From contig CP136066.1 of assembly GCA_032622095.1 (NCBI GenBank), positions 112,861,319 to 112,925,318 on the forward strand: DNA of 64,000 nt, written 5' to 3'. Source of the stretch: Siphonodentalium dalli. Its lineage: Eukaryota; Mollusca; Scaphopoda; Gadilida; Siphonodentaliidae. Under the pieces are notes generated by a model. That model was not told the origin of the DNA, searched no databases, and worked only from the letters and a program-made list of their open reading frames with translations. Position 1 is the stretch's first letter, and every line of letters begins with the position of its first letter. Below are positions 1 to 64,000 of the stretch, one piece after another. The position numbers were made by a program, and so were the translations under genes.

Positions 1-1688
1 ATATCGTATGATATACAAAATGAAAAATATTCGTATCCTTCCGGATATTCACACTCCACATGCAGTACTTAAACAGGCATGGTTCGTTCGAACCCCAAAA
101 CTAAGTATACAAATAGTTTGGCAATATCTATCCCAAAATATACATACGCGGAAGATGTCAGAACAAATTCGTCGATATATATATAACGCTGAAAATACGT
201 CTTTTGTTTCTTATATTATTCGATAAATTTGGAGATCGTTTCGTTTGTGTCCGTTCGGATAGGTTCGGATAGGTTCGGATTACTCAGACATAAAGTGTAC
301 TTTATGTAACTTAGAACTCGGTGACGAATTCCATGCAATTTTAAAATGCCCTGCCTTACAAACTCTATATATACGAGAGATATATATAAAACCCCACTTC
401 TATTCAATTCGGGAAAGGGGAAGAGAACACAAAATCTTTCACTATTCATTAAAGGTACGGTTGGCCTTGGCGGTGGGTATCCTGTGAAAATATTTCCAAC
501 CGTCAAAAACCGCCACAAACAGAAAGAACATCAAAATTTAGACAGACTTTGTCCGTATACAAATAAGAAATATCGCATAAACAGTATGTTATTGTCATAT
601 GGTTGACCATTGTTATGTAAACAAAAGCATAACAAGTTACTTTTCTGATGTTTGTTTATATTATGATGGTAAACATAAAGAGCGTTCTTTGTGGGTGAAT
701 TCCTGATATGGAACTAATAAAGAGCGTTTATGCCATTTGTGTGTGATTATTCAGTAGCATTGTGCTGTCTTCTGTAACACAATCAGGCTCTTGCTTAGGT
801 AAAATATAGTATATAGGTCTTTATGATAACATGCTGTTTACGCGATGGTCGTGGTATATATGAACGAAACTGTATGCGTTTTACTGTTTTTTTCTGTTTA
901 CGGTGATTGGAACAAATATGAATATTTTCGACAACTAAGGCCTCACGTGCCTTTAAAACGGTTATGCCATTCTTTAGGCTCTCATGAGGCATTCTATAAC
1001 CGCACACGTTAGGACACCACCATGGGTTGTTGAATTAAATAATTGTTGAATCTCAATATATATTGTGTACTATATCTTGCACATAATAATCACTCAAAAC
1101 TCCTCATGCATCGCACACTATATACTATATATGTATTTTTATATTGTAATTATGCACATACTCTGTAATATCTAACATGATGAAGAGTAATTAAATTAAA
1201 TTGAATTGAAATTGAAATTGAATTGATAAAAAATAATCAGCGGTCGTGTAAAAATTGCACATGTAGACCATGGGAAGAGCATCTATGTGTCGCTGTCTTC
1301 GCTCTCAAACGTTTGTGGTACTACCTAATGTTGACAACTAAAATTAAAACAAAGAGAAGGCAGAGCGTGAAGTTTAAAAATTGTTTCATGTTAAGAACAG
1401 CAAGCAGTATGCCTTTTCCGGACGGAAGTCGCGAATTATTCCATTTCCGATTCCAGAATTGAAATGAATACAAATGTCGCAATATCTGATCGGGAACCGA
1501 TCATCGTGTTCGAAGTTGTATTTGTTATGACTTCAATGCGTCTTTATGTGACATATAATGCTCAAAGAAAGGTACTTCAGTTATTTATCGACATATATAT
1601 ATATATATTTCTATACCGGGAAAAATTCAAAAGCAAATATTATATGGTGTATGTTGGAGCGCAAACTGCAATAGGTAAAGAAAGACGA

Positions 1689-1754
<66 letters not shown>

Positions 1755-3024
1755 ATAACATGAAATGATAGAAATATGGCGAGAAAGAAGGCGATATAAA
1801 AGTCGGAATCGTAAACAAGTATCGGGTGTTGCAATATATATAAAAAAGGAAAGTATTATGAAGTTGCAATTGTTTGATAATGTGTATGCCGATGATCACC
1901 TAAATTGGTCGATTCAAGTAATGCCCCATATTTTACAACTATACAACATTATGCCTTAGAAAATACCCTATCAAACTACACCTAAATTGCAGATGAAGAT
2001 ATATCATCAGCTCTGCAAATAAGTTGAACAAAATGTTGAGTTGCTTGTTTAAGCTTTTCAATCCGCTGAGTGTTATTATTGACAAGAAAATACACGGCAT
2101 GCATGGTTATGTTAAAAATAAGTTTAGGGCATATTTAAAGATATAAAAATAATAGAAATACAATATAAGTATCATTGACCTAACATACTACTAATTGTCA
2201 TCATTAGACAAGAAATTTACCGAAACGAATTCAATTCAATTCAATTCCAAGAAGAGGGATGGACAAGATAAAAAGCAACATACAAATACATGTTTGAAAC
2301 AAGGGATGTCCCAGAGCATATTTTTAGTAAAACTTTTAGAGTTAAACTAACATTGGTTTGAAATAAAATTCAGCTAGATTGCAATTGGAGAAGGGAAATG
2401 TTCACAATTGCACTTAATTTAGCTTATTTTAAAATTCAACTGGAACGGACAAATAAATGTTCACAATTACACTTAATTTAGCTTATTTTAGACGTATTAA
2501 CTTAAATGGTTCAATGTGGTTCGATTCAAGAAAATTGAGGTAGAATTCTGCATCATTCAGGTATTCACCTCGTCACGAAATCATAGCTTTCAGACGCTGC
2601 ATTTAGTGTATGCATATTATACATTCGAAATGACATACCAGTCGGAACAAGAAATTTAACCACTTATCGCAACACATAGGCAAAATATACATGTTTACAA
2701 CCAGGTTCGGCCATATCTGCATGCCATCAGTTTGTGTTTTGTTCGTCTTTAGTGTCATAAAATTTGTCAGTGTATCATACTAGGGAGAGGAGGGTATTCT
2801 AAGTGATTTAGCACTTGTCCTCCAATCCCTTTTGTCATAAACTAATTTAATTTATGAACAAATAAAATATGTTTAAACAAAAATCAGTCTGGTCAACGAC
2901 AATATTTGTTTTACTTTACACATGAGTAAACCAGTTGACAACCAATATCACATTCGACGCTATTCATTTTGTATATGGTGCAACCAAAATCAATGATACT
3001 AATTCTTGGTTGTGATAACCCTAC
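1..3024 (-). other. Probable first intron of the left Vsx-type gene
   Basis: This stretch follows the splice donor of the Vsx-type first exon on the minus strand, so it should be intron; no further Vsx exon is visible in it. It contains a GA microsatellite (about 1692-1750), an AATTGA-type simple run near 1190-1220 that may be a retroposon tail, and a short direct repeat of about 60-bp period (2399-2430 and 2458-2490). The open frames seen here are short or consist of the microsatellite. Confidence 0.5.
1692..1750. repeat. (GA)n microsatellite
   Basis: Uninterrupted AG/GA dinucleotides of about 59 bases. Open frames across it encode only Arg-Glu or Ser-Leu repeats and are not genes. Confidence 0.97.
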
Positions 3025-3466
3025 CTTCTTCTGGAACCTGTGGCTTGTATCCGTAGTTTACAACAGAAAGTTCGTTAGTCCTTGGGACGTTTCTGTTCTG
3101 TGGAATATTTGGCGGCACTTGTTGATTCTGTCCGAATTCAAATCGCCAGGGACAAAATGTCGAATTCGGAGTTTGAGCATGTTCGCGGAAGAAATTTTGA
3201 GGTTGTTGAGGTTCTTGTGGCGGAACAGTGTTATTACCAAGTCCTGAAAAGTACATAAAATTCGACGGGTTGATACCACCTGAACCGTCCATCAACTCCG
3301 GACTACCATTTTGTCGACACGATTGATTTAGTCCTAAAATTTCTTGGATAGCAAACGATGGTCTCTGTTGGGCAGCGTACATTTGCCCAAAGTGTCCATT
3401 TGATGAGTAGTGATTCTGAAATGGAGACATAGGTGTCGGAGCCGTGCTCAGAAGTCCATTCATCAT
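3025..3466 (-). CDS. vsx: Vsx/Chx10-type homeobox protein, first coding exon (partial gene)
   Basis: N-terminal exon of a paired-like homeobox transcription factor of the Vsx (Chx10/Vsx-1/Ceh-10) family; these nuclear proteins control visual and interneuron fates. The exon opens with two ATG codons at 3466-3461; the first is chosen because an in-frame TAA lies 12 nt upstream (3478-3476) and the context (ACAATGA) is good. Residues 38-46 read FAIQEILGL, followed by NQ, which matches the octapeptide-type motif near the Vsx N-terminus (FGIQEILGLNKE in human VSX2, from memory). The rest is low-complexity, rich in Pro, Gln and Asn, as usual before the homeodomain. The exon ends in phase 1 after 147 codons at the donor AAG|GTAGGG (G of GT at 3024). 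The homeodomain exons must lie left of base 1. It cannot join the Vsx exons at 55-57 kb in the normal order, because an N-terminal exon of that gene would have to lie at higher coordinates. Family assignment rests mainly on the motif. Confidence 0.8.
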
Positions 3467-6400
3467 TGTCGGAAATTAATATGGAAACTAATCTTCCAAT
3501 GTATCCGTATCTTCGTGAGTGGATTTTGTTGTTAAAAGTTAATTTTCGATGCTTCCTTTACACAAATTAGAATACAAATTGCCTATAAGCCATAGATAGG
3601 TATCTCTTCTCTTCACAGAATTTCCCTGCAAATTAGTTGATTTCATCTAGCCAGTGTTTAACTGTCAAATTTAAGACCATTAGCTCGTGACGTAATTGAG
3701 CCAATATGCCAATCGGCAAAACTCGTCTCCATTCGCTAATCTTCGACGATTTGAATAGCATGAAAAGAGGTGTGTGTGAGCAATAATTAGCCGCCATTTT
3801 CACAATAGTGACCTCCCATTTGTTTGACGAGACTATGACTTGACGCATTCACGTCGCTGATTTGTCGATTATTGACACTTAGCGCTATCTCAGAGCAACA
3901 AGTCGGATAAAAGCGCGCATATGATTTCACACATTCACCGGGGCTTCGTGTGGATATGTGGGCTGTAAGTTCGGCGGGAGGCAGCGAAAACACCCACTCT
4001 TGCAAAATTAGGTCTTTTAAGGGAAGATGCCAACTGCCGACAAGTTCTTGACATCTCCGGCGAAATATGAAACTCATTTAGAAAGCAGATATCAGCAAGG
4101 TGCGTATGCACATGCTTCTTGACTGAGGAGTTATCTTGAGGCATCTTGTGTGAAAAATAGCACGTTTTCTTACATTCGGAGATCAAACTGAAATCTCAGT
4201 ACACGACGGGTAGCTATGCCGTGCAACCAATATTCTATGTATCGCCGTCTTTGTCGTTACAAGACATGACTCATTCGTTCAGTAAATAAATAAATACATA
4301 AATCAATCAATCAATCAATTTTATTGTCTCAAGTCATCATAATTGATATAACACAGTTTGAATTATGAATAACAATAATATAGTGCTTAAATGTAATATG
4401 AAACTCAAACATAATCTAGGCCTATACGCAATTTGGTAGTATAGTCTGGCCGTCGGGGCTGAAAATATAAGGTCTACAAGGAAACAAAATATGAACAAGC
4501 CATTTGGTATCGTTGGAAAGAGGAGATCTTCGTGTATAACATATAAAATCAGCTAAAATCCACATTTGGGGAATATGTTCTACAGCGACCTGAATAGGGG
4601 TGGGGTCTGACGTAAATTATGAACGTAATTATATGATATGTCGTGGTATAGGACTTACGCAGTTATACAAGTATGTGTGAAATTATGGGGTGGGATCGTA
4701 TATAGTGACACGGACAGAAATGGCTGTCAAAATGGCCGCAACTACAAGATCTGTCACGACGAAAGCAACATATTGGATAACCACATAGGAGTGAACATAC
4801 GTATTATTAATATACAGTTATGTTGTTTAGTATCATTAAAGGTACACCGATCATTAAAACAGATCCACCTGAAGGATCTATTGGTCATTGTAACGAACGC
4901 AAGTCAAACCCAATGGTTCGGGTTTCCTGCTTATTCAACATCCAACTGTCCGGCCGAAATATAATAATTTTGGTCATGCAACACACAAATTAATGTTTCG
5001 CCACGCAGTTCATGGTAGTTTCATTTGGCATTGTGAGTAATTATTGAATGCAACACATAAACTGAAGTGCACACCCTTGTGGTATAAAGACTAGTTACAT
5101 TAATGGAATTTGCTACACTCTCCGTGATAATATGTCTCAACGATTATCATACCACAAAGAAACACTCATCTCTTCAAATTATTAGCGCCATATCTCACCA
5201 GATCAAATAGATGGAACATATTACAGTTTATGTAAGACTAATTTTCACGCTGCTACCAAACCGGTTTATTAGTAGACAATTTTGTTCAAATTACTCCAGT
5301 ACCAATCTTACAACTGGAATATACTATATATACCACGCAATGCACAATATTAATTTTCGGTATCGTTTTGATTGAAAATATCTTACCAATACCACCCACG
5401 TAATTGTGCTAAATAGTAGGGGATCATCGTTTAAAGATGTTATTTCAGCATTGAACATTCGCTAAATGTTGCTATTTCTGGTTTTGTGTACACCAACTAT
5501 ATGTAACATTAGGGATAAGGTGTAAACGCGGTGATGCGGTTGCAGAAATCGTAGCACTTTTTGCGTATTGTTGAATATAACCAAATATAATTTCCAGCTA
5601 TAAACACCGTCTCAGCCACAGAATATGTAAACCATATTAGTCAAGTTTAGAATTTATTGAAGATAGGCTATGATACTCCTTTGTGTTTTGATAAATTATG
5701 TTCATAATATACCGCCATGCATTCTTGTTATAAAACCGAAAAATTCGTGTTTTTTCACCTGATTGGAGGCAACTATTACTATATTGAGACGTAGATCTTC
5801 ACATTTTACCCAGTACTATATGCACACCTCTTATATGGTTCTATATAACAGTGCATTTTGAAGGTTTGATGTTGTAGATATCAAAATAAATGATGATCGT
5901 TCACATTCACGAGACTGCTCTGACTTCATATATTTCTGCTTCTAAACAAGATCACAGAATCAATACATGCAAATCGCATTTAACTGTTTAATTACACATA
6001 TAATCACACGATTCAACATAAAAAAGAACATAAATCTGCGCCCAAAAGTCCAGATTTGACCGTTGCACGAGACCCTGCTATCGATTGCTCTCTCTTGAGA
6101 TTAATTACGGAGAATTCTTACAACTCTGACCTCTTATACTCTGCAATGAATGTCCTCGGTTTGCTCTTGTAGTACTAGCTATTACATTTGGCACAAAGTG
6201 TAATTTTCATTCAGTTTTGTCCATTTTTGCGGCCATTTTTGGGAAAGACATTTTACAGCTATCGTTTACAACTAAGCGTTGTTTGTCAATATTTAAATTT
6301 ATTACGAATTTGGCATTAATTGTTGCACCTACCGCAGAAATTCAACAATTTCCTATACTAACAACCATATTGGGCGCCATCTTAAATATAGAATTTTCCC

Positions 6401-6929
6401 AAAGCGGATTTTAGTGGATTTTGGATATGTTGTCTGCCCGACAAAATGACACCAAAAACAGCTTGTTAAGAATTTTTTCGAGGTCGCTTCAACGACCAGA
6501 CTGTAGGAACAAGATTGGAGAATAAATACACGAACAACCGGTTTATAGATATATAGATATAACTGGAAACCATTATTGAAGTCATTGTAGTTTTCAAATG
6601 TTTTTTCGAACAGTACTCAAACGCTCTTCATGCGCACCTATCAGGCATTTAATGCTCTATATTGTTTCCGATTTTTTCTTTTGGGCAAGCAACACATTCA
6701 ATTCAAGGCTAAACTTTAATATAGTAACTTCGCCATAATCCCATGCGCCGAATATCATTACGCAGAATAGTGATACATGACTTAATATATCCACACGAAA
6801 CACTCATTGAATGATAGAAACTGAAGTTAAAGCTTGTATCCTTCATTTTTTTCAGTCACTATTTAAAAAACTTTTGATACTTTGCAATTGCAATTATAAA
6901 ATCCACCCGATTTGTTTTAGTATTTATAG
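3467..6929. other. Stretch upstream of the left Vsx exon; no gene recognised
   Basis: The 5' UTR and promoter of the left Vsx gene should lie in the first part of this stretch on the minus strand, but I see no certain TATA box or initiator. A probable LINE 3' end occurs at about 4285-4390 on the minus strand: AATAAA followed by a short ATTG-repeat tail (seen on + as CAAT repeats at 4300-4320). The rest is AT-rich with only short open frames and no recognisable domain. Confidence 0.5.
4285..4390 (-). mobile_element. LINE-type 3' end with ATTG-repeat tail
   Basis: Read on the minus strand, the sequence ends GACAATAAAATTG followed by several ATTG units. A polyadenylation-like AATAAA followed by a short tandem tail is typical of CR1/Jockey-type non-LTR retrotransposons. 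No coding part is recognisable, so this would be a heavily 5'-truncated copy. The boundary away from the tail is arbitrary. Confidence 0.45.
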
Positions 6930-9050
6930 TTGTCTCCCTTTGACACACCCTACAGGCCTCATTTTTCATCCGATCATCACCAAACTTCATTCGGATCTTT
7001 GGGGTTACATCTCGGTGGGAGCTTTCGAATTTTCGAATTTCGTTGAAAAAACATGGCCAACAGCAGCCATTTTGAATTTTACATTTCAATCAGTTGGTAC
7101 AACCTGTAACCCACATTTATCGAAGAAATTATTTGAAAATTTAACGGCATGTTTAGGATCAACCATAGATGAGAGCTATCGAATTCGAAAGATTTTCGTA
7201 CCAAAACATGGCCGCCGACAGCCATCTTGTTTGTTTTTTGACTAAATCCTTCGTGACGCTTCCAGCCAAAATTGTCCATCCCATTGATCCCAACCATTAT
7301 ATGGACATGGTGTGACCTTTAGCCGAGAGCTATCGAATTTGAACGAGTATCGATAAAAACATGGCCGCCGGCAGCTATCTTGGATTTTACTCTTTTCGTC
7401 TGATTCATCAAAAACGGAAACAAGTGAATCTTCGGGGTGATCTCCAGATGGGAGCTATCGATGTTTTACGAACTTCGTTGAAAAGCATAGCCGCCAGCGA
7501 ACATGTTGGATGTCAAATTTAAATCCATCGGCACACACTGCAGCTCACATTTATTAGCTCAACTTTACAACGTAAAGTTTGAGCTATTGCCATGGATTGG
7601 CGTCCGTCGTGCGTGCGTAAAACGTTTCTTTCGACACGCCCTTAATGTCGCATCCCTCATCCGATCTTCACCAAAATTCATGTGTAGCTTCAGGGTGAAC
7701 TATTGATGGGAGCTATCGAATTTTTCCGAATTTCGATGTAAAACATGGCCGCCAGCAGCCATCTTGGATTTCAAATTTGAATCCATCGGCACACACTATA
7801 TATACAGCCCGTATTTATGACCGGATAATTTTTTAATATTGCAGGCACGATTGTGATCACCTGTAGATGGGAGCTGTCGAATTTGAACGATTTTCGATAA
7901 AAAAAAAACATGGCCGCTGGCAGCCATCTTGGGTTTTACTCTTTGCATGACTAAATAATTTGGCAAACTCCCCTACAGACCACATCGCTTCTTCGATCAT
8001 CACCAAATTTCATACATATCTTTGGGGTGACCTCCAGATGGGAGCCTCCTATTTTGACCGAAATCTGTTTAAAAACATGGCCGCCAGCGGCCATCTTGCA
8101 ATTTACTCTTTGTATGACTAAATCATTTGGCACACCCCACAGGCCACATCTCTCGTCCGATCATTACGAAACTTCATATGGATCTTCGCGGTGACCTCTA
8201 TTGATGGGAGCCTCATATTTTGACCGAAATTTGTTAAAAAACATGGCCGCCAGCAGCCATCTTGAATTTCAAATTTGAATCCATCGGCATAGTCCGCATA
8301 CCGCGGATTTACAGGCATGTTTAGAATCACCTCTAGATGGGAGCTATCAAATTTGATCAATTTTCGATGAAAAACATGGCCGCCGGCAGAAATCTTGGAT
8401 TTAACTCTTTGCATGTCTGAATCCTTTAGCACACCATACATCTTGGAATTAACTCTTTTTATGACTAAAAATCTTCTGTTTATGAAGATGGGAACCTCCT
8501 CTTTGACCTGAATTCTTTGAAAAACATGGTCGCCAGCGGCTATCTTGGAATTTACTCTTTGTATGACTAAATTCTTTGGCACACCCTACAGAGCACATCC
8601 CTCATTCGATCATCACTTCTGGGTGATCTCTAGATGGGAGCCTCCTATTTTGACCGAAATTCGTTGAAAAATATGACCGTCAGCGGCCATCTTGGAATTT
8701 ACTCTTTGTATGACTAAATCCTTTGCCTCATCCGGTCATGATCAAACTTTATATGGATCTTCAGCGTGACTTCTTTATCATTTATTTCATTGTTCAGCAA
8801 AAAATAACTCCTCCTACAGTGTCATTAACACTTTCATTGGAGAAATGTTTTGAAAACTTACCGCATGTTTAGGATCACTTCTAGATGGGAGCTATCGAAT
8901 TTGAACGATTTTCGATCAGTAACATAGCCACCGACAGCCATCTTGGATTTTTTCTCTCTATGATCAAATCCTTCATCCAAGGAATATTTCTCATCTGATT
9001 CATCACCAAGCCTAATATGAATCATCGGGGTGACTTCTAGTTTCATCATC
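6930..9050. repeat. Diverged tandem array with units of about 150-165 bp
   Basis: A block with a shared core (roughly ACATGGCCGCC, AGCAGCCATCTTGG) recurs near 7050, 7207, 7359, 7485, 7744, 7909, 8075, 8240, 8374, 8524, 8670 and 8930. Most steps are 126-166 bp and two are about 260. Two unit types alternate: one carries a TTTGAATCCATCGGCACAC stretch and the other a CATGACTAAATCCTTTGGC plus CACACCCTACAGGCC stretch; both continue into GGGGTGACCTCCAGATGGGAG. Copies differ by many substitutions, so the array is old. The core is nearly self-complementary (GGC near GCC), resembling motifs in inverted-repeat elements. Small open frames across it are repeat artefacts. Confidence 0.85.
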
Positions 9051-11422
9051 AATTCAGTTCCTAAATTATTCTCTCTCCAAGTTGAGCTACAGTGACATTG
9101 ACACTTTCATGATATGTAGTTTTGCCCAACAGAGGAGCGAAATTTATGAGTTGCCGAGAAAACCCCGGATAGTCCTTCATAAAACAAAGTTACCGAACAG
9201 CATATACCCCATACTTATACTTAAAGAGGATAACCGTGGGAAAATTTAAATTGTTGACTTCCAGAACTGTATCTAAATAGCCGTGCAGATCATATCTCAT
9301 AAAAATGATACAAAATCTGCCACGCAACCACATTGGCTCATATTCACCATGCAACTGGGTTTATATATAGTTCAGGTAGTTTGTATCTGGCGAGACTCAA
9401 TTCGAAGCTATATGTGGTAGTCGATCGGATTATATGGCCGCGTTATATGATTATCCGATCAAGGGGATTTGACGGTGATCGTTCACTATTGCTTATCGCC
9501 TTCGCATATAGCACTACATGTGTACATGCATGCTTGGCTCGTTTCAATTATGAGCAGCATATTTGTGTATAGACTACCAACCAACGCCCACATTATTGAA
9601 AATAAAAAGTATCCACCAGCCCAATTATATCTTCAACACTCATTCCAGCCCAATTATATCTTCAACACTCATTTCACGGAAAAGTTTAGTCTGAGTCTCT
9701 ACCTTTATATTTGCTGGTTATATTCGGTGAGTGTCCGCGATTTTGACGTTAGTGTCTTTTAATAAATGGCTAATCTGAAAAATAGTCTGATAGATTGGGT
9801 CAATTATTTCCAAGAAAATGTCTGTCGTAAATGCTAGCGAAGGTACCCTGTGCGTTCAACCACTGCCAATTAAACTACCCGGTTTATAAAATGAACCCAG
9901 TTGGTGAATAACACCTAGGTTTTCTTCCGAAGATCTTCCACCTGCACAACTCCCACATCCCACATGTATATATACTTTCCATATGAAGATATGTAGTAGA
10001 ATCGGACGTCTTGGGGGGGGGGGGTAATTTTGTTTGCGTGTATCTCTCACCACGTTAGAAATTAGTGGGGGCATACGAACCGACAACGACTGCATGTGAA
10101 TGAACGTTGCATAGGAAATCGCCCGAGGCAGCGTTGGTGTAGGACAATGTAGCAACACGTTTTCTCGTTGCCGAATTTGTTGTCATCCCAACTCAACTGG
10201 TCTCACTGGGTGTTTAATATAGTTAAATACAGAGCACTGAACCAATCACACATTGTATAGTGGCTGTTCCTTGGTTTCAGATACATTTTGCGAAAACCTT
10301 CCTCTTATGTGGGCTGACGTCAATTGAAAATTCTCAATAAAACACGATCGGTTGAGGGGTATAGGCAAATGACAATTGTTCAAGTTCACAATAATTTCAC
10401 TCAGTAAATTAGTAATTCACAATGCACATGCATGTGGTTCTTAGATCTTGGCATGTCTGCCAGGTACTAATCGGGGTCGTTGATTTCTACCTGCAGTATA
10501 TAGAGTGACATCTCAGTGAAATTAACCCTCGTGTGGTATTTCGTCCGTCAATAAAACTGGCTAGGTTGCCATATGGTCTAACGGCTTGATCGTCAATAAA
10601 CCCCAGCACACAAAACCAATGTGTGTGGTACACTTAAGAGAACAAAACAAGAACGGTAAGATGGTGAGACTGATATACTGTTGAATTCCCCTTTGTGGCT
10701 AAATATAAAATAACGTCTGGCGAAAAACGACGAATGGGAAACAACAGATAACGTTGTTAATTCATTGGCCCTATAGTTCGTAGTATCGACGGAGAATTGA
10801 ATTCAATTAGAAGAAAAACATTTAAGATCAGATATAGTTTCTTGATAAACAAGTTAGGTAACTGGATAACTCAGCTGGCACAACAACGTCTGCCCACCGC
10901 TCTCACGCCGTGTGGTTTTGTTTTATTTTCTTCTGACTTGTCCAAATATAATCACAGCGAATTTGAGTGGCAGCTGTGACCCCGGATGACACTTGTTGAG
11001 GGCAAGCGGGGCTAACGGTGCCACTGGGTTGTCGCAATAGGTGGCCACTGAAAATGAAGGGGGCTTCTTTCCATGTGAATAAGAGCCATTCAAATTACAC
11101 ATAATTGAAGTACTCAATATTATTTTGCACCTATAACTTCATTTTAAACGCGCAATTTATACAAATGATATATTCTAGTGGTCAAGTCTAATTCAATACT
11201 CATGACATACAAATGCATATTCTATTGCCTTTTCCTGTACTTTTAGCCACATAAATAAATACATTACCGTATAATTATAAAGTGTGATTCGATGCCAAGA
11301 GAAAAACACACGCTAATAACTGTAGTTTAGACGAGGACAAGGGTGGCAACAATCTAACCTATATTGTTTCTGTACCCAGAACAACCAAAAGATATTTTCA
11401 TGCAATTATGTATATTTTGTGC
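9051..11422. other. Unique-looking stretch, no gene recognised
   Basis: AT-rich sequence with only short open frames. It holds a perfect 29-bp direct duplication (CCCAATTATATCTTCAACAC block, about 9620-9672) and a poly-G run of about 10 near 10014. No homology to known proteins is apparent. Confidence 0.5.
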
Positions 11423-12992
11423 TTAACCCTTTGAACCCGTAACACCGATATTTAGGTGCAAACGAACCGTGACTATATCCCGTAACACCGATATTTCGGT
11501 GCAGCGACGACATGATTCGGTAGCAAATTTATATATAGTATAACGAGCGTCTGACCCACTGATTTATATTTAAATTGCCCCCACATATGTCAGCGGCGCC
11601 CATGGTGCGTATGGAATGGTTGACCGCTAGTATCGGGTAGAAATATATGCGCATGCGCATAGCATATAATCTACAAAAACATACGATATTTTAAGCGAAC
11701 TATGCCGCTATATTTACGGCATATAATTTCGTGTTCCCCGTGTGTGTACAGAACAGACGTAATTTAGACACACAATTTCAGTTTAAATTACCCTCGTGTA
11801 TATTAACCAGTGTTCTGCTACATATGGGGAAGGGTCTATCGCATATGAAGTTGATTTATTCGCGCATGCGCAGACTAGCGCAATGACAAATAAATGGTTC
11901 ATAACGTACTTATACACGACATACCCACTAATATATATATTTAAATTGGCCTATTGAAGTCAGCGCTGGCAAAGGTGTCTATATGGATTGGCTGCCCGCT
12001 ACAAATGGCTAGGAAAATATGCGCATGGGCGCAGACTATAATTCATTTAAAAAAATGCGTTTAAGTTAAATGTGGCGCTATATATGACATTTTGTTGCAT
12101 GTTTCACATGTTAGTATAGTAGACACAATCTAGACAGCTTACTTGAACAATGGGGCCCCGACATGTTACGGGAAATTACGTTGTTTCTGGTCTCTGTAAT
12201 ATCAGTCTCTGTTGTGCCACATGCAGCAAAAAGTCTATCGCATATCAAGTTGACTTACTCGCGCATGGTCAGGTATATCTTAATTTCACATTAGGATATT
12301 GGTTGCATCGAAACGCAATTCGCTGATGTATAATTACAACGTTATAAGCTAGAATTCGTTTATCCTGCAAATTTCGGGTAGTTGCCTAGTAACCGTTTCT
12401 AAGGCGAGATCGGGTGGCAAAGTCTCCCGATCTTACAATGATCAGTGGTCCGTGCATGCATATATCATGCCTGCACAGTTTCAGGTAGGTGTCCCCTTTC
12501 AACATAACCAACACCATGCGACTAGACACTGTCTAAATTAAGGCAAAACATACCACTGAATGGTTAGTGCAATTATATCATTCGATCAGTTGTGGTATTT
12601 GCTTAGCAACCGTTGCTACCCTTAAATGGGATATTTGGTTCACTATTCTGGTCGGGTATATCTCAAATTTCACGTTAGGGTAGTACCTGCATCAAAAAAC
12701 GCAATCACTGAGGTTGAATTACGACGCTATAACCTATATTTACATTTTCCAGTCAATTCCGGGTAGTTGCCTAGCAACCGTTACCAAGGAGTTGCCGCGA
12801 GGCAAAGTCTCGCGATCTTATAATGATCGCTGATCCATGGGGGACAAACCTGTAAAGTTTCAGACCGGTGTCGCAATTTTGAACATAATCAACACCATGC
12901 TACTAGAAACTATCTAATTTAAGCGGACATACCACTGGGAGCCCCGGGTCAGGGTGTCGATCACTGTGGGGCGCCAGGGTTCAAAGGGTTAA
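11423..12992. mobile_element. TTAA-flanked non-autonomous DNA transposon (piggyBac-like ends)
   Basis: Left end TTAACCCTTTGAACCC (11423-11438) is mirrored at the right end by GGGTTCAAAGGGTTAA (12977-12992). TTAA target sites followed by CCC-type inverted ends are typical of the piggyBac superfamily. The 1.57-kb interior has no transposase frame. It contains two pairs of internal direct repeats: one about 365 bp apart (blocks starting near 11553 and 11918, each with a GCGCATG-rich motif) and one about 390 bp apart (blocks near 12290 and 12680, sharing GGGTAGTTGCCTAG). It also has copies of ACACCGATATTTNGGTGC near its left end. Confidence 0.75.
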
Positions 12993-13540
12993 TTGAGATT
13001 TAAAACAAATTAGAATCATTCCGATTGTTTGAATTTGCCTAAAACTTTAGAGGCAGCAGCCTAAATGTGTCTCCCAGCCTTACGACCTTATCCCCATCGC
13101 GAATTCTCCAATTATCGAAAACTAGCCTGTACCACCATCGAATCGCATCTGGACGACAGAGATGAATCGATGTTAACTCGCACATGGGGATCAATTAAAG
13201 AACGAAAAGCTGTCATTACAAAAAGGCGTCCATTTTAAAATATAAATAATAAAACATCGAAGATATCAGGGCGTTCGGGAAATATCAGCCGGCGTAAGAT
13301 AAGTAGCTTAATTTGCCTCTCGTAACATTATTTCTCTCTATACTCGCTCCGCGTGATTGACAGGCAGCAGAGTTCCCTGAGTTCGTGTCAGTCGATCTCT
13401 CACGGTTGTACTATTCCAACAATCATATTCAGGGGCTCGGTTAGCTCCCATGATATGGAAGTGGGTAGCTACTAGTAAGGTTTGATGGGAAAGTACCCCT
13501 TGTTTAAATTGACGCAGTTCAATGTGGCGGCATACAGGCT
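12993..13540. other. Stretch without recognised features
   Basis: No convincing open frame or repeat. Slightly higher GC than the surroundings. Confidence 0.4.
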
Positions 13541-13642
13541 ATGCTATGGTTTTGTTTATGGCATGGTGTATTGGAATATATAATTCACATATTATTCCAC
13601 TATGTCAAACTCCATATTTGGAGGAATAAACATATATCTCTC
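13541..13642 (+). mobile_element. 3' end of a LINE with terminal stem-loop
   Basis: The sequence CTCCATATTTGGAG (a 14-base stem-loop candidate, about 13611-13624) is followed by GAATAAACATATAT and then a CT tail. The same arrangement ends the LINE at 21.8 kb (minus strand), and a close variant ends the insertion at 16.1 kb. This copy is heavily 5'-truncated; its left border is not defined by a target duplication that I can see. Confidence 0.6.
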
Positions 13643-13652
13643 TCTCTCTCTC

Positions 13653-13729
<77 letters not shown>

Positions 13730-13732
13730 CTC
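13637..13732. repeat. (CT)n microsatellite
   Basis: About 95 bases of CT dinucleotides with a few interruptions. It starts exactly where the LINE 3' tail begins and ends against a tRNA-like sequence. Open frames across it encode Ser-Leu repeats and are not genes. Confidence 0.95.
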
Positions 13733-13825
13733 CCTGGTCAGGGAATCGAACCTGCGCGCTCGTGTCGTTTGTCCCGTTATGTTAGGGTGTTATCGATCCG
13801 ACATGCTACCGACTGGAACATCGCA
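13733..13825 (-). mobile_element. tRNA-derived SINE head (partial)
   Basis: On the minus strand a box A-like TAGCATGTCGG (13809-13799) precedes a perfect box B, GGTTCGATTCCC (13752-13741), followed by a GA-rich tail. The A-to-B spacing suits a tRNA-derived polymerase III promoter. No clean cloverleaf or anticodon arm can be drawn, so a SINE head or tRNA relic fits better than a working tRNA gene. Confidence 0.55.
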
Positions 13826-15960
13826 TATCACCTAAAAAGGATGATGTTAACAAATGAGATTCATGTCGTACCGTCGTGTTCTCGGATGGGCATCATCAGA
13901 GTAAGGTGAATTGTACAAGATACAAGAATTTATTGCAAAACACATCACTGGGCAGTTGCAAGATACTGATGAGTAAAAACTGTATCGTATACATAAATAA
14001 GCAATACATAAATAAATTAATATGACAGACACATATCTGATCAACATTCCGTCAACAATTTCTTCAAGTTTTATGTTTCCATCGATGGAAGAACAGCCGG
14101 ACTGTGTTGCAAACTTTGTTAATTAATTTAATATTATCATTTCTCATAATCAGTGCAAATTTATCTGCGCCATTCAAACGGTTGAATTCAATATCGTGTT
14201 TCTCAATTTCGCTGAATAAATCAGATTCGACACATTGTCATATATACCGTATGTTAGATTGTTGCCACCCTTGTCCCCGTATATAAACTATACAACAGTT
14301 AATATATATATAGCTGCTTCATATTGTTTGAATGTATTCAAGCGAATGTAACACCCTGTGTGGGTTTTTCTCTTGACACCATCGTAACCAAATTACGTCA
14401 TTGAATCGCAGGCACTTCATAATTATACGTTATTGTAATTTATGTACTGGCGAGAAAAGAGATATAACTGGATATTTTATGGGCATTCGCATTGCATGCG
14501 TTTTATATAATTTTTTTCAAATCTGGGTAAAAACGTGTGTAAATGAAATGAATGGTTAGTAGACACTGATGCCATATTCAGGGCATTTATTCCTACTGTT
14601 ATAAATATCATAGCAGCCACAATTTTAAGTGCATGATAGCAAACCACAGGTTATCGTTAGTCCTAATGAGTAGTAAATTATGTTTAGAGGGAGGAACCGC
14701 GACTTAAATTTCGTGAATATCCCAACACAGTGCATATTAAATGTGCCAAAAGAAATGAAACATTCAGATTTAATTAACGTGTTTCTAAAAAGGAATATTC
14801 TCATAGCTGCTAGTTAGAATCGAACGCATCTTATAGAATAGCTACCGGCTATTTGTCGTACAATAAGTTAGATAAACCTGTAAATAATGCATTAAATCGA
14901 GCGCATATAATATATCGCCTTGCCTCCCGCCCCTTATCCTCTTTAATGTTCTCCCGACAAAGACTTCAGTTGTTTTGCTATACGCCCAATACACAGGGAA
15001 ACTCGGAATCTCCGGAGTCTTGTTTTAATTCCTGTCGGAATCCAACTCGGGAATAGAATTCCACTTGAATTCAAAACGACGGGATGTCGATGAGGAATAA
15101 AACGTATAACGCCAGGATAGCCTGTGTTAATTGTTAAAGTAGCGCTTTGACGAAAGGAACCCGATGGGTACAATTTAATTAACGGCGCGCTTTACACACA
15201 AGTGGCTGATCCCCAGGGCTAATTCTCAATCAGATCGACCGAGATCACGTTGTCGAAGTCATCCAGGGGTTCACATTGAATAGAGTTTCTCTTCTTAATT
15301 GGTCGCAAATAATTCTTAAACAAGCAGCCGATTGGGACTTAATTTTAATGACTAGTTTTATCGGTGTATTTCTAAGCAGAAACACGCGCGACTAACATCC
15401 GGAAAATCAGTTTAGGCACACTTGATCAGCATCCAACGGCTTAACGACCAAACGACTAAAATAACCTCCACTCACACGAGGGCCTAGAAAAGGGACTCGA
15501 GTACGAAGTCAACGATCTCGGGGCGACATGGAGAGAGTTTGTAGACTGACCGTTGTCAGATTGGTCAAGGCGACGCTATAGACTGTAATCAGGCGTGTCA
15601 TATACTAGTCATGCTCTGAGTCACCGGAGACCACAGACATGCCTTCAGGAGGAAGAGTCAAACGAGAAATATTTAAGGATGTGGACGGGGAGCGGCGAAT
15701 TCACGGAAACGGGCAAACAATTTTAGTCGTACAGTCAAATTTTAATTCTCACATTCTTATTCCTTGACGTATGAGGGAACTTATCAATCATGGCGTATAA
15801 CCGAGAACTCCGTAGGTTTATTGTGTGGATGCAATTCTATAATCAGTTTGCATGTTATGGATCAGTCGACCAAGAAGCACATTGTCCCCGAAAATCCAAA
15901 CATTATCGACTACAAAATTGACCAAAAACCAACAGTTTATGAATGGTACCGAATATATTA
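13826..15960. other. Stretch without recognised genes
   Basis: AT-rich DNA with only short open frames and no clear domain. No repeat stands out on reading. Confidence 0.4.
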
Positions 15961-16209
15961 TATTGTTTATGTGGAACAGTATTGCTCTGCTGTAAGTATG
16001 ATATGGCTGTATAATGGAATGTCTACCTTATGTAGTGCACGAATGTGTGTATATGTGCATGTATAGTTGGTTTATCATACATATTGAGACATGTGTTGTA
16101 GATATGCTTGTAATCTTAAATTTCTTATACACTCCATATATGGAGGATAATAAAGATATATATATATATATATAAAGATATATATATTGTTTATGTGGAA
16201 CAGTATTGC
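15961..16209 (+). mobile_element. 5'-truncated LINE insertion flanked by a 25-bp target duplication
   Basis: The same 25 bases (starting TATTGTTTATGTGG and ending CAGTATTGC) occur at 15961-15985 and 16185-16209. The roughly 200 bp between them end with the stem-loop CTCCATATATGGAG, GATAATAAAG and a TA-repeat tail. This is the signature of target-primed reverse transcription by a LINE: a short 3' fragment, a simple tail and a long target-site duplication. Confidence 0.8.
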
Positions 16210-16429
16210 CCTTCTATGACAGCTATATAGTGTGACTGGGGTCGTTTAAGTGTGAATTAGATACATATTACATGGATGAATAGATATCCACACAGTCGAT
16301 AGGTATCTATAGGTGTGATCTGAAATTGACAATTTGGAGGTAATATTAATATTAAGTAATCAAATCCACGTGTAACCTAGAGAAAAATACTTTGATAATT
16401 CAATTTCATCAATATATATGCTTTACTAG

Positions 16430-17062
16430 CCGATGAGCCCGACGTTGTCCGGGCGACGTTGTCCGGGCTATTCAAAAACCAAATTTCAAGTCGATAGCTC
16501 CACCCGTTTCCGAGATCTGGTCTGCGCATGCGCGAAACTGGCGTCGCACGGGCTCGGCGACCCGATAAAATTCGTATCCGGGGCAAGATACATTCACATA
16601 CCAAATTTCAAGTCGATAGCTCCACCCGTTTCCGAGATCTCGTCTGCGCATGCGCGAAGATGGCGTCGCACGGACTCGGCGACCCGATAACATTCGTATC
16701 CGGGGCAAGATACATTCACATAGCAAATTTCAAGTCGATAGCTCCACCCGTTTCCGAGATCTCGTCTGCGCATGCGCGAATCTGGAGTCGCACGGGCTCG
16801 GCGACCCGATAATATTCGTATCCGGGGCAAGATACATTCACATAGCAAATTTCAAGTCGATAGCTCCACCCGTTCCCGAGATCTCGTCTGCGCATGCGCG
16901 AAGCGGGCGCCGCACGGGCTCGCCAATACGACAACGTCCACCGCCTGGTCAAACTACACACACGTACCAAGTTTCGTCCCGATCGGTCGAGAATCGTAGA
17001 TTTGTATTAATGACAGACAGACAGACAGACAAACAAACAAACATACATACAGACAGAGGTCT
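16430..17062. repeat. 122-bp tandem repeat, about four units, with a GACA-rich end
   Basis: The block beginning AAATTTCAAGTCGATAGCTC recurs at about 16480, 16602, 16724 and 16846, an exact 122-bp step; a diverged partial unit (CCAAGTTTCGTCCCGATCGG) follows near 16968. Each unit carries the palindrome-like TCTGCGCATGCGCGA and the run GGCGACCCGATAA. The array begins after CTAGCCGATGAGCCCGACG and ends in a GACA/AACA/ATACA simple stretch (17011-17055). It is clearly more GC-rich than its surroundings. Because 122 is not a multiple of three, the overlapping open frames it produces shift frame at each unit and are not genes. Confidence 0.9.
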
Positions 17063-17639
17063 TCAAAATATATATGAGATGAGAGGTTACACACTTGACG
17101 ATTGAGCTCAAGCTAATTTCAGATGGCAACCAATATGGCCACCGTAAATTTATAAATCTTATATATTCGTTGTATCTCGAAACATTAAATATCATACAAC
17201 AAACCATGAACATAACCATGAAACTAATCGACAAGCCAAGATATGTACTGCTAGTCTTTAATATGTTTGGTACATTGATTCGGTTGCAGTACTTCATTTA
17301 AAATAAGTCACTGAGGAACTTTTGAAATCTATGTATACACCTGCCAAAAAATCAACAAAATACCGACGTTTCAATCTCAAATCCTTCACTTGACAGCAAT
17401 AAAACCCCCAGAAATATTCACCACAAAAGTATGTATTGTTCGTTTATGTAGGCGTACCATACACGATCAAAGTGTTGCATTTTAATTATGATAGTGGGAA
17501 TTGTCTGCATTGTATACAACTATCGACTGCTAAGATTCAGCATTAGCCACGGAGGAGAAGGAATGGCAGGGTGATGTATGGTATGTGATTATAAAGGCAA
17601 CATTCCACTCTACATAGAGGCAACAAAGCGACCAGGAAG
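17063..17639. other. Stretch without recognised genes
   Basis: No long open frame or recognisable repeat. Confidence 0.4.
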
Positions 17640-17762
17640 ACAGTCTATATTGGACTAAGCCGTCCCCTCTCAATATACCACAATATGTGATTGTTATCTT
17701 GTTCTTTCTATGTTATATATATGTATATGTGTATATTGGAAATAAATTATCCTATCCTATCA
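17640..17762 (+). mobile_element. LINE-type 3' end with TATCC-repeat tail
   Basis: GGAAATAAATTATCCTATCC followed by TATC marks an AATAAA-type signal and a short pentamer tail, as in CR1/Jockey-group retroposons. The upstream part is untranslated-looking. The left border is uncertain. Confidence 0.5.
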
Positions 17763-18914
17763 TGAGTGACTGAAAATATCACACAATAGAGTATAGATAT
17801 ATTATCCCTTTATTAATTATGGTAACGTCCTCTGTTATGAATGAGTCGCGGTTAGTATCCTGGGTAGTTGCGCCATTCACATAATTTGATAGACACTTTA
17901 CTACCTCATTATCTCATGGAAACAACAGTTTATTCATAGTAATGAATGCAATAAAACGTTGCGTTGTGTATTCTATAAGGTATTCTGCTATGACAAGTCT
18001 GATCCATATATAGGCAGATACTTTAACGTGGGACATTTCGCTCGGGTGATCAAACCGAAATAGAAAATACAATGGTTACTCCCTTAGATTGCATAAACTT
18101 GGAAACAAGCAAATTCTTCCCTAAATACGAATTATATTTCTCTATGGTACGAAATCATTGCTATTTGTTTTATCGCCCATAAAATTGTCCCGAGTTGATG
18201 AATAAATGTATACAAATTGTGAGCCATTCAGTTGTGTTCTCAGAAATGTTGCCATGAATGTGGTTGGTATTGTCGTTAACATAAGTTCAATGCTACATTC
18301 TTGCTGTGGACAAAGTTCATGCGTGCAGTATACCATGCAGTTCGATCAACTGAAATGAGCACACTTGTTGATTGTTATGAGGTATTGTATAGGGACAGGC
18401 AGATTCCATTGTAATGTTAGCAGTACTTGTCGAATATGACATGGATTTAAATATGCTAAACTATGTGTTTAAGAATAATGTACAGTACTTGTAGAATATG
18501 CTATAAGTGGTTGTGACACCACATCTTTTTTGCGCATGACTGGACGTTAAAGCTTACACATCAATCGCCCAGAATCACACGCTGGTGTGTGTTTTTCCTG
18601 CTAGATTTCAAACCTATACTGTCACAAAAAATGACGAGAGATTCCTATATCCTTATGGTGCTACATATACTTTGATGGATAATTCATGCAAGTTTGCCAG
18701 TTTTTCTTTTACTGGGGACCCGTTGTTTCCTGGTGCACTGGAGTGACCTTTCAGTGAAATAGTCTGTGGTGCCTTACGCAAGTAATACCAACGGCTTAAA
18801 ATGTAAATGCTGCTGAAAACACGATTATTACAAACAAACTAATCTCTGAAAAAGATCGCATATATACGGCGTCGCTAAATTCCTTCTGTGGAGTGTTTTT
18901 TTCACACACTCTGC
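17763..18914. other. Stretch without recognised genes
   Basis: AT-rich DNA with short open frames only; nothing recognised. Confidence 0.4.
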
Positions 18915-20560
18915 CACCAATTAGTTTTTTATTTATTCTTTATTCTCATCACATTATGCCTACAGGTATGGAGAAACAAATTTACAATATATACATTATT
19001 TACAATAGCATGAGGGCTCCCGGTGATCAATTTCCATTACTATATATGTACTTGTAATACCAAATACAATCAGTATAAACAAACACGAGTCCGTGGATGT
19101 GTATAACTAATTTATAACATAATTATTTCTATATATCTTATTGTATAGTCATGCGCCAATATATACATACATATATACATATACATACATACATACATAC
19201 ATACACACACACACGCACATGTTCATACACATATTTATAGATACTATATTACATATATAGGCGCACAATATTAATTTCAAATTTCCATTGTTTATAATAT
19301 ATGTGTAACGTGGTGTATTATATGCATACGTCCAAACTACTTTGTGAGTTCAGAACCTTCTACTTGAGCATCAAACACCTAATAATAGTATTAATAATAG
19401 CAACAGCGCTGAAATAAATCTAAAGTGAACTTTTGTCAGAATTTTTGCGATTTACTAATTTGAGGAAATCGGATAATTTGCGAAGGCCCGTTGTATTTTG
19501 TTCATTCATGAGTTCGCTCATTATATACGATGGTATTTGCTGGTCTTCCTATGAGTTGGGGGAGCAAACGATTCCGAGGAATGTTTAAATCGTTACAGTA
19601 GTGGAATTCGTCTCCTACTTCTCCAGAGTTATATAAGGGGCAAATACGGTCACAGCGATCAGAGCCATTCCATCGCCCTGTCTCGACTGGTATAGCTTAT
19701 GGTTACTCGTACACAACACACTTCTATTGGTGCGATTCAGTGTGTCGAGATAGTTTTCAAAGGATATACTGTGTTTTTAAATATACGGTAAATTCTACCA
19801 CGACTGCTATTGTGCATATCTCTCTCCCAGGTTTCTCTGAATTCGGATATTAAACCACATTTCACACACGAAATTAATTGGTTGACGTCAGTTACACGTC
19901 CTGCGAACCACATATGTGGCTGATTAAAATCGTCTAGTAACCCCTGTATTCGGTTTAACCAGGACAGGTGAAACCGCTATATTGGAGATTGGGGTCGTCA
20001 GATATGGATGGTGCTAATTTCAGTAGAAATTTGGGGAATCGATCAGCGTCACTATTGACAATCTTGCACCAATATTTAACCATTCTGACTTTAATCATTA
20101 CTTCAAGTGATAGTTTGCCACTTTCACCATAAATCATAAAATTTGGGGTCGATGGTCTCAGTCCTAGAATATGTTTTAGGAATTTTCTCTGTACGCTCTC
20201 GAGTATGTCATTATCAAACCCTCATACCTCACATCCATAAAGAAGAATGGGTGTCACGTATGAGCTGATTACCGATGGATAAACAATGTTTCCGATATTT
20301 CCCTATTATGGAATGCATGGCCCGCGTGGCCTTATCCATTAATATCTTTTTCGCTGGGTTGAATGAGCCAGATTTGCAGAAACTTATGCCTAGGTAGTTA
20401 AACTGTTTGACAATATCAATCTTACTCCCTTTAAATACGAATTTCGTTTTCTTTGGGAGACTACTTTTCGACAAGTTTTAGAATTTTAGTCTTATCAGTA
20501 TTAACTGTCAACTCCACTTGTCGCAATATCTTTAAATTCATTTAATTGTTTTTGTAGTGG
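18915..20560 (-). mobile_element. Decayed LINE, 3' half (RT thumb, C-terminal domain, 3' UTR)
   Basis: Read on the minus strand this is the C-terminal half of a non-LTR retrotransposon protein. First comes a thumb-type segment (LTVNTDKTKIL, KQFNYLGISF, about 20520-20380). Then TPILLYGCEV, a stop where Trp is expected (TGA for TGG), and GFDNDILESVQRKFLKHIL (about 20250-20170). This is followed by MIYGESGKLSLEV and VRMVKYWCKI. A Cys/His cluster (DRICPLYNSGEVGDEFHYC, about 19670-19600) corresponds to the usual C-terminal zinc-knuckle region with one Cys changed to Tyr. The 3' UTR ends near 18919 with AATAAAGAATAAATAAAAAAC. The frame is broken by several stops and shifts, and the endonuclease and catalytic RT core are missing. 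The clade was not settled. Confidence 0.8.
19160..19215. repeat. (ACAT)n / (AC)n microsatellite
   Basis: Runs of ATACAT and ACAC units inside the 3' UTR region of the decayed LINE. Confidence 0.85.
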
Positions 20561-21766
20561 TTTTGGTGTCTCAGTGCAGACACATTGCAGCAACCATTCA
20601 CTGTCTGCCTACCAACGGAAAGGGTTTTCTGTTTTCAACGATTAGGATGGGTTTATTTTTTGTTTATGCGACCATCGACGTATATTATATCTATAATATC
20701 GTATAAATATAGATCGATGATGCGACCAACACTAAATCTGCTTGTATATCCTAATCACCCAAATTTAAATGTCACAAACGTCGGGGCAAAAGTGAATGTT
20801 CAAATTTATATAGGACGTGGTAAGGTGCGACGATACTGCTTATGCATATCTTTTCCAAGAGACCAAACATTCATGATCATTTGGTATATGACATTTCGGT
20901 ACAAGTGCTTATATATCTCAACTTGTGATAAATGTAATAGATTTTTGAATTTCTCACCCCGCTTGTTGTCTGTTGGTATTCACAGCCTTGTCGTGAACTC
21001 GAGTTACAGGTAAAACGTGACTGCAGAGTTCTACATTGTTCAAATATATCACAAGACAATTAGGATAGCGACTGCTCCGTCCATTCTAGACATAACGCGA
21101 GCACCCGACTGTTGTGTGTTCATAATTTTGTGTGAATGTCTGTATTTCGTGCCACGTACGCCAGTGAAGCAACTGTCAACTATCAGTTCAATTTAGATTC
21201 GGCATTACTCAACTACAAAATGGTTAGAGCATCCTATGTAATAGCCATATTAAATCATCATAAGAAGAGATTTAACAACACTATCGGTATTCTGTACTCG
21301 CCAATTCGACAATTTTAACGTTAGGCTGATAAGACAATGAAATATATTGAAAAGATGCTTGACGCCTCTTAAAAAAATAATTCGGTTAGGGTTGACAGGA
21401 TTTTCGAGTTCAACATGTTTTAGCAACACCCCGAATGCCTAATATACACATACACAATAAGAAAGACTGATTGTTCCAAATATTTTCGAAAAATTTATTT
21501 TTTTATTGAAATTTAGGATTTGTTTGTTTGTTTTTTTTTTTTTGTTTTTTTTTTACAATTTCGGCTCTTTTTGGGAGAAATTGCGCATAATAATGTTCAT
21601 TTTTATCCCAAAAATAATTATAGATAAAATGTGACTGACTGTGTCATGTTAACACCATGTTAACACTCTCCGACTAATATTAATATATAAATATTCACCC
21701 TCCCGAAATTGCTATTGCATAAAATGCTAGCGTCGGTTTCTTGGAAACTTTTAATATGTTGTTCAT

Positions 21767-21768
<2 letters not shown>
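20561..21768. other. Stretch between two LINEs
   Basis: No recognised gene. It contains a T-rich run near 21490-21560 and ends at the poly-G tract. Confidence 0.4.

Positions 21769-21796
<28 letters not shown>
21767..21796. repeat. Poly-G tract of about 30 bases
   Basis: An almost pure G run after TTCATG and before TCGCAC. It sits next to the 3' tail of the large LINE. The exact length is unreliable in any assembly. Confidence 0.9.
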
Positions 21797-21797
<1 letters not shown>

Positions 21798-22019
21798 CGC
21801 ACAAAAGTTTTATCATACAGAGAGAGATATGTTTATTCCTCCAAATATGGAGACCATTATGGTACAATATATATATATACAAAAGTTACATGAAGACATA
21901 TATACACATGCAATATAATTTAACTTGAGAAATTCATTGTGGGAATGATATACTGCAAGACAAGATGTTTAAGACATATATATAGTGAAGTATCCGATAT
22001 GATGTCTTCATCATAAAAC

Positions 22020-22612
22020 TTAGTCAGAACACAGGATGAAAATAGACCTCACACATCGCTTGAAAAGACGATATTCATCACAAATCAGTTCAATTTGCAT
22101 TGGGATACACCCGCCTAGGCAAAACGCAAGGAATGTATCGCTATTCATGCTGTCAAGAAAGGTAAAAGTTTCAATTCCAAAATATATGTCAATCAGTGAA
22201 TACCAAAATGTGTTTCGTACCATCTGTGCAAACTCAGATGTACACTCGAGATATCTATGAAACAAGAGATTTGAATATGTTTGGTTGCAGCGATTGCATT
22301 GAGCGTCATTGTCATACGTGGTTTTGGTCAAAATATTGGCCATCTTGATACAGATTGGAAAATACTCAGGTTCTTCGAGAGAGAGCTGCCAAAGTTTCCA
22401 CAGAGACTGGTTGTCGGGTTTTACCTTGAAGAGAAAAGATAGAGAATCGTCTCTCTGACCACTCTGACTCACTTCGCGTGAGTAGTGAGCAGAGAGACAA
22501 TCTGACAATTTTCTTCCAAGTGGACTGGGTATGGAAGAAACCCGTTTCCGTAAAAGATGGAAGATAATGGTATAAGTTGAATTTATGGAGAGTATCAGAT
22601 ATATCTTTTTTA
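22020..22612 (-). pseudogene. LINE C-terminal segment with Cys/His cluster
   Basis: After the nested insertion the host LINE resumes: DTLHKFNLYHYLPSF, then WKKIVRLSLCSLLTR, a frame change, and then a frame with ILTKTTY and CNRCNQTYSNLLFHRYLEC. The last block is a C-x2-C ... H-x4-C cluster typical of LINE C-termini. The stop codon is at 22020-22022 on the minus strand. It belongs with the host element because the reading frame runs across the restored target site. Confidence 0.75.
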
Positions 22613-22625
22613 GTTTAAACAGTAT

Positions 22626-23039
22626 TTATTCCATGAACAATACAACATAAATTACAAGTTTGACATCATGTTGTAATCTTAGTGCGCAAACAGTCGGATC
22701 TTCTATTGAAAGAGATGTATCGTCAGCGAAGAGGCGAATATTACATGATATGTCGTTAACAATGTCGTTAATAAAAACAAGAAATAGGATAGGGCCTAGT
22801 AGATAGCCTTGTGGAACTCCAGCTGTAATGGTTCCCCAGTTTGAGGCTTCGGACCCCATAACTACACATTGGTGTCTTCCACGGAGGTACGATCCGAACC
22901 ACTTTAAAAGATTGTCGCGGATACCCACCGCGCATAGCTTATATAATAAGCCATCGTGCCACACTTTGTCAAATGCCTTGCTGATGTCGAAGAATAGTAG
23001 GCGGGCGTCGCATTCATCATATAGTGATTTCGCCAAGTG
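22626..23039 (-). pseudogene. Second LINE: RT palm segment after the nested insertion
   Basis: Carries motif A (FFDISKAFDKVWH), KWFGSYLRGRHQCV, motif B region (ITAGVPQGYLLGP, Tyr where Ser is usual) and motif C (RLFADDTSL). The open frame extends further upstream into third-LINE 3' UTR, but that part (starting SSPGDIMLY) is not part of this protein. It breaks off after LRLQHDV and passes directly into 3' UTR, indicating a deletion. Confidence 0.8.
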
Positions 23040-23041
23040 AT

Positions 23042-24435
23042 TGATTGATTGTTTATTGGTGATATAATGAATACTTATGTTTATGACAATTATAATACAA
23101 GAAGAGTATAACATTATATCACCAGGGGATGACATAATCTCGAGGACTGTCTTCCTGTCATCCCCTGGCGCAGATTTGGTGATTAAGGCCTGATTATATA
23201 ATCAACGTATGTACACAAATCATGTGAGTGATTCAAGTGGTGTCTCTGGTCCATAACTAAGCTCTTTTCTTGAATGAGTAATTGGTTATTGCAGGAGAGA
23301 TGATGCTCGGTGAGTCAATTATCATAATCACAAGCTACGGGACTTATATAGATTATTCTTGCGAGGCATGGGTGGTTATACAGTCAGTACATCGGGGGTT
23401 GTCGCAATTTACTATCAGTTGATAATGACAGATAGCCTTTTTGGTGTATTCGGCTTTGAATGCAGATTTGCTCCAGATATATTTCGCATCACAACTGACG
23501 TCTGACCAAATGTTGATGAAAGAAAAGACTGGTAGTTCAGAGCTAAATGCTGTTTTCGGAGTATGCGATATTAGTTGACCATATTGTCTGGTTTTATTTT
23601 TTGACGTTTCAAAATAATTAATAAATGAAGTTGGTAGCCTATCATAGTGCCAATCGTGCACGAAGAGTGATGTGTGTAAACGATATAGATCATCGAATTT
23701 CAAAATGTGTTCAGATATAAAGAGTGGGTCGGTGTGACTATTATATTTTTTTCTACATATGACTCTCATTGCCCGCTTCTGTAAGGTGGTTATTCTGCCT
23801 GTACTTTTCGAATGGCCCCAAATTTGGATTGCATATAACAAGTGACTGTGAATTAACGAGAAGTACAACAATTTTAGAGATTTAGTTGTTAATAGATGTT
23901 TTAACCTATTCAGACAGCATATGGCCTTGGAAATTTTTGAGCAAATTGTTTCAACGTGTGCTTTAAATTTCAAGTTTTCGTCTATTTTGACACCCAAAAA
24001 TTTGACAGAATTTTCCACATTGCGGTTGCCAACTTGTATAAGGTCTTTTCCATTTAATGATATTTTCATTTGATTTGATTTATGTTCGTTATTAGGGGGG
24101 TGCATCATTATATATCGGCATTTCTCGATATTTATTTTCAGTTTATTACTGCAACACCACTGATATACTTTAATAAGTTCGTCATTTGCTGTACTTTTAA
24201 GTCGTTTGATATTGCAATCAGACATATAAAGAGTTGTATCATCTGCGAATGACAGTTTTCATTGACGTCGATTTGTGTACGTCATTTGCGTACAATAAAA
24301 ACATTATTGGTCCAAGAATTTAGCCTTGTGGTACACCACACGTTATCGTCCTGTGAGTAGATACATTATTAGCATATTCAACACATTGACTTCTCGTTTC
24401 CAGGTAGCTCCTAAACCAGTTGAGAGCAATACCAC
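23042..24435 (-). mobile_element. Third LINE, inserted into the RT of the second LINE
   Basis: A 5'-truncated non-LTR retrotransposon on the minus strand. It begins in the RT (GIALNWFRSYLETRSQC, TITCGVPQG, stop, ILGPIMFLLYAND), followed by LSFADDTTLYMSDC and a long C-terminal frame (24225-23353). Its 3' UTR ends in CACCAATAAACAATCAATC at 23042. The 5-bp repeat GTGAT lies at both junctions (24436-24440 and 23037-23041). Removing the element rejoins the codons IYHH and LAKSL of the second LINE without loss. Confidence 0.85.
23353..24225 (-). pseudogene. Third LINE: RT thumb and C-terminal segment
   Basis: 290-codon frame beginning just after the YADD-type motif (SFADDTTLYMSDC; the displayed frame starts at the Met). 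It contains WCCSNKLKINIEKCRYIMM, VKFLGVKIDENLKFKAHV, YFSLIHSHLLYAIQIWG, TLQKRAMRVICR and PLFISEHILKFDDLYRLHTS, the usual thumb and post-thumb blocks of CR1/Jockey-group LINEs. The upstream part is broken by a stop and a shift. This is the least decayed C-terminus in the cluster, consistent with it being the latest arrival. Confidence 0.85.
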
Positions 24436-25299
24436 GTGATGGTATATGTCGCATAACTGATATGATGTTGAATCTGATGGCACAAATCCAGACTGTCGTT
24501 CGGTTATGATATTATTTGACTGGAGATATGACAGTAAATGCTTTGCAACACACTTCTCAAAAACCTTTCCAAAAACTCCTAATAAGGAGATTGGTCGGTA
24601 GTTTTCTGGATTACTGTGGTCCCCTTTTTTATGGATTGGGACTACGTTTGCTCGTTTCCATTCAGTTGGGAAATATGCTTTTTTAAGAAAACGATTGTAT
24701 ATTATAGAAAGGGGGGTGCTGAGACTGAGACAATTCTTCAGAATACGCGGGCTTATTTGGTCGGGTCCAGAGGCTTTGTCGGCTTTTATTACTTTCAGGG
24801 CATTAAAAACGTCAATTTCACTAATTAGGATATTATTTAGCATGGGGGTGTTTGTCTCGTCGACAGGAGGGTCTGGCAGATCGTAGGTCATATTCAATGA
24901 GGCAATATTGCTAAAATAATCATTTAGTACAGTTGCTTTCTCGTAATCTGAGGAAGAAACTATTCCATTCCTCGAGAGGGGCGGGACCGAATTAACTTTT
25001 TTGCGGGACAGTTTGTTGAAAATCTTCCACCATTTTGAGTCGCCAGTTTCTGGATCTTGAAGGATTGATTCCATTTTTTGTATATGAATTTTCTTTGAGT
25101 TTCGTACTTCAGTAATTACTTCATTGCGGATTGTCCGATATTTTTGCCACATGGCTGGGGTGGTCCTAGCTTTTGCAGTTTTGTGTACCCTTTTCCGTTG
25201 TCTAATGAGATACTTAACTATCGGTGTCATCCATTCAGGCTCGTTCTGACGGCATTTGACAATTTTGCTGGGTACATATTTGACGATAAGATTATTCAC
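24436..25299 (-). pseudogene. Second LINE: RT fingers/palm segment
   Basis: Open frame with the RT fingers region: KASGPDQISPRIL, WKRANVVPIHKKGD, NPENYRPISLLGVFGKVFEKC and SGFVPSDSTSYQLCDIYHH. It stops at the insertion point of the third LINE. The few codons that follow in the same frame (VVLLSTGLGATWK) are third-LINE DNA read out of its own frame. Confidence 0.85.
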
Positions 25300-25323
25300 A
25301 TATGATGTGAATGTTGACCAGAT

Positions 25324-25688
25324 TTAATCAGTTCCCAGGTTGTCAATTATTCGGTTCCAGTCACATGAACGAATTTCATTGTTTAAGGACATTAAATTAG
25401 CCTCATCATACATGTAAATAAGACGATTAAAAGATTTGCTTTCTTTCTGTTTGTCTTCGATTTCTATCGAGGCATATACCGGCACATGATAGCGGACTAG
25501 ATCGGAAAAAAAGGGATCCAGGGTACCAGATCCTTTCAGTTCACATAGATCATTTATGAATATTAGATCTATTATGGTTTCAGAGTATTCTGTGAAGTTT
25601 GTGGAGTCGTGAATAACTTGTTTAAGATTACATTCTGCGACTATGGTTTGTACTTTCTTGTTTACAGGGTTGTACTGATTTTCATTAA
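25324..25688 (-). pseudogene. Second LINE: endonuclease C-terminal segment
   Basis: Contains VIHDSTNFTEYSETIIDLIFIND, a block matching the DHxx/IDLIF region of Jockey/CR1-type endonucleases, here with sequence variation. It is followed in the same frame, after one TAA, by the pre-RT region. The N-terminal endonuclease half is missing because of 5' truncation at the insertion site. Confidence 0.75.
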
Positions 25689-25706
25689 AGATATATCTTT
25701 TAGAAA

Positions 25707-26057
25707 TCATGTCATCGGGCGACCGTATATTCGATTACCGTGATAATTGAATAGGAATACATCGAGAGCTGCTCTGTGATTCCGTGGTAAGTTAATCAGT
25801 GTTCCAAGAAACAATAATTTTCTCCGCTGAATTTCGTACTCAATAGGGAGAAGTCCGAGTAGTGATAGGGATAATATTGTATTACTGCGTTTCGGAATGC
25901 GCTGTAAATTCTTAACACACATGCCATAAGCGCGTTCTATCGTGGTATATTGCGTATGTGACAAATCCCACCATGATTCACAGCCATAAAGAGCTTTGGG
26001 AATAATGATATGCTTAAGAATCTTTAGGTTGGTTAAAGAAGAGAACTCGGGTGACAT
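25707..26057 (-). pseudogene. LINE protein segment downstream of the RT core
   Basis: Continuation of the host LINE in another frame: LKHIIIPKALYGCESW is the conserved block after the RT thumb, then LLGLLPIEYEIQRRKLLFLG. It overlaps the end of the RT frame by 25 bases, which shows that roughly a hundred codons between motif C and this block were deleted. It ends at the target site of the nested insertion. Confidence 0.8.
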
Positions 26058-28258
26058 ATGTTGAGGAGTCTACGGAGACCTCCGTCTGTGAATGAGAGAA
26101 TAGTTATGTCATCAGCCGTCGTATGGGACGAACATGAAATAGAGCTAATGTGAACGCCATCACGTGTATCTGACAGGGATTCCACCAATTCATCAATAAA
26201 GACAAGATACAAGAAGGGCGACATTACGACTCCTGGCCTTGTTCCTTGCTCCACTGTGAAGGCTTCCGATGTTATCCCATTACAGAGAACTTGGCTCTGT
26301 ACATCTGAGTACATGTTTGAAATGACTCTGAGTATAGCGCCCGTTACACCTTTTTGAGATAATTTATAGATGAGCCCGTCATGCCAAACGCGATCAAACG
26401 CTTTCTTTGAATCAAGGAACGCTGCATATACTCGAGACCCGTTGCATTCTGCATACGCACAGGCTTCCTGTAGCTCGAATGTGGTTATTGAGCAACCGAC
26501 GCCCCTCTGAAATCCGTTCTGCATAGAGGTTGGAAAGTTCTTGAATATACTGCTACATCGGAGTCTATCGAGGACAATTATCTCGAAAAGTTTGTAAAGG
26601 GCTGGCAGAAGCGTGATTGCGCGATAACTGTCCGTGGCATGTACTGGCTTTGGGTCACCTTTGAATATTGGTACGATAATCCCCCTTTTCATATCGGGAG
26701 GGATGTGGGTATGTTTTAACATTAGCGAGTATAGTGTGCACAATACGTTAAGAAATTCCGGCGGAGAGTTCAGAATATGTTCATTTACAACTCTGTCAAT
26801 ACCAGCTGCCTTATTGGGCTTGAGAAATTTAAGAGCCTCGGTTAATTCTGCCATGGAGACTAGACTCGTCAGACAGGTTTCCTCGCTATCAGGGTGGTTA
26901 CTGTTGAGTAGAATGTTAACCTGTGAGTGAATATACTGTTCAAAGTTCGGATCAGAGTTCGGAGTGCGTTTGTAGAGCGAAATAAAGTAATGTTGCCAAC
27001 CTTGAGCTATATCCAATGGATCTCTGTACATTTTACCATCAAAATTCATTTCCGAACCTGGAGATGCATATGTTGGACACTTAGATTTAATAGCTTTCCA
27101 AAAACTTTTCTGATCATCTTTAGCAAAGATTTCTATTTGTCGCTTTGAATCTGTAAAATATTTCTTAACGGCTATTCGATAAGCCCTACGAAACTGACGT
27201 TTCTTCTCGCGGTACGCTCGAAAAGTGGTGTTAGAAACGTTGTTAGGGCGACCAACATAAAGCCAAGCTTTCCGATATTTTATCATGTCAGAATGTAGTT
27301 CACTCAGTTTGCTGTTCCAATGTGGTTTGCAGTTACGTCGTTTGCGAAGTTGGGGACTGGCTGCATCTGCTGCCGATAACAATACATTAACTAATTGTGA
27401 ATTGAGAACATTTATATCATGTGTTGAGCTAACGAACACTGACAGTGTTGACATGTTCTCACGTATGATACTTTTGTACATTTCGGTGTCAAGCTTCATC
27501 CAGTTCACAAGTTTTCGACGTGAATTAGAGTTATTGTTCGTGGGACATGGGATAGCAATCACAGGTCGGTGGTTTGATGTGTTAATAGCGTCGTCGTCAA
27601 GAATTTCAACGTTATGCATCAAATCACACTTACATTCATGAACAATAATGTGATCAATCAATGATGATGATGAAACAAGAGATGAGTATGGAACAAAAGA
27701 CATATTTGGACCGCTGCATATCGGTAATGTCATTAGCGATAACATATTGTGTTCAGACAGAAAATATCTCAGGAGTAGTGATCTAGAATTTGTTCTAGGT
27801 TCTTTGGGAACTGACTGAGTTTCGGTACTCGTACGATGTAAATGGGCATTAAAGTCACCCATTAGAAATATAGACCCATGAGAGGAGAACTCATGTATGA
27901 GGTCCTTGAGATCTGAAAGGCATTTTGTAAATCCATCGTCTGGATAATTGGAGTTAGGTAGGTACACCTGGGATATGAAAATAAAATTGTTATATCCCAG
28001 GCGAATCCGAATTCCAATTATACGTTCGTTTTCAACGTTTACACTGGCAAAGTTACATGCATATTTCTTGTTGACGAGAATCGCTACGCCATCGCGGCAA
28101 TATGTACCACCTGTTTTTGTCACAACAGTTCTATCACATTTACCGATACTGGTGTAATTGTTATGTATGTCATTCAGCAGATATAATTTCTCTGGGTTGA
28201 GCCAATGCTCTGAAATACCTATGACATCGTATTCAAACTGATTGAGCAAACAATTCAA
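26033..28258 (-). pseudogene. LINE endonuclease-reverse transcriptase ORF (741 codons, 3'-truncated)
   Basis: Long open frame encoding the N-terminal endonuclease (EEP fold) and most of the reverse transcriptase. Catalytic-type motifs are visible: ISEHWL with the active-site Glu (residue 17), GDFNAHL (134-140), SNHRPV (228-233). In the RT: PNKAAGIDRV (481-490), SYRAITLLPALYKLFE (544-559), motif A FLDSKKAFDRVWH (614-626), EQGTRPGVVMSPFLY (670-684), and motif C as TADD (714-717), followed shortly by a stop. The first codon of the open frame is TTG, not ATG, so the true N-terminus lies upstream or is lost by 5' truncation. The protein would nick target DNA and reverse-transcribe the element RNA. 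The remaining RT thumb is missing through deletion, so the copy is dead. Confidence 0.85.
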
Positions 28259-28290
28259 ATATGTGGCACTAGAAGAAAGGCCAGTTTTTG

Positions 28291-28836
28291 TGAAAATGTT
28301 TTCTATTCACATTTTTGCCCTTGTTTTAAGTTGTTTTCAAATATATTCATTAATAATTGTGTTCTAAGGCAGGTTATGGCCTTTACAGACACTTAGAAAC
28401 AGGGTAGGTGTAAGATATAAGTAATACAGGGGAGATCTTCCAAAAACATACTTATACCGGGCGGGGTGGGTGCATCTCAGAGGCCTGAAAAAAATGGTTT
28501 GTGCAAATATTTTTCAACCCACATTATGGACATTGTTTTAAGTTGTTTTCACTAATATATGTGTTCTAACATAGATTATGACCTTAACCAACACTTAAGA
28601 ACATATGTAGGTATAAGATAAAGCACTCTCTGGTGCCAAATAAAAGTGATGACTGAATAGGAGTGCTGGTTTGCATTTCACCTCAAATTAATATTGAATA
28701 GTGCCTGATACAGTCTGGGTGAACGTCGACTCTATATTTGAAATATAGAGTCTGGAGCTAATGTCGCCAAAACCATTTCTATTCAGCGAAGAGCTTCCCC
28801 AAAATGACGTCACTGATTAAAAAAAAAAAACATCGA
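28291..28836. repeat. Direct repeat of about 200-bp period upstream of the LINE
   Basis: A block (TTGTTTTAAGTTGTTTTCA, then ATATATTCA/ATATATGTGTTCTAA and ACTTAGAAACA/ACTTAAGAACA) occurs at about 28319-28410 and again at 28532-28620. A 25-bp palindrome, starting GACTCTATATTTG, lies at 28729-28753. Confidence 0.6.
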
Positions 28837-28848
28837 TGATTGACAGGT

Positions 28849-29157
28849 GTCCCCACGTGTTATTTGTTGTGCTTCGCAATAACAAGGCCTGTGTCGCGAC
28901 ATAAACTTACAGAAGATAATATTTGTCGTGTGTGCGACTATTCTTTTTCGGGAGATGAACTCGCTGCATCAACGGGAAAGCTGCATCCGAGAGCAAAAAA
29001 TAAGGTCGTCATCAATAATGATGCTTTAGAACTATTTAAAAGCATAAAATTAAGTCATTTCCTCGGTGTTTAACTTTCAGATGACTTTTTTACGACAAAT
29101 AATTTGATTTGCAAACCATGTTACAATAAAGTAAATCAAATACACGGACATGAGTGA
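28849..29157 (+). pseudogene. Cys-rich domain fragment, interrupted by one stop
   Basis: A frame reads NICRVCDYSFSG, then about 40 residues including GKLHPRAKNKVVINNDALEL, then HFLGV, a TAA, and continues LSDDFFTTNNLICKPCYNKVNQIHGHE. Two CxxC pairs (CRVC and CKPC) about 60 residues apart suggest a treble-clef or PHD/ZAD-like zinc-binding domain. The fragment is bounded on the left by TTGACAG (acceptor-like) and on the right by GA|GTGAGT (donor-like), so it may be a former exon. I cannot name the family. It could be a transposon-encoded zinc finger or part of a dead host gene. Confidence 0.4.
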
Positions 29158-30360
29158 GTTCTATTTATATTTATGGGAGGCCAAGTTGGTACCATACGCA
29201 TGCCTATCTATCAGGTCCAGCACATCCTTCAAATTAATCGGAATCGTACCGAATATATAATTTCGAAGCCATTTTTTCTGTCTCTGTTGTATTTGCAAGC
29301 GCCGCTCTGTTACTATATTTAGAGGTGACATTATGGGAGTCTCCGCCCACTAACACTTGTTTATTAACCCATACGGTTTCATTGGACGGAAAATAATTTA
29401 CGCAATCAATCAGATTACGGAATCCCGAGGACTTGGAAATGAGATAGCGATGTTATCCGTCAGACCTAATATTCAATGTTGTAATGAATATTTAGGTATG
29501 AGTTTACTCAGACTGTGCCTGATAGTGCTGGCATTTTCACTCTGACATGTATAATGACCAAATAATACTAGTGATACAGATACCTCAATTAAAAAAATAA
29601 ACATGCCAGCCTGTTTATGTGGCTCCGAAGAGTGATACTTATATAATATATAACTGTCATTGCAGGTATGGCTATAAGGTGTTCTAATATGATGGTTGGT
29701 GGCACCTTTTGGGAACAACAGTGAAGAAGTCATTAATTAGTAACTGGACTATTTATGTAAAAATTAAACACAATGTTGGCTTATTGGCACTATAAATATT
29801 ACCTCACAATATCTGTGCATCATAACCGTTGATAGTTTTTCAATTATTTGAACACTTGGAATCTGCCAGAAACGGACCAATTTAAAACTTACCTTTGATT
29901 CTGTTTGATTTGGTCTTGAATATATTAAAAATGATTTTTTTCTTATTTTAGGGGGTGGGTCCAAAAAAATCAGGCGGACAAAAATATTTTTTTTGCACAA
30001 AAAGGGTGAGTGGGTAGCAAAAGGGCTGTAATTTTTTTTTTGGGCCCTGTATGTGTAAATTTTCTCACGACCCCCTATGTTGTTCCAAATATATCTGCCT
30101 ACAAATTCTGAAAAAAATCTTATCAGTGGTATTTTCCCTATAGTTTGCCCTGATGTTCCTGTTATATTAGTAGTTTCCGAGAATTACTAATACCCCATCC
30201 CGCGAGAATGTAAAACGTGATATCGATGTATCAACTGGTGCAGATTGCAATCCACTACACCGAGGGGCCTTTAATGGCAATGACGTGTCAGGTGAGCTTG
30301 CAAACAGTTAATATATTTTTGTATTTATTCCATAACATGGTGCATGCGATTGACAGTGCT
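29158..30360. other. Stretch without recognised genes
   Basis: AT-rich DNA with short open frames and no recognisable domain. Confidence 0.4.
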
Positions 30361-30365
30361 GTCCC

Positions 30366-30463
30366 ACAAGCGCCTGTGGAAAATTACTAAAATACCAATA
30401 TAGACTATACTACTGGTATAGTCTATATTGGTATTTTAGTATTTTTCCCCAGGGCCTTTGTCG
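30366..30463. mobile_element. Palindromic MITE (hairpin)
   Basis: Nearly perfect inverted repeat: ACTAAAATACCAATATAG and its reverse complement surround a loop near 30411-30417. The outer ends CAAGCGCC and GGCCTTTG are imperfect inverses. The hAT-like end sequence is suggestive, but I found no target duplication. Confidence 0.65.
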
Positions 30464-30599
30464 ATTTTTATGAAAAGGTGATAAAATAAAAAAAATTCAG
30501 CATCAAGCAATGCTTATTTAATTATCGACCAGGCGGATGTTTAACACACGAGAAGGGACAAAGTGCGTGCAGGTTGGAATGGAACAGCAGTATTTTCTG

Positions 30600-32430
30600 A
30601 TATTTCTCGAGATGGGGTGAGCCTATATCACAAACATGTTATTCATATTAAGCAACATATCATCGCGCAAATACGTACATCGACCTATAATGTTAAATAG
30701 ATCCATAATGTGATTATTTGATTATGAAATAAGCAGGTAGTGGACTCATTCATATACGTTATTCCGTGTTATGACACGGGTCACAATGAAAACACACGTT
30801 AAAGAGCGTAAACCTGGCAAGTCGTGAGTTTGCTTATTTGTGTCATTGTCCACACACAATGAACCTATAATGAAGTCATTATGAGTCGATAATGTTATTA
30901 AAATGCTCTCATTTTCAGTTCATTATCGACTCGAAATGGGGCGATTCTAAGCAGATTATCGACCTAAATATATATATTATAAGCAGATAATGTGGGCGTT
31001 TTTGGGAGAACAAGCTGTATTGATAGTTATGTAGGAATTAAAGTGAATTAGCTGAACGAAAAACAAAAATTGTAAATACTGTAGTATTGGGTGATGTATG
31101 AAGTGGAAAGAGGAGTGTATAGGTAGAACATTGTTGGAGTTCAGATGTACTCGAACGTCTACACTTAACGGATTAAGTAAACCCCATGTCGATCGACTGT
31201 ATTGAACGACGTCAAAATACTCTCGGCTTAGCTTGGCTTAGTGATATACAATGCGTATACACAAACTCTGTTTGGCTGGATTCTTAGCTTCTATACGACG
31301 AAATAATTAGACTCGGTTCGCAAAAAGTTTGTTAATCGCAATCTACTTCTGTATATACCTCTCTGAAGTTATCTGCGTTTCTTTTGGGGGGGGGATTCAA
31401 GGGGTCCACGGAGTATTTTCTATTGCGATATCGCAAATGTTGCACGTATCACCTGGGGACTCGAAAATGGAGTTTCTCTCAGAAACGTAAACCTATCACA
31501 AGTCAGAAAATTGTGGTCAGTGTCCTCCAATTTTCCACATGAACAATACCGGTGTTCGGCGATGAAATTTGACTATTTATGGGCTGCAAAATATTCTTGT
31601 GAAAATAAGTTCATATTGTACCTAAATAACCATATAGGTTTATATTGGACTTATTTGATTATGAAATAAGCCCATTGTGAATTTATGCATGTTATTGTCG
31701 CACGACATTCCGTCGGTGGACTATAGTAATGAACCTCGTCAGTCCGTTCGGAACTTTGTCCGAGCCTGTATTCCGTCATTATTTTTTTTAACTTGGCATA
31801 TATATACCAACCATGGGGAAACTGCGCACCTGCGATTTTGAGTTCAGTCGGAATCATTTTGGCGGAGTTATTGCCATTTTTTGACATAGAATCGTACATT
31901 CTGGGACGCATCTTTAGTCTGAGCCTGTATTCCGTCATTTTCCAGTCATTTTTTATTTTTAAAATTGGTAGAGATGTCAACCAGCATGGGAACCTGCGAT
32001 TTGGCGGAATTACAGTCATCGTTCGATATAGAATTGTTTTATGTTTTTTATTTTAGAGTTATTGATCCTTTCTCGACACATTGAAGATGTGCAACATATT
32101 TAGTGAATATGCACTTGTATCATATTGTTGTAATCAATTGCTCCCAACATTTTGTAGCATATGGATCTCAAGCCCACAAATCCTTCAAACCTGCCACCTT
32201 CGTCGGGGGAAATTTTGGTAAGCGACCTTTTATTCCAAAAAATTCTCGTGCAAATATGTTCACATTGGACATGAATATTCACATAGACTCTTATTGAACT
32301 TAATTGATTCTGAATAAGCCCATAGTTGACTTATACCCGGTATTCCGTTGCATGTCGCGGGCCACAATGAAAACGCATTATACAGAGCGTAAATCTGGTA
32401 AGTCTTTAATTGATTTAATCTTGTTATTTT
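30600..32430. repeat. Region of decayed dispersed repeats
   Basis: Several partial copies of one repeat: TTATTCCGTGTTATGACACGG ... CACAATGAAAACACAC (about 30763-30800) resembles the block at 32339-32400. TTGATTATGAAATAAGC recurs near 30718 and 31655, with a variant near 32303. At 31740-32050 two units of a repeat (GAGCCTGTATTCCGTCATT, then GGGAACCTGCGATTTG) belong to the family found again at 42.2-43.2 kb. Confidence 0.6.
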
Positions 32431-32634
32431 CCAGCCTGTTCTCGTAAAAATAAGCACAATACGAGCTTATCTCATATTTAAATAGTCACACATTAATTAC
32501 GCTGTTAAAATAAACATAATTTAGGCCCATATAGAGCGTATTTGAGTTTTCTAATAATGTCAATATGAGCTTATTTCGCGCAATTGTAAAACAAGCCTGT
32601 ACTGTGCTTATTTTCACGAGAACATGCAGGCTGG
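32431..32634. mobile_element. MITE with CCAGCCTG...TTCTCGT inverted ends
   Basis: Left end CCAGCCTGTTCTCGTAAAAA (32431) and right end CACGAGAACATGCAGGCTGG (to 32634) are inverted repeats; the right copy has a 3-bp insertion. Both continue inward with ATAAGCACA. The interior is AT-rich and non-coding. Confidence 0.65.
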
Positions 32635-32969
32635 GTATTCCGTTGAATGGCACGCGCACTCACTTTTGTTAGATATGTCCTAGTATATGCATGTGTTACC
32701 TGGTTATTCCGTTGAATGCATGGCACGCGCACTGAAAACACATTAAATGATAAATATGCTTGTATATTGCTCAAATAGTGCCATATTTGACTTAAATTAT
32801 ATTTCGTTTTGAATTGTGTTCATATTAAAACTATTTCGTCCTCCATTTATGTGCATATTGAGCTTATGATCCAGGAGAAGTTGAACAGGCTGATGTATAA
32901 TAGTTCAAATCACTACAGTTCAGTCTCAACATGGCATATATGTATGGCAAGCCGTTTTCACATTTTGGA

Positions 32970-33270
32970 TTGATTTGGACTTAAGTCAAATTATTTGGAC
33001 TTAATGACTTAAGTCTAAATAATTGGACTTAAGTCCAATTAATTGGATTTAAGTCCAAATAATTGGACTTAAGTCCAAATCATTTGGACTTAAGTCCAAA
33101 TCATTTGGACTTAAGTCCAAATGAATTGGACTTAAGTCCAATTAGCGAATTGATTTGGACTTAAGTCCAAATGAATTGGACTTAAGTCCAATTATTTAGA
33201 CTTAAGTCCAATTAGTGAATTGATTTGGACTTAAGTCCAATTGATTTGGACTTAAGTCCAATTCATCTGG
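32970..33270. repeat. Array of GGACTTAAGTCC palindromes (left block)
   Basis: About nine perfect copies and several one-base variants of GGACTTAAGTCC in 300 bp. The flanking AT-rich linkers alternate between TTTGG...CCAAA and ATTGG...CCAAT forms. Each copy is its own reverse complement, so the array has no strand. Confidence 0.9.
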
Positions 33271-33949
33271 TTTGAAACGATAGTCCCCTTCTTTGTAATG
33301 GTATATTCCTGCAAGTTTTGATTGACAGTCAAACTCCGTACGTCCCCTTTGCCACGTGGCTTGTTTTCGGCATGCCGAGATTGAAAATGTTTCGAATCCG
33401 AATTGGCATCTTAATAAATGCTAACTGCATGCATGAATGAAGTAAAATTAATTCACGACTTGATTTAATTGTTATTTGACAGCATGTAGTGTAGGTACAC
33501 GTAGTTTCGTTTATTGCATTTACTAAGTGTCTTATTTTTTAATTTGCTCGGTATTCAAACTCAATGTAATAAGGGTGTACTCGAAAGTCGAATTATGCCA
33601 AAACAATAGATTAGAGTGACTCCCCTTCTATTGTTATTGTAATGACTGCGTGAAGCACTACCTCAGTTAACTTTGTCAATCTTTTCTACAGCGACTTCTT
33701 TGCATCAATTAGCTTGGTCAGAAGGAAATTGCAAAAATAATTTACATTATATATTGCTCAGACTCAGTGTTAACATACGCTTTAGCCCACATCGAGCTGA
33801 TTCATTATATATGTCGAGAAAGGTAACGATTAACAAGATCAACAAGAATTACATGTAGACCCACATGTAAATGGCCATTTTCCCACAACTCCGCCCTATG
33901 AGCAAAACCAGACCTGCTTAATATCTCACGGGGGTGTTTCTTATACAGA

Positions 33950-34205
33950 TGAATTGGACTTAAGTCCAAATAAATTGTACTTAAGTCCAAATACCACATA
34001 ATTGTGAATTCGGCGAGGAATTGGATTTAAGGCCAAATAGATGAAAATATCGGTATTTGGACTTAAGTGTAATTCATTTGGACTTAAGTACAATTCCTCG
34101 CAGAATTCACAATTATGTGGTATTTGGACTTAAGTCCAATTCGCTATTTGGACTTAAGTCCAATTATTTGGACTTAAGTCCAAATAATTGGACTTAAGTC
34201 CAAAT
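33950..34205. repeat. Array of GGACTTAAGTCC palindromes (right block)
   Basis: About five perfect copies plus variants (GTACTTAAGTCC, GGACTTAAGTGT, GGACTTAAGTAC). The perfect copies concentrate at the outer right end. Confidence 0.88.
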
Positions 34206-34698
34206 CAATCGAAAATGTCATATATATGCCATATATATGCACTATCTGACTTTCCTTAGCCTGTTCTCGATACAAATTTCATCTCACTTTTGTTAGATCT
34301 GTCCTAGTATATGCATGTGTTACCTGCATGGGACGTTTGCCATCCCAGGTAACACATGTATGGTGCCGGTAGTATGCTGTGTCACGCGTGTGCCAGTTAT
34401 CGTTTGCTATCGTTTCTCAGTACTATGTAGACATTGACTTTTTACATTTTCATTCACCACGCTATTGGTCCTGGAAGACCCCTTGTGAAAGGAATACCAT
34501 TTGTGTTTATTGTTATTGTCATGGATACACGCAAACAGTATCCACATTGACCGCATCTGATCTGTACAGGTACAAGCATGGATGTGTCTTAGCTTCGAAT
34601 AAATTAAAGCCACGTGGTTTGATGCCTGAAATTAGGCCAGCTGTTGCACCGCGGTTGGGTTCGGATGATCTAAATAGGCCCCAACATGTGTTAATAAT

Positions 34699-34953
34699 TT
34701 AACCCCTTCACGACGGTGCTGTATTAAAGGTGATGTGCGAATGCATTCTCTTATATATGCAGTCTCCCAGAGGGAGCCTCGCATATATAAGATAATTCAC
34801 AGACTTACAAGGTCAAGGTAAATATTGTTAGGCCAATGTAATTACTTATATATGCGAGGCTCCCTATATACGGGAGACTCGAATACATACGATAGTGCAT
34901 TGGCGCAGGGTTTTTCGGAAAATTTCAGGAAGCTCCAGTCATGAAAGGGTTAA
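34699..34953. mobile_element. TTAA-flanked MITE (255 bp)
   Basis: Left end TTAACCCCTTCACGAC and right end CCAGTCATGAAAGGGTTAA are inverted repeats bounded by TTAA. Inside, GCATATATAAGATAATTCAC, ACAAGGTCAAGGTAAATATT and GTTAGGCCAATG match the copy at 53.45-53.72 kb. A piggyBac-like origin is suggested by the TTAA and the CCC start. Confidence 0.8.
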
Positions 34954-35036
34954 TATGGACTGCACATGCAACATATTCCAAGGCATATAATCTAGAAACA
35001 ATCGTGTCCCGACTTTTCGTCTGCATTGGACAATAA

Positions 35037-35216
35037 AGAGTATCTCTTGTTAGCATATTCCTGATGTGGTAAATTTTAAGAGTATCTCTTGTTAGCATAT
35101 TCCTGATGTGGTAAATATAAAGAGTATCTCTTGTTAGCATATTCCTGATGTGGTAAATATAAAGAGCATCTCTTGTTAGCATATTCCTGATGTGGTAAAT
35201 ATAAAGAGCATTTGTC
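35037..35216. repeat. 42-bp minisatellite, about four units
   Basis: Units of the type AGAGTATCTCTTGTTAGCAT...GATGTGGTAAATATAA repeat with a 42-bp period and few changes. Because 42 is divisible by three, the minus strand stays open (repeating LYIYHIRNMLT), but this looks like a repeat artefact and not a protein. Confidence 0.9.
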
Positions 35217-35239
35217 TCTCTTCTTTGTGAATACATGTC

Positions 35240-38200
35240 CAGAGCTTGAACTTTGGTAAGAGAATATTGAGCCTTTAGATTGATATTTCATATATTATAT
35301 ATCGACATTCTTATCCCTTCCATGTTACGTAGGCACAATTTGGAGGCTTGGAAATAAATGCAACACAAGGTAATCTAGAGTATGGTGAGCTGCTTCACGT
35401 TTTCTATTTTGCAATGTGTTATTATATTTATCTATTCCATATAGCATCGACAAGCATGCACACAATTGAAAGGATAATAATGGCACACTGGGACCATATT
35501 TTCTCACATCTGTTCACACGAAGGCTGAATGGAAGTTACTCTATATGATATAGAGTTACCGTTCGTTGACCAGACCAGTAGGGCTAATTTCAGCCACCAT
35601 GCGCAGAACTTGTATATTTATGTAATTTCACTGGTTATTAATGTAATGAAGTTTGGTTTAGTGAAGTAATGTGGTTGCTGATCTTGTTGATAAAGTACTT
35701 AATGCTAAAGAGAAAATAGGTAATGCTTGATTAGTTTCGGGAAAGGATACGCCCACCACAACAAACTCAACGTTCGAAATGTCCTGTCTCAAAACAACAA
35801 CCGTTGGATTCACAGACTGTACCTTAGGTTATATTTTCTTGTTAATTTAAGTTCTTCCAAGGTTTTATGAACAGAATGTGAAACAATATTTTAGTATGTT
35901 CCCACTTTCTACATGAAACCAGTTGCAGTCTCTATCATATAGGAGTGAATTTAAAATTGTTTATTGGTTTGTTTTTGGGTTTATCGTCGTTTCGCAGCAA
36001 GACTTTCATCGAGGTAGGACAAAGGAATTTCCACCGGCTAAACTGAATTAATGTTCACACCATTGTAGCAGACGTTTGGAGCAAATAAAATTGTACTAAT
36101 TTTTCCAACGTGAACTGACAGTTTATTGTGGACCAGCCAATGATTAAGTACTCTGTAGTCAATGATCTGCAACCATATCACCAAGTTCCTGACCGATTGG
36201 TGTATACCGGTATGTTAGTGGATAGTTTATATATTTATAAAAAAAGCTGTTTTAGCGAAACAGCAGTGTATATAAAATGACGGTGGTGGGAGATTAAACA
36301 ATCAGCTATGTACAATAAAAGCACCCAAGAGGAAATGTTCCACTTGGAGTCCGAAATATATATTCAAGAACGTACTATAGCGTGAACATATGAAGTCTTT
36401 GTTCTGGTGATTATCTTTGCCATTTCCACATTTTGTCACTTAAAAACCTTAAAATACCACAAAAGGGGGTGATACAAATGTAGTTAGTGGCAGTTTCGTG
36501 TATCCATCCGTCAACTCCGGTCGTTGTTGAGACAGGTCGAATGTCAAAACATAGGCCAGTGTTGAATAATTACATTCTCACTATCATTTGTTTTGCCATT
36601 CTGTGAACATTTGTAATTCCCTGTGAAGCCAGATCAGTCAACACCTCAGACTCAGACGAGTCACACCAATGTTGTCAGTGTATCACTCTCAACTCAAGTG
36701 ATAGTGACAGATCTTGGATCGGTTTCAGTAGCTGTATGCCCGTTTCAGAACCTGTACTCAAGTTAAGAAAGTTTCTCCAAAGCAATCGCACCGAAGTATG
36801 TCTTAATATCTGAGATTGAAAAGTGTAACAATGAGGCTTGAAAAAAAACTGTAAGAAAGGCACAAAGCAATATTTGTTGGCTGAAGCTTCCGGTTGGGTG
36901 AGAAACGAATTTTTTTGTCATCCACGAGACGGTCAACTTGATGCATTGATAAAGGCTAGTTAGTTAGTATCCAGTCAATCCGAAATCAGACATTAGAAGC
37001 TATACATTGGCTGTTTTATGCGAAGCATAACTAAATTGTAATTCATTATTGTTGCATTGTTGCCATTAAATTTATAAATATATCTATCTACCCGACAAAT
37101 CCACAGTATGTTCTGCCACTCTGCCACTTGAACGACAAACAAGAAATATGTAAAGAAATCTTTCTGGAATGTATTATGTTCCATTCAAATACGAGCAGGA
37201 GTACAAAGCAATCATAACGATTTAATCTTCCGTATACATTTAATATTTCCTTCCGTTTTTAGTGTCCTTGGAGTTATTGAAAACTATAGTTATAAATTAA
37301 AAATACGTCTCCCATGTCAAATTTAGGTGATGGTGATGATTTATTCTCATAATTCGCATGAACATCGAGAAGTACAGAGAAAGAAGTATTTACAAAAGAA
37401 TATAAGGATATATACAGTATATACATGTATCCGGTGCTATGGGGATATCTATATCCTAATGTGTGAATATAATAATGTATGTTGTTATCGTGTTTCATTT
37501 GGCTCTGTGCCCAGTGCATAGCACGGAAACGCAACATGGGAATCACTGAACTAAATGATTGCCCAATGCCCATAGATGACAGTGTGAAGGTTTCAGCCAA
37601 TTTCACACAATTGAAACATGCGGGCCACTCCAGTGATGTTTATTGAGCTAGATTGACACCACATGATCCTGAAAATGCAAGAAAAACCATAAGTCATGTG
37701 TTTACTTTTCAAAATAATACCCCAGGTGTACGACATGATTATCACGCAACAAAATTTTACCTGGACAAACCTAGAAGTACCGCAGTGAGTTAAATAAATT
37801 TCACACTCAGAAACTAATTCCCCCATTGATTCACCAATTAATGATGTACAAATCAAATAAACAAGAATTCATCCTTTAATAACGTATCAAATGCATTAGG
37901 TGACTCTGGAACATAGTTAGCTCCTTTATCCCAAAACAGGGTACCGCTGCAAATAACGTTAAGCAATTGACCTGTTATCGAAACTCATTCGGATTAGGGT
38001 TATCCATCTTAGTTTGGTTATCCAGAACCTCGTGGTCGTCGTGAACACAATTTTCTGACAATGGAATCTCAGACAACATAGAGTTACCCCTCTTGGTTTG
38101 ATAAATTATATTTCTTGAAAGTCTGTTTGTCATCATTTCTCCAAACAGTGTACACTCTTTACACCGTTTCTACTTTTAATACAAACTAAACTTAATACAC

Positions 38201-41200
38201 CCAATTGCACCGTGCATGTAATATCCAATATATGTAGATGTATTAGTTGAGTTTAAATTTCTTAATTAACTCCTTTCAATTATATGTGGACTGGAGATGA
38301 CATATATATGTCCAAACATTGTCAAAAAAAGTTTGAAATGGTATAGAAAACCGAACTGATTTCTTACACTCTATCAAACCAAGGGTTACTTTTAAAAATT
38401 GAACGAAACGTTTTACAACCGGTCTAGTCGTTTTCTGTTTATGCATTAAATGCGAATTGTGTCCCTTACGAATAAAATATAATACGAAATAGGAGGTTTC
38501 AAACCAAACATTGAATAATGTCCAATTCGAGACAACTATTTAGTTTGTCAAGGTCCTATAGTTAAAAAAATTCCGGCCATATAAATAATATACACGTATA
38601 GAAGATTCTGAGTTTGATCCAGCTGCAGTTGGCACCTCCCTAGAGTATGGTAAGATAAGGCATAGTATTCACATTATTCATAATAAACTGTATCATGATA
38701 ATCCCCATGCAATGTGACCACTTTGTTCTTGTATCAAAACACTAAGTCCGGGAAGGTTGCTGGTTCTTTCCAAGCTAGTTACTTACTATCATATGTTGTG
38801 TTGTGAGTGATTATTAGTATTTAATGTGTAGGTTAGTTATTCTAATGTTTCATCCTAAGTGCGGTATTCCAATCTGATGAAAACTGGCGATTTCAACACG
38901 ACATCACGCGGAAATGGTGAATATGTTTCAGACAAGAGCAACGCGTTTTAATGCAAGTATATTAAGCATGTATTTGTCTCGACGAACCGGTGTCACAAGC
39001 AAACGTGGTAACTTATGGGGTTGTCATTTTTGGTGCTTCAGATTAATAGTTAACATATATCATTTTCTTTGTTCTGACCTTCTCATACACCAATTGCAAC
39101 ATATACCTCATACAGAAGGGGACATATTGGAAGTAGTTGACATTTGTGTTACCCCTACCCGACTCCCTCGGATCGAGGTTGTATTTCATGTGCAGTGTAA
39201 AACTTTCCAGAATTCTAACACCCAGTATCTGGGCCACAACGCACGTGTATCAGTAATGTAGTGCTTCACATATGGGGAATAGATTATGCAATGTATTTGT
39301 CAGATACTGAAATATGTGGTTTACCATCAGTACACAAATGCAGACCAACACAAACGGTCAACGATATATCTGCGTGGAGTCAATTGAAAAGGACAATGAC
39401 AAGACATATGTAGCAACCGATAAACTTGCCCATGTATATTGCCAATCATATCCCCCTGTGTGGAACAACAATCCGTGCTCGTCGTCATAGAATCAACTTA
39501 GCCCTCCCTGGACATATGGCGACCTAATGGTCCATCCGCCCCACTGCGAGGGGTAATAATCCCCTAATGTGGCACATTGTTTGTCGTGCAGCGCACCACA
39601 AGACGTATGATATAGGAGTCGTGAGGTACCAGAGCGGCCTCTCACCTCTGCGGGTAGAGTTCAGCCCACGGTCCACTTCGGGCATACATCTCTTCCCGAA
39701 CGGGGTAATGAGTTGATCTGGCTCAATCTATCAGCTCGTCACACATTGTATTGTTTCTCTGGTGTTTGCATATCTGTTTCCTGCATGTTTATTCATGTAT
39801 GATGTTTCTGTTGTCTCATATTCTTTGAATTTCATTTTGACGATTGTCGAACGTTATAGAGTTAACGTCTACACCACTGGGGAGGCTGCTATATGCAATA
39901 GCTAAACAGTCATAATTATTCAGTTTCAGTTATGTACCAGTCTTTGGTCCGATCTTAATTCGAGGGCAGTCCGACACGGCGACTGGGCTAGTCGTCGATT
40001 ATTTGTTTTCATAAGGCAACTCAAACTAAAAAAATATATTGGCCGTATGAATGATGACTATAGCGAAGTCCCAATGATGCTGTGATATATCCCCCGGCTC
40101 AGTACTTAGTTTTGACCCCACTGTTAAAACACATTCTGTGTTTGTTATTGACAAGACATTGCAACGTATAGCAAGACAATTGGAATCTGTCACGCCAATC
40201 AGGATTGGGCCATTCAACGACCCTCGCCTGACTGAACGTTCAAAGAAAGTTAAATCTGAAGTTTCGGTTGACATCTCTTGATCCTTAACATCTACAGAAC
40301 AAACACATGTGAATCATTGGGAGTTTGAGTTTTTTTATTTGCTATTGGTTGTTTATTCCACCTGTATTGTTAGGCTAATATTATGTATTTATATTATGTT
40401 TGCAAGTAGGCACTTCGTGAATATATATGCCGGACTCCAAGTGGAAACATTTCTTGTTGTGGGCTTTTAGTTGTTCATAGCTTATTGTTTTAGATTCATC
40501 CACTGTCTGCTTTACACACACATTTTCTTGCCTACAATACGGTTTGGCTACCTGTTCTGTTCTTAGTCGTGATATGGCCTGATGGCTGAACCGACATTAA
40601 ACCCAAATCAATCAATCATAGGGTGAAGTTATGAACATACTTCTAACGATAACGTTAGGCGACATTCAGAGATAAGGCATTCAACGGCTTGGCAATTTCC
40701 GCTTTCACGTGGAAATAACATCTCCCATAAATAGACACCATATCTGCCGGACTATTTCAATCACGCGATTGATCGTGTTCATATTATATATACCTGGGCA
40801 GGAAACTCGTCGGTTGAACTTGAGCTAGTTATTGCTATTTATGACTAATGCACGATCTGATTTGGAACAGCCATGCAGCGAATACATTCTGCTATACTAA
40901 AATGCGTCAAGGTCGTCGCCTTATCACCAGTGCCGTGTATTGTAGCATTGCGCGAATTTTGTTTCTATTTATGGAAGATGTTATTTCCGAGCGGAGCGGA
41001 AATGTCCGAGTCGCTGAGAATATGTATGCAGTTGGCCCGGTGCTGTATCATAAAGCTAGCACCGGGAGGATAACATCGAGAGTGTTTCCGTCACACACCA
41101 AAAAATGTGCGTAGGAATATGCATGTTCCTGCAGCGCCACATATCTTAACTATCGCGTAGGAGTATTACGGCCCTACACACGCCATAGCCGCTGCGTGTG

Positions 41201-41545
41201 AATATCACAGTAGTCTGCGTGTTATGCGGCGCGTGACATACGTCGTGAGTTGACACCGGGATTTAATATTAGTAATAGCTGGTTATTGAGATTTAATTAT
41301 TCAAATCAGATCCCCCATTCAAACGTAGCGTGTTTGGTCGTTAAACGCTGATTCATTTTCCCCCGAGAGTACGAAACATGCGTTCACGTCACCAATACCA
41401 GCTCCCGTTGTAATCGTTATAATAAGCTACGGGCACTCAGAACAATAAATAGCATACACTATTACAAGACATATTCATCCAGTATAGAGGCTGATTGCAA
41501 CTCTCACTATTTTGTGAGAGACTTGAGGAAAGTTTAAAAAAGGTA
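35240..41545. other. Long stretch with no recognised gene
   Basis: AT-rich, with many short open frames and no recognisable domain. A dispersed-repeat trace occurs at 36300-36355, where GTTCCACTTGGAGTCCG is inverted relative to CGGACTCCAAGTGGAAAC at about 40433. Moderate-GC DNA at 39580-39730 is not clearly a gene. Confidence 0.45.
40310..40620 (+). mobile_element. Retroposon 3' end with CAAT-repeat tail
   Basis: The sequence GCCTGATGGCTGAACCGACA, then TTAAACCCAAATCAATCAATC, forms a typical 3' end of a LINE or LINE-mobilised SINE. An inverted partial copy of the upstream portion is present near 36330. No coding part is seen. Confidence 0.5.
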
Positions 41546-42209
41546 TAGTTAAGGGGGGGGGGGGGGACGCACGTTTTGCATAAAGCCAGCCAAAAATGGC
41601 AAGACATTTTCAACGAAGAATTTCTCTGGATCTATCTGGCGAAAAGTCTTGAATTTCCCATAACATCATCTTCATTGTATATTGAATCTGAGCAATTACT
41701 AAGAGACAACAAAACAATGGATTTTAATACATTTGAGAGGTTGAAACTATTATTGTCTCTTTTTTGTCTCTTTCGGTACCAAGAACTGCTAGAATAATTA
41801 ATAATTTCACACAACATTTCAATCCCAAAAATAGCTTATTGTCTTTGCTCTATGAGAAGAGGCTTCATTTGTATCATAATGTTGAGTTAGATATTTAATT
41901 GCATAATATAGCATCATACCCCCATATATTATAATGAAGAATAAAGCAGTCACAAATAGTCCAGCCCAATGAAAATAAATGTTTATATGCAGGTCCACCC
42001 AAGCAGGGATCAATCGTCCGGAATTATGTTACTGTGTTAAGAGATGGTGGTCAGCTTCAACTTTAACCATTACTCATCTCAGCCCAATTTTTCGCATTGA
42101 TAACCAGGCATGACATTATAAATATAGAAAATTGTTTATGGGCAATTGCCTTTCTAAATGAAAATAATCACTAAATTTCATGATAAAAGAATAATTGTAT
42201 CCCCCGCAA

Positions 42210-43230
42210 CGAGTTGTGTGTGGTATACTGGAATCAGCTTGTCCGTCCGTCCGTCCGCGCTCACCAGAGAATCCGTCTGTCTGTCCGTCCGTGGGCACAA
42301 ATTTGTCCGGAGTTTTTCTCAGTCGTTTTATGATCATTTTCCGTGAAACTTGGCACAGACATCAACCACAAAGGGAACCTGTGCATCTGCGATTATGACA
42401 TCTGTCGGACTTTTTATGGTGGAGTTATCCGCATTTTTCGACTTATAATTTTTTTGCAACATGTATAATTTTGTCCCAGCTTTTATTCCTACATTTTTAG
42501 GTCAATGTTTTTTAATCTTGGCACTGATATTTAGTACCATGGGAACATGTGCACCTGCGTATGGGATCCTATTATAGGCCACTTCCTAATGGCGCTTTCG
42601 GCGCGCGCCGAAAGCGACAAAAAAGTGCGCCATTAGTAACGCGCCGAAAGCGCCGAAAGCGACAAAATATGCGCCGTTACGGCGCACTATTTGTCGGTTT
42701 CGGCGCACTTTTTGTCGCTTTCGGCGCTTTCGGCGCACATTTTGTCGCTTTCGGCGCGTTACTAATGGCGCACTTTTTGTCGCTTTCGGCGCGCGCCGAA
42801 AGCGCCATTAGGCATACTATTAGGTCCACTCCCTAATGGCGCGCCCCGGAAGCGACAAAAAGTGCGCCATTAGGGTATGTTTCGGCGCGCGCCGAAAGCG
42901 CCGAAAGCGACAGAAAGTGCGCCGTAACGGCGCACTTTTTGTCGCTTTCGGCGCTTTCGGCGCGTTACTAATGGCGCACTTTTTGTCGATTTCGGCGCGC
43001 GCCGATAGCGCCATTAGCAAGTGGACCTAATAGGATTCCATACTATGCGATTATGACGTCTGTCCGACTTTTTTTGTGTGGAGTTATTCACCTTTTTCGA
43101 CTTAGAACATTTTCGCAACAGGCATAATTTTGTCCGAGCTTTTATTTTTGGTAGAGTTAGCACTCTTTTTCAACTTACAAACCTTCTCAAAATGCATAAT
43201 TTTTTCCGAGCTTTTATTCCTACATTTTTC
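42210..43230. repeat. Tandem repeat of about 175-bp units, split by a palindrome
   Basis: Units share GGAACCTGTGCATCTGCGAT, ATGACATCTGTCGGACTTTT, GGAGTTATCCGCATTTTTCG, CATAATTTTGTCC and GAGCTTTTATTCC. About three diverged units occur, one cut by the GC-rich palindrome at 42.57 kb. The start has a TCCG pentamer-like run (GTCCGTCCGTCCG, about 42240). The same family is at 31.74-32.05 kb. Confidence 0.7.
42566..43042. mobile_element. GC-rich double palindrome (MITE-like)
   Basis: Outer ends GGATCCTATTATAGGCCACT and AAGTGGACCTAATAGGATTCC are imperfect inverses. Between them two palindromic units (about 42582-42812 and 42832-43018) are built from TAATGGCGC, CACTTTTTGTCGCTTTCGGC and GGCGCGCGCCGAAAGCG in alternating orientation. 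GC content is far above its AT-rich host. Open frames on both strands across it are repeat artefacts. Confidence 0.8.
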
Positions 43231-43897
43231 AGTCAATATGTTTTAGGATTAGGATTAAGGGTTAAGAGGTTCAAGATTAGTGTTAGGGCTTAGGGGATTT
43301 AGGGTTACCTGTTCACATAATTTCAGTGCCCAATATACAGTAATGGCTACTACATTCAAATAACATGTTGAATACGGGGAGTCCCATCTGGGACAGGCCC
43401 ATCTCTAGTTAAGTCTCCTCTCATGACTTTCAGATATTATATCATGGATATATGAACTGTACTTTTGAAAAAATCTATTTTGTCACAAGTTCTTGGTACC
43501 TGAAAACTATATTTTTCGTGTCAAAAAAGAAAATTAAATATTGTGTCGCTTGTACCAAAGTTCACAAAGAAATTCCTGACAGATTTTGAGAAAATCCATT
43601 TTAAAATACCAGGACATTTGGGCAAAACGTGCGTCTGACCCTTAAGATTCTTCAAATATAGTTTAGTAAAAACAACGACCCGACTTATCATCTCAAATTT
43701 AAAGGTCGAAATTGGTGTGTCGTTTCTGCCACTCTGACACCCACTAATATGCGACAGACACGGTAGTAGCTACACTGCTTGAATTAGAGGCTAATATCTG
43801 AATTTATCCACCTCGGTGATCTTAGGAATATGACTCTATTGTGTCCGATTTAGTCCCCAGAACACAAATTGACCCCCACCTCAAGTAATATTTAATT

Positions 43898-44043
43898 AAG
43901 AAATAAATACACGGTGTAGAGGTGTGTATGGTCAAGTTGTACCACAAAAAACTGATTGTAGGACGACGCGTAGCGGAGTCCTACAATCAGTTTTTGTGGT
44001 ACAACTTGACCATACACACCGATACACCGTGTATTTATTTCTT
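43898..44043. mobile_element. Palindromic hairpin element (146 bp)
   Basis: Near-perfect inverted repeat: AAGAAATAAATACACGGTGT and its complement at the ends, TGTGTATGGTCAAGTTGTAC and CTGATTGTAGGAC in the arms, with a loop of about 13 bases (GACGCGTAGCGGA) near 43965-43977. Arm mismatches are few, so the element is young or maintained. Confidence 0.75.
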
Positions 44044-44044
44044 T

Positions 44045-44636
44045 TGTAATACGACTGAAAGTTTATGGTCACAATTCGACTGAATAGTCAACGAAATACT
44101 GCGCTTTTTCGGTCTCATGTGAGAAAACATTTCGTGGTGTAATTCGTATTGGGCGTACTCGATTTCTTTGAATGGAGTACTCTGGTAATCTTGTCTTGTC
44201 TTGTTATGAAATTCCCCCGTTGACTTTTCGAGGCACCTCTTCTAGAAGAATAGTAAATAATATAGTTCACTCCGCGCACAAAATTTACAAATTGATAATA
44301 AAGTGAATTGTCACAGTCACGAAACCGAACGTCCTTAATTAAAATAGAAGCACAGTCGATGTCGAATTAAGAATAAATTTACGGAATTAGTTTTTTCCAT
44401 AGCAAAATTTCAAAGGATTACGGGTGCGGGTGTACTCCGTTGATGCCCCGTTTGCACGGAGTTAGAAAAGACGGGAAAAGTCGCGTGCGGCGATCTGAAT
44501 AAACCGATTTTTTTCGTGGTACAATTGGAAATAGTAGAATTGTACCACAAAACTGGAACGAGATAGCCATGGTAACTCGGGCCACTGGCCAATCAGGACA
44601 TGGCTTTTAAGCATAGTTAGGCAGGGTCGTATTACA
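44045..44636. mobile_element. Possible DNA transposon remnant with TGTAATACGAC ends
   Basis: TGTAATACGAC at 44045-44055 is inverted as GTCGTATTACA at 44626-44636. A smaller inverted pair lies inside (GTGGTACAATT against AATTGTACCAC, 44516-44547). GTACCACAAAA also occurs in the neighbouring hairpin, so the two may be related. Confidence 0.5.
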
Positions 44637-44639
44637 ATC

Positions 44640-45884
44640 CTGTTTAACACCCAGCTCCTTTGTTCAACCTCGACTTTCTATTTCTCCGAAAGAGCATTTT
44701 ATATTTTATACTATGCTTTATACCACAAGTCGACATTCGTATAATCTAGAATGGTCATGTCTCCCAATGTATGCACAACCAACTCCCACGTGGACTTCTA
44801 TTCGAGAAATAGTTCACTTCTAACACCCGCACACAATAACAAACATCTGCATAGTGGTTATAAACCCCACGTAATACAATTCCTTGTCAGAAAAGGCAGC
44901 ATGTTAATTTGCATACCAGTTGTATCTATCAAATTCAAACATCACACGTCATCATAATAGTTACTGTTCTGCGCCGAACGATATTAATTTGATCATTCGC
45001 GAGTCAAAATTATACTAAAATGCATTCATGCCCAAAATACAGATAATTGCGTCGACAGTATAAATTACGTATAATTATGTATATAATATATACTAGTTAT
45101 ATTTATAGCGAACACATTTATTTTATTATATCTTTGCGTAAGTCGAAGTTTAATTTCGAACAAACTGTACTGGACAGTTGTATATGCCTGGACAATTGTT
45201 ACCGCGACGAAATTCACGTGCAATTTCTACTCATATGAGCCGTGGTGTGGCGTGGTTTTGCTGTCTACCAAGGACTATTTCCCCACCAGAAAGACGTCTA
45301 TCTTGACTGATTCAACTGACTGCTAAAGACAACGGACACGTTACAGTGCGATATATATAGTGGTAACTAACAGTGAGGAAGGCGTCAAATGTCGCCCTGG
45401 CAAATAACGTGTGGAAATCTCGTTTGTAACCGGATTCGTCTTCCAATTAACGGTGTTCTAATTGGCTGCTAATAAAATCATTATTAGTTGTTCTCGATTG
45501 ACCATCATTGGGAAAGACACCATATTATCTTATCACATTAAAGGGGTACTCTACTCAAATTATGTTGTTGGTTTCTATATGCTTTGCTTCGTAGAATAAG
45601 GTCATTATTTCCCTTATTTGATTGTCTGCTGTATAATTACGAAGTATTGTTACATAATAATGGCAGATAAGTCGGAATGCAAAATAAAATGCTCGTCGAG
45701 TGATTTTTGTACAGTTTTAGGCAATGTATTAAATAAATGTAATTATACATGCACAATAGTCCCAGATAATCATTAATTGTATTGTATAAATAGTGAGTGG
45801 CTTGATTTCAGCCCCGTATGTGTTTTACACGATGCATGCCGCGCTTTGTCCAATCCACTATCCGTCATTTTTGTATTATAGTCT
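44640..45884. other. Stretch without recognised genes
   Basis: AT-rich, with only short open frames. Confidence 0.4.
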
Positions 45885-48800
45885 AGGCAAATATGGACAT
45901 AGGTGTCGCCTGGAGAGGGAATTTATGAGACCTACAATTTTGGTTAGCATGAACGCTTAACTTTCAGAATCAGTATGTTGGCTTTGTCAGATAGGCGGAC
46001 TTTTGTTTTGCACCGCGTGGTTTTATTGAGGCACCTGGTGATAAAAGTGGTCATTTTTTAAATAAACCCGACATATTTGACAGAGTATATTCACACATTT
46101 TGAGAAGAGATATTCATCCAATGTTGATACCTGTGAATGCGGCGATAAACATATTAAGGTAATACATGTAATCATTGAATCTCGGAATGACAGTCATGAC
46201 GTCATGTGACGTCAAATAATGTTTAGAGTGAGAAGAATATGACGATTCACGCAAAGCGTTGCCTTTCGTTTCTGATAAAATCAGAAGTGAGATGGTTATG
46301 CCCATTTATTTTATACCGTGGGAAACTACTGCCAATTAGCTACGTTCTAATATATTACTTATCGCTGTTGGTCGCATTAGTTTTTATCAAAGGCAGAAAA
46401 ATCAACCCTCCCCCTAAAGCTGAGAGGCGTCAGGCTGTGGTGTAAGGCACACATAACGCACGAATATGTGTCAAATTGCGAAATTAACACAACGGCCGTC
46501 GATGGACTGCAAAGGTATTGTCTAATATATATGTTTCGATCGACACAGTCGAGCATTAAAGTAAAAATATTACATTTTGTACATCCTGACTAAATTTTTG
46601 ATTTTTTTTTTGATTTTTTCCCAAAAAAGATAATCTAAAATTTATTTTGTCTTCTTCCGGGAGGCAAAAATGAAAATGATGTATTAAGGGTGGAGATAAT
46701 TAGTGTATACGGTAATTTCGTTCTGTCTTGGTTTAAAAACTGGTCTAATAACCCAAGATGGCTGCCAATATGGTGGCCGGTATATAGGTGGGAATTGTGA
46801 AAGTTGTAAAAACGCACGATTACTTGCCAAAATGGCTTAACTAATACAACGGTCGTTGATAAACTGCTACAGTTGTATGTAGTATATATATCCCGATCCA
46901 TTGAGTAGAACATTTAAGTAAAACCGGTACACAAAGCACCTCCTGGCCCCAATGTTTAATAAATATTTATTAGTTTAGTCCAATTAAAACTAATCGAAAA
47001 CCTATTTTTGTCATCTTCTCGAAATGTATCAAGACAATAATGTAGTTTGGGTAGATATAATTTGAATGTACGATACTGTCATGCCGTCGGCGGTTACTAC
47101 ATGGTATATTAACCCCAAGATGGCTGCCAATACGGTGACCGGTATATGGATGGAAATTGTAAAATCTGTCATGTCGCAATTAACACCACCATCGCAATGA
47201 AATGTCATATACAACCAATAGTCCTATTATATTCATATCATTTTGCATTACTAGGACGTAAAAGTGGCCAGTTCTATTAAAATAGCAACCAGATTAACAC
47301 ACACGAGTGAGAGGATCGACAAATATTGCATTCATTCGCGCTGAAGGAAGATTTGTCAAGTAAGAATAAGGGAATTATGTAGGTTATATTAAATATAACA
47401 CGACATTTAAGCATACTTGGCAATCTCTATGGCTATTTGTAACAACATTCGACCGCGAATAACAGAATTAACCAATTAACCAATTCGGATATATATCTCA
47501 TCAAATAACTCATGTTGATACGAATCGTTAGTTACCCTCCATCACCTAGGCGTGGTTACAAGAACGGAGCTACTGATAAATTGGGTCTCATGCATACCGT
47601 TCTAAAAGTAAGAATAAATGGATCTCATTGACCAATAGCAATTGCTGCCCAGTCCAGCAAATTATCAAACCGTCACATCATACATGTTCGTTCAGTTTCA
47701 TCATCACGCAATAGACTCGTAGTCAAGGCTCTGAGCGATATTTCCAACAACGAAAATACCAGCGATGTGGTAAATCACATAAACTGTCAAAATATGTCCC
47801 TATATATTTCGATTGTATGTTACTCTGTATAGTATAGTACTGGAGTCTCGTGTCATCCCATGTGCACTCCTGATTTCCAGAAGTGACTGAACAATTGCTT
47901 GTAGGACGAGATACCCCAAATATGGACACTTATCCCACGCTAGATGAACAGTCATGTTATCCATATCTGTCTATGCTGATGAGTAGTTAGGGTTACTTCT
48001 GGAAGGCTGTGCATTCAGAAAACAGCGTATATATCGGAGTATTGGCATGGAGTTTTATCATGTAGATTGATACATTTTGGACTTTTGGTATCCCAGTGTA
48101 AGTTTTAGCTCATTATAACACCAAAATAAAAAGGACGACAATTGCAATTATTGTTATACATGCCATACGCAGGTTGATACCAGGAGGCGTATAATAACTT
48201 TGTAGATAAGTCCAAAGATAATGCGGTTAGAGACCTGCTGATGCCAGCAGGTCGGATGTCTGAAAACATACCATATTTTGATTATGGCCGTTCATGATTA
48301 AAGCATTATAATTCCGCCCGGCATATCTAAAGCCAGATGTGTTGCAGTTAAATTCAAATGGGTCTATAGTTACCCCACTATGCGCGACGTGAGTGGACCG
48401 TGTGTAGTGCGTATCCTGATATTAAATTGTGGTAGTGTTTGATGTACAAATGGGTAAAACAAAATGGGATCACGAGTCTTGGTGTAATTTGTCGCTGCAT
48501 CTCAAAAATGATATATAGTAACAACTTCTGTGCAGACCAGAATCTGATCTACGATAACTCATCCATAACAACTCCGAATGTGCTGAGCGAATTAAGTAAC
48601 TTGACACGATAGCCGTAGTTTAGTATTTACTGAACAGCGTGTGATGAATACATGCATATGTCTTTATACAATCGGGACGATATGAGGACGAGGAATTATT
48701 CGCCATATTGTTTTCCACCGGTGTTGCCTGTAAATACGAATATTGAATACAGCCCGATTGATTCATAATGACATGGGTTTTACGTTATAAACACAAATGG

Positions 48801-51608
48801 TACTTGCAGCAGCAACAGGTCTCCTGGTCTGAATATGACACGTTCAGGTGTAACATAACGTAGACAAGTTTACTTTTCCACCAAGTTGGAAATAAAAAAT
48901 TTGATATTTCTGTAGGTTATCGCGTTCATATATTGCAAATAAAGCGGTCCTTCATGGCGATCTTGTTCAACGGAAACTGCATAATTAAATTAGGCACACA
49001 GGAGGGATTCTCATTCTGGACATGACTATTCTTATGTTTATCACTGATAAGATATTTTTTCGGAAGATGCAAAATCTGAACTAAATTTGTACAACGAGCG
49101 CTATCGTTTTCTGAATCTCATCTTCTCTGCGTTATTGGACACTAGTCAATGAAAGCGGCGATGGTGATTTAGGGTCTGGAAAATTCACTCTGTGTTATCA
49201 CGACCGTCTTCTGTGTGTCGAAGCGGTTGTACAGCAATTGTACATTGTATATAACAGATTAATCGAGGCACTGACTCAGAATCAAAATCATTGCTTCAAA
49301 TGTGATTGATTCAGTGTCAATCAGTGAGTGTGAACAAATTATCATTTATTATCGAAGTGTTCATGTATTTATCGGATGGCACATTGCGATGTTCCTTATC
49401 TCACATCTAGCTTTAAAATCGGTCCCAATTTTCGCCCAATCAAGTCGGGTGTGAACCCACATCAACCTCGTCTAGCCCAGACTTCGATAATGGTATCCAC
49501 GCCATATCCACCTCACGGACATGACACACTGGGATGACCATGGTTTTTCGGCCCGGTGTGAGAAAATTTTGAAAACTATACAAAAAAAATCGAAAATCCT
49601 AGCATCTCGACTAGCCTCAACTGAAGCTTCCCTAGTGTTGGAAATTTCAAACCTTATACCCCTCCTCAGGTTGGTAAATTCTCCAACTGATGACCATTTC
49701 AGTCCACAAGTTTGACCAAATGTAGTAAAATATTGTGTTTGTTAAACTAGCCGTTTTATATTGGCCATGGAGGGACAATGACACACCGGGCCGACTATGG
49801 TTCGGCCCGGTGTGCGAAAATTTCCAACTGATGACAATTCCAATGACAATGTTGACCAAATGTATGACACTATTGTTTTCTTAAATTAACTAGCAGTTTT
49901 TTGACTGCCCACGGGGTAGGGACCAGCAGGACACAAGCTTTCCAAGTGTTGGAAATTTCCAACCTGTCACCCCACTAAGGTTGGAAAATTTCCAACTGAT
50001 GACCATCAGTCAAAAAATTTAACCAAAAATAGGAAAATATGCAAATATTGGTCCTAAAACGATTAATTCCCCCAATAAATTGTTTGAAAATCAAACTACA
50101 ATAACATTTTCAACTAATTGTTGATGGAAAATTTCCAACTAACGTTTTGGCAGGTATGAAGTTTCCAACTGTTGAAAATTTTGACCAAAGTTTAGGGTGA
50201 GACACCCCCATACCCCCCCCCCCTGTCGCCACGTCTCTGGGAGTAACATGATACAATGAATATAATACTTTGGGTTGTGTGAGACATTAGATGGCGGCAG
50301 TGACGGCGATAAAAGTGAAACATGACATATTTCACCATTTATTCTGACCACCGTATTGGCAGACATCTTGGGGTTAGTAAGCCATTTTGTAATCTAGAAA
50401 CAACATTGAATTATCGTACCCACCTAACATCTCCACCACGCTACATTATGTGCGTTGTGGTTTCCGAGAAAATGACAAAAAAATGGTTTTAGGTTATTTT
50501 TGGAGAAAAATACCTTGAATTTTTTTTTTTAAATGTGCCAGGAGGTGCATTGTGTAATATTTTCACTTATTGTTCGAGTTTGTAGATTGGGATATATACA
50601 TTAAACTAGAGTTTAGCAGTTCATCAACGACCGCTTTGTTAGTTAAGCCATTTAAGCAAGTAAATGTGCGTTCTTACATATTTCCCAATTTCCACCTATA
50701 TTGCGGCTGCCATATTGGCAGCCATTTTGGGTTAGTATGTCATTTTTTAATCCAAAGTGGAATGAAATTGCCGTATACATCAATTATCTCCACCCTTACA
50801 ATTCTTTTCTTGTTTTGCCTTCAAGAAAATAAAAAAAAAAATGCGTTTGATATCACTTTTTTGGGAAAAATTCTAAAATTTATTAAACTTTCGGGTTTGG
50901 GGGTACATTATATATTGTTTCTACTTTAATGTTCGAGATTGCCGACATAAATTTATATATTATTACATTCTTTAGCAGTCTTTCAACGGCCGTTGTGTTA
51001 ATTAAGCCTATTGACATGTAACCGTGAGTTATGTGTGCCTTATACCACAGAATGGCGCATCTTAACTTTAGGGGGGAGGGTTGATTTTTCTGCCTCTTAT
51101 AAAAAATAATGCGGCCTAAAGCGATACATTATATATATAAATATAGCCAATTGGCAGTAGTTTCCCATGGTATAAAACAATGCGGCATATCCGTCTTACT
51201 TTATGATTTAAAAGAAACGAAAGACAACGCTTTGCGTGAATCGTCATATTTGTCACGCCAAAAATATTATTTGACGTCACATGACGTCATGACTGCAATT
51301 CCTAGATTCAATGGTTACATGTATTACCCTACTCTGGTTATCGCCCCACTCTCAGGTATCAATATTGGACGAATATTTCTTCTCAAAATGTGTGAAAATA
51401 CTCTGTCAAAAATGTCAGCTTTATTTAAAAAATGACCGATTTTTTCATCGGGTGCCTCAAGAAACCACGCGGTGAGAAAAAAAGTCCGCCTATCTGACAA
51501 ATCCAACATATGGATTCCGAAAATTTAGTATTTACGCTAACCAAAAATGTAGGTCTCATAAATTCCCTCTCCAGGCGACACCTTTGTCCATGTTCGCCTG
51601 GCATATTA
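45885..51608. mobile_element. Foldback-like element, 5.7 kb, with long inverted arms
   Basis: The left arm (about 45885-47215) and right arm (about 50330-51608) are inverted copies. Left TAGGTGTCGCCTGGAGAGGG and GAATTTATGAGACCTAC match right GTAGGTCTCATAAATTCCCT and CCAGGCGACACCT. Deeper, left ACAGAGTATATTCACACATT matches the inverted right copy, as do GGCAGAAAAATCAACCCTCC and CCAAGATGGCTGCCAAT. Within the left arm, a unit of about 360 bp ending in AAGATGGCTGCCAATA is repeated, the layout of Drosophila FB/Galileo-type elements. The 3-kb middle holds TTGGAAATTTCCAAC-type repeats (49.6-50.2 kb) and no transposase. No target duplication is clear; TA is possible. Confidence 0.7.
49620..50180. repeat. 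Cluster of GTTGGAAATTTCCAAC-type short palindromes
   Basis: GTTGGAAATTTC, GGTTGGAAAATTTCCAACTG and ATTTCCAACTGATGACCAT recur several times. A repeated block (CCGGTGTGMGAAAATTTT with GGCCCGG) occurs at about 49550 and 49805. Confidence 0.65.
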
Positions 51609-53452
51609 CGTCTTGTACGTGAAAATTCTTTAAACTATGTTTACGACCGGAATGATAAATAAAATTTATATTAAATTATTAAATTTGATTTTAGGATAAC
51701 CTGTTAACCTGAACGTTTACAGACGACATCTTCGATTCATATTAACTATTTTTCCATGTATTATCGATATTAGATCAGTATTATGTATATATAATTACAA
51801 CTACTTTCGCTTTCGATTAAATACGTGCATTTGATTGGTCAATGCCCTTAGATACGCTTGGTCGCGACAATCTCTATCAGCCGAGGGAAATGTCGTTTCC
51901 CGCATAGTGATACTTTGAGAAATTGGGCGACATGCACCAACGGTCGCCCCACACCATGACGCCATTTCACAAAAGCGTCCATAGTTACCGTACCGTGAAA
52001 ATAAAATTAACGAATTAGACAGATCAGTGAAACTATGAAATGCGATAATTTAGTTGAGGATAAAGGAATGTTTTACATAACTATTCCACTATTAGTATTA
52101 GCATTTATCCAGCTTCGTGGCAGTACTAATGACATGGCAGTGGTCACGAGAGCATAGAATGCACCTAAACTTTCCTAAAGTTTGTTTACTTTTCGAGTTT
52201 GTCACCGGAGACCGCAAATTCGGTGGGGAAGTTTGGGAACACCATTTCGGAATTGATATCGAATCGGATTGTCTTTATGACAATAGATGTTCTAGAATCG
52301 TTTTAAATAAGTGAAATTTACACCAGCAAGTACAGTTGAATAGATTACGGGTGTGGTGTCTTGGTTTTGTATAGTTGGAAAGTTGGAAACGGAGATCGAA
52401 TTGTGTGTGTTCATCTCGAACATCCGGTCGGTCGCCCAATTTATTCTCGACCCAATTTCCCATTTTCCGCTAAAAGAACAGCTGAAGTCCAGACACAAGT
52501 ATCACTTGGGTAGTTTTACTATTTTAGTGTTTTATATATAGTTTCTTTAAAAAAAACTAGTTTAATCACCAACTAATATGCGGATTGTCGTAATTATAAG
52601 CAATCAACGTCGTTTTCGATGCATCTGTCGGCGTGTAGAAGTGTCTGATGCCGAACTACATAGATGCCGAACTACATAGCCTACTTAGTAGTCAATCATT
52701 CACTAAACGAATCACAAATCAGCCACAGCGACGTGGCTATAGATGGGTTTCGTTCTGGTAGCGGTGTCAACTATTGAATTTCGAACTGAACCTCTTCATC
52801 AAACCCAAATTCACAAACCGAAGTCATATTCCTACACACCTTTTATGATGTGAAATATATTATTTTGGGATAAATAGAACAGACTTTAATTTACACACCA
52901 TTTATTAGGCAAAACAATATATACAAGAGATCGAGAACAAAACAGATGTTCTCCAATAACTTAAAACAAGCAGTAAACCTATACAATATATCATTACTTA
53001 TCTACGATATGGCACCAATAAAATATAACAGCACATTGATTCGTGTATCATGTCGTCATGGTAACACCGAAATAGTGGAATGTAACACAATTAAATCTCT
53101 ATAACTCTTGTCGTGATGATTACTCAAACAAATCTGAGACATGCAACCTATTTGAGACTGATAAGTGCATCTGGATCGTACATATATTGCCGAGTCGTGG
53201 TCTGAGCATATTTTGAAATAGGATCGAGAGTTAGACTCGAATCGAAGCTCGACATCGAATCGTATCGATATCGAGATCGAATAGCATTTCGAATGGAATC
53301 GGGTATTGGTCAATGATGCGTGTTCTCTGTAGTTTTAAACTTTTTGTCTAACAAGGAGTCTGTTTTGCCATAGGACTCTAGTTGTTGTAATGTTTTGGAT
53401 TCGGATGCAATAAGATCAGAATTTCGCATGCCTCTTTTTGAAAGTTACACAT
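51609..53452. other. Stretch without recognised genes
   Basis: Slightly less AT-rich than its neighbours in places. No long open frame or domain found. Confidence 0.4.
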
Positions 53453-53722
53453 TTAACCGTTTCATAGCGGGAGCTGCACTGGTGCAGCTTTAAAGATCGT
53501 GTGCCAGTGCATTCGCTTATACATGCGAGTCTCCCATATGGAGCCACGCATATATAAGAGAATTCACTGACTTACAAGGCCAAGGTAAATATTGTTAGGC
53601 CAATGCTTTCTCTTATATATGAATGGGAGGTTCCCTATGGAAGACTCTCACATTTTAGAAAATGCATTGGCACATGGTTATCATGTTAACATTTCTTGAA
53701 GCTCCAGTCATCGGAGGGTTAA
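53453..53722. mobile_element. TTAA-flanked MITE (270 bp), second copy of the 34.7-kb family
   Basis: Left TTAACCGTTTCATAGCG and right CAGTCATCGGAGGGTTAA are bounded by TTAA. The interior shares GCATATATAAGAGAATTCAC, CAAGGTAAATATTGTTAGGC and AGCTCCAGTCAT with the copy at 34699-34953. The two copies differ throughout, so both are old. Confidence 0.8.
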
Positions 53723-54672
53723 TGTCGATGTTGGCACCTTTGTAATAATGTTTTTGTGACAGCGGATATTTTGTCCGTGCAATTGGAAAGCAAAACGAGG
53801 ACACGGCACCAAATGATTGGCTCTACAGACTACTTCGGGGGGGGGGGGTATCACCCACTCTTTGGGTACGCTGGATTCAGACCTTTTCCATGCAGTACGC
53901 GGGATTCAACCCCATCTGCTAACTTGTACTCGGGATGTAAATGCCAATTTTAACCGGTATTCGGGATTAAAAAATAAGGGTGGTAAACAGCTTTTATATA
54001 GCACCAAATTGTTCAGATTTTGATTATTTCTTAGCCAAAATGGCAATTTTGATGTAATTCAGTATAATATATCTTGATTGTTGAAGGTATTAGACATTAG
54101 TTCAGCAAATGTGTGAAAATTATCACATTAGTGTGACATAATTATGACTTGTATTGTGTAGATCCATAACCGGTACGCAAGGTTCACCCCTCTATTTTAT
54201 CTGCATGGTATTCGTGATTCAGGGGGCAGGCGGGTGACACCCTCACTTCGTGGACAAAGTTTGCAAGCGACGGTCCGATATAAATATAATATGATATGTA
54301 CTTGAAGTTGGTGTGACTTTTAAGACGCGGTCTATATTTCCATAGCTTATATACGTGTATACATTCTGATGTATACACTCAATAGTAGTTTCTGTCACTA
54401 TATATAGAAATAGATTTTATCGTTTTTCCCACACACCAACTGAGACATCTTTCTTGTTAATGGGTTATAACAATACAATGCTATGTGCACTTTGTGCGTA
54501 TTTTTAGAAAAGTTGTCGTGGTTGTTGTAAGTGTTGTCCAGGAAAAGAGACCCCATCTTTAAGACAACATACCATGAAAGTAGAATCGAGCTCTCTTCGT
54601 CCTCATAAACTGTTTTCGTCGATTTCATCAGTAAACACCTCAACATGAGTAAGTTACCCTTGATAATATATA
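53723..54672. other. Stretch without recognised genes
   Basis: A short G run (about 53838-53848) and AT-rich DNA. Open frames are short and unrecognised. Confidence 0.4.
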
Positions 54673-54885
54673 CAGCAATGCCCTAAGTAATCGACCCCTT
54701 AACCACAGCAGAATTATGGGTAACTTTTCAGGATTTAGTCGGAAATATGGCTTGTTGCCATTCATCGGAAAGCTCTCAGGGAGAGCTTTCCGATGAATGG
54801 CAACAAGCCATATTTCCGACTAAATCCTGAAAAGTCACCCATAATTCTGCTGCGGTTAAGGGGTCGATTACTTAGGGCATTACTG
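54673..54885. mobile_element. Near-perfect palindromic MITE with TA target site (Tc1/mariner-like ends)
   Basis: Arms of about 100 bp (CAGCAATGCCCTAAGTAATC inward) are almost exact inverse copies. They meet at GCTCTCAGGGAGAGC near 54779. TA dinucleotides lie directly outside both ends (54671-54672 and 54886-54887). Only a few arm mismatches exist. A TA target and a CAG start fit the Tc1/mariner group, but the superfamily is an inference. Confidence 0.8.
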
Positions 54886-55484
54886 TACGCTGTAACTCAA
54901 GATTCCTGAGGCCGATTACCGGAATTTTAACATATTTATTCAGTATATTATAGGACTTTCGAAGTGACGTAATGTCGACCTGCTGAGTGATTACATGCTT
55001 GAGTGAGCACAGTATGTGTGGAAGTAGTGTTTAATTCAAAAGTCACAATTTAAAGACTAATTTGAAGAACAGCTTAGTTATGAATGTGACCGATGTCACG
55101 ATACGACTTGGGGCATCAAGACAACGGAAGATATCCTAATATCAAGGGCAACTTACTTTTTCAGGTATTTCTAAGACCGCATAAATCATTACCATGCACT
55201 TTAGGGAATATTGACATTTTGCGAGCCTTAGATTGAAGGACGTCGACGGTAAACTTCAGGTTCAAACATCGATAGATAATAACGCTCTATACTCATGGTT
55301 GGAAAATATCATCCAGTGGTGAGTCGGCTATGTTCTATTTCCAAACGAAGTCCGCGCAACAGTTAATGTTATGTAAGTGCTTTAGTCGATAGTGACACAG
55401 GAATAATATATATAGAGTCAGTATTAGGCGGGATTGCTATATCTATACTCGTGTGAAAAAAAGTGGTGCGAGTGCTATCATAAG

Positions 55485-55490
55485 TTTATT
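55485..55490 (-). promoter_or_regulatory. Candidate polyadenylation signal of the right Vsx gene
   Basis: On the minus strand CCAATAAACT supplies an AATAAA about 125 nt after the Vsx stop codon. It is the nearest such hexamer I noticed; other TTTATT matches occur further downstream. Confidence 0.4.
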
Positions 55491-55612
55491 GGAAGACTAT
55501 TTTCAGCTACCACTGGGCGAATTTTCCCGCCACATATATTTATACCCTATCGATGCTTGAAGTGCGATGTTGACGTTCTTCAAACTAAACATGCTCAATA
55601 TGGTGGGATATT

Positions 55613-55878
55613 TCACACAACGTTGATGTTTTCGTTTTCTTCGGAATCAGAATTAGCTGCCGGATCTTTAAAATTACTCTTGAAGCTGTCTTCGTCCTTC
55701 ATCGGTGGGTCTGTCATGGCATTATGCTGCTGTGCCTTGGCTCTTAGTGCGGCGATGCTCTCCGACCGGAAGTCCTCGCGGTCTAGCGTCACAGACTCCC
55801 CGCAGTCCGAATCGCCAGACTCAGAACAACCGTCCATTTTGATCTTTTGGCCAGCCTCCATCGACTTTTTATGCATAC
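55613..55878 (-). CDS. vsx: Vsx/Chx10-type homeobox protein, last coding exon
   Basis: The exon begins after the acceptor TTGCTGTAG with the two bases that complete a codon split with the preceding exon (A|GT, Ser). It then reads MHKKSMEA, which follows the CVC domain in Vsx proteins (LLGMHKKSLEA in human VSX2, from memory). After an acidic, Ser-rich stretch comes FRSESIAALRAKAQQHN, matching the OAR-like motif of the Vsx C-terminus (RENSIAVLRAKAQEHS in human VSX2, from memory). The tail is acidic (DSEENENINVV). The TGA stop is at 55615-55613. The exon gives 87 residues after the split codon, so the C-terminus is shorter than in vertebrate VSX2. An open frame on the opposite strand (55434-55892) is a shadow. 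Confidence 0.92.
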
Positions 55879-57181
55879 CTACAGCAATGTAAGAATAACA
55901 ACGTCATTAGATTCCGTTTTCATGTTGAGTATTCCTTTGACTGAATTAAAAGCTGTGCGAACTAGCGAAAAAAAAACACACATAGGCTGTAGATAAACGA
56001 ACTGGCTTCACAACTGCAAGCATATATGGTTATATTGAGTTCACCAAATATAGCTTATGTACACAATGAGCTGTAAGAAACAGCGGAGTTCGGTAAATTT
56101 GAAATCAGTTTTTAAAAGAAAATGTCTTGACGTCCTCGAAGACATAAATTCCTGATGGTTGACAATTAAAAGACTTTTAAAGATTATTAACAATCAATAT
56201 AGTTTGTTTATAAAATGTACATGTCATTTGTTCTACCGGCACAATGTTAAAAATCACGAGAGACATCCACTATAAGATCACAAGTACCGTTCAAAGGAAC
56301 ACTATAAGTATTAGCGTGATAATACATGTATTTTCACTCCAGATTATAGACAAATAAGTGAATATGATGTCAACGTCTAATATAGTGTTTTCAAACAAAG
56401 TATTTGATACGCTAGAATGTAAATTAAAAGCGAAATATTTACATGAAACTCGAAATAAATGCTTTAAGGACCCTTCGTCATATATACAAACGATCGTGAG
56501 AAAAACATATAACAGTCAATACATTGTCAATGAAACAACATTACAATTATGATATCCTTTGTAGATAAAATTTCTTCCTGATAACTAGACTGCATCAAAC
56601 ACGTTTGTAACATCCGGGTTTCGTGTGATACGACGAAACGACAATTACAAATGTACAGCTGGTTCGATTAGCTCGTGCGCTAACTTTGTTATTTTTTAAT
56701 TGCGCTCACCGTGTGGGGTGATGAGAAACAATTAGGTTGCGACAGTGAGATAAAATTAACTATCAATTCAATTCATCTTAATCAATCGTATAGCATGTGG
56801 GAGTTTATGAAAATATTCCGATCTCATCCGTCACTTCGCTTCATTATGATGGCAGCTATTAGAATAGCGGATCCGTTGAATGGCAGAAACTGGTCAAACT
56901 TAGTTTAATACATGCATATACCTTTGGGAAGGTTCATTAAACATGGCATATTGCAATTGATTCGGGCGATATATGTATTTAGTTTAACTATGAACAACAT
57001 TGATTATCTTTCAAGGGGCCCTTCTCTAATCGGGAGTTGGAACCTAATAAAAGAATCAGCAAAAGCTATCCAAAACTTCTAACATGAATGTAAGTAGAAC
57101 TCAAACGAACGTGCATGGGGGCAACTAATCACATTATAAGGAGGATATAATATCCAACAATGTAGGGTGGCATATACTCAC
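55879..57181 (-). other. Last intron of the right Vsx gene
   Basis: A 1.3-kb phase-1 intron between the CVC exon and the last exon, with GT and AG borders on the minus strand. No repeat stands out in it. Confidence 0.85.
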
Positions 57182-57362
57182 TGAGGAGCCACGGCGCGCA
57201 GTCCTCGATAACTCCGTCCTTGGCACTCCTGAGGATGGTTTCTGGAAGAGGTAGAGAGTGTCTGACCATGGCGCCATACAGGCCGTATTCAGCCATAATG
57301 CTGCTCCGCCCCCACGTCTTCTCTGTCTTACGCCACTTAGCGCGCCGGTTCTGAAACCAGAC
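57182..57362 (-). CDS. vsx: Vsx/Chx10-type homeobox protein, exon with homeodomain end and CVC domain
   Basis: A 181-nt exon between a classic acceptor (TTTCTTTTTCAG|GTC) and donor (CTCA|GTGAGT). It starts with [12 protein letters not shown], the end of homeodomain helix 3, so the upstream intron falls between homeodomain residues 46 and 47, as in many paired-class genes. Then follows the CVC domain: [34 protein letters not shown] and CAPWLL, which identify the Vsx family. Residues 47 and 50 (Val and Gln) are conserved. It differs from vertebrates in having TEKTWG for REKCWG. It ends in phase 1 and joins the 55878 exon to give LLSMHKKS. The upstream exons (octapeptide motif and homeodomain residues 1-46) were not found up to base 64000. 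Confidence 0.95.
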
Positions 57363-58121
57363 CTGAAAAAGAAACTGGGATATGAGAGAGGTCACATGTG
57401 AACGTGGGCGTCGATGGCGGCATCATTCTGTCGTGCGTTGGGTGAGAAATGAAACATGTGAAACGTGCTTGAGAAATGTTTGCCTGCTGTCCGGCCTGGG
57501 TACACTTGAACTCCGAGAAACAAGATTTACGAAATTCCATCAGATCAATTGACACGAATAATAATTTCCTCTTGCGTTTTCTTTTCTGTTGTAAAATGTG
57601 AAGTCTGTAAAGGCCTTAGGCCAAGTCTTCTCGGTCCAGAACAGATTGGGAATATCGGGTGCACATGGGTTTGATGCTGTTTTGGACCGAATCCCGTCTC
57701 GTTACGTTTCTATATAACAGACTCTGTGCCCGGAATCGTGGACTGGAGTTAACTTGCTTGTATCTCTTCGGATTTAGAACAAATGGGCGCTTTGTGTAAA
57801 TGCACACAGAGGGCAGCCTTTCCCAAGCATGATGCTATCAAACATGCGAATAAATATGAGAGGTCCGTTGCATGTCATTTCCTCAACGAGAGTTATAAGT
57901 AATCAAAGCCTTGATTTCCAGAGAATTTCGATTTGTCGCGCCATCAGAAAATGTATGTAAACAATATATATTAAACAATCGTATCATTACTTCTACTTTT
58001 TCTATCACGGTAAATGCTATATCATCTTGAAGACAGTTTAATCGCCGACATGTCAGATGATTAATCACATTCAGAGGTTCGCGTGCATGCCCGGGCTCCC
58101 CATGTATGAAGTCTGCATGTT
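57363..58121 (-). other. Intron upstream of the homeodomain/CVC exon (proximal part)
   Basis: It begins with a pyrimidine-rich acceptor tract. A 17-bp sequence, CAAGTCTTCTCGGTCCA (about 57623-57639), recurs inverted at about 58482-58498. No exon is recognised. Confidence 0.55.
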
Positions 58122-58411
58122 CATGCCTTGAAATAGGGTGTCTGACACGGTCATTTGCAGAATGAGGTCCCTAGAGGGTGAATTTAGTGATGCTACCCCG
58201 CATAGCGGGCTAGCATCACAAAATTCACCCTCTTAATGAGGTCCCCAGAGGGTTAATTTAGTGATGCTACCCCTCATTCTGCTTACACCTCAGCAGAATG
58301 AGGTTCCCAGAGGGTGAATTTGGTTATATATTAATATGCGGGGTAGCATCACTAAATTCACCCTCTAGGGACCTCATTCTGCAAATGACTGACACCATAT
58401 TTCAAGGCTTG
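58122..58411. mobile_element. hAT-like palindromic MITE, copy 1 (290 bp)
   Basis: It is flanked on both sides by the 8-bp target duplication TGCATGTT (58114-58121 and 58412-58419). Ends CATGCCTTGAAATAGG and TATTTCAAGGCTTG are inverted. The interior consists of inverted blocks of GCAGAATGAGGTCCC, AGAGGGTGAATTTAGTGATG and CTACCCCGCATAGCGGG. An 8-bp duplication with short CA-starting inverted ends is typical of the hAT superfamily. Confidence 0.88.
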
Positions 58412-58504
58412 TGCATGTTATATAGAATAGGACGGGACTGACGAAAACAGCACCAACCCAACCGATATCACAAGCTGCTGTGGACCGAGAAGACTTGTTC
58501 TATA

Positions 58505-58758
58505 CAAGCCTTGAAATAGTGTGTCAGTCATTTGCAGAATGAGGTACACAGAGGGTGAATTTAGTGATGATACCCCGCATAGCGGGCTAGCATCACCAAA
58601 TTCACCCTCTGTGAACCTCATTCTGCTGAGGTGTAAGCAGAATGAGGCCCCCAGAGGGTGAATTTGGTGATGCTAGCCCGCTATGCGGGGTAGCATCACT
58701 AAATTCACCCTCTGGGGACCTCATTCTGCAAATGGCAGACACACTATTTCAAGGCTTG
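58505..58758. mobile_element. hAT-like palindromic MITE, copy 2 (254 bp)
   Basis: It is flanked by the perfect 8-bp target duplication GTTCTATA (58497-58504 and 58759-58766). Ends CAAGCCTTGAAATAGTG and CACTATTTCAAGGCTTG are exact inverses. The interior has two palindromes joined by CTGCTGAGGTGTAAGCAG, each with the GAATGAGG, GAGGGTGAATTTAGTGATG and CCCGCATAGCGGG blocks. It lies only 85 bp from copy 1, so the two inserted independently. Confidence 0.92.
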
Positions 58759-58766
58759 GTTCTATA

Positions 58767-59985
58767 TTGAAGTGATGACACATCAATATCCTCTGCGATC
58801 AAAACTCTAATGAAACTTTCCAAATGGTAGTCAACGCTATCTTTTGTAATAAAATTTAATAACGCGTCAAAATCATCAGTTCGAACCGGAAGCTCAATCC
58901 GCCATGTTGTGACGCTTTAATTGTTCCCTTGTTTACTTTTTTTTACTTTTTTTTATAGATGTTTCGTGCAAGATATTAAATTACCCACCAACGAAAATGA
59001 TTACATTATATGTATCAAACATTACTAGTCCTATATATACTTTTAGACTCGAATGTTATTTGTTTTTCAAAAGAGTATATGTGCATCGTTCTGCAGGCTG
59101 CCAGAGGTAGTCTTGTGGAACTGGGAGAGAAGTCGAGATTCTAGGTACCTCTATTAGTACAATCACGGACATCAGCAATTTGTCATCTGCACGAGACAGG
59201 TCCTGGTTTCGTGATACTTCACGCATGTCTCAACCACGTTCATGTTTTCTTTGTATTAATATCATGTTACCAACGTAATTACCCCCGGTAATGACTAATT
59301 TGTGCAGAGTTTCAGAAACGGGTATATGATGTGTATCGCATACATAAACCGAAAGCCAGAAAGCTGTAATTGATTGTTAATTAAGATGTTTCTATTCCCG
59401 AAGCCTAATTGCTTAGGCTCTGAGATAGCAAAGTAATTACCAAGTGCGGACTTTTGTCCAGCTTCCCTATCGCACACCAAACAACGCTACGAACAAACAT
59501 GAAAAGGATTCTCAAAAAACGTTTTCGTGATAAGTGTCAGCGCGGTGATTCTCTGTCGCGCAGTATTGATTCCATGGCAACGATTTTCAAATACCACATC
59601 CCCATTGCACGCGTAAGGCGTTGCTTGGACCACAATAGATAAGTGTTTGATGAACAATTATTGCCTAATTCCGTCTCTCGAAACCAGCTCTCGATAATTC
59701 GAAAATGACAGATCGTATTATTAGTTATTATAGTAGGATGAGGGGAATCCGGCATGAAGAGAAGGGTCCCCGTGTTAAATCATTTAATTAACGCGAGTGA
59801 TTGCTTTTTATTAAGCCGATATCCACGATAATTGAAATCCACTAAAGTATATTTGTTTTTTATTTCGCGGAATATTGGATTCCACGAGTCGGCGTATTCT
59901 ATCTGAAGCCACGTGAGGAAATCTGTTAAATGGGGGTCTCGATGGAATAGCGCTAACGAGGGACATGAAGTCCCGCAGTAAGGCG
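58767..59985. other. Probable Vsx intron or upstream DNA, no exon recognised
   Basis: No homeodomain-encoding exon (YPDVYAR, DRIQ or similar) could be found on the minus strand. No repeats stand out. Confidence 0.4.
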
Positions 59986-59989
59986 ATGA

Positions 59990-61015
59990 TAAAAGAAGAA
60001 TGTCTGACATATATGGTAGTTACCACTGTGATGAAAATTGAAAATAGCTCGTTTAGAACGGACAATCCTTTTGAATGATGGCTCGATAAACGCTCAATTA
60101 AATCATAATTCGATTATGAAATATTCTGAACGAATTAGCGGATGGTATATGAGGAAACAGTTAACCCTCTCAGCATTTAACTTCGGAGGAAGATCTTGGT
60201 AAAATTCTCCACGAATACAGTAAGAGGAGTTGTTAAATACAAATTATCAAATAAATATCAAGTGCTATACTCCAATAATCGCATATAGAATACTATCACA
60301 GCCATATCCCACTATGTTCAGTTGCAGGCTTTCAAAAATTATCTTCCAATTTTCAAGAAGCCACAGACAAAAATATTCGAAAAAGTAACAATATTTCAAC
60401 TGCTATAAAGTCATGCAGTTCGTATCATCGCCTGTTCGTAACCTCTGGAAACATGACAATACGTACTCGATTCCGAGTAAAATGGATCACCTATATATAG
60501 TAACAGCTGTGATGGAAATTGTAAAAGCTCGTTCAGAACGGACAATACTTTTCATTGATGGCTCGATAAACGCACAATTAAATCATAATTCAAAAATGCT
60601 GAGCGAATAATATAGCGGTTAGTATATGAAGATATAGTGAACCCTCTGAGAATTTAACTTCAGATGGAAATAGTTGGTAAATTTATCCTTGGATACCATA
60701 ATAGGAATTTTTAATTTAAATTATCAAATGGGCTTAAATTATGTACACTTGCTATTTTATATGTACCCCAATTACCGAATATAGAATGATAATTTCACAA
60801 CCACATCCAACAGTGTATTGAGGATAGTTGTTTAGATATAATCATTTAAAACATATTTACCACGAAGCAACACATATATTAAACAATAAACAGGTAACAA
60901 GTCATTTCGTACCATCGTCAGCTCGTACCATTCCAAAAAGACAACCCGTACTCGATTTCGAGACAACAGGTAAACAATCTCGATCCGGGTCATATCGTTA
61001 TCTCGTAAGTCACCA
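59990..61015. repeat. Tandem duplication of a unit of about 485 bp
   Basis: Two diverged copies in direct orientation. Blocks such as AGAACGGACAATNCTTTT, GATGGCTCGATAAACGC and AATTAAATCATAATTC at about 60055-60115 recur at 60535-60590. TTAACCCTCT/GTGAACCCTCTGA, with AATTTAACTTC, recur near 60162 and 60640, and CGTACTCGATT recurs near 60463 and 60948. No protein is encoded. Confidence 0.75.
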
Positions 61016-62249
61016 TATACACTACACAGATTTATTTAGAACGTAGCTTGTTATCAGGGTATGAAGATACGATGTACCAAGTTGATTGTATAACCTCTTA
61101 CATTCGGAAATTTACATTTCGTGAAGTTTTCAGAGTGTTTTCAAATATCAAGTTTTGTCCACTAAATTAGCGGCGTTTCGAATTATATTCTGCACATGGA
61201 TATATGGGCACAACTAAAAGATGCTCTTACAAGGGGAGCGACTCTTACAAGTGTTATGAATTTTTTGGCCATGGTTTGTTCTGCGAGTATCGTTTATATT
61301 CGCTGAAATGAACCTCGTGATTTGTTTAAGGTTCACTTCTATAGGGAATTGATCAGAACATATTATGTCCCCTTATCACTGAATAGGTCCACGAGACCAG
61401 ACGGAAGTTCACTAACAATAGCCATACAATTTATAATAGCCGGCGCATGGAAATCAGAGAACACATACGAGAGAAAAAACAGACAGACAGAATAGGCTCC
61501 ATATTATCCAATTAAACTGAAAAGCAATCTACCTGATTCTGAGGTTAATCACGGGGAAATTATGCGAGAACAAAGCGAGTCGTAGTTTGTTCCTGATCGG
61601 GTATTCGTCCCATGGGTATGCCTCCATTAGTTAGTGACAGCATGCGCGCGCACCGTAACGCTGTGTCGTTCTAACCAATTTAGCCGTCACTAGTTTAACG
61701 TTCCGTGTTTTATTGCTTCAATTTACTCGCGATTAGTTCGGTTCAAACATCGACTGAATTATGCTTTGTTGGTTATTGAACTTATTAAAACGTTTTCCCA
61801 TATATTTTAATTTCTGTTATACCATTAATATTGAATGTTCGCATAGACATTTGTCGACAGCCTACTTATTTGAGGTATGAAAAGGTAAATTCAGTTTCCA
61901 AAGGAACTGATTTTTGTCTGGAGCGAATTCATAGTTCATATCGATTGATGAGGATTCCACATTGACGAAGAACATGGCGGAAGAATATAGGAGAAGGTTG
62001 TTTGAATGATTGGGGTTTAATGTCGTTTCTGTGGGATATACGCTATACATCACGCGTTATTACTTATCAGTTTAAATGGTGGAGGAATAAATACAAAAAA
62101 TCACAATGAAACTACACAATTGAACATTAAAACTGTCATAATTCGTTTCCCTTCACTTCGAAACATAAAGCAGCAGATCGTTCTCGGATGTTCAGCAGAG
62201 GTCACAACATTTCTGAGGTCCCGTCGCGAGCTTGGTGTCAGCCAAATAT
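61016..62249. other. Stretch without recognised features
   Basis: A GACAGACAG run at about 61482 and otherwise ordinary AT-rich DNA. Confidence 0.4.
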
Positions 62250-62377
62250 AAATCAAGAACTGACACACTTGCCCGGATCACACAAATCACTGATTACGGC
62301 CCTTTTACGCGAAAACAAATCGGATCTTATCTCGGGGATAGAACCAGCCATGCACATCCTTGCCAAATTGAGCCACC

Positions 62378-62379
<2 letters not shown>
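62250..62379 (-). mobile_element. tRNA-like SINE fragment
   Basis: On the minus strand TGGCTCAATTTGG (62375-62363, box A-like) is followed after about 17 bases by GGTTCTATCCC (62345-62335, box B-like). It adjoins the GA/CT microsatellite. The spacing is short for a tRNA, so this is at best a decayed SINE head. Confidence 0.4.
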
Positions 62380-62454
<75 letters not shown>

Positions 62455-62513
62455 CGAGAGAGAGAGAAGAGAGAGATATATATATATATATATAATATAT
62501 ATATATATATATA
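62380..62513. repeat. (AG)n followed by (TA)n microsatellite
   Basis: About 97 bases of AG repeat, then about 36 of TA repeat. Open frames through it are artefacts. Confidence 0.96.
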
Positions 62514-64000
62514 AAATATACACGCCCAACATTTTGCTACATGCCCAGTGAGATCTATGCAATCCCTTAAAATGTTATATAACTGACATTTGCTCGAGTT
62601 TATATAGCCTTCAGATATGTGGTAAAACAAATCGTGCAATAACTTGTGGCATATCTTCGGTCAAACTATAAACTAGAAAATGATTGATCACACATATTCT
62701 GTAATTCCAAAAGTAATCCTTCAAAAATGTGCCATAATCCAGAATAGACAGCTATTTATAAAGACTTTCATGAACATTGGCCACAATTTTTTTCAGAGAA
62801 TAATGGATATTAGTAATTCGTGTATTTATCGACCTATTTTAGTCACTGCATGGATTGTGACATGAATTCCAATTTTGACTTGAGGCCTGAGGATTATCGT
62901 AGGAGTATCTTTAATGCGATGGGTGGGGAGACATGTAGCTTCCGGGCACCGTCCAACGCAATGGCCATATAGTACTCAACTGCTGCAGTTACCAATTAAA
63001 GATTTGGCATTGCGACTTGATAACCAGCTTCGATTGTCAATTACAAGTTCCATGTCAAGATGGCTCCAGTGCAGATTCATTATTCTATTGAATGTTCTCT
63101 GAATATTCCCAGTCGCCCGGTCACGCGAACTAACTGATTAGGATAGCTCTAACAATCATATCTAAAAGTCTAACAATGCTGTCGATGGAATTTAATAAAC
63201 AGAATTGACTATTATTTCCTCATCGAATGATTAAATACACCGCGCGCGAGATAAACCCCAGTTATCCGAATCAATGTTATCACTTATAGTAGGTCTTTAC
63301 ACAAGCTACAAGCCCGTTCTCATCCTATTAGCCCTTAATTGTCATACTGCACGGGATAATTTTGATTATTTTCATAACAATTCTATTAATTGAAATCCTA
63401 TTAACTAAGTCGGGTCCACTGTGGAATACAGCTAATGTGTCTGCAAGCGTTCTGGGGGCAATGAATTTATATCGTCTGTCGATCGTAAGCGCGCGCACGA
63501 AATCTCGTTTTTCCACGTCGATTCGAGATTAGTTCTCGTTTACACTCGGGACCAGCTTTTAATTTGATGATAGGCCAATTGGTTGAGAGAACTATCTGTT
63601 CGGAGTTATTGATTCGAAAATTAATCAATCAGTGATGGAAACAAGCTAAAGTGATTGCGGTGGTGTGGCACCAGCATGCTCCCAGATCCATCTAGTTTTC
63701 GTGAAAATCAGAGCGTGCAACAACGACCATTACAAACCAATATTCTGCCATTAACAACAATTGGATGCAGCCATTGGAAAATTTTTAGCTTGTTTCATCG
63801 ACATAATAAAGTCTTTTGTATGAAATATTAAAACTAAAAAAAGTATGATCGAGTCTTTATCTCCCAGGCGTAAAGCTGATAATGGAGAGGCTCTGATTGG
63901 TTTTCAGTTTATCTAGTGACTGCGTGACAGGACGATATGTCGATATTTCTAGTGATAAAAATTCGAATGTCGTGTCGCATGGATAATTGGCAACAGGAAC
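62514..64000. other. Stretch at the right edge, no gene recognised
   Basis: AT-rich DNA. If the right Vsx gene extends beyond the window, this is intron or upstream DNA. No homeodomain or octapeptide exon is seen on the minus strand. Several TAATTA-like motifs occur, but they are expected by chance at this base composition. Confidence 0.4.

Follow-up and report, generated by a model that had tools for sequence, protein, structure and literature searches.

A head-to-tail pair of intact, divergent Vsx-type homeobox genes, some 52 kb apart on one strand

Exon structure of the two genes

The window, that is, the whole stretch of 64,000 nucleotides that was analysed, corresponds to C6:112,861,319-112,925,318 of a 2.23-Gb assembly in 9 contigs. 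It contains the first exon of one Vsx-type homeobox gene, here called Vsx-B, and the last two exons of another, Vsx-A, separated by a long stretch of repeats and LINE-like pieces. A homeodomain search of the genome located partial homeodomain exons on the minus strand beyond both window ends, 1.4 kb out on the right and 18.7 kb out on the left, and both genes were completed by reading 80 kb past either end. The gene models run from the first ATG to the stop codon; in both genes, exon 2 and the start codon were set by reading frame and splice sites alone. The features are given below in the order of transcription, in window coordinates.

Window 82732-82342, minus strand, right flank: Vsx-A exon 1, with the octapeptide FGIQDLLGL
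Window 74071-73981, minus strand, right flank: Vsx-A exon 2, placed by reading frame and splice sites
Window 65546-65423, minus strand, right flank: Vsx-A exon 3, homeodomain
57182..57362, minus strand: Vsx-A exon 4, homeodomain end (VWFQNRR onwards), then the CVC domain
55613..55878, minus strand: Vsx-A exon 5, OAR motif and stop codon
3467..55612, no strand assigned: intergenic stretch of 52,146 bp, with repeats and LINE-like pieces
22629..28306, minus strand: LINE-like open reading frames (ORFs), with reverse transcriptase in four and endonuclease in one
3025..3466, minus strand: Vsx-B exon 1, with the first ATG, the octapeptide FAIQEILGL and the gt donor of a phase 1 intron
Window -16136..-16217, minus strand, left flank: Vsx-B exon 2, placed by reading frame and splice sites
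Window -18690..-18813, minus strand, left flank: Vsx-B exon 3, homeodomain
Window -24566..-24746, minus strand, left flank: Vsx-B exon 4, CVC domain
Window -30403..-30719, minus strand, left flank: Vsx-B exon 5, OAR motif

Each gene has five exons, and all ten were located and are colinear on the minus strand. The eight introns are all of the gt-ag type, their phases are 1, 2, 0 and 1 in Vsx-A and Vsx-B alike, and the open frames predict proteins of 350 aa (Vsx-A) and 381 aa (Vsx-B). In the direction of transcription Vsx-A lies upstream and Vsx-B downstream, A's tail facing B's head, with 52,146 bp from the stop codon of Vsx-A to the first ATG of Vsx-B. The two genes form a tandem paralogue pair: they are on one strand, both are intact, they share a common ancestry (homology being judged from exon structure, phases and sequence), and they are neighbours as far as gap ORFs of at least 95 aa go, the size class scanned.

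A preliminary description of the window had reported a minus-strand octapeptide exon at 3.0-3.5 kb and the C-terminal half of a Vsx gene at 55.6-57.4 kb, and had argued that two genes, head to tail, were needed. Both pieces are real and correctly bounded: the former is the exon at 3466-3025, with its gt donor, and the latter consists of the exons at 57362-57182 and 55878-55613 on the same strand. The flanks supply what a two-gene arrangement had been expected to have there, with homeodomain and CVC exons 18.7 and 24.6 kb out on the left and a second octapeptide exon about 18 kb out on the right, and the ten exons make up two complete, divergent reading frames. Chance resemblance is excluded, since beyond the window each gene continues with the exons it lacked, on the expected strand and in the expected order and phase, and the full-length matches to the CVC exon are both at this locus.

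Family assignment and copy number

The placement in the Vsx (Prd-L:CVC) family is based on motifs, published descriptions and comparison inside the animal's own genome. The joined frames of both genes read RRHRTIF... in a homeodomain that we take to be of the paired-like type. In the genome search, exon 3 scored 48.0 bits against the Pfam homeodomain in Vsx-A and 45.9 bits in Vsx-B (cut-off 22.9 in each case); the homeodomain end encoded by exon 4 of Vsx-A, which covers profile positions 45-57 only, scored 20.9 bits (E 3.2e-4), under the 22.9 cut-off. In the Vsx family the homeodomain is followed by the CVC domain of about 60 residues, and exon 4 of both A and B runs past the homeodomain with a common motif that we take to be this domain. 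The N-terminal octapeptide reads FAIQEILGL in Vsx-B and FGIQDLLGL in Vsx-A, presumably the Vsx form of this motif. Close to the C-terminus both genes carry an OAR motif, in our understanding a Vsx family feature, which scores over the Pfam cut-off of 20.1 bits in each (29.3 bits, E 6.8e-7, in Vsx-A exon 5; 23.4 bits in Vsx-B).

The profile searches were silent on some of these parts. The Vsx-B octapeptide exon matched no Pfam family; the CVC profile is absent from the Pfam search results for the window exons, and the CVC label follows the published description and the motif. A search of solved structures with the CVC exon of Vsx-A aligned the homeodomain end alone, with aristaless as the best match, and left the CVC domain unmatched. 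When Vsx genes of other animals were sought, the genome-contig collection returned a single match, a chance peptide on a bacterial contig, and the viral contigs returned none. At the level of single residues, A and B each have R, G and R at the positions spaced like R200, G223 and R227 of VSX2; substitutions at these VSX2 residues are linked to human microphthalmia (PMC3447932).

Searched for across the genome, the CVC exon yielded 23 candidates, all of which were scored, and 13 matches at E<=1. Two of these are full-length, namely Vsx-A (E 1.9e-36) and Vsx-B (E 4.0e-27). The remaining 11 have E-values of 0.02 or worse and reach no further than residue 41 of the query, and the six of them that were inspected (L070-L075) have no CVC motif after the homeodomain end. 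This genome-wide search thus found no third Vsx gene, and within 224 kb around the pair there is no third partial copy at E<=0.5, all 18 matches falling in known exons. Among the PRD-type homeodomains compared, Vsx-A and Vsx-B are also mutually nearest: from RT to RIQ in exon 3 they agree at 38 of 42 residues, against at most 29 of 42 for either of them versus 12 other PRD-type homeodomains, which were chosen by eye from 40 small loci and do not represent the genome's full PRD set. Two further searches are not to be read as a census, namely the homeodomain search, which scored 150 of 505 candidates (a control in 14 named genomes gave 0), and the genome search with Vsx-B exon 1, which returned its own query exon and a single spurious hit (E 0.9) and missed exon 1 of Vsx-A.

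Divergence of the pair and the stretch between the genes

Between A and B, 53 of 57 homeodomain residues and 39 of 54 residues of the CVC stretch are identical. In the N-terminal halves, likeness is confined to the surroundings of the octapeptide, where 13 of 25 residues agree. Over 111 homeodomain-CVC codons pS is 0.98 (70.75 differences at 72.2 synonymous sites) and pN is 0.108; the same codon is used at 29 of the 85 identical degenerate residues. Synonymous sites are thus saturated, and the duplication is therefore old, not a matter of haplotypes or a recent copy, while a pN of 0.108 against a pS of 0.98 indicates that the proteins are held by selection. Vsx-A and Vsx-B are old duplicates under purifying selection, 'old' being meant in the sense that saturation allows, as saturated sites look the same after several hundred million years and after a far shorter time. 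The preliminary description had suggested that the duplication could be independent or ancient: its age is borne out by the saturation, whereas identity with the fly or oyster pair lies beyond these data.

Every stop-to-stop ORF of 95 aa or more contained entirely within the gap between the genes (n=34) was scanned against Pfam at E<=0.01. Reverse transcriptase was detected in four of the 34 (two over the Pfam cut-off and two under), one of which also has an endonuclease, and the other 30 gave no Pfam match. No host gene was recognised among these ORFs of at least 95 aa, though exons shorter than this may be present. Tandem and inverted repeats are common.

Three other readings of the locus deserve consideration. 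By itself the window, in which a single octapeptide exon and a single CVC exon stand in an order wrong for one gene, would suit a lone Vsx gene rearranged by an inversion or by a misjoined contig; the flanks, however, provide a second copy of all five exons, each unlike its counterpart in sequence, and the two full five-exon models rule out the inverted or misplaced exon that the preliminary description had named as its own counter-case. We accordingly reject the single rearranged gene as refuted by the ten-exon models, with next to no probability left for it. The genome also contains identical homeodomain exon pairs elsewhere (L049/L050, L059/L060 and L061/L062), and recent copies or retained haplotypes thus seem to occur in this assembly, which might suggest that A and B result from a recent tandem duplication or are two haplotypes of one gene; with synonymous sites saturated and N-terminal halves that can barely be aligned, this too is refuted by the divergence of the pair and has a negligible chance of being right. 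Somewhat more credit, if still little, is due to a third gene hidden in the 52-kb gap, which would separate the two Vsx genes. The length of the gap allows for it, and the ORF scan began at 95 aa; against this, the 34 gap ORFs of at least 95 aa yielded reverse transcriptase in four and no family in 30, and in the window ARAGORN (bacterial setting) found no tRNA and Rfam no family at its gathering score. We consider a hidden gene improbable. The locus almost certainly holds two intact paralogous Vsx genes, head to tail and about 52 kb apart, which stem from an old tandem duplication in lophotrochozoan ancestry.

Known Vsx pairs, the question of a shared origin and proposed function

Vsx genes have a known role in forming nerve cells, those of the visual system among them, and they serve as markers for comparing the visual systems of distant animals; the ancestral copy number matters for this reason. 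The arrangement described here is not new in kind, as neighbouring Vsx genes have already been published, molluscs included. The Vsx1 and Vsx2 genes of Drosophila, like A and B two neighbouring Vsx paralogues, are called a gene cluster in PMC12965321, and Vsx2 is given as the top-scoring paralogue of Vsx1 in PMC9712503. The Pacific oyster is, like the source animal, a lophotrochozoan with two Vsx genes; a table in PMC5322547 lists them under the consecutive identifiers CGI_10010562 (Vsx1) and CGI_10010563 (Vsx2), which suggests that they are neighbours. For Biomphalaria straminea and B. glabrata, clustered Vsx paralogues are described as likely tandem duplicates, and the authors trace the duplications they list back 'at least' to the genus ancestor (PMC8848322). 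Biomphalaria has three Vsx paralogues, in contrast to the two full-length CVC loci found here, both of which belong to the pair. A gene of the annelid Spirobranchus is named Vsx B (PMC6118893), and Vsx is also treated in PMC12240821 and PMC3314550.

Vertebrate VSX1 and VSX2 resemble A and B in combining a homeodomain with a CVC domain, and the equivalents of R200, G223 and R227 of VSX2 are kept. The preliminary description has the vertebrate pair going back to genome duplication. That description made no mention of the published Vsx pairs of molluscs. As an instance of a known arrangement the pair reported here is well resolved, and it extends the record by an intact old pair from one more lophotrochozoan.

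It is conceivable that all these protostome pairs, those of flies, molluscs and the source animal, go back to one ancient tandem duplication and have been held together by shared regulation. The neighbouring genes of Drosophila (PMC12965321), the consecutive oyster identifiers (PMC5322547), the clustered paralogues of Biomphalaria (PMC8848322) and the Vsx B of Spirobranchus (PMC6118893) are in keeping with this, as is the saturated divergence between A and B. Biomphalaria, however, has three paralogues, and its clustered copies are read as tandem duplicates, which indicates that separate duplication of Vsx may also happen; saturation, for its part, fits several hundred million years or much less. 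We therefore entertain the shared origin as a tentative possibility and lean against it. Its corollary is similarly doubtful: a single duplication would predate the split of molluscs and arthropods, the Vsx cluster would have stayed together for more than 500 million years, and lineages with a single Vsx would have lost one copy. Titles and abstract openings in the Vsx literature surveyed announce no ancient shared Vsx pair, which is no proof of absence. Should the pairs of fly, oyster, snail and source animal be orthologous, the model of one ancestral Vsx duplicated lineage by lineage would need revision.

A and B would each encode a nuclear transcription factor, the homeodomain binding DNA and the CVC domain helping; in mouse VSX2 the CVC domain is needed for high-affinity DNA binding (PMC3447932). 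In two annelids vsx2 is expressed in the anterior neuroectoderm (PMC12550047). Both A and B are probably expressed, and they may specify neuronal cell fates, probably visual ones among them. A plausible reason for the retention of both copies is that their expression and their N-terminal halves became divided or diverged.

The wider genome offers two observations on homeodomain genes. The homeodomain exons at 76.98-79.08 Mb of C7 presumably form a Hox cluster that includes Post- and Lox-like genes, and these Hox-, Lox- and Post-like homeodomains point to a lophotrochozoan lineage. The chromosome that carries the Vsx pair has further homeodomain exons 11 to 66 Mb away from it, four that we take to be Otx-like and one each that we take to be Gsc-like, Prop-like and Shox-like.

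Repeats within the window

Three kinds of repeated sequence lie between the two Vsx genes:

7100-9000, diverged repeat (family D2) with copies spaced 133-332 bp, surrounding a conserved ATGGCCGCCAGC-like stretch
32973-34227, palindromic TTGGACTTAAGTCCAA unit in arrays with a period of ~20-21 bp
45878-46414 and 51072-51606, long arms of an inverted repeat, separated by ~5 kb

Units that by eye resemble the 7100-9000 repeat in translation also occur in the right flank, at ~98.1 and 99.4 kb on the window's numbering. The inverted arms measure 393 and 130 nt, show 84-86% complementarity and resemble those of a foldback or terminal-inverted-repeat element.

Homeodomain clusters elsewhere in the genome

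Our homeodomain search of the genome places four exons (loci L028, L029, L030 and L031) inside ~120 kb of C6, the contig carrying the Vsx pair, at 101.62-101.74 Mb. Both strands are represented, the sequences differ from one another, and we take all four to be Otx-like by motif; the group is apparently a local Otx expansion. On contig C7, exons L045-L057 extend over ~2.1 Mb (76.98-79.08 Mb) in what we read from the motifs as a Hox-like cluster, presumably with Post- and Lox-like members and, at one edge, an exon that we assume to be En-like. Two adjacent exons of this cluster, L049 and L050, have an identical homeodomain.

Identical and equally scoring exons

Two further pairs are identical in their homeodomain exons and flanking residues:

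L059/L060, C7 44.8 and 47.9 Mb, 3.1 Mb apart
L061/L062, C2 30.39 and 31.26 Mb, 0.9 Mb apart

Either recent segmental duplication or the retention of haplotype copies may account for both pairs. The search table also lists an array of homeodomain exons at C1:189.98-190.29 Mb that match profile positions 1-46, several tying at exactly equal score; the array may have expanded recently or may stem from the assembly.
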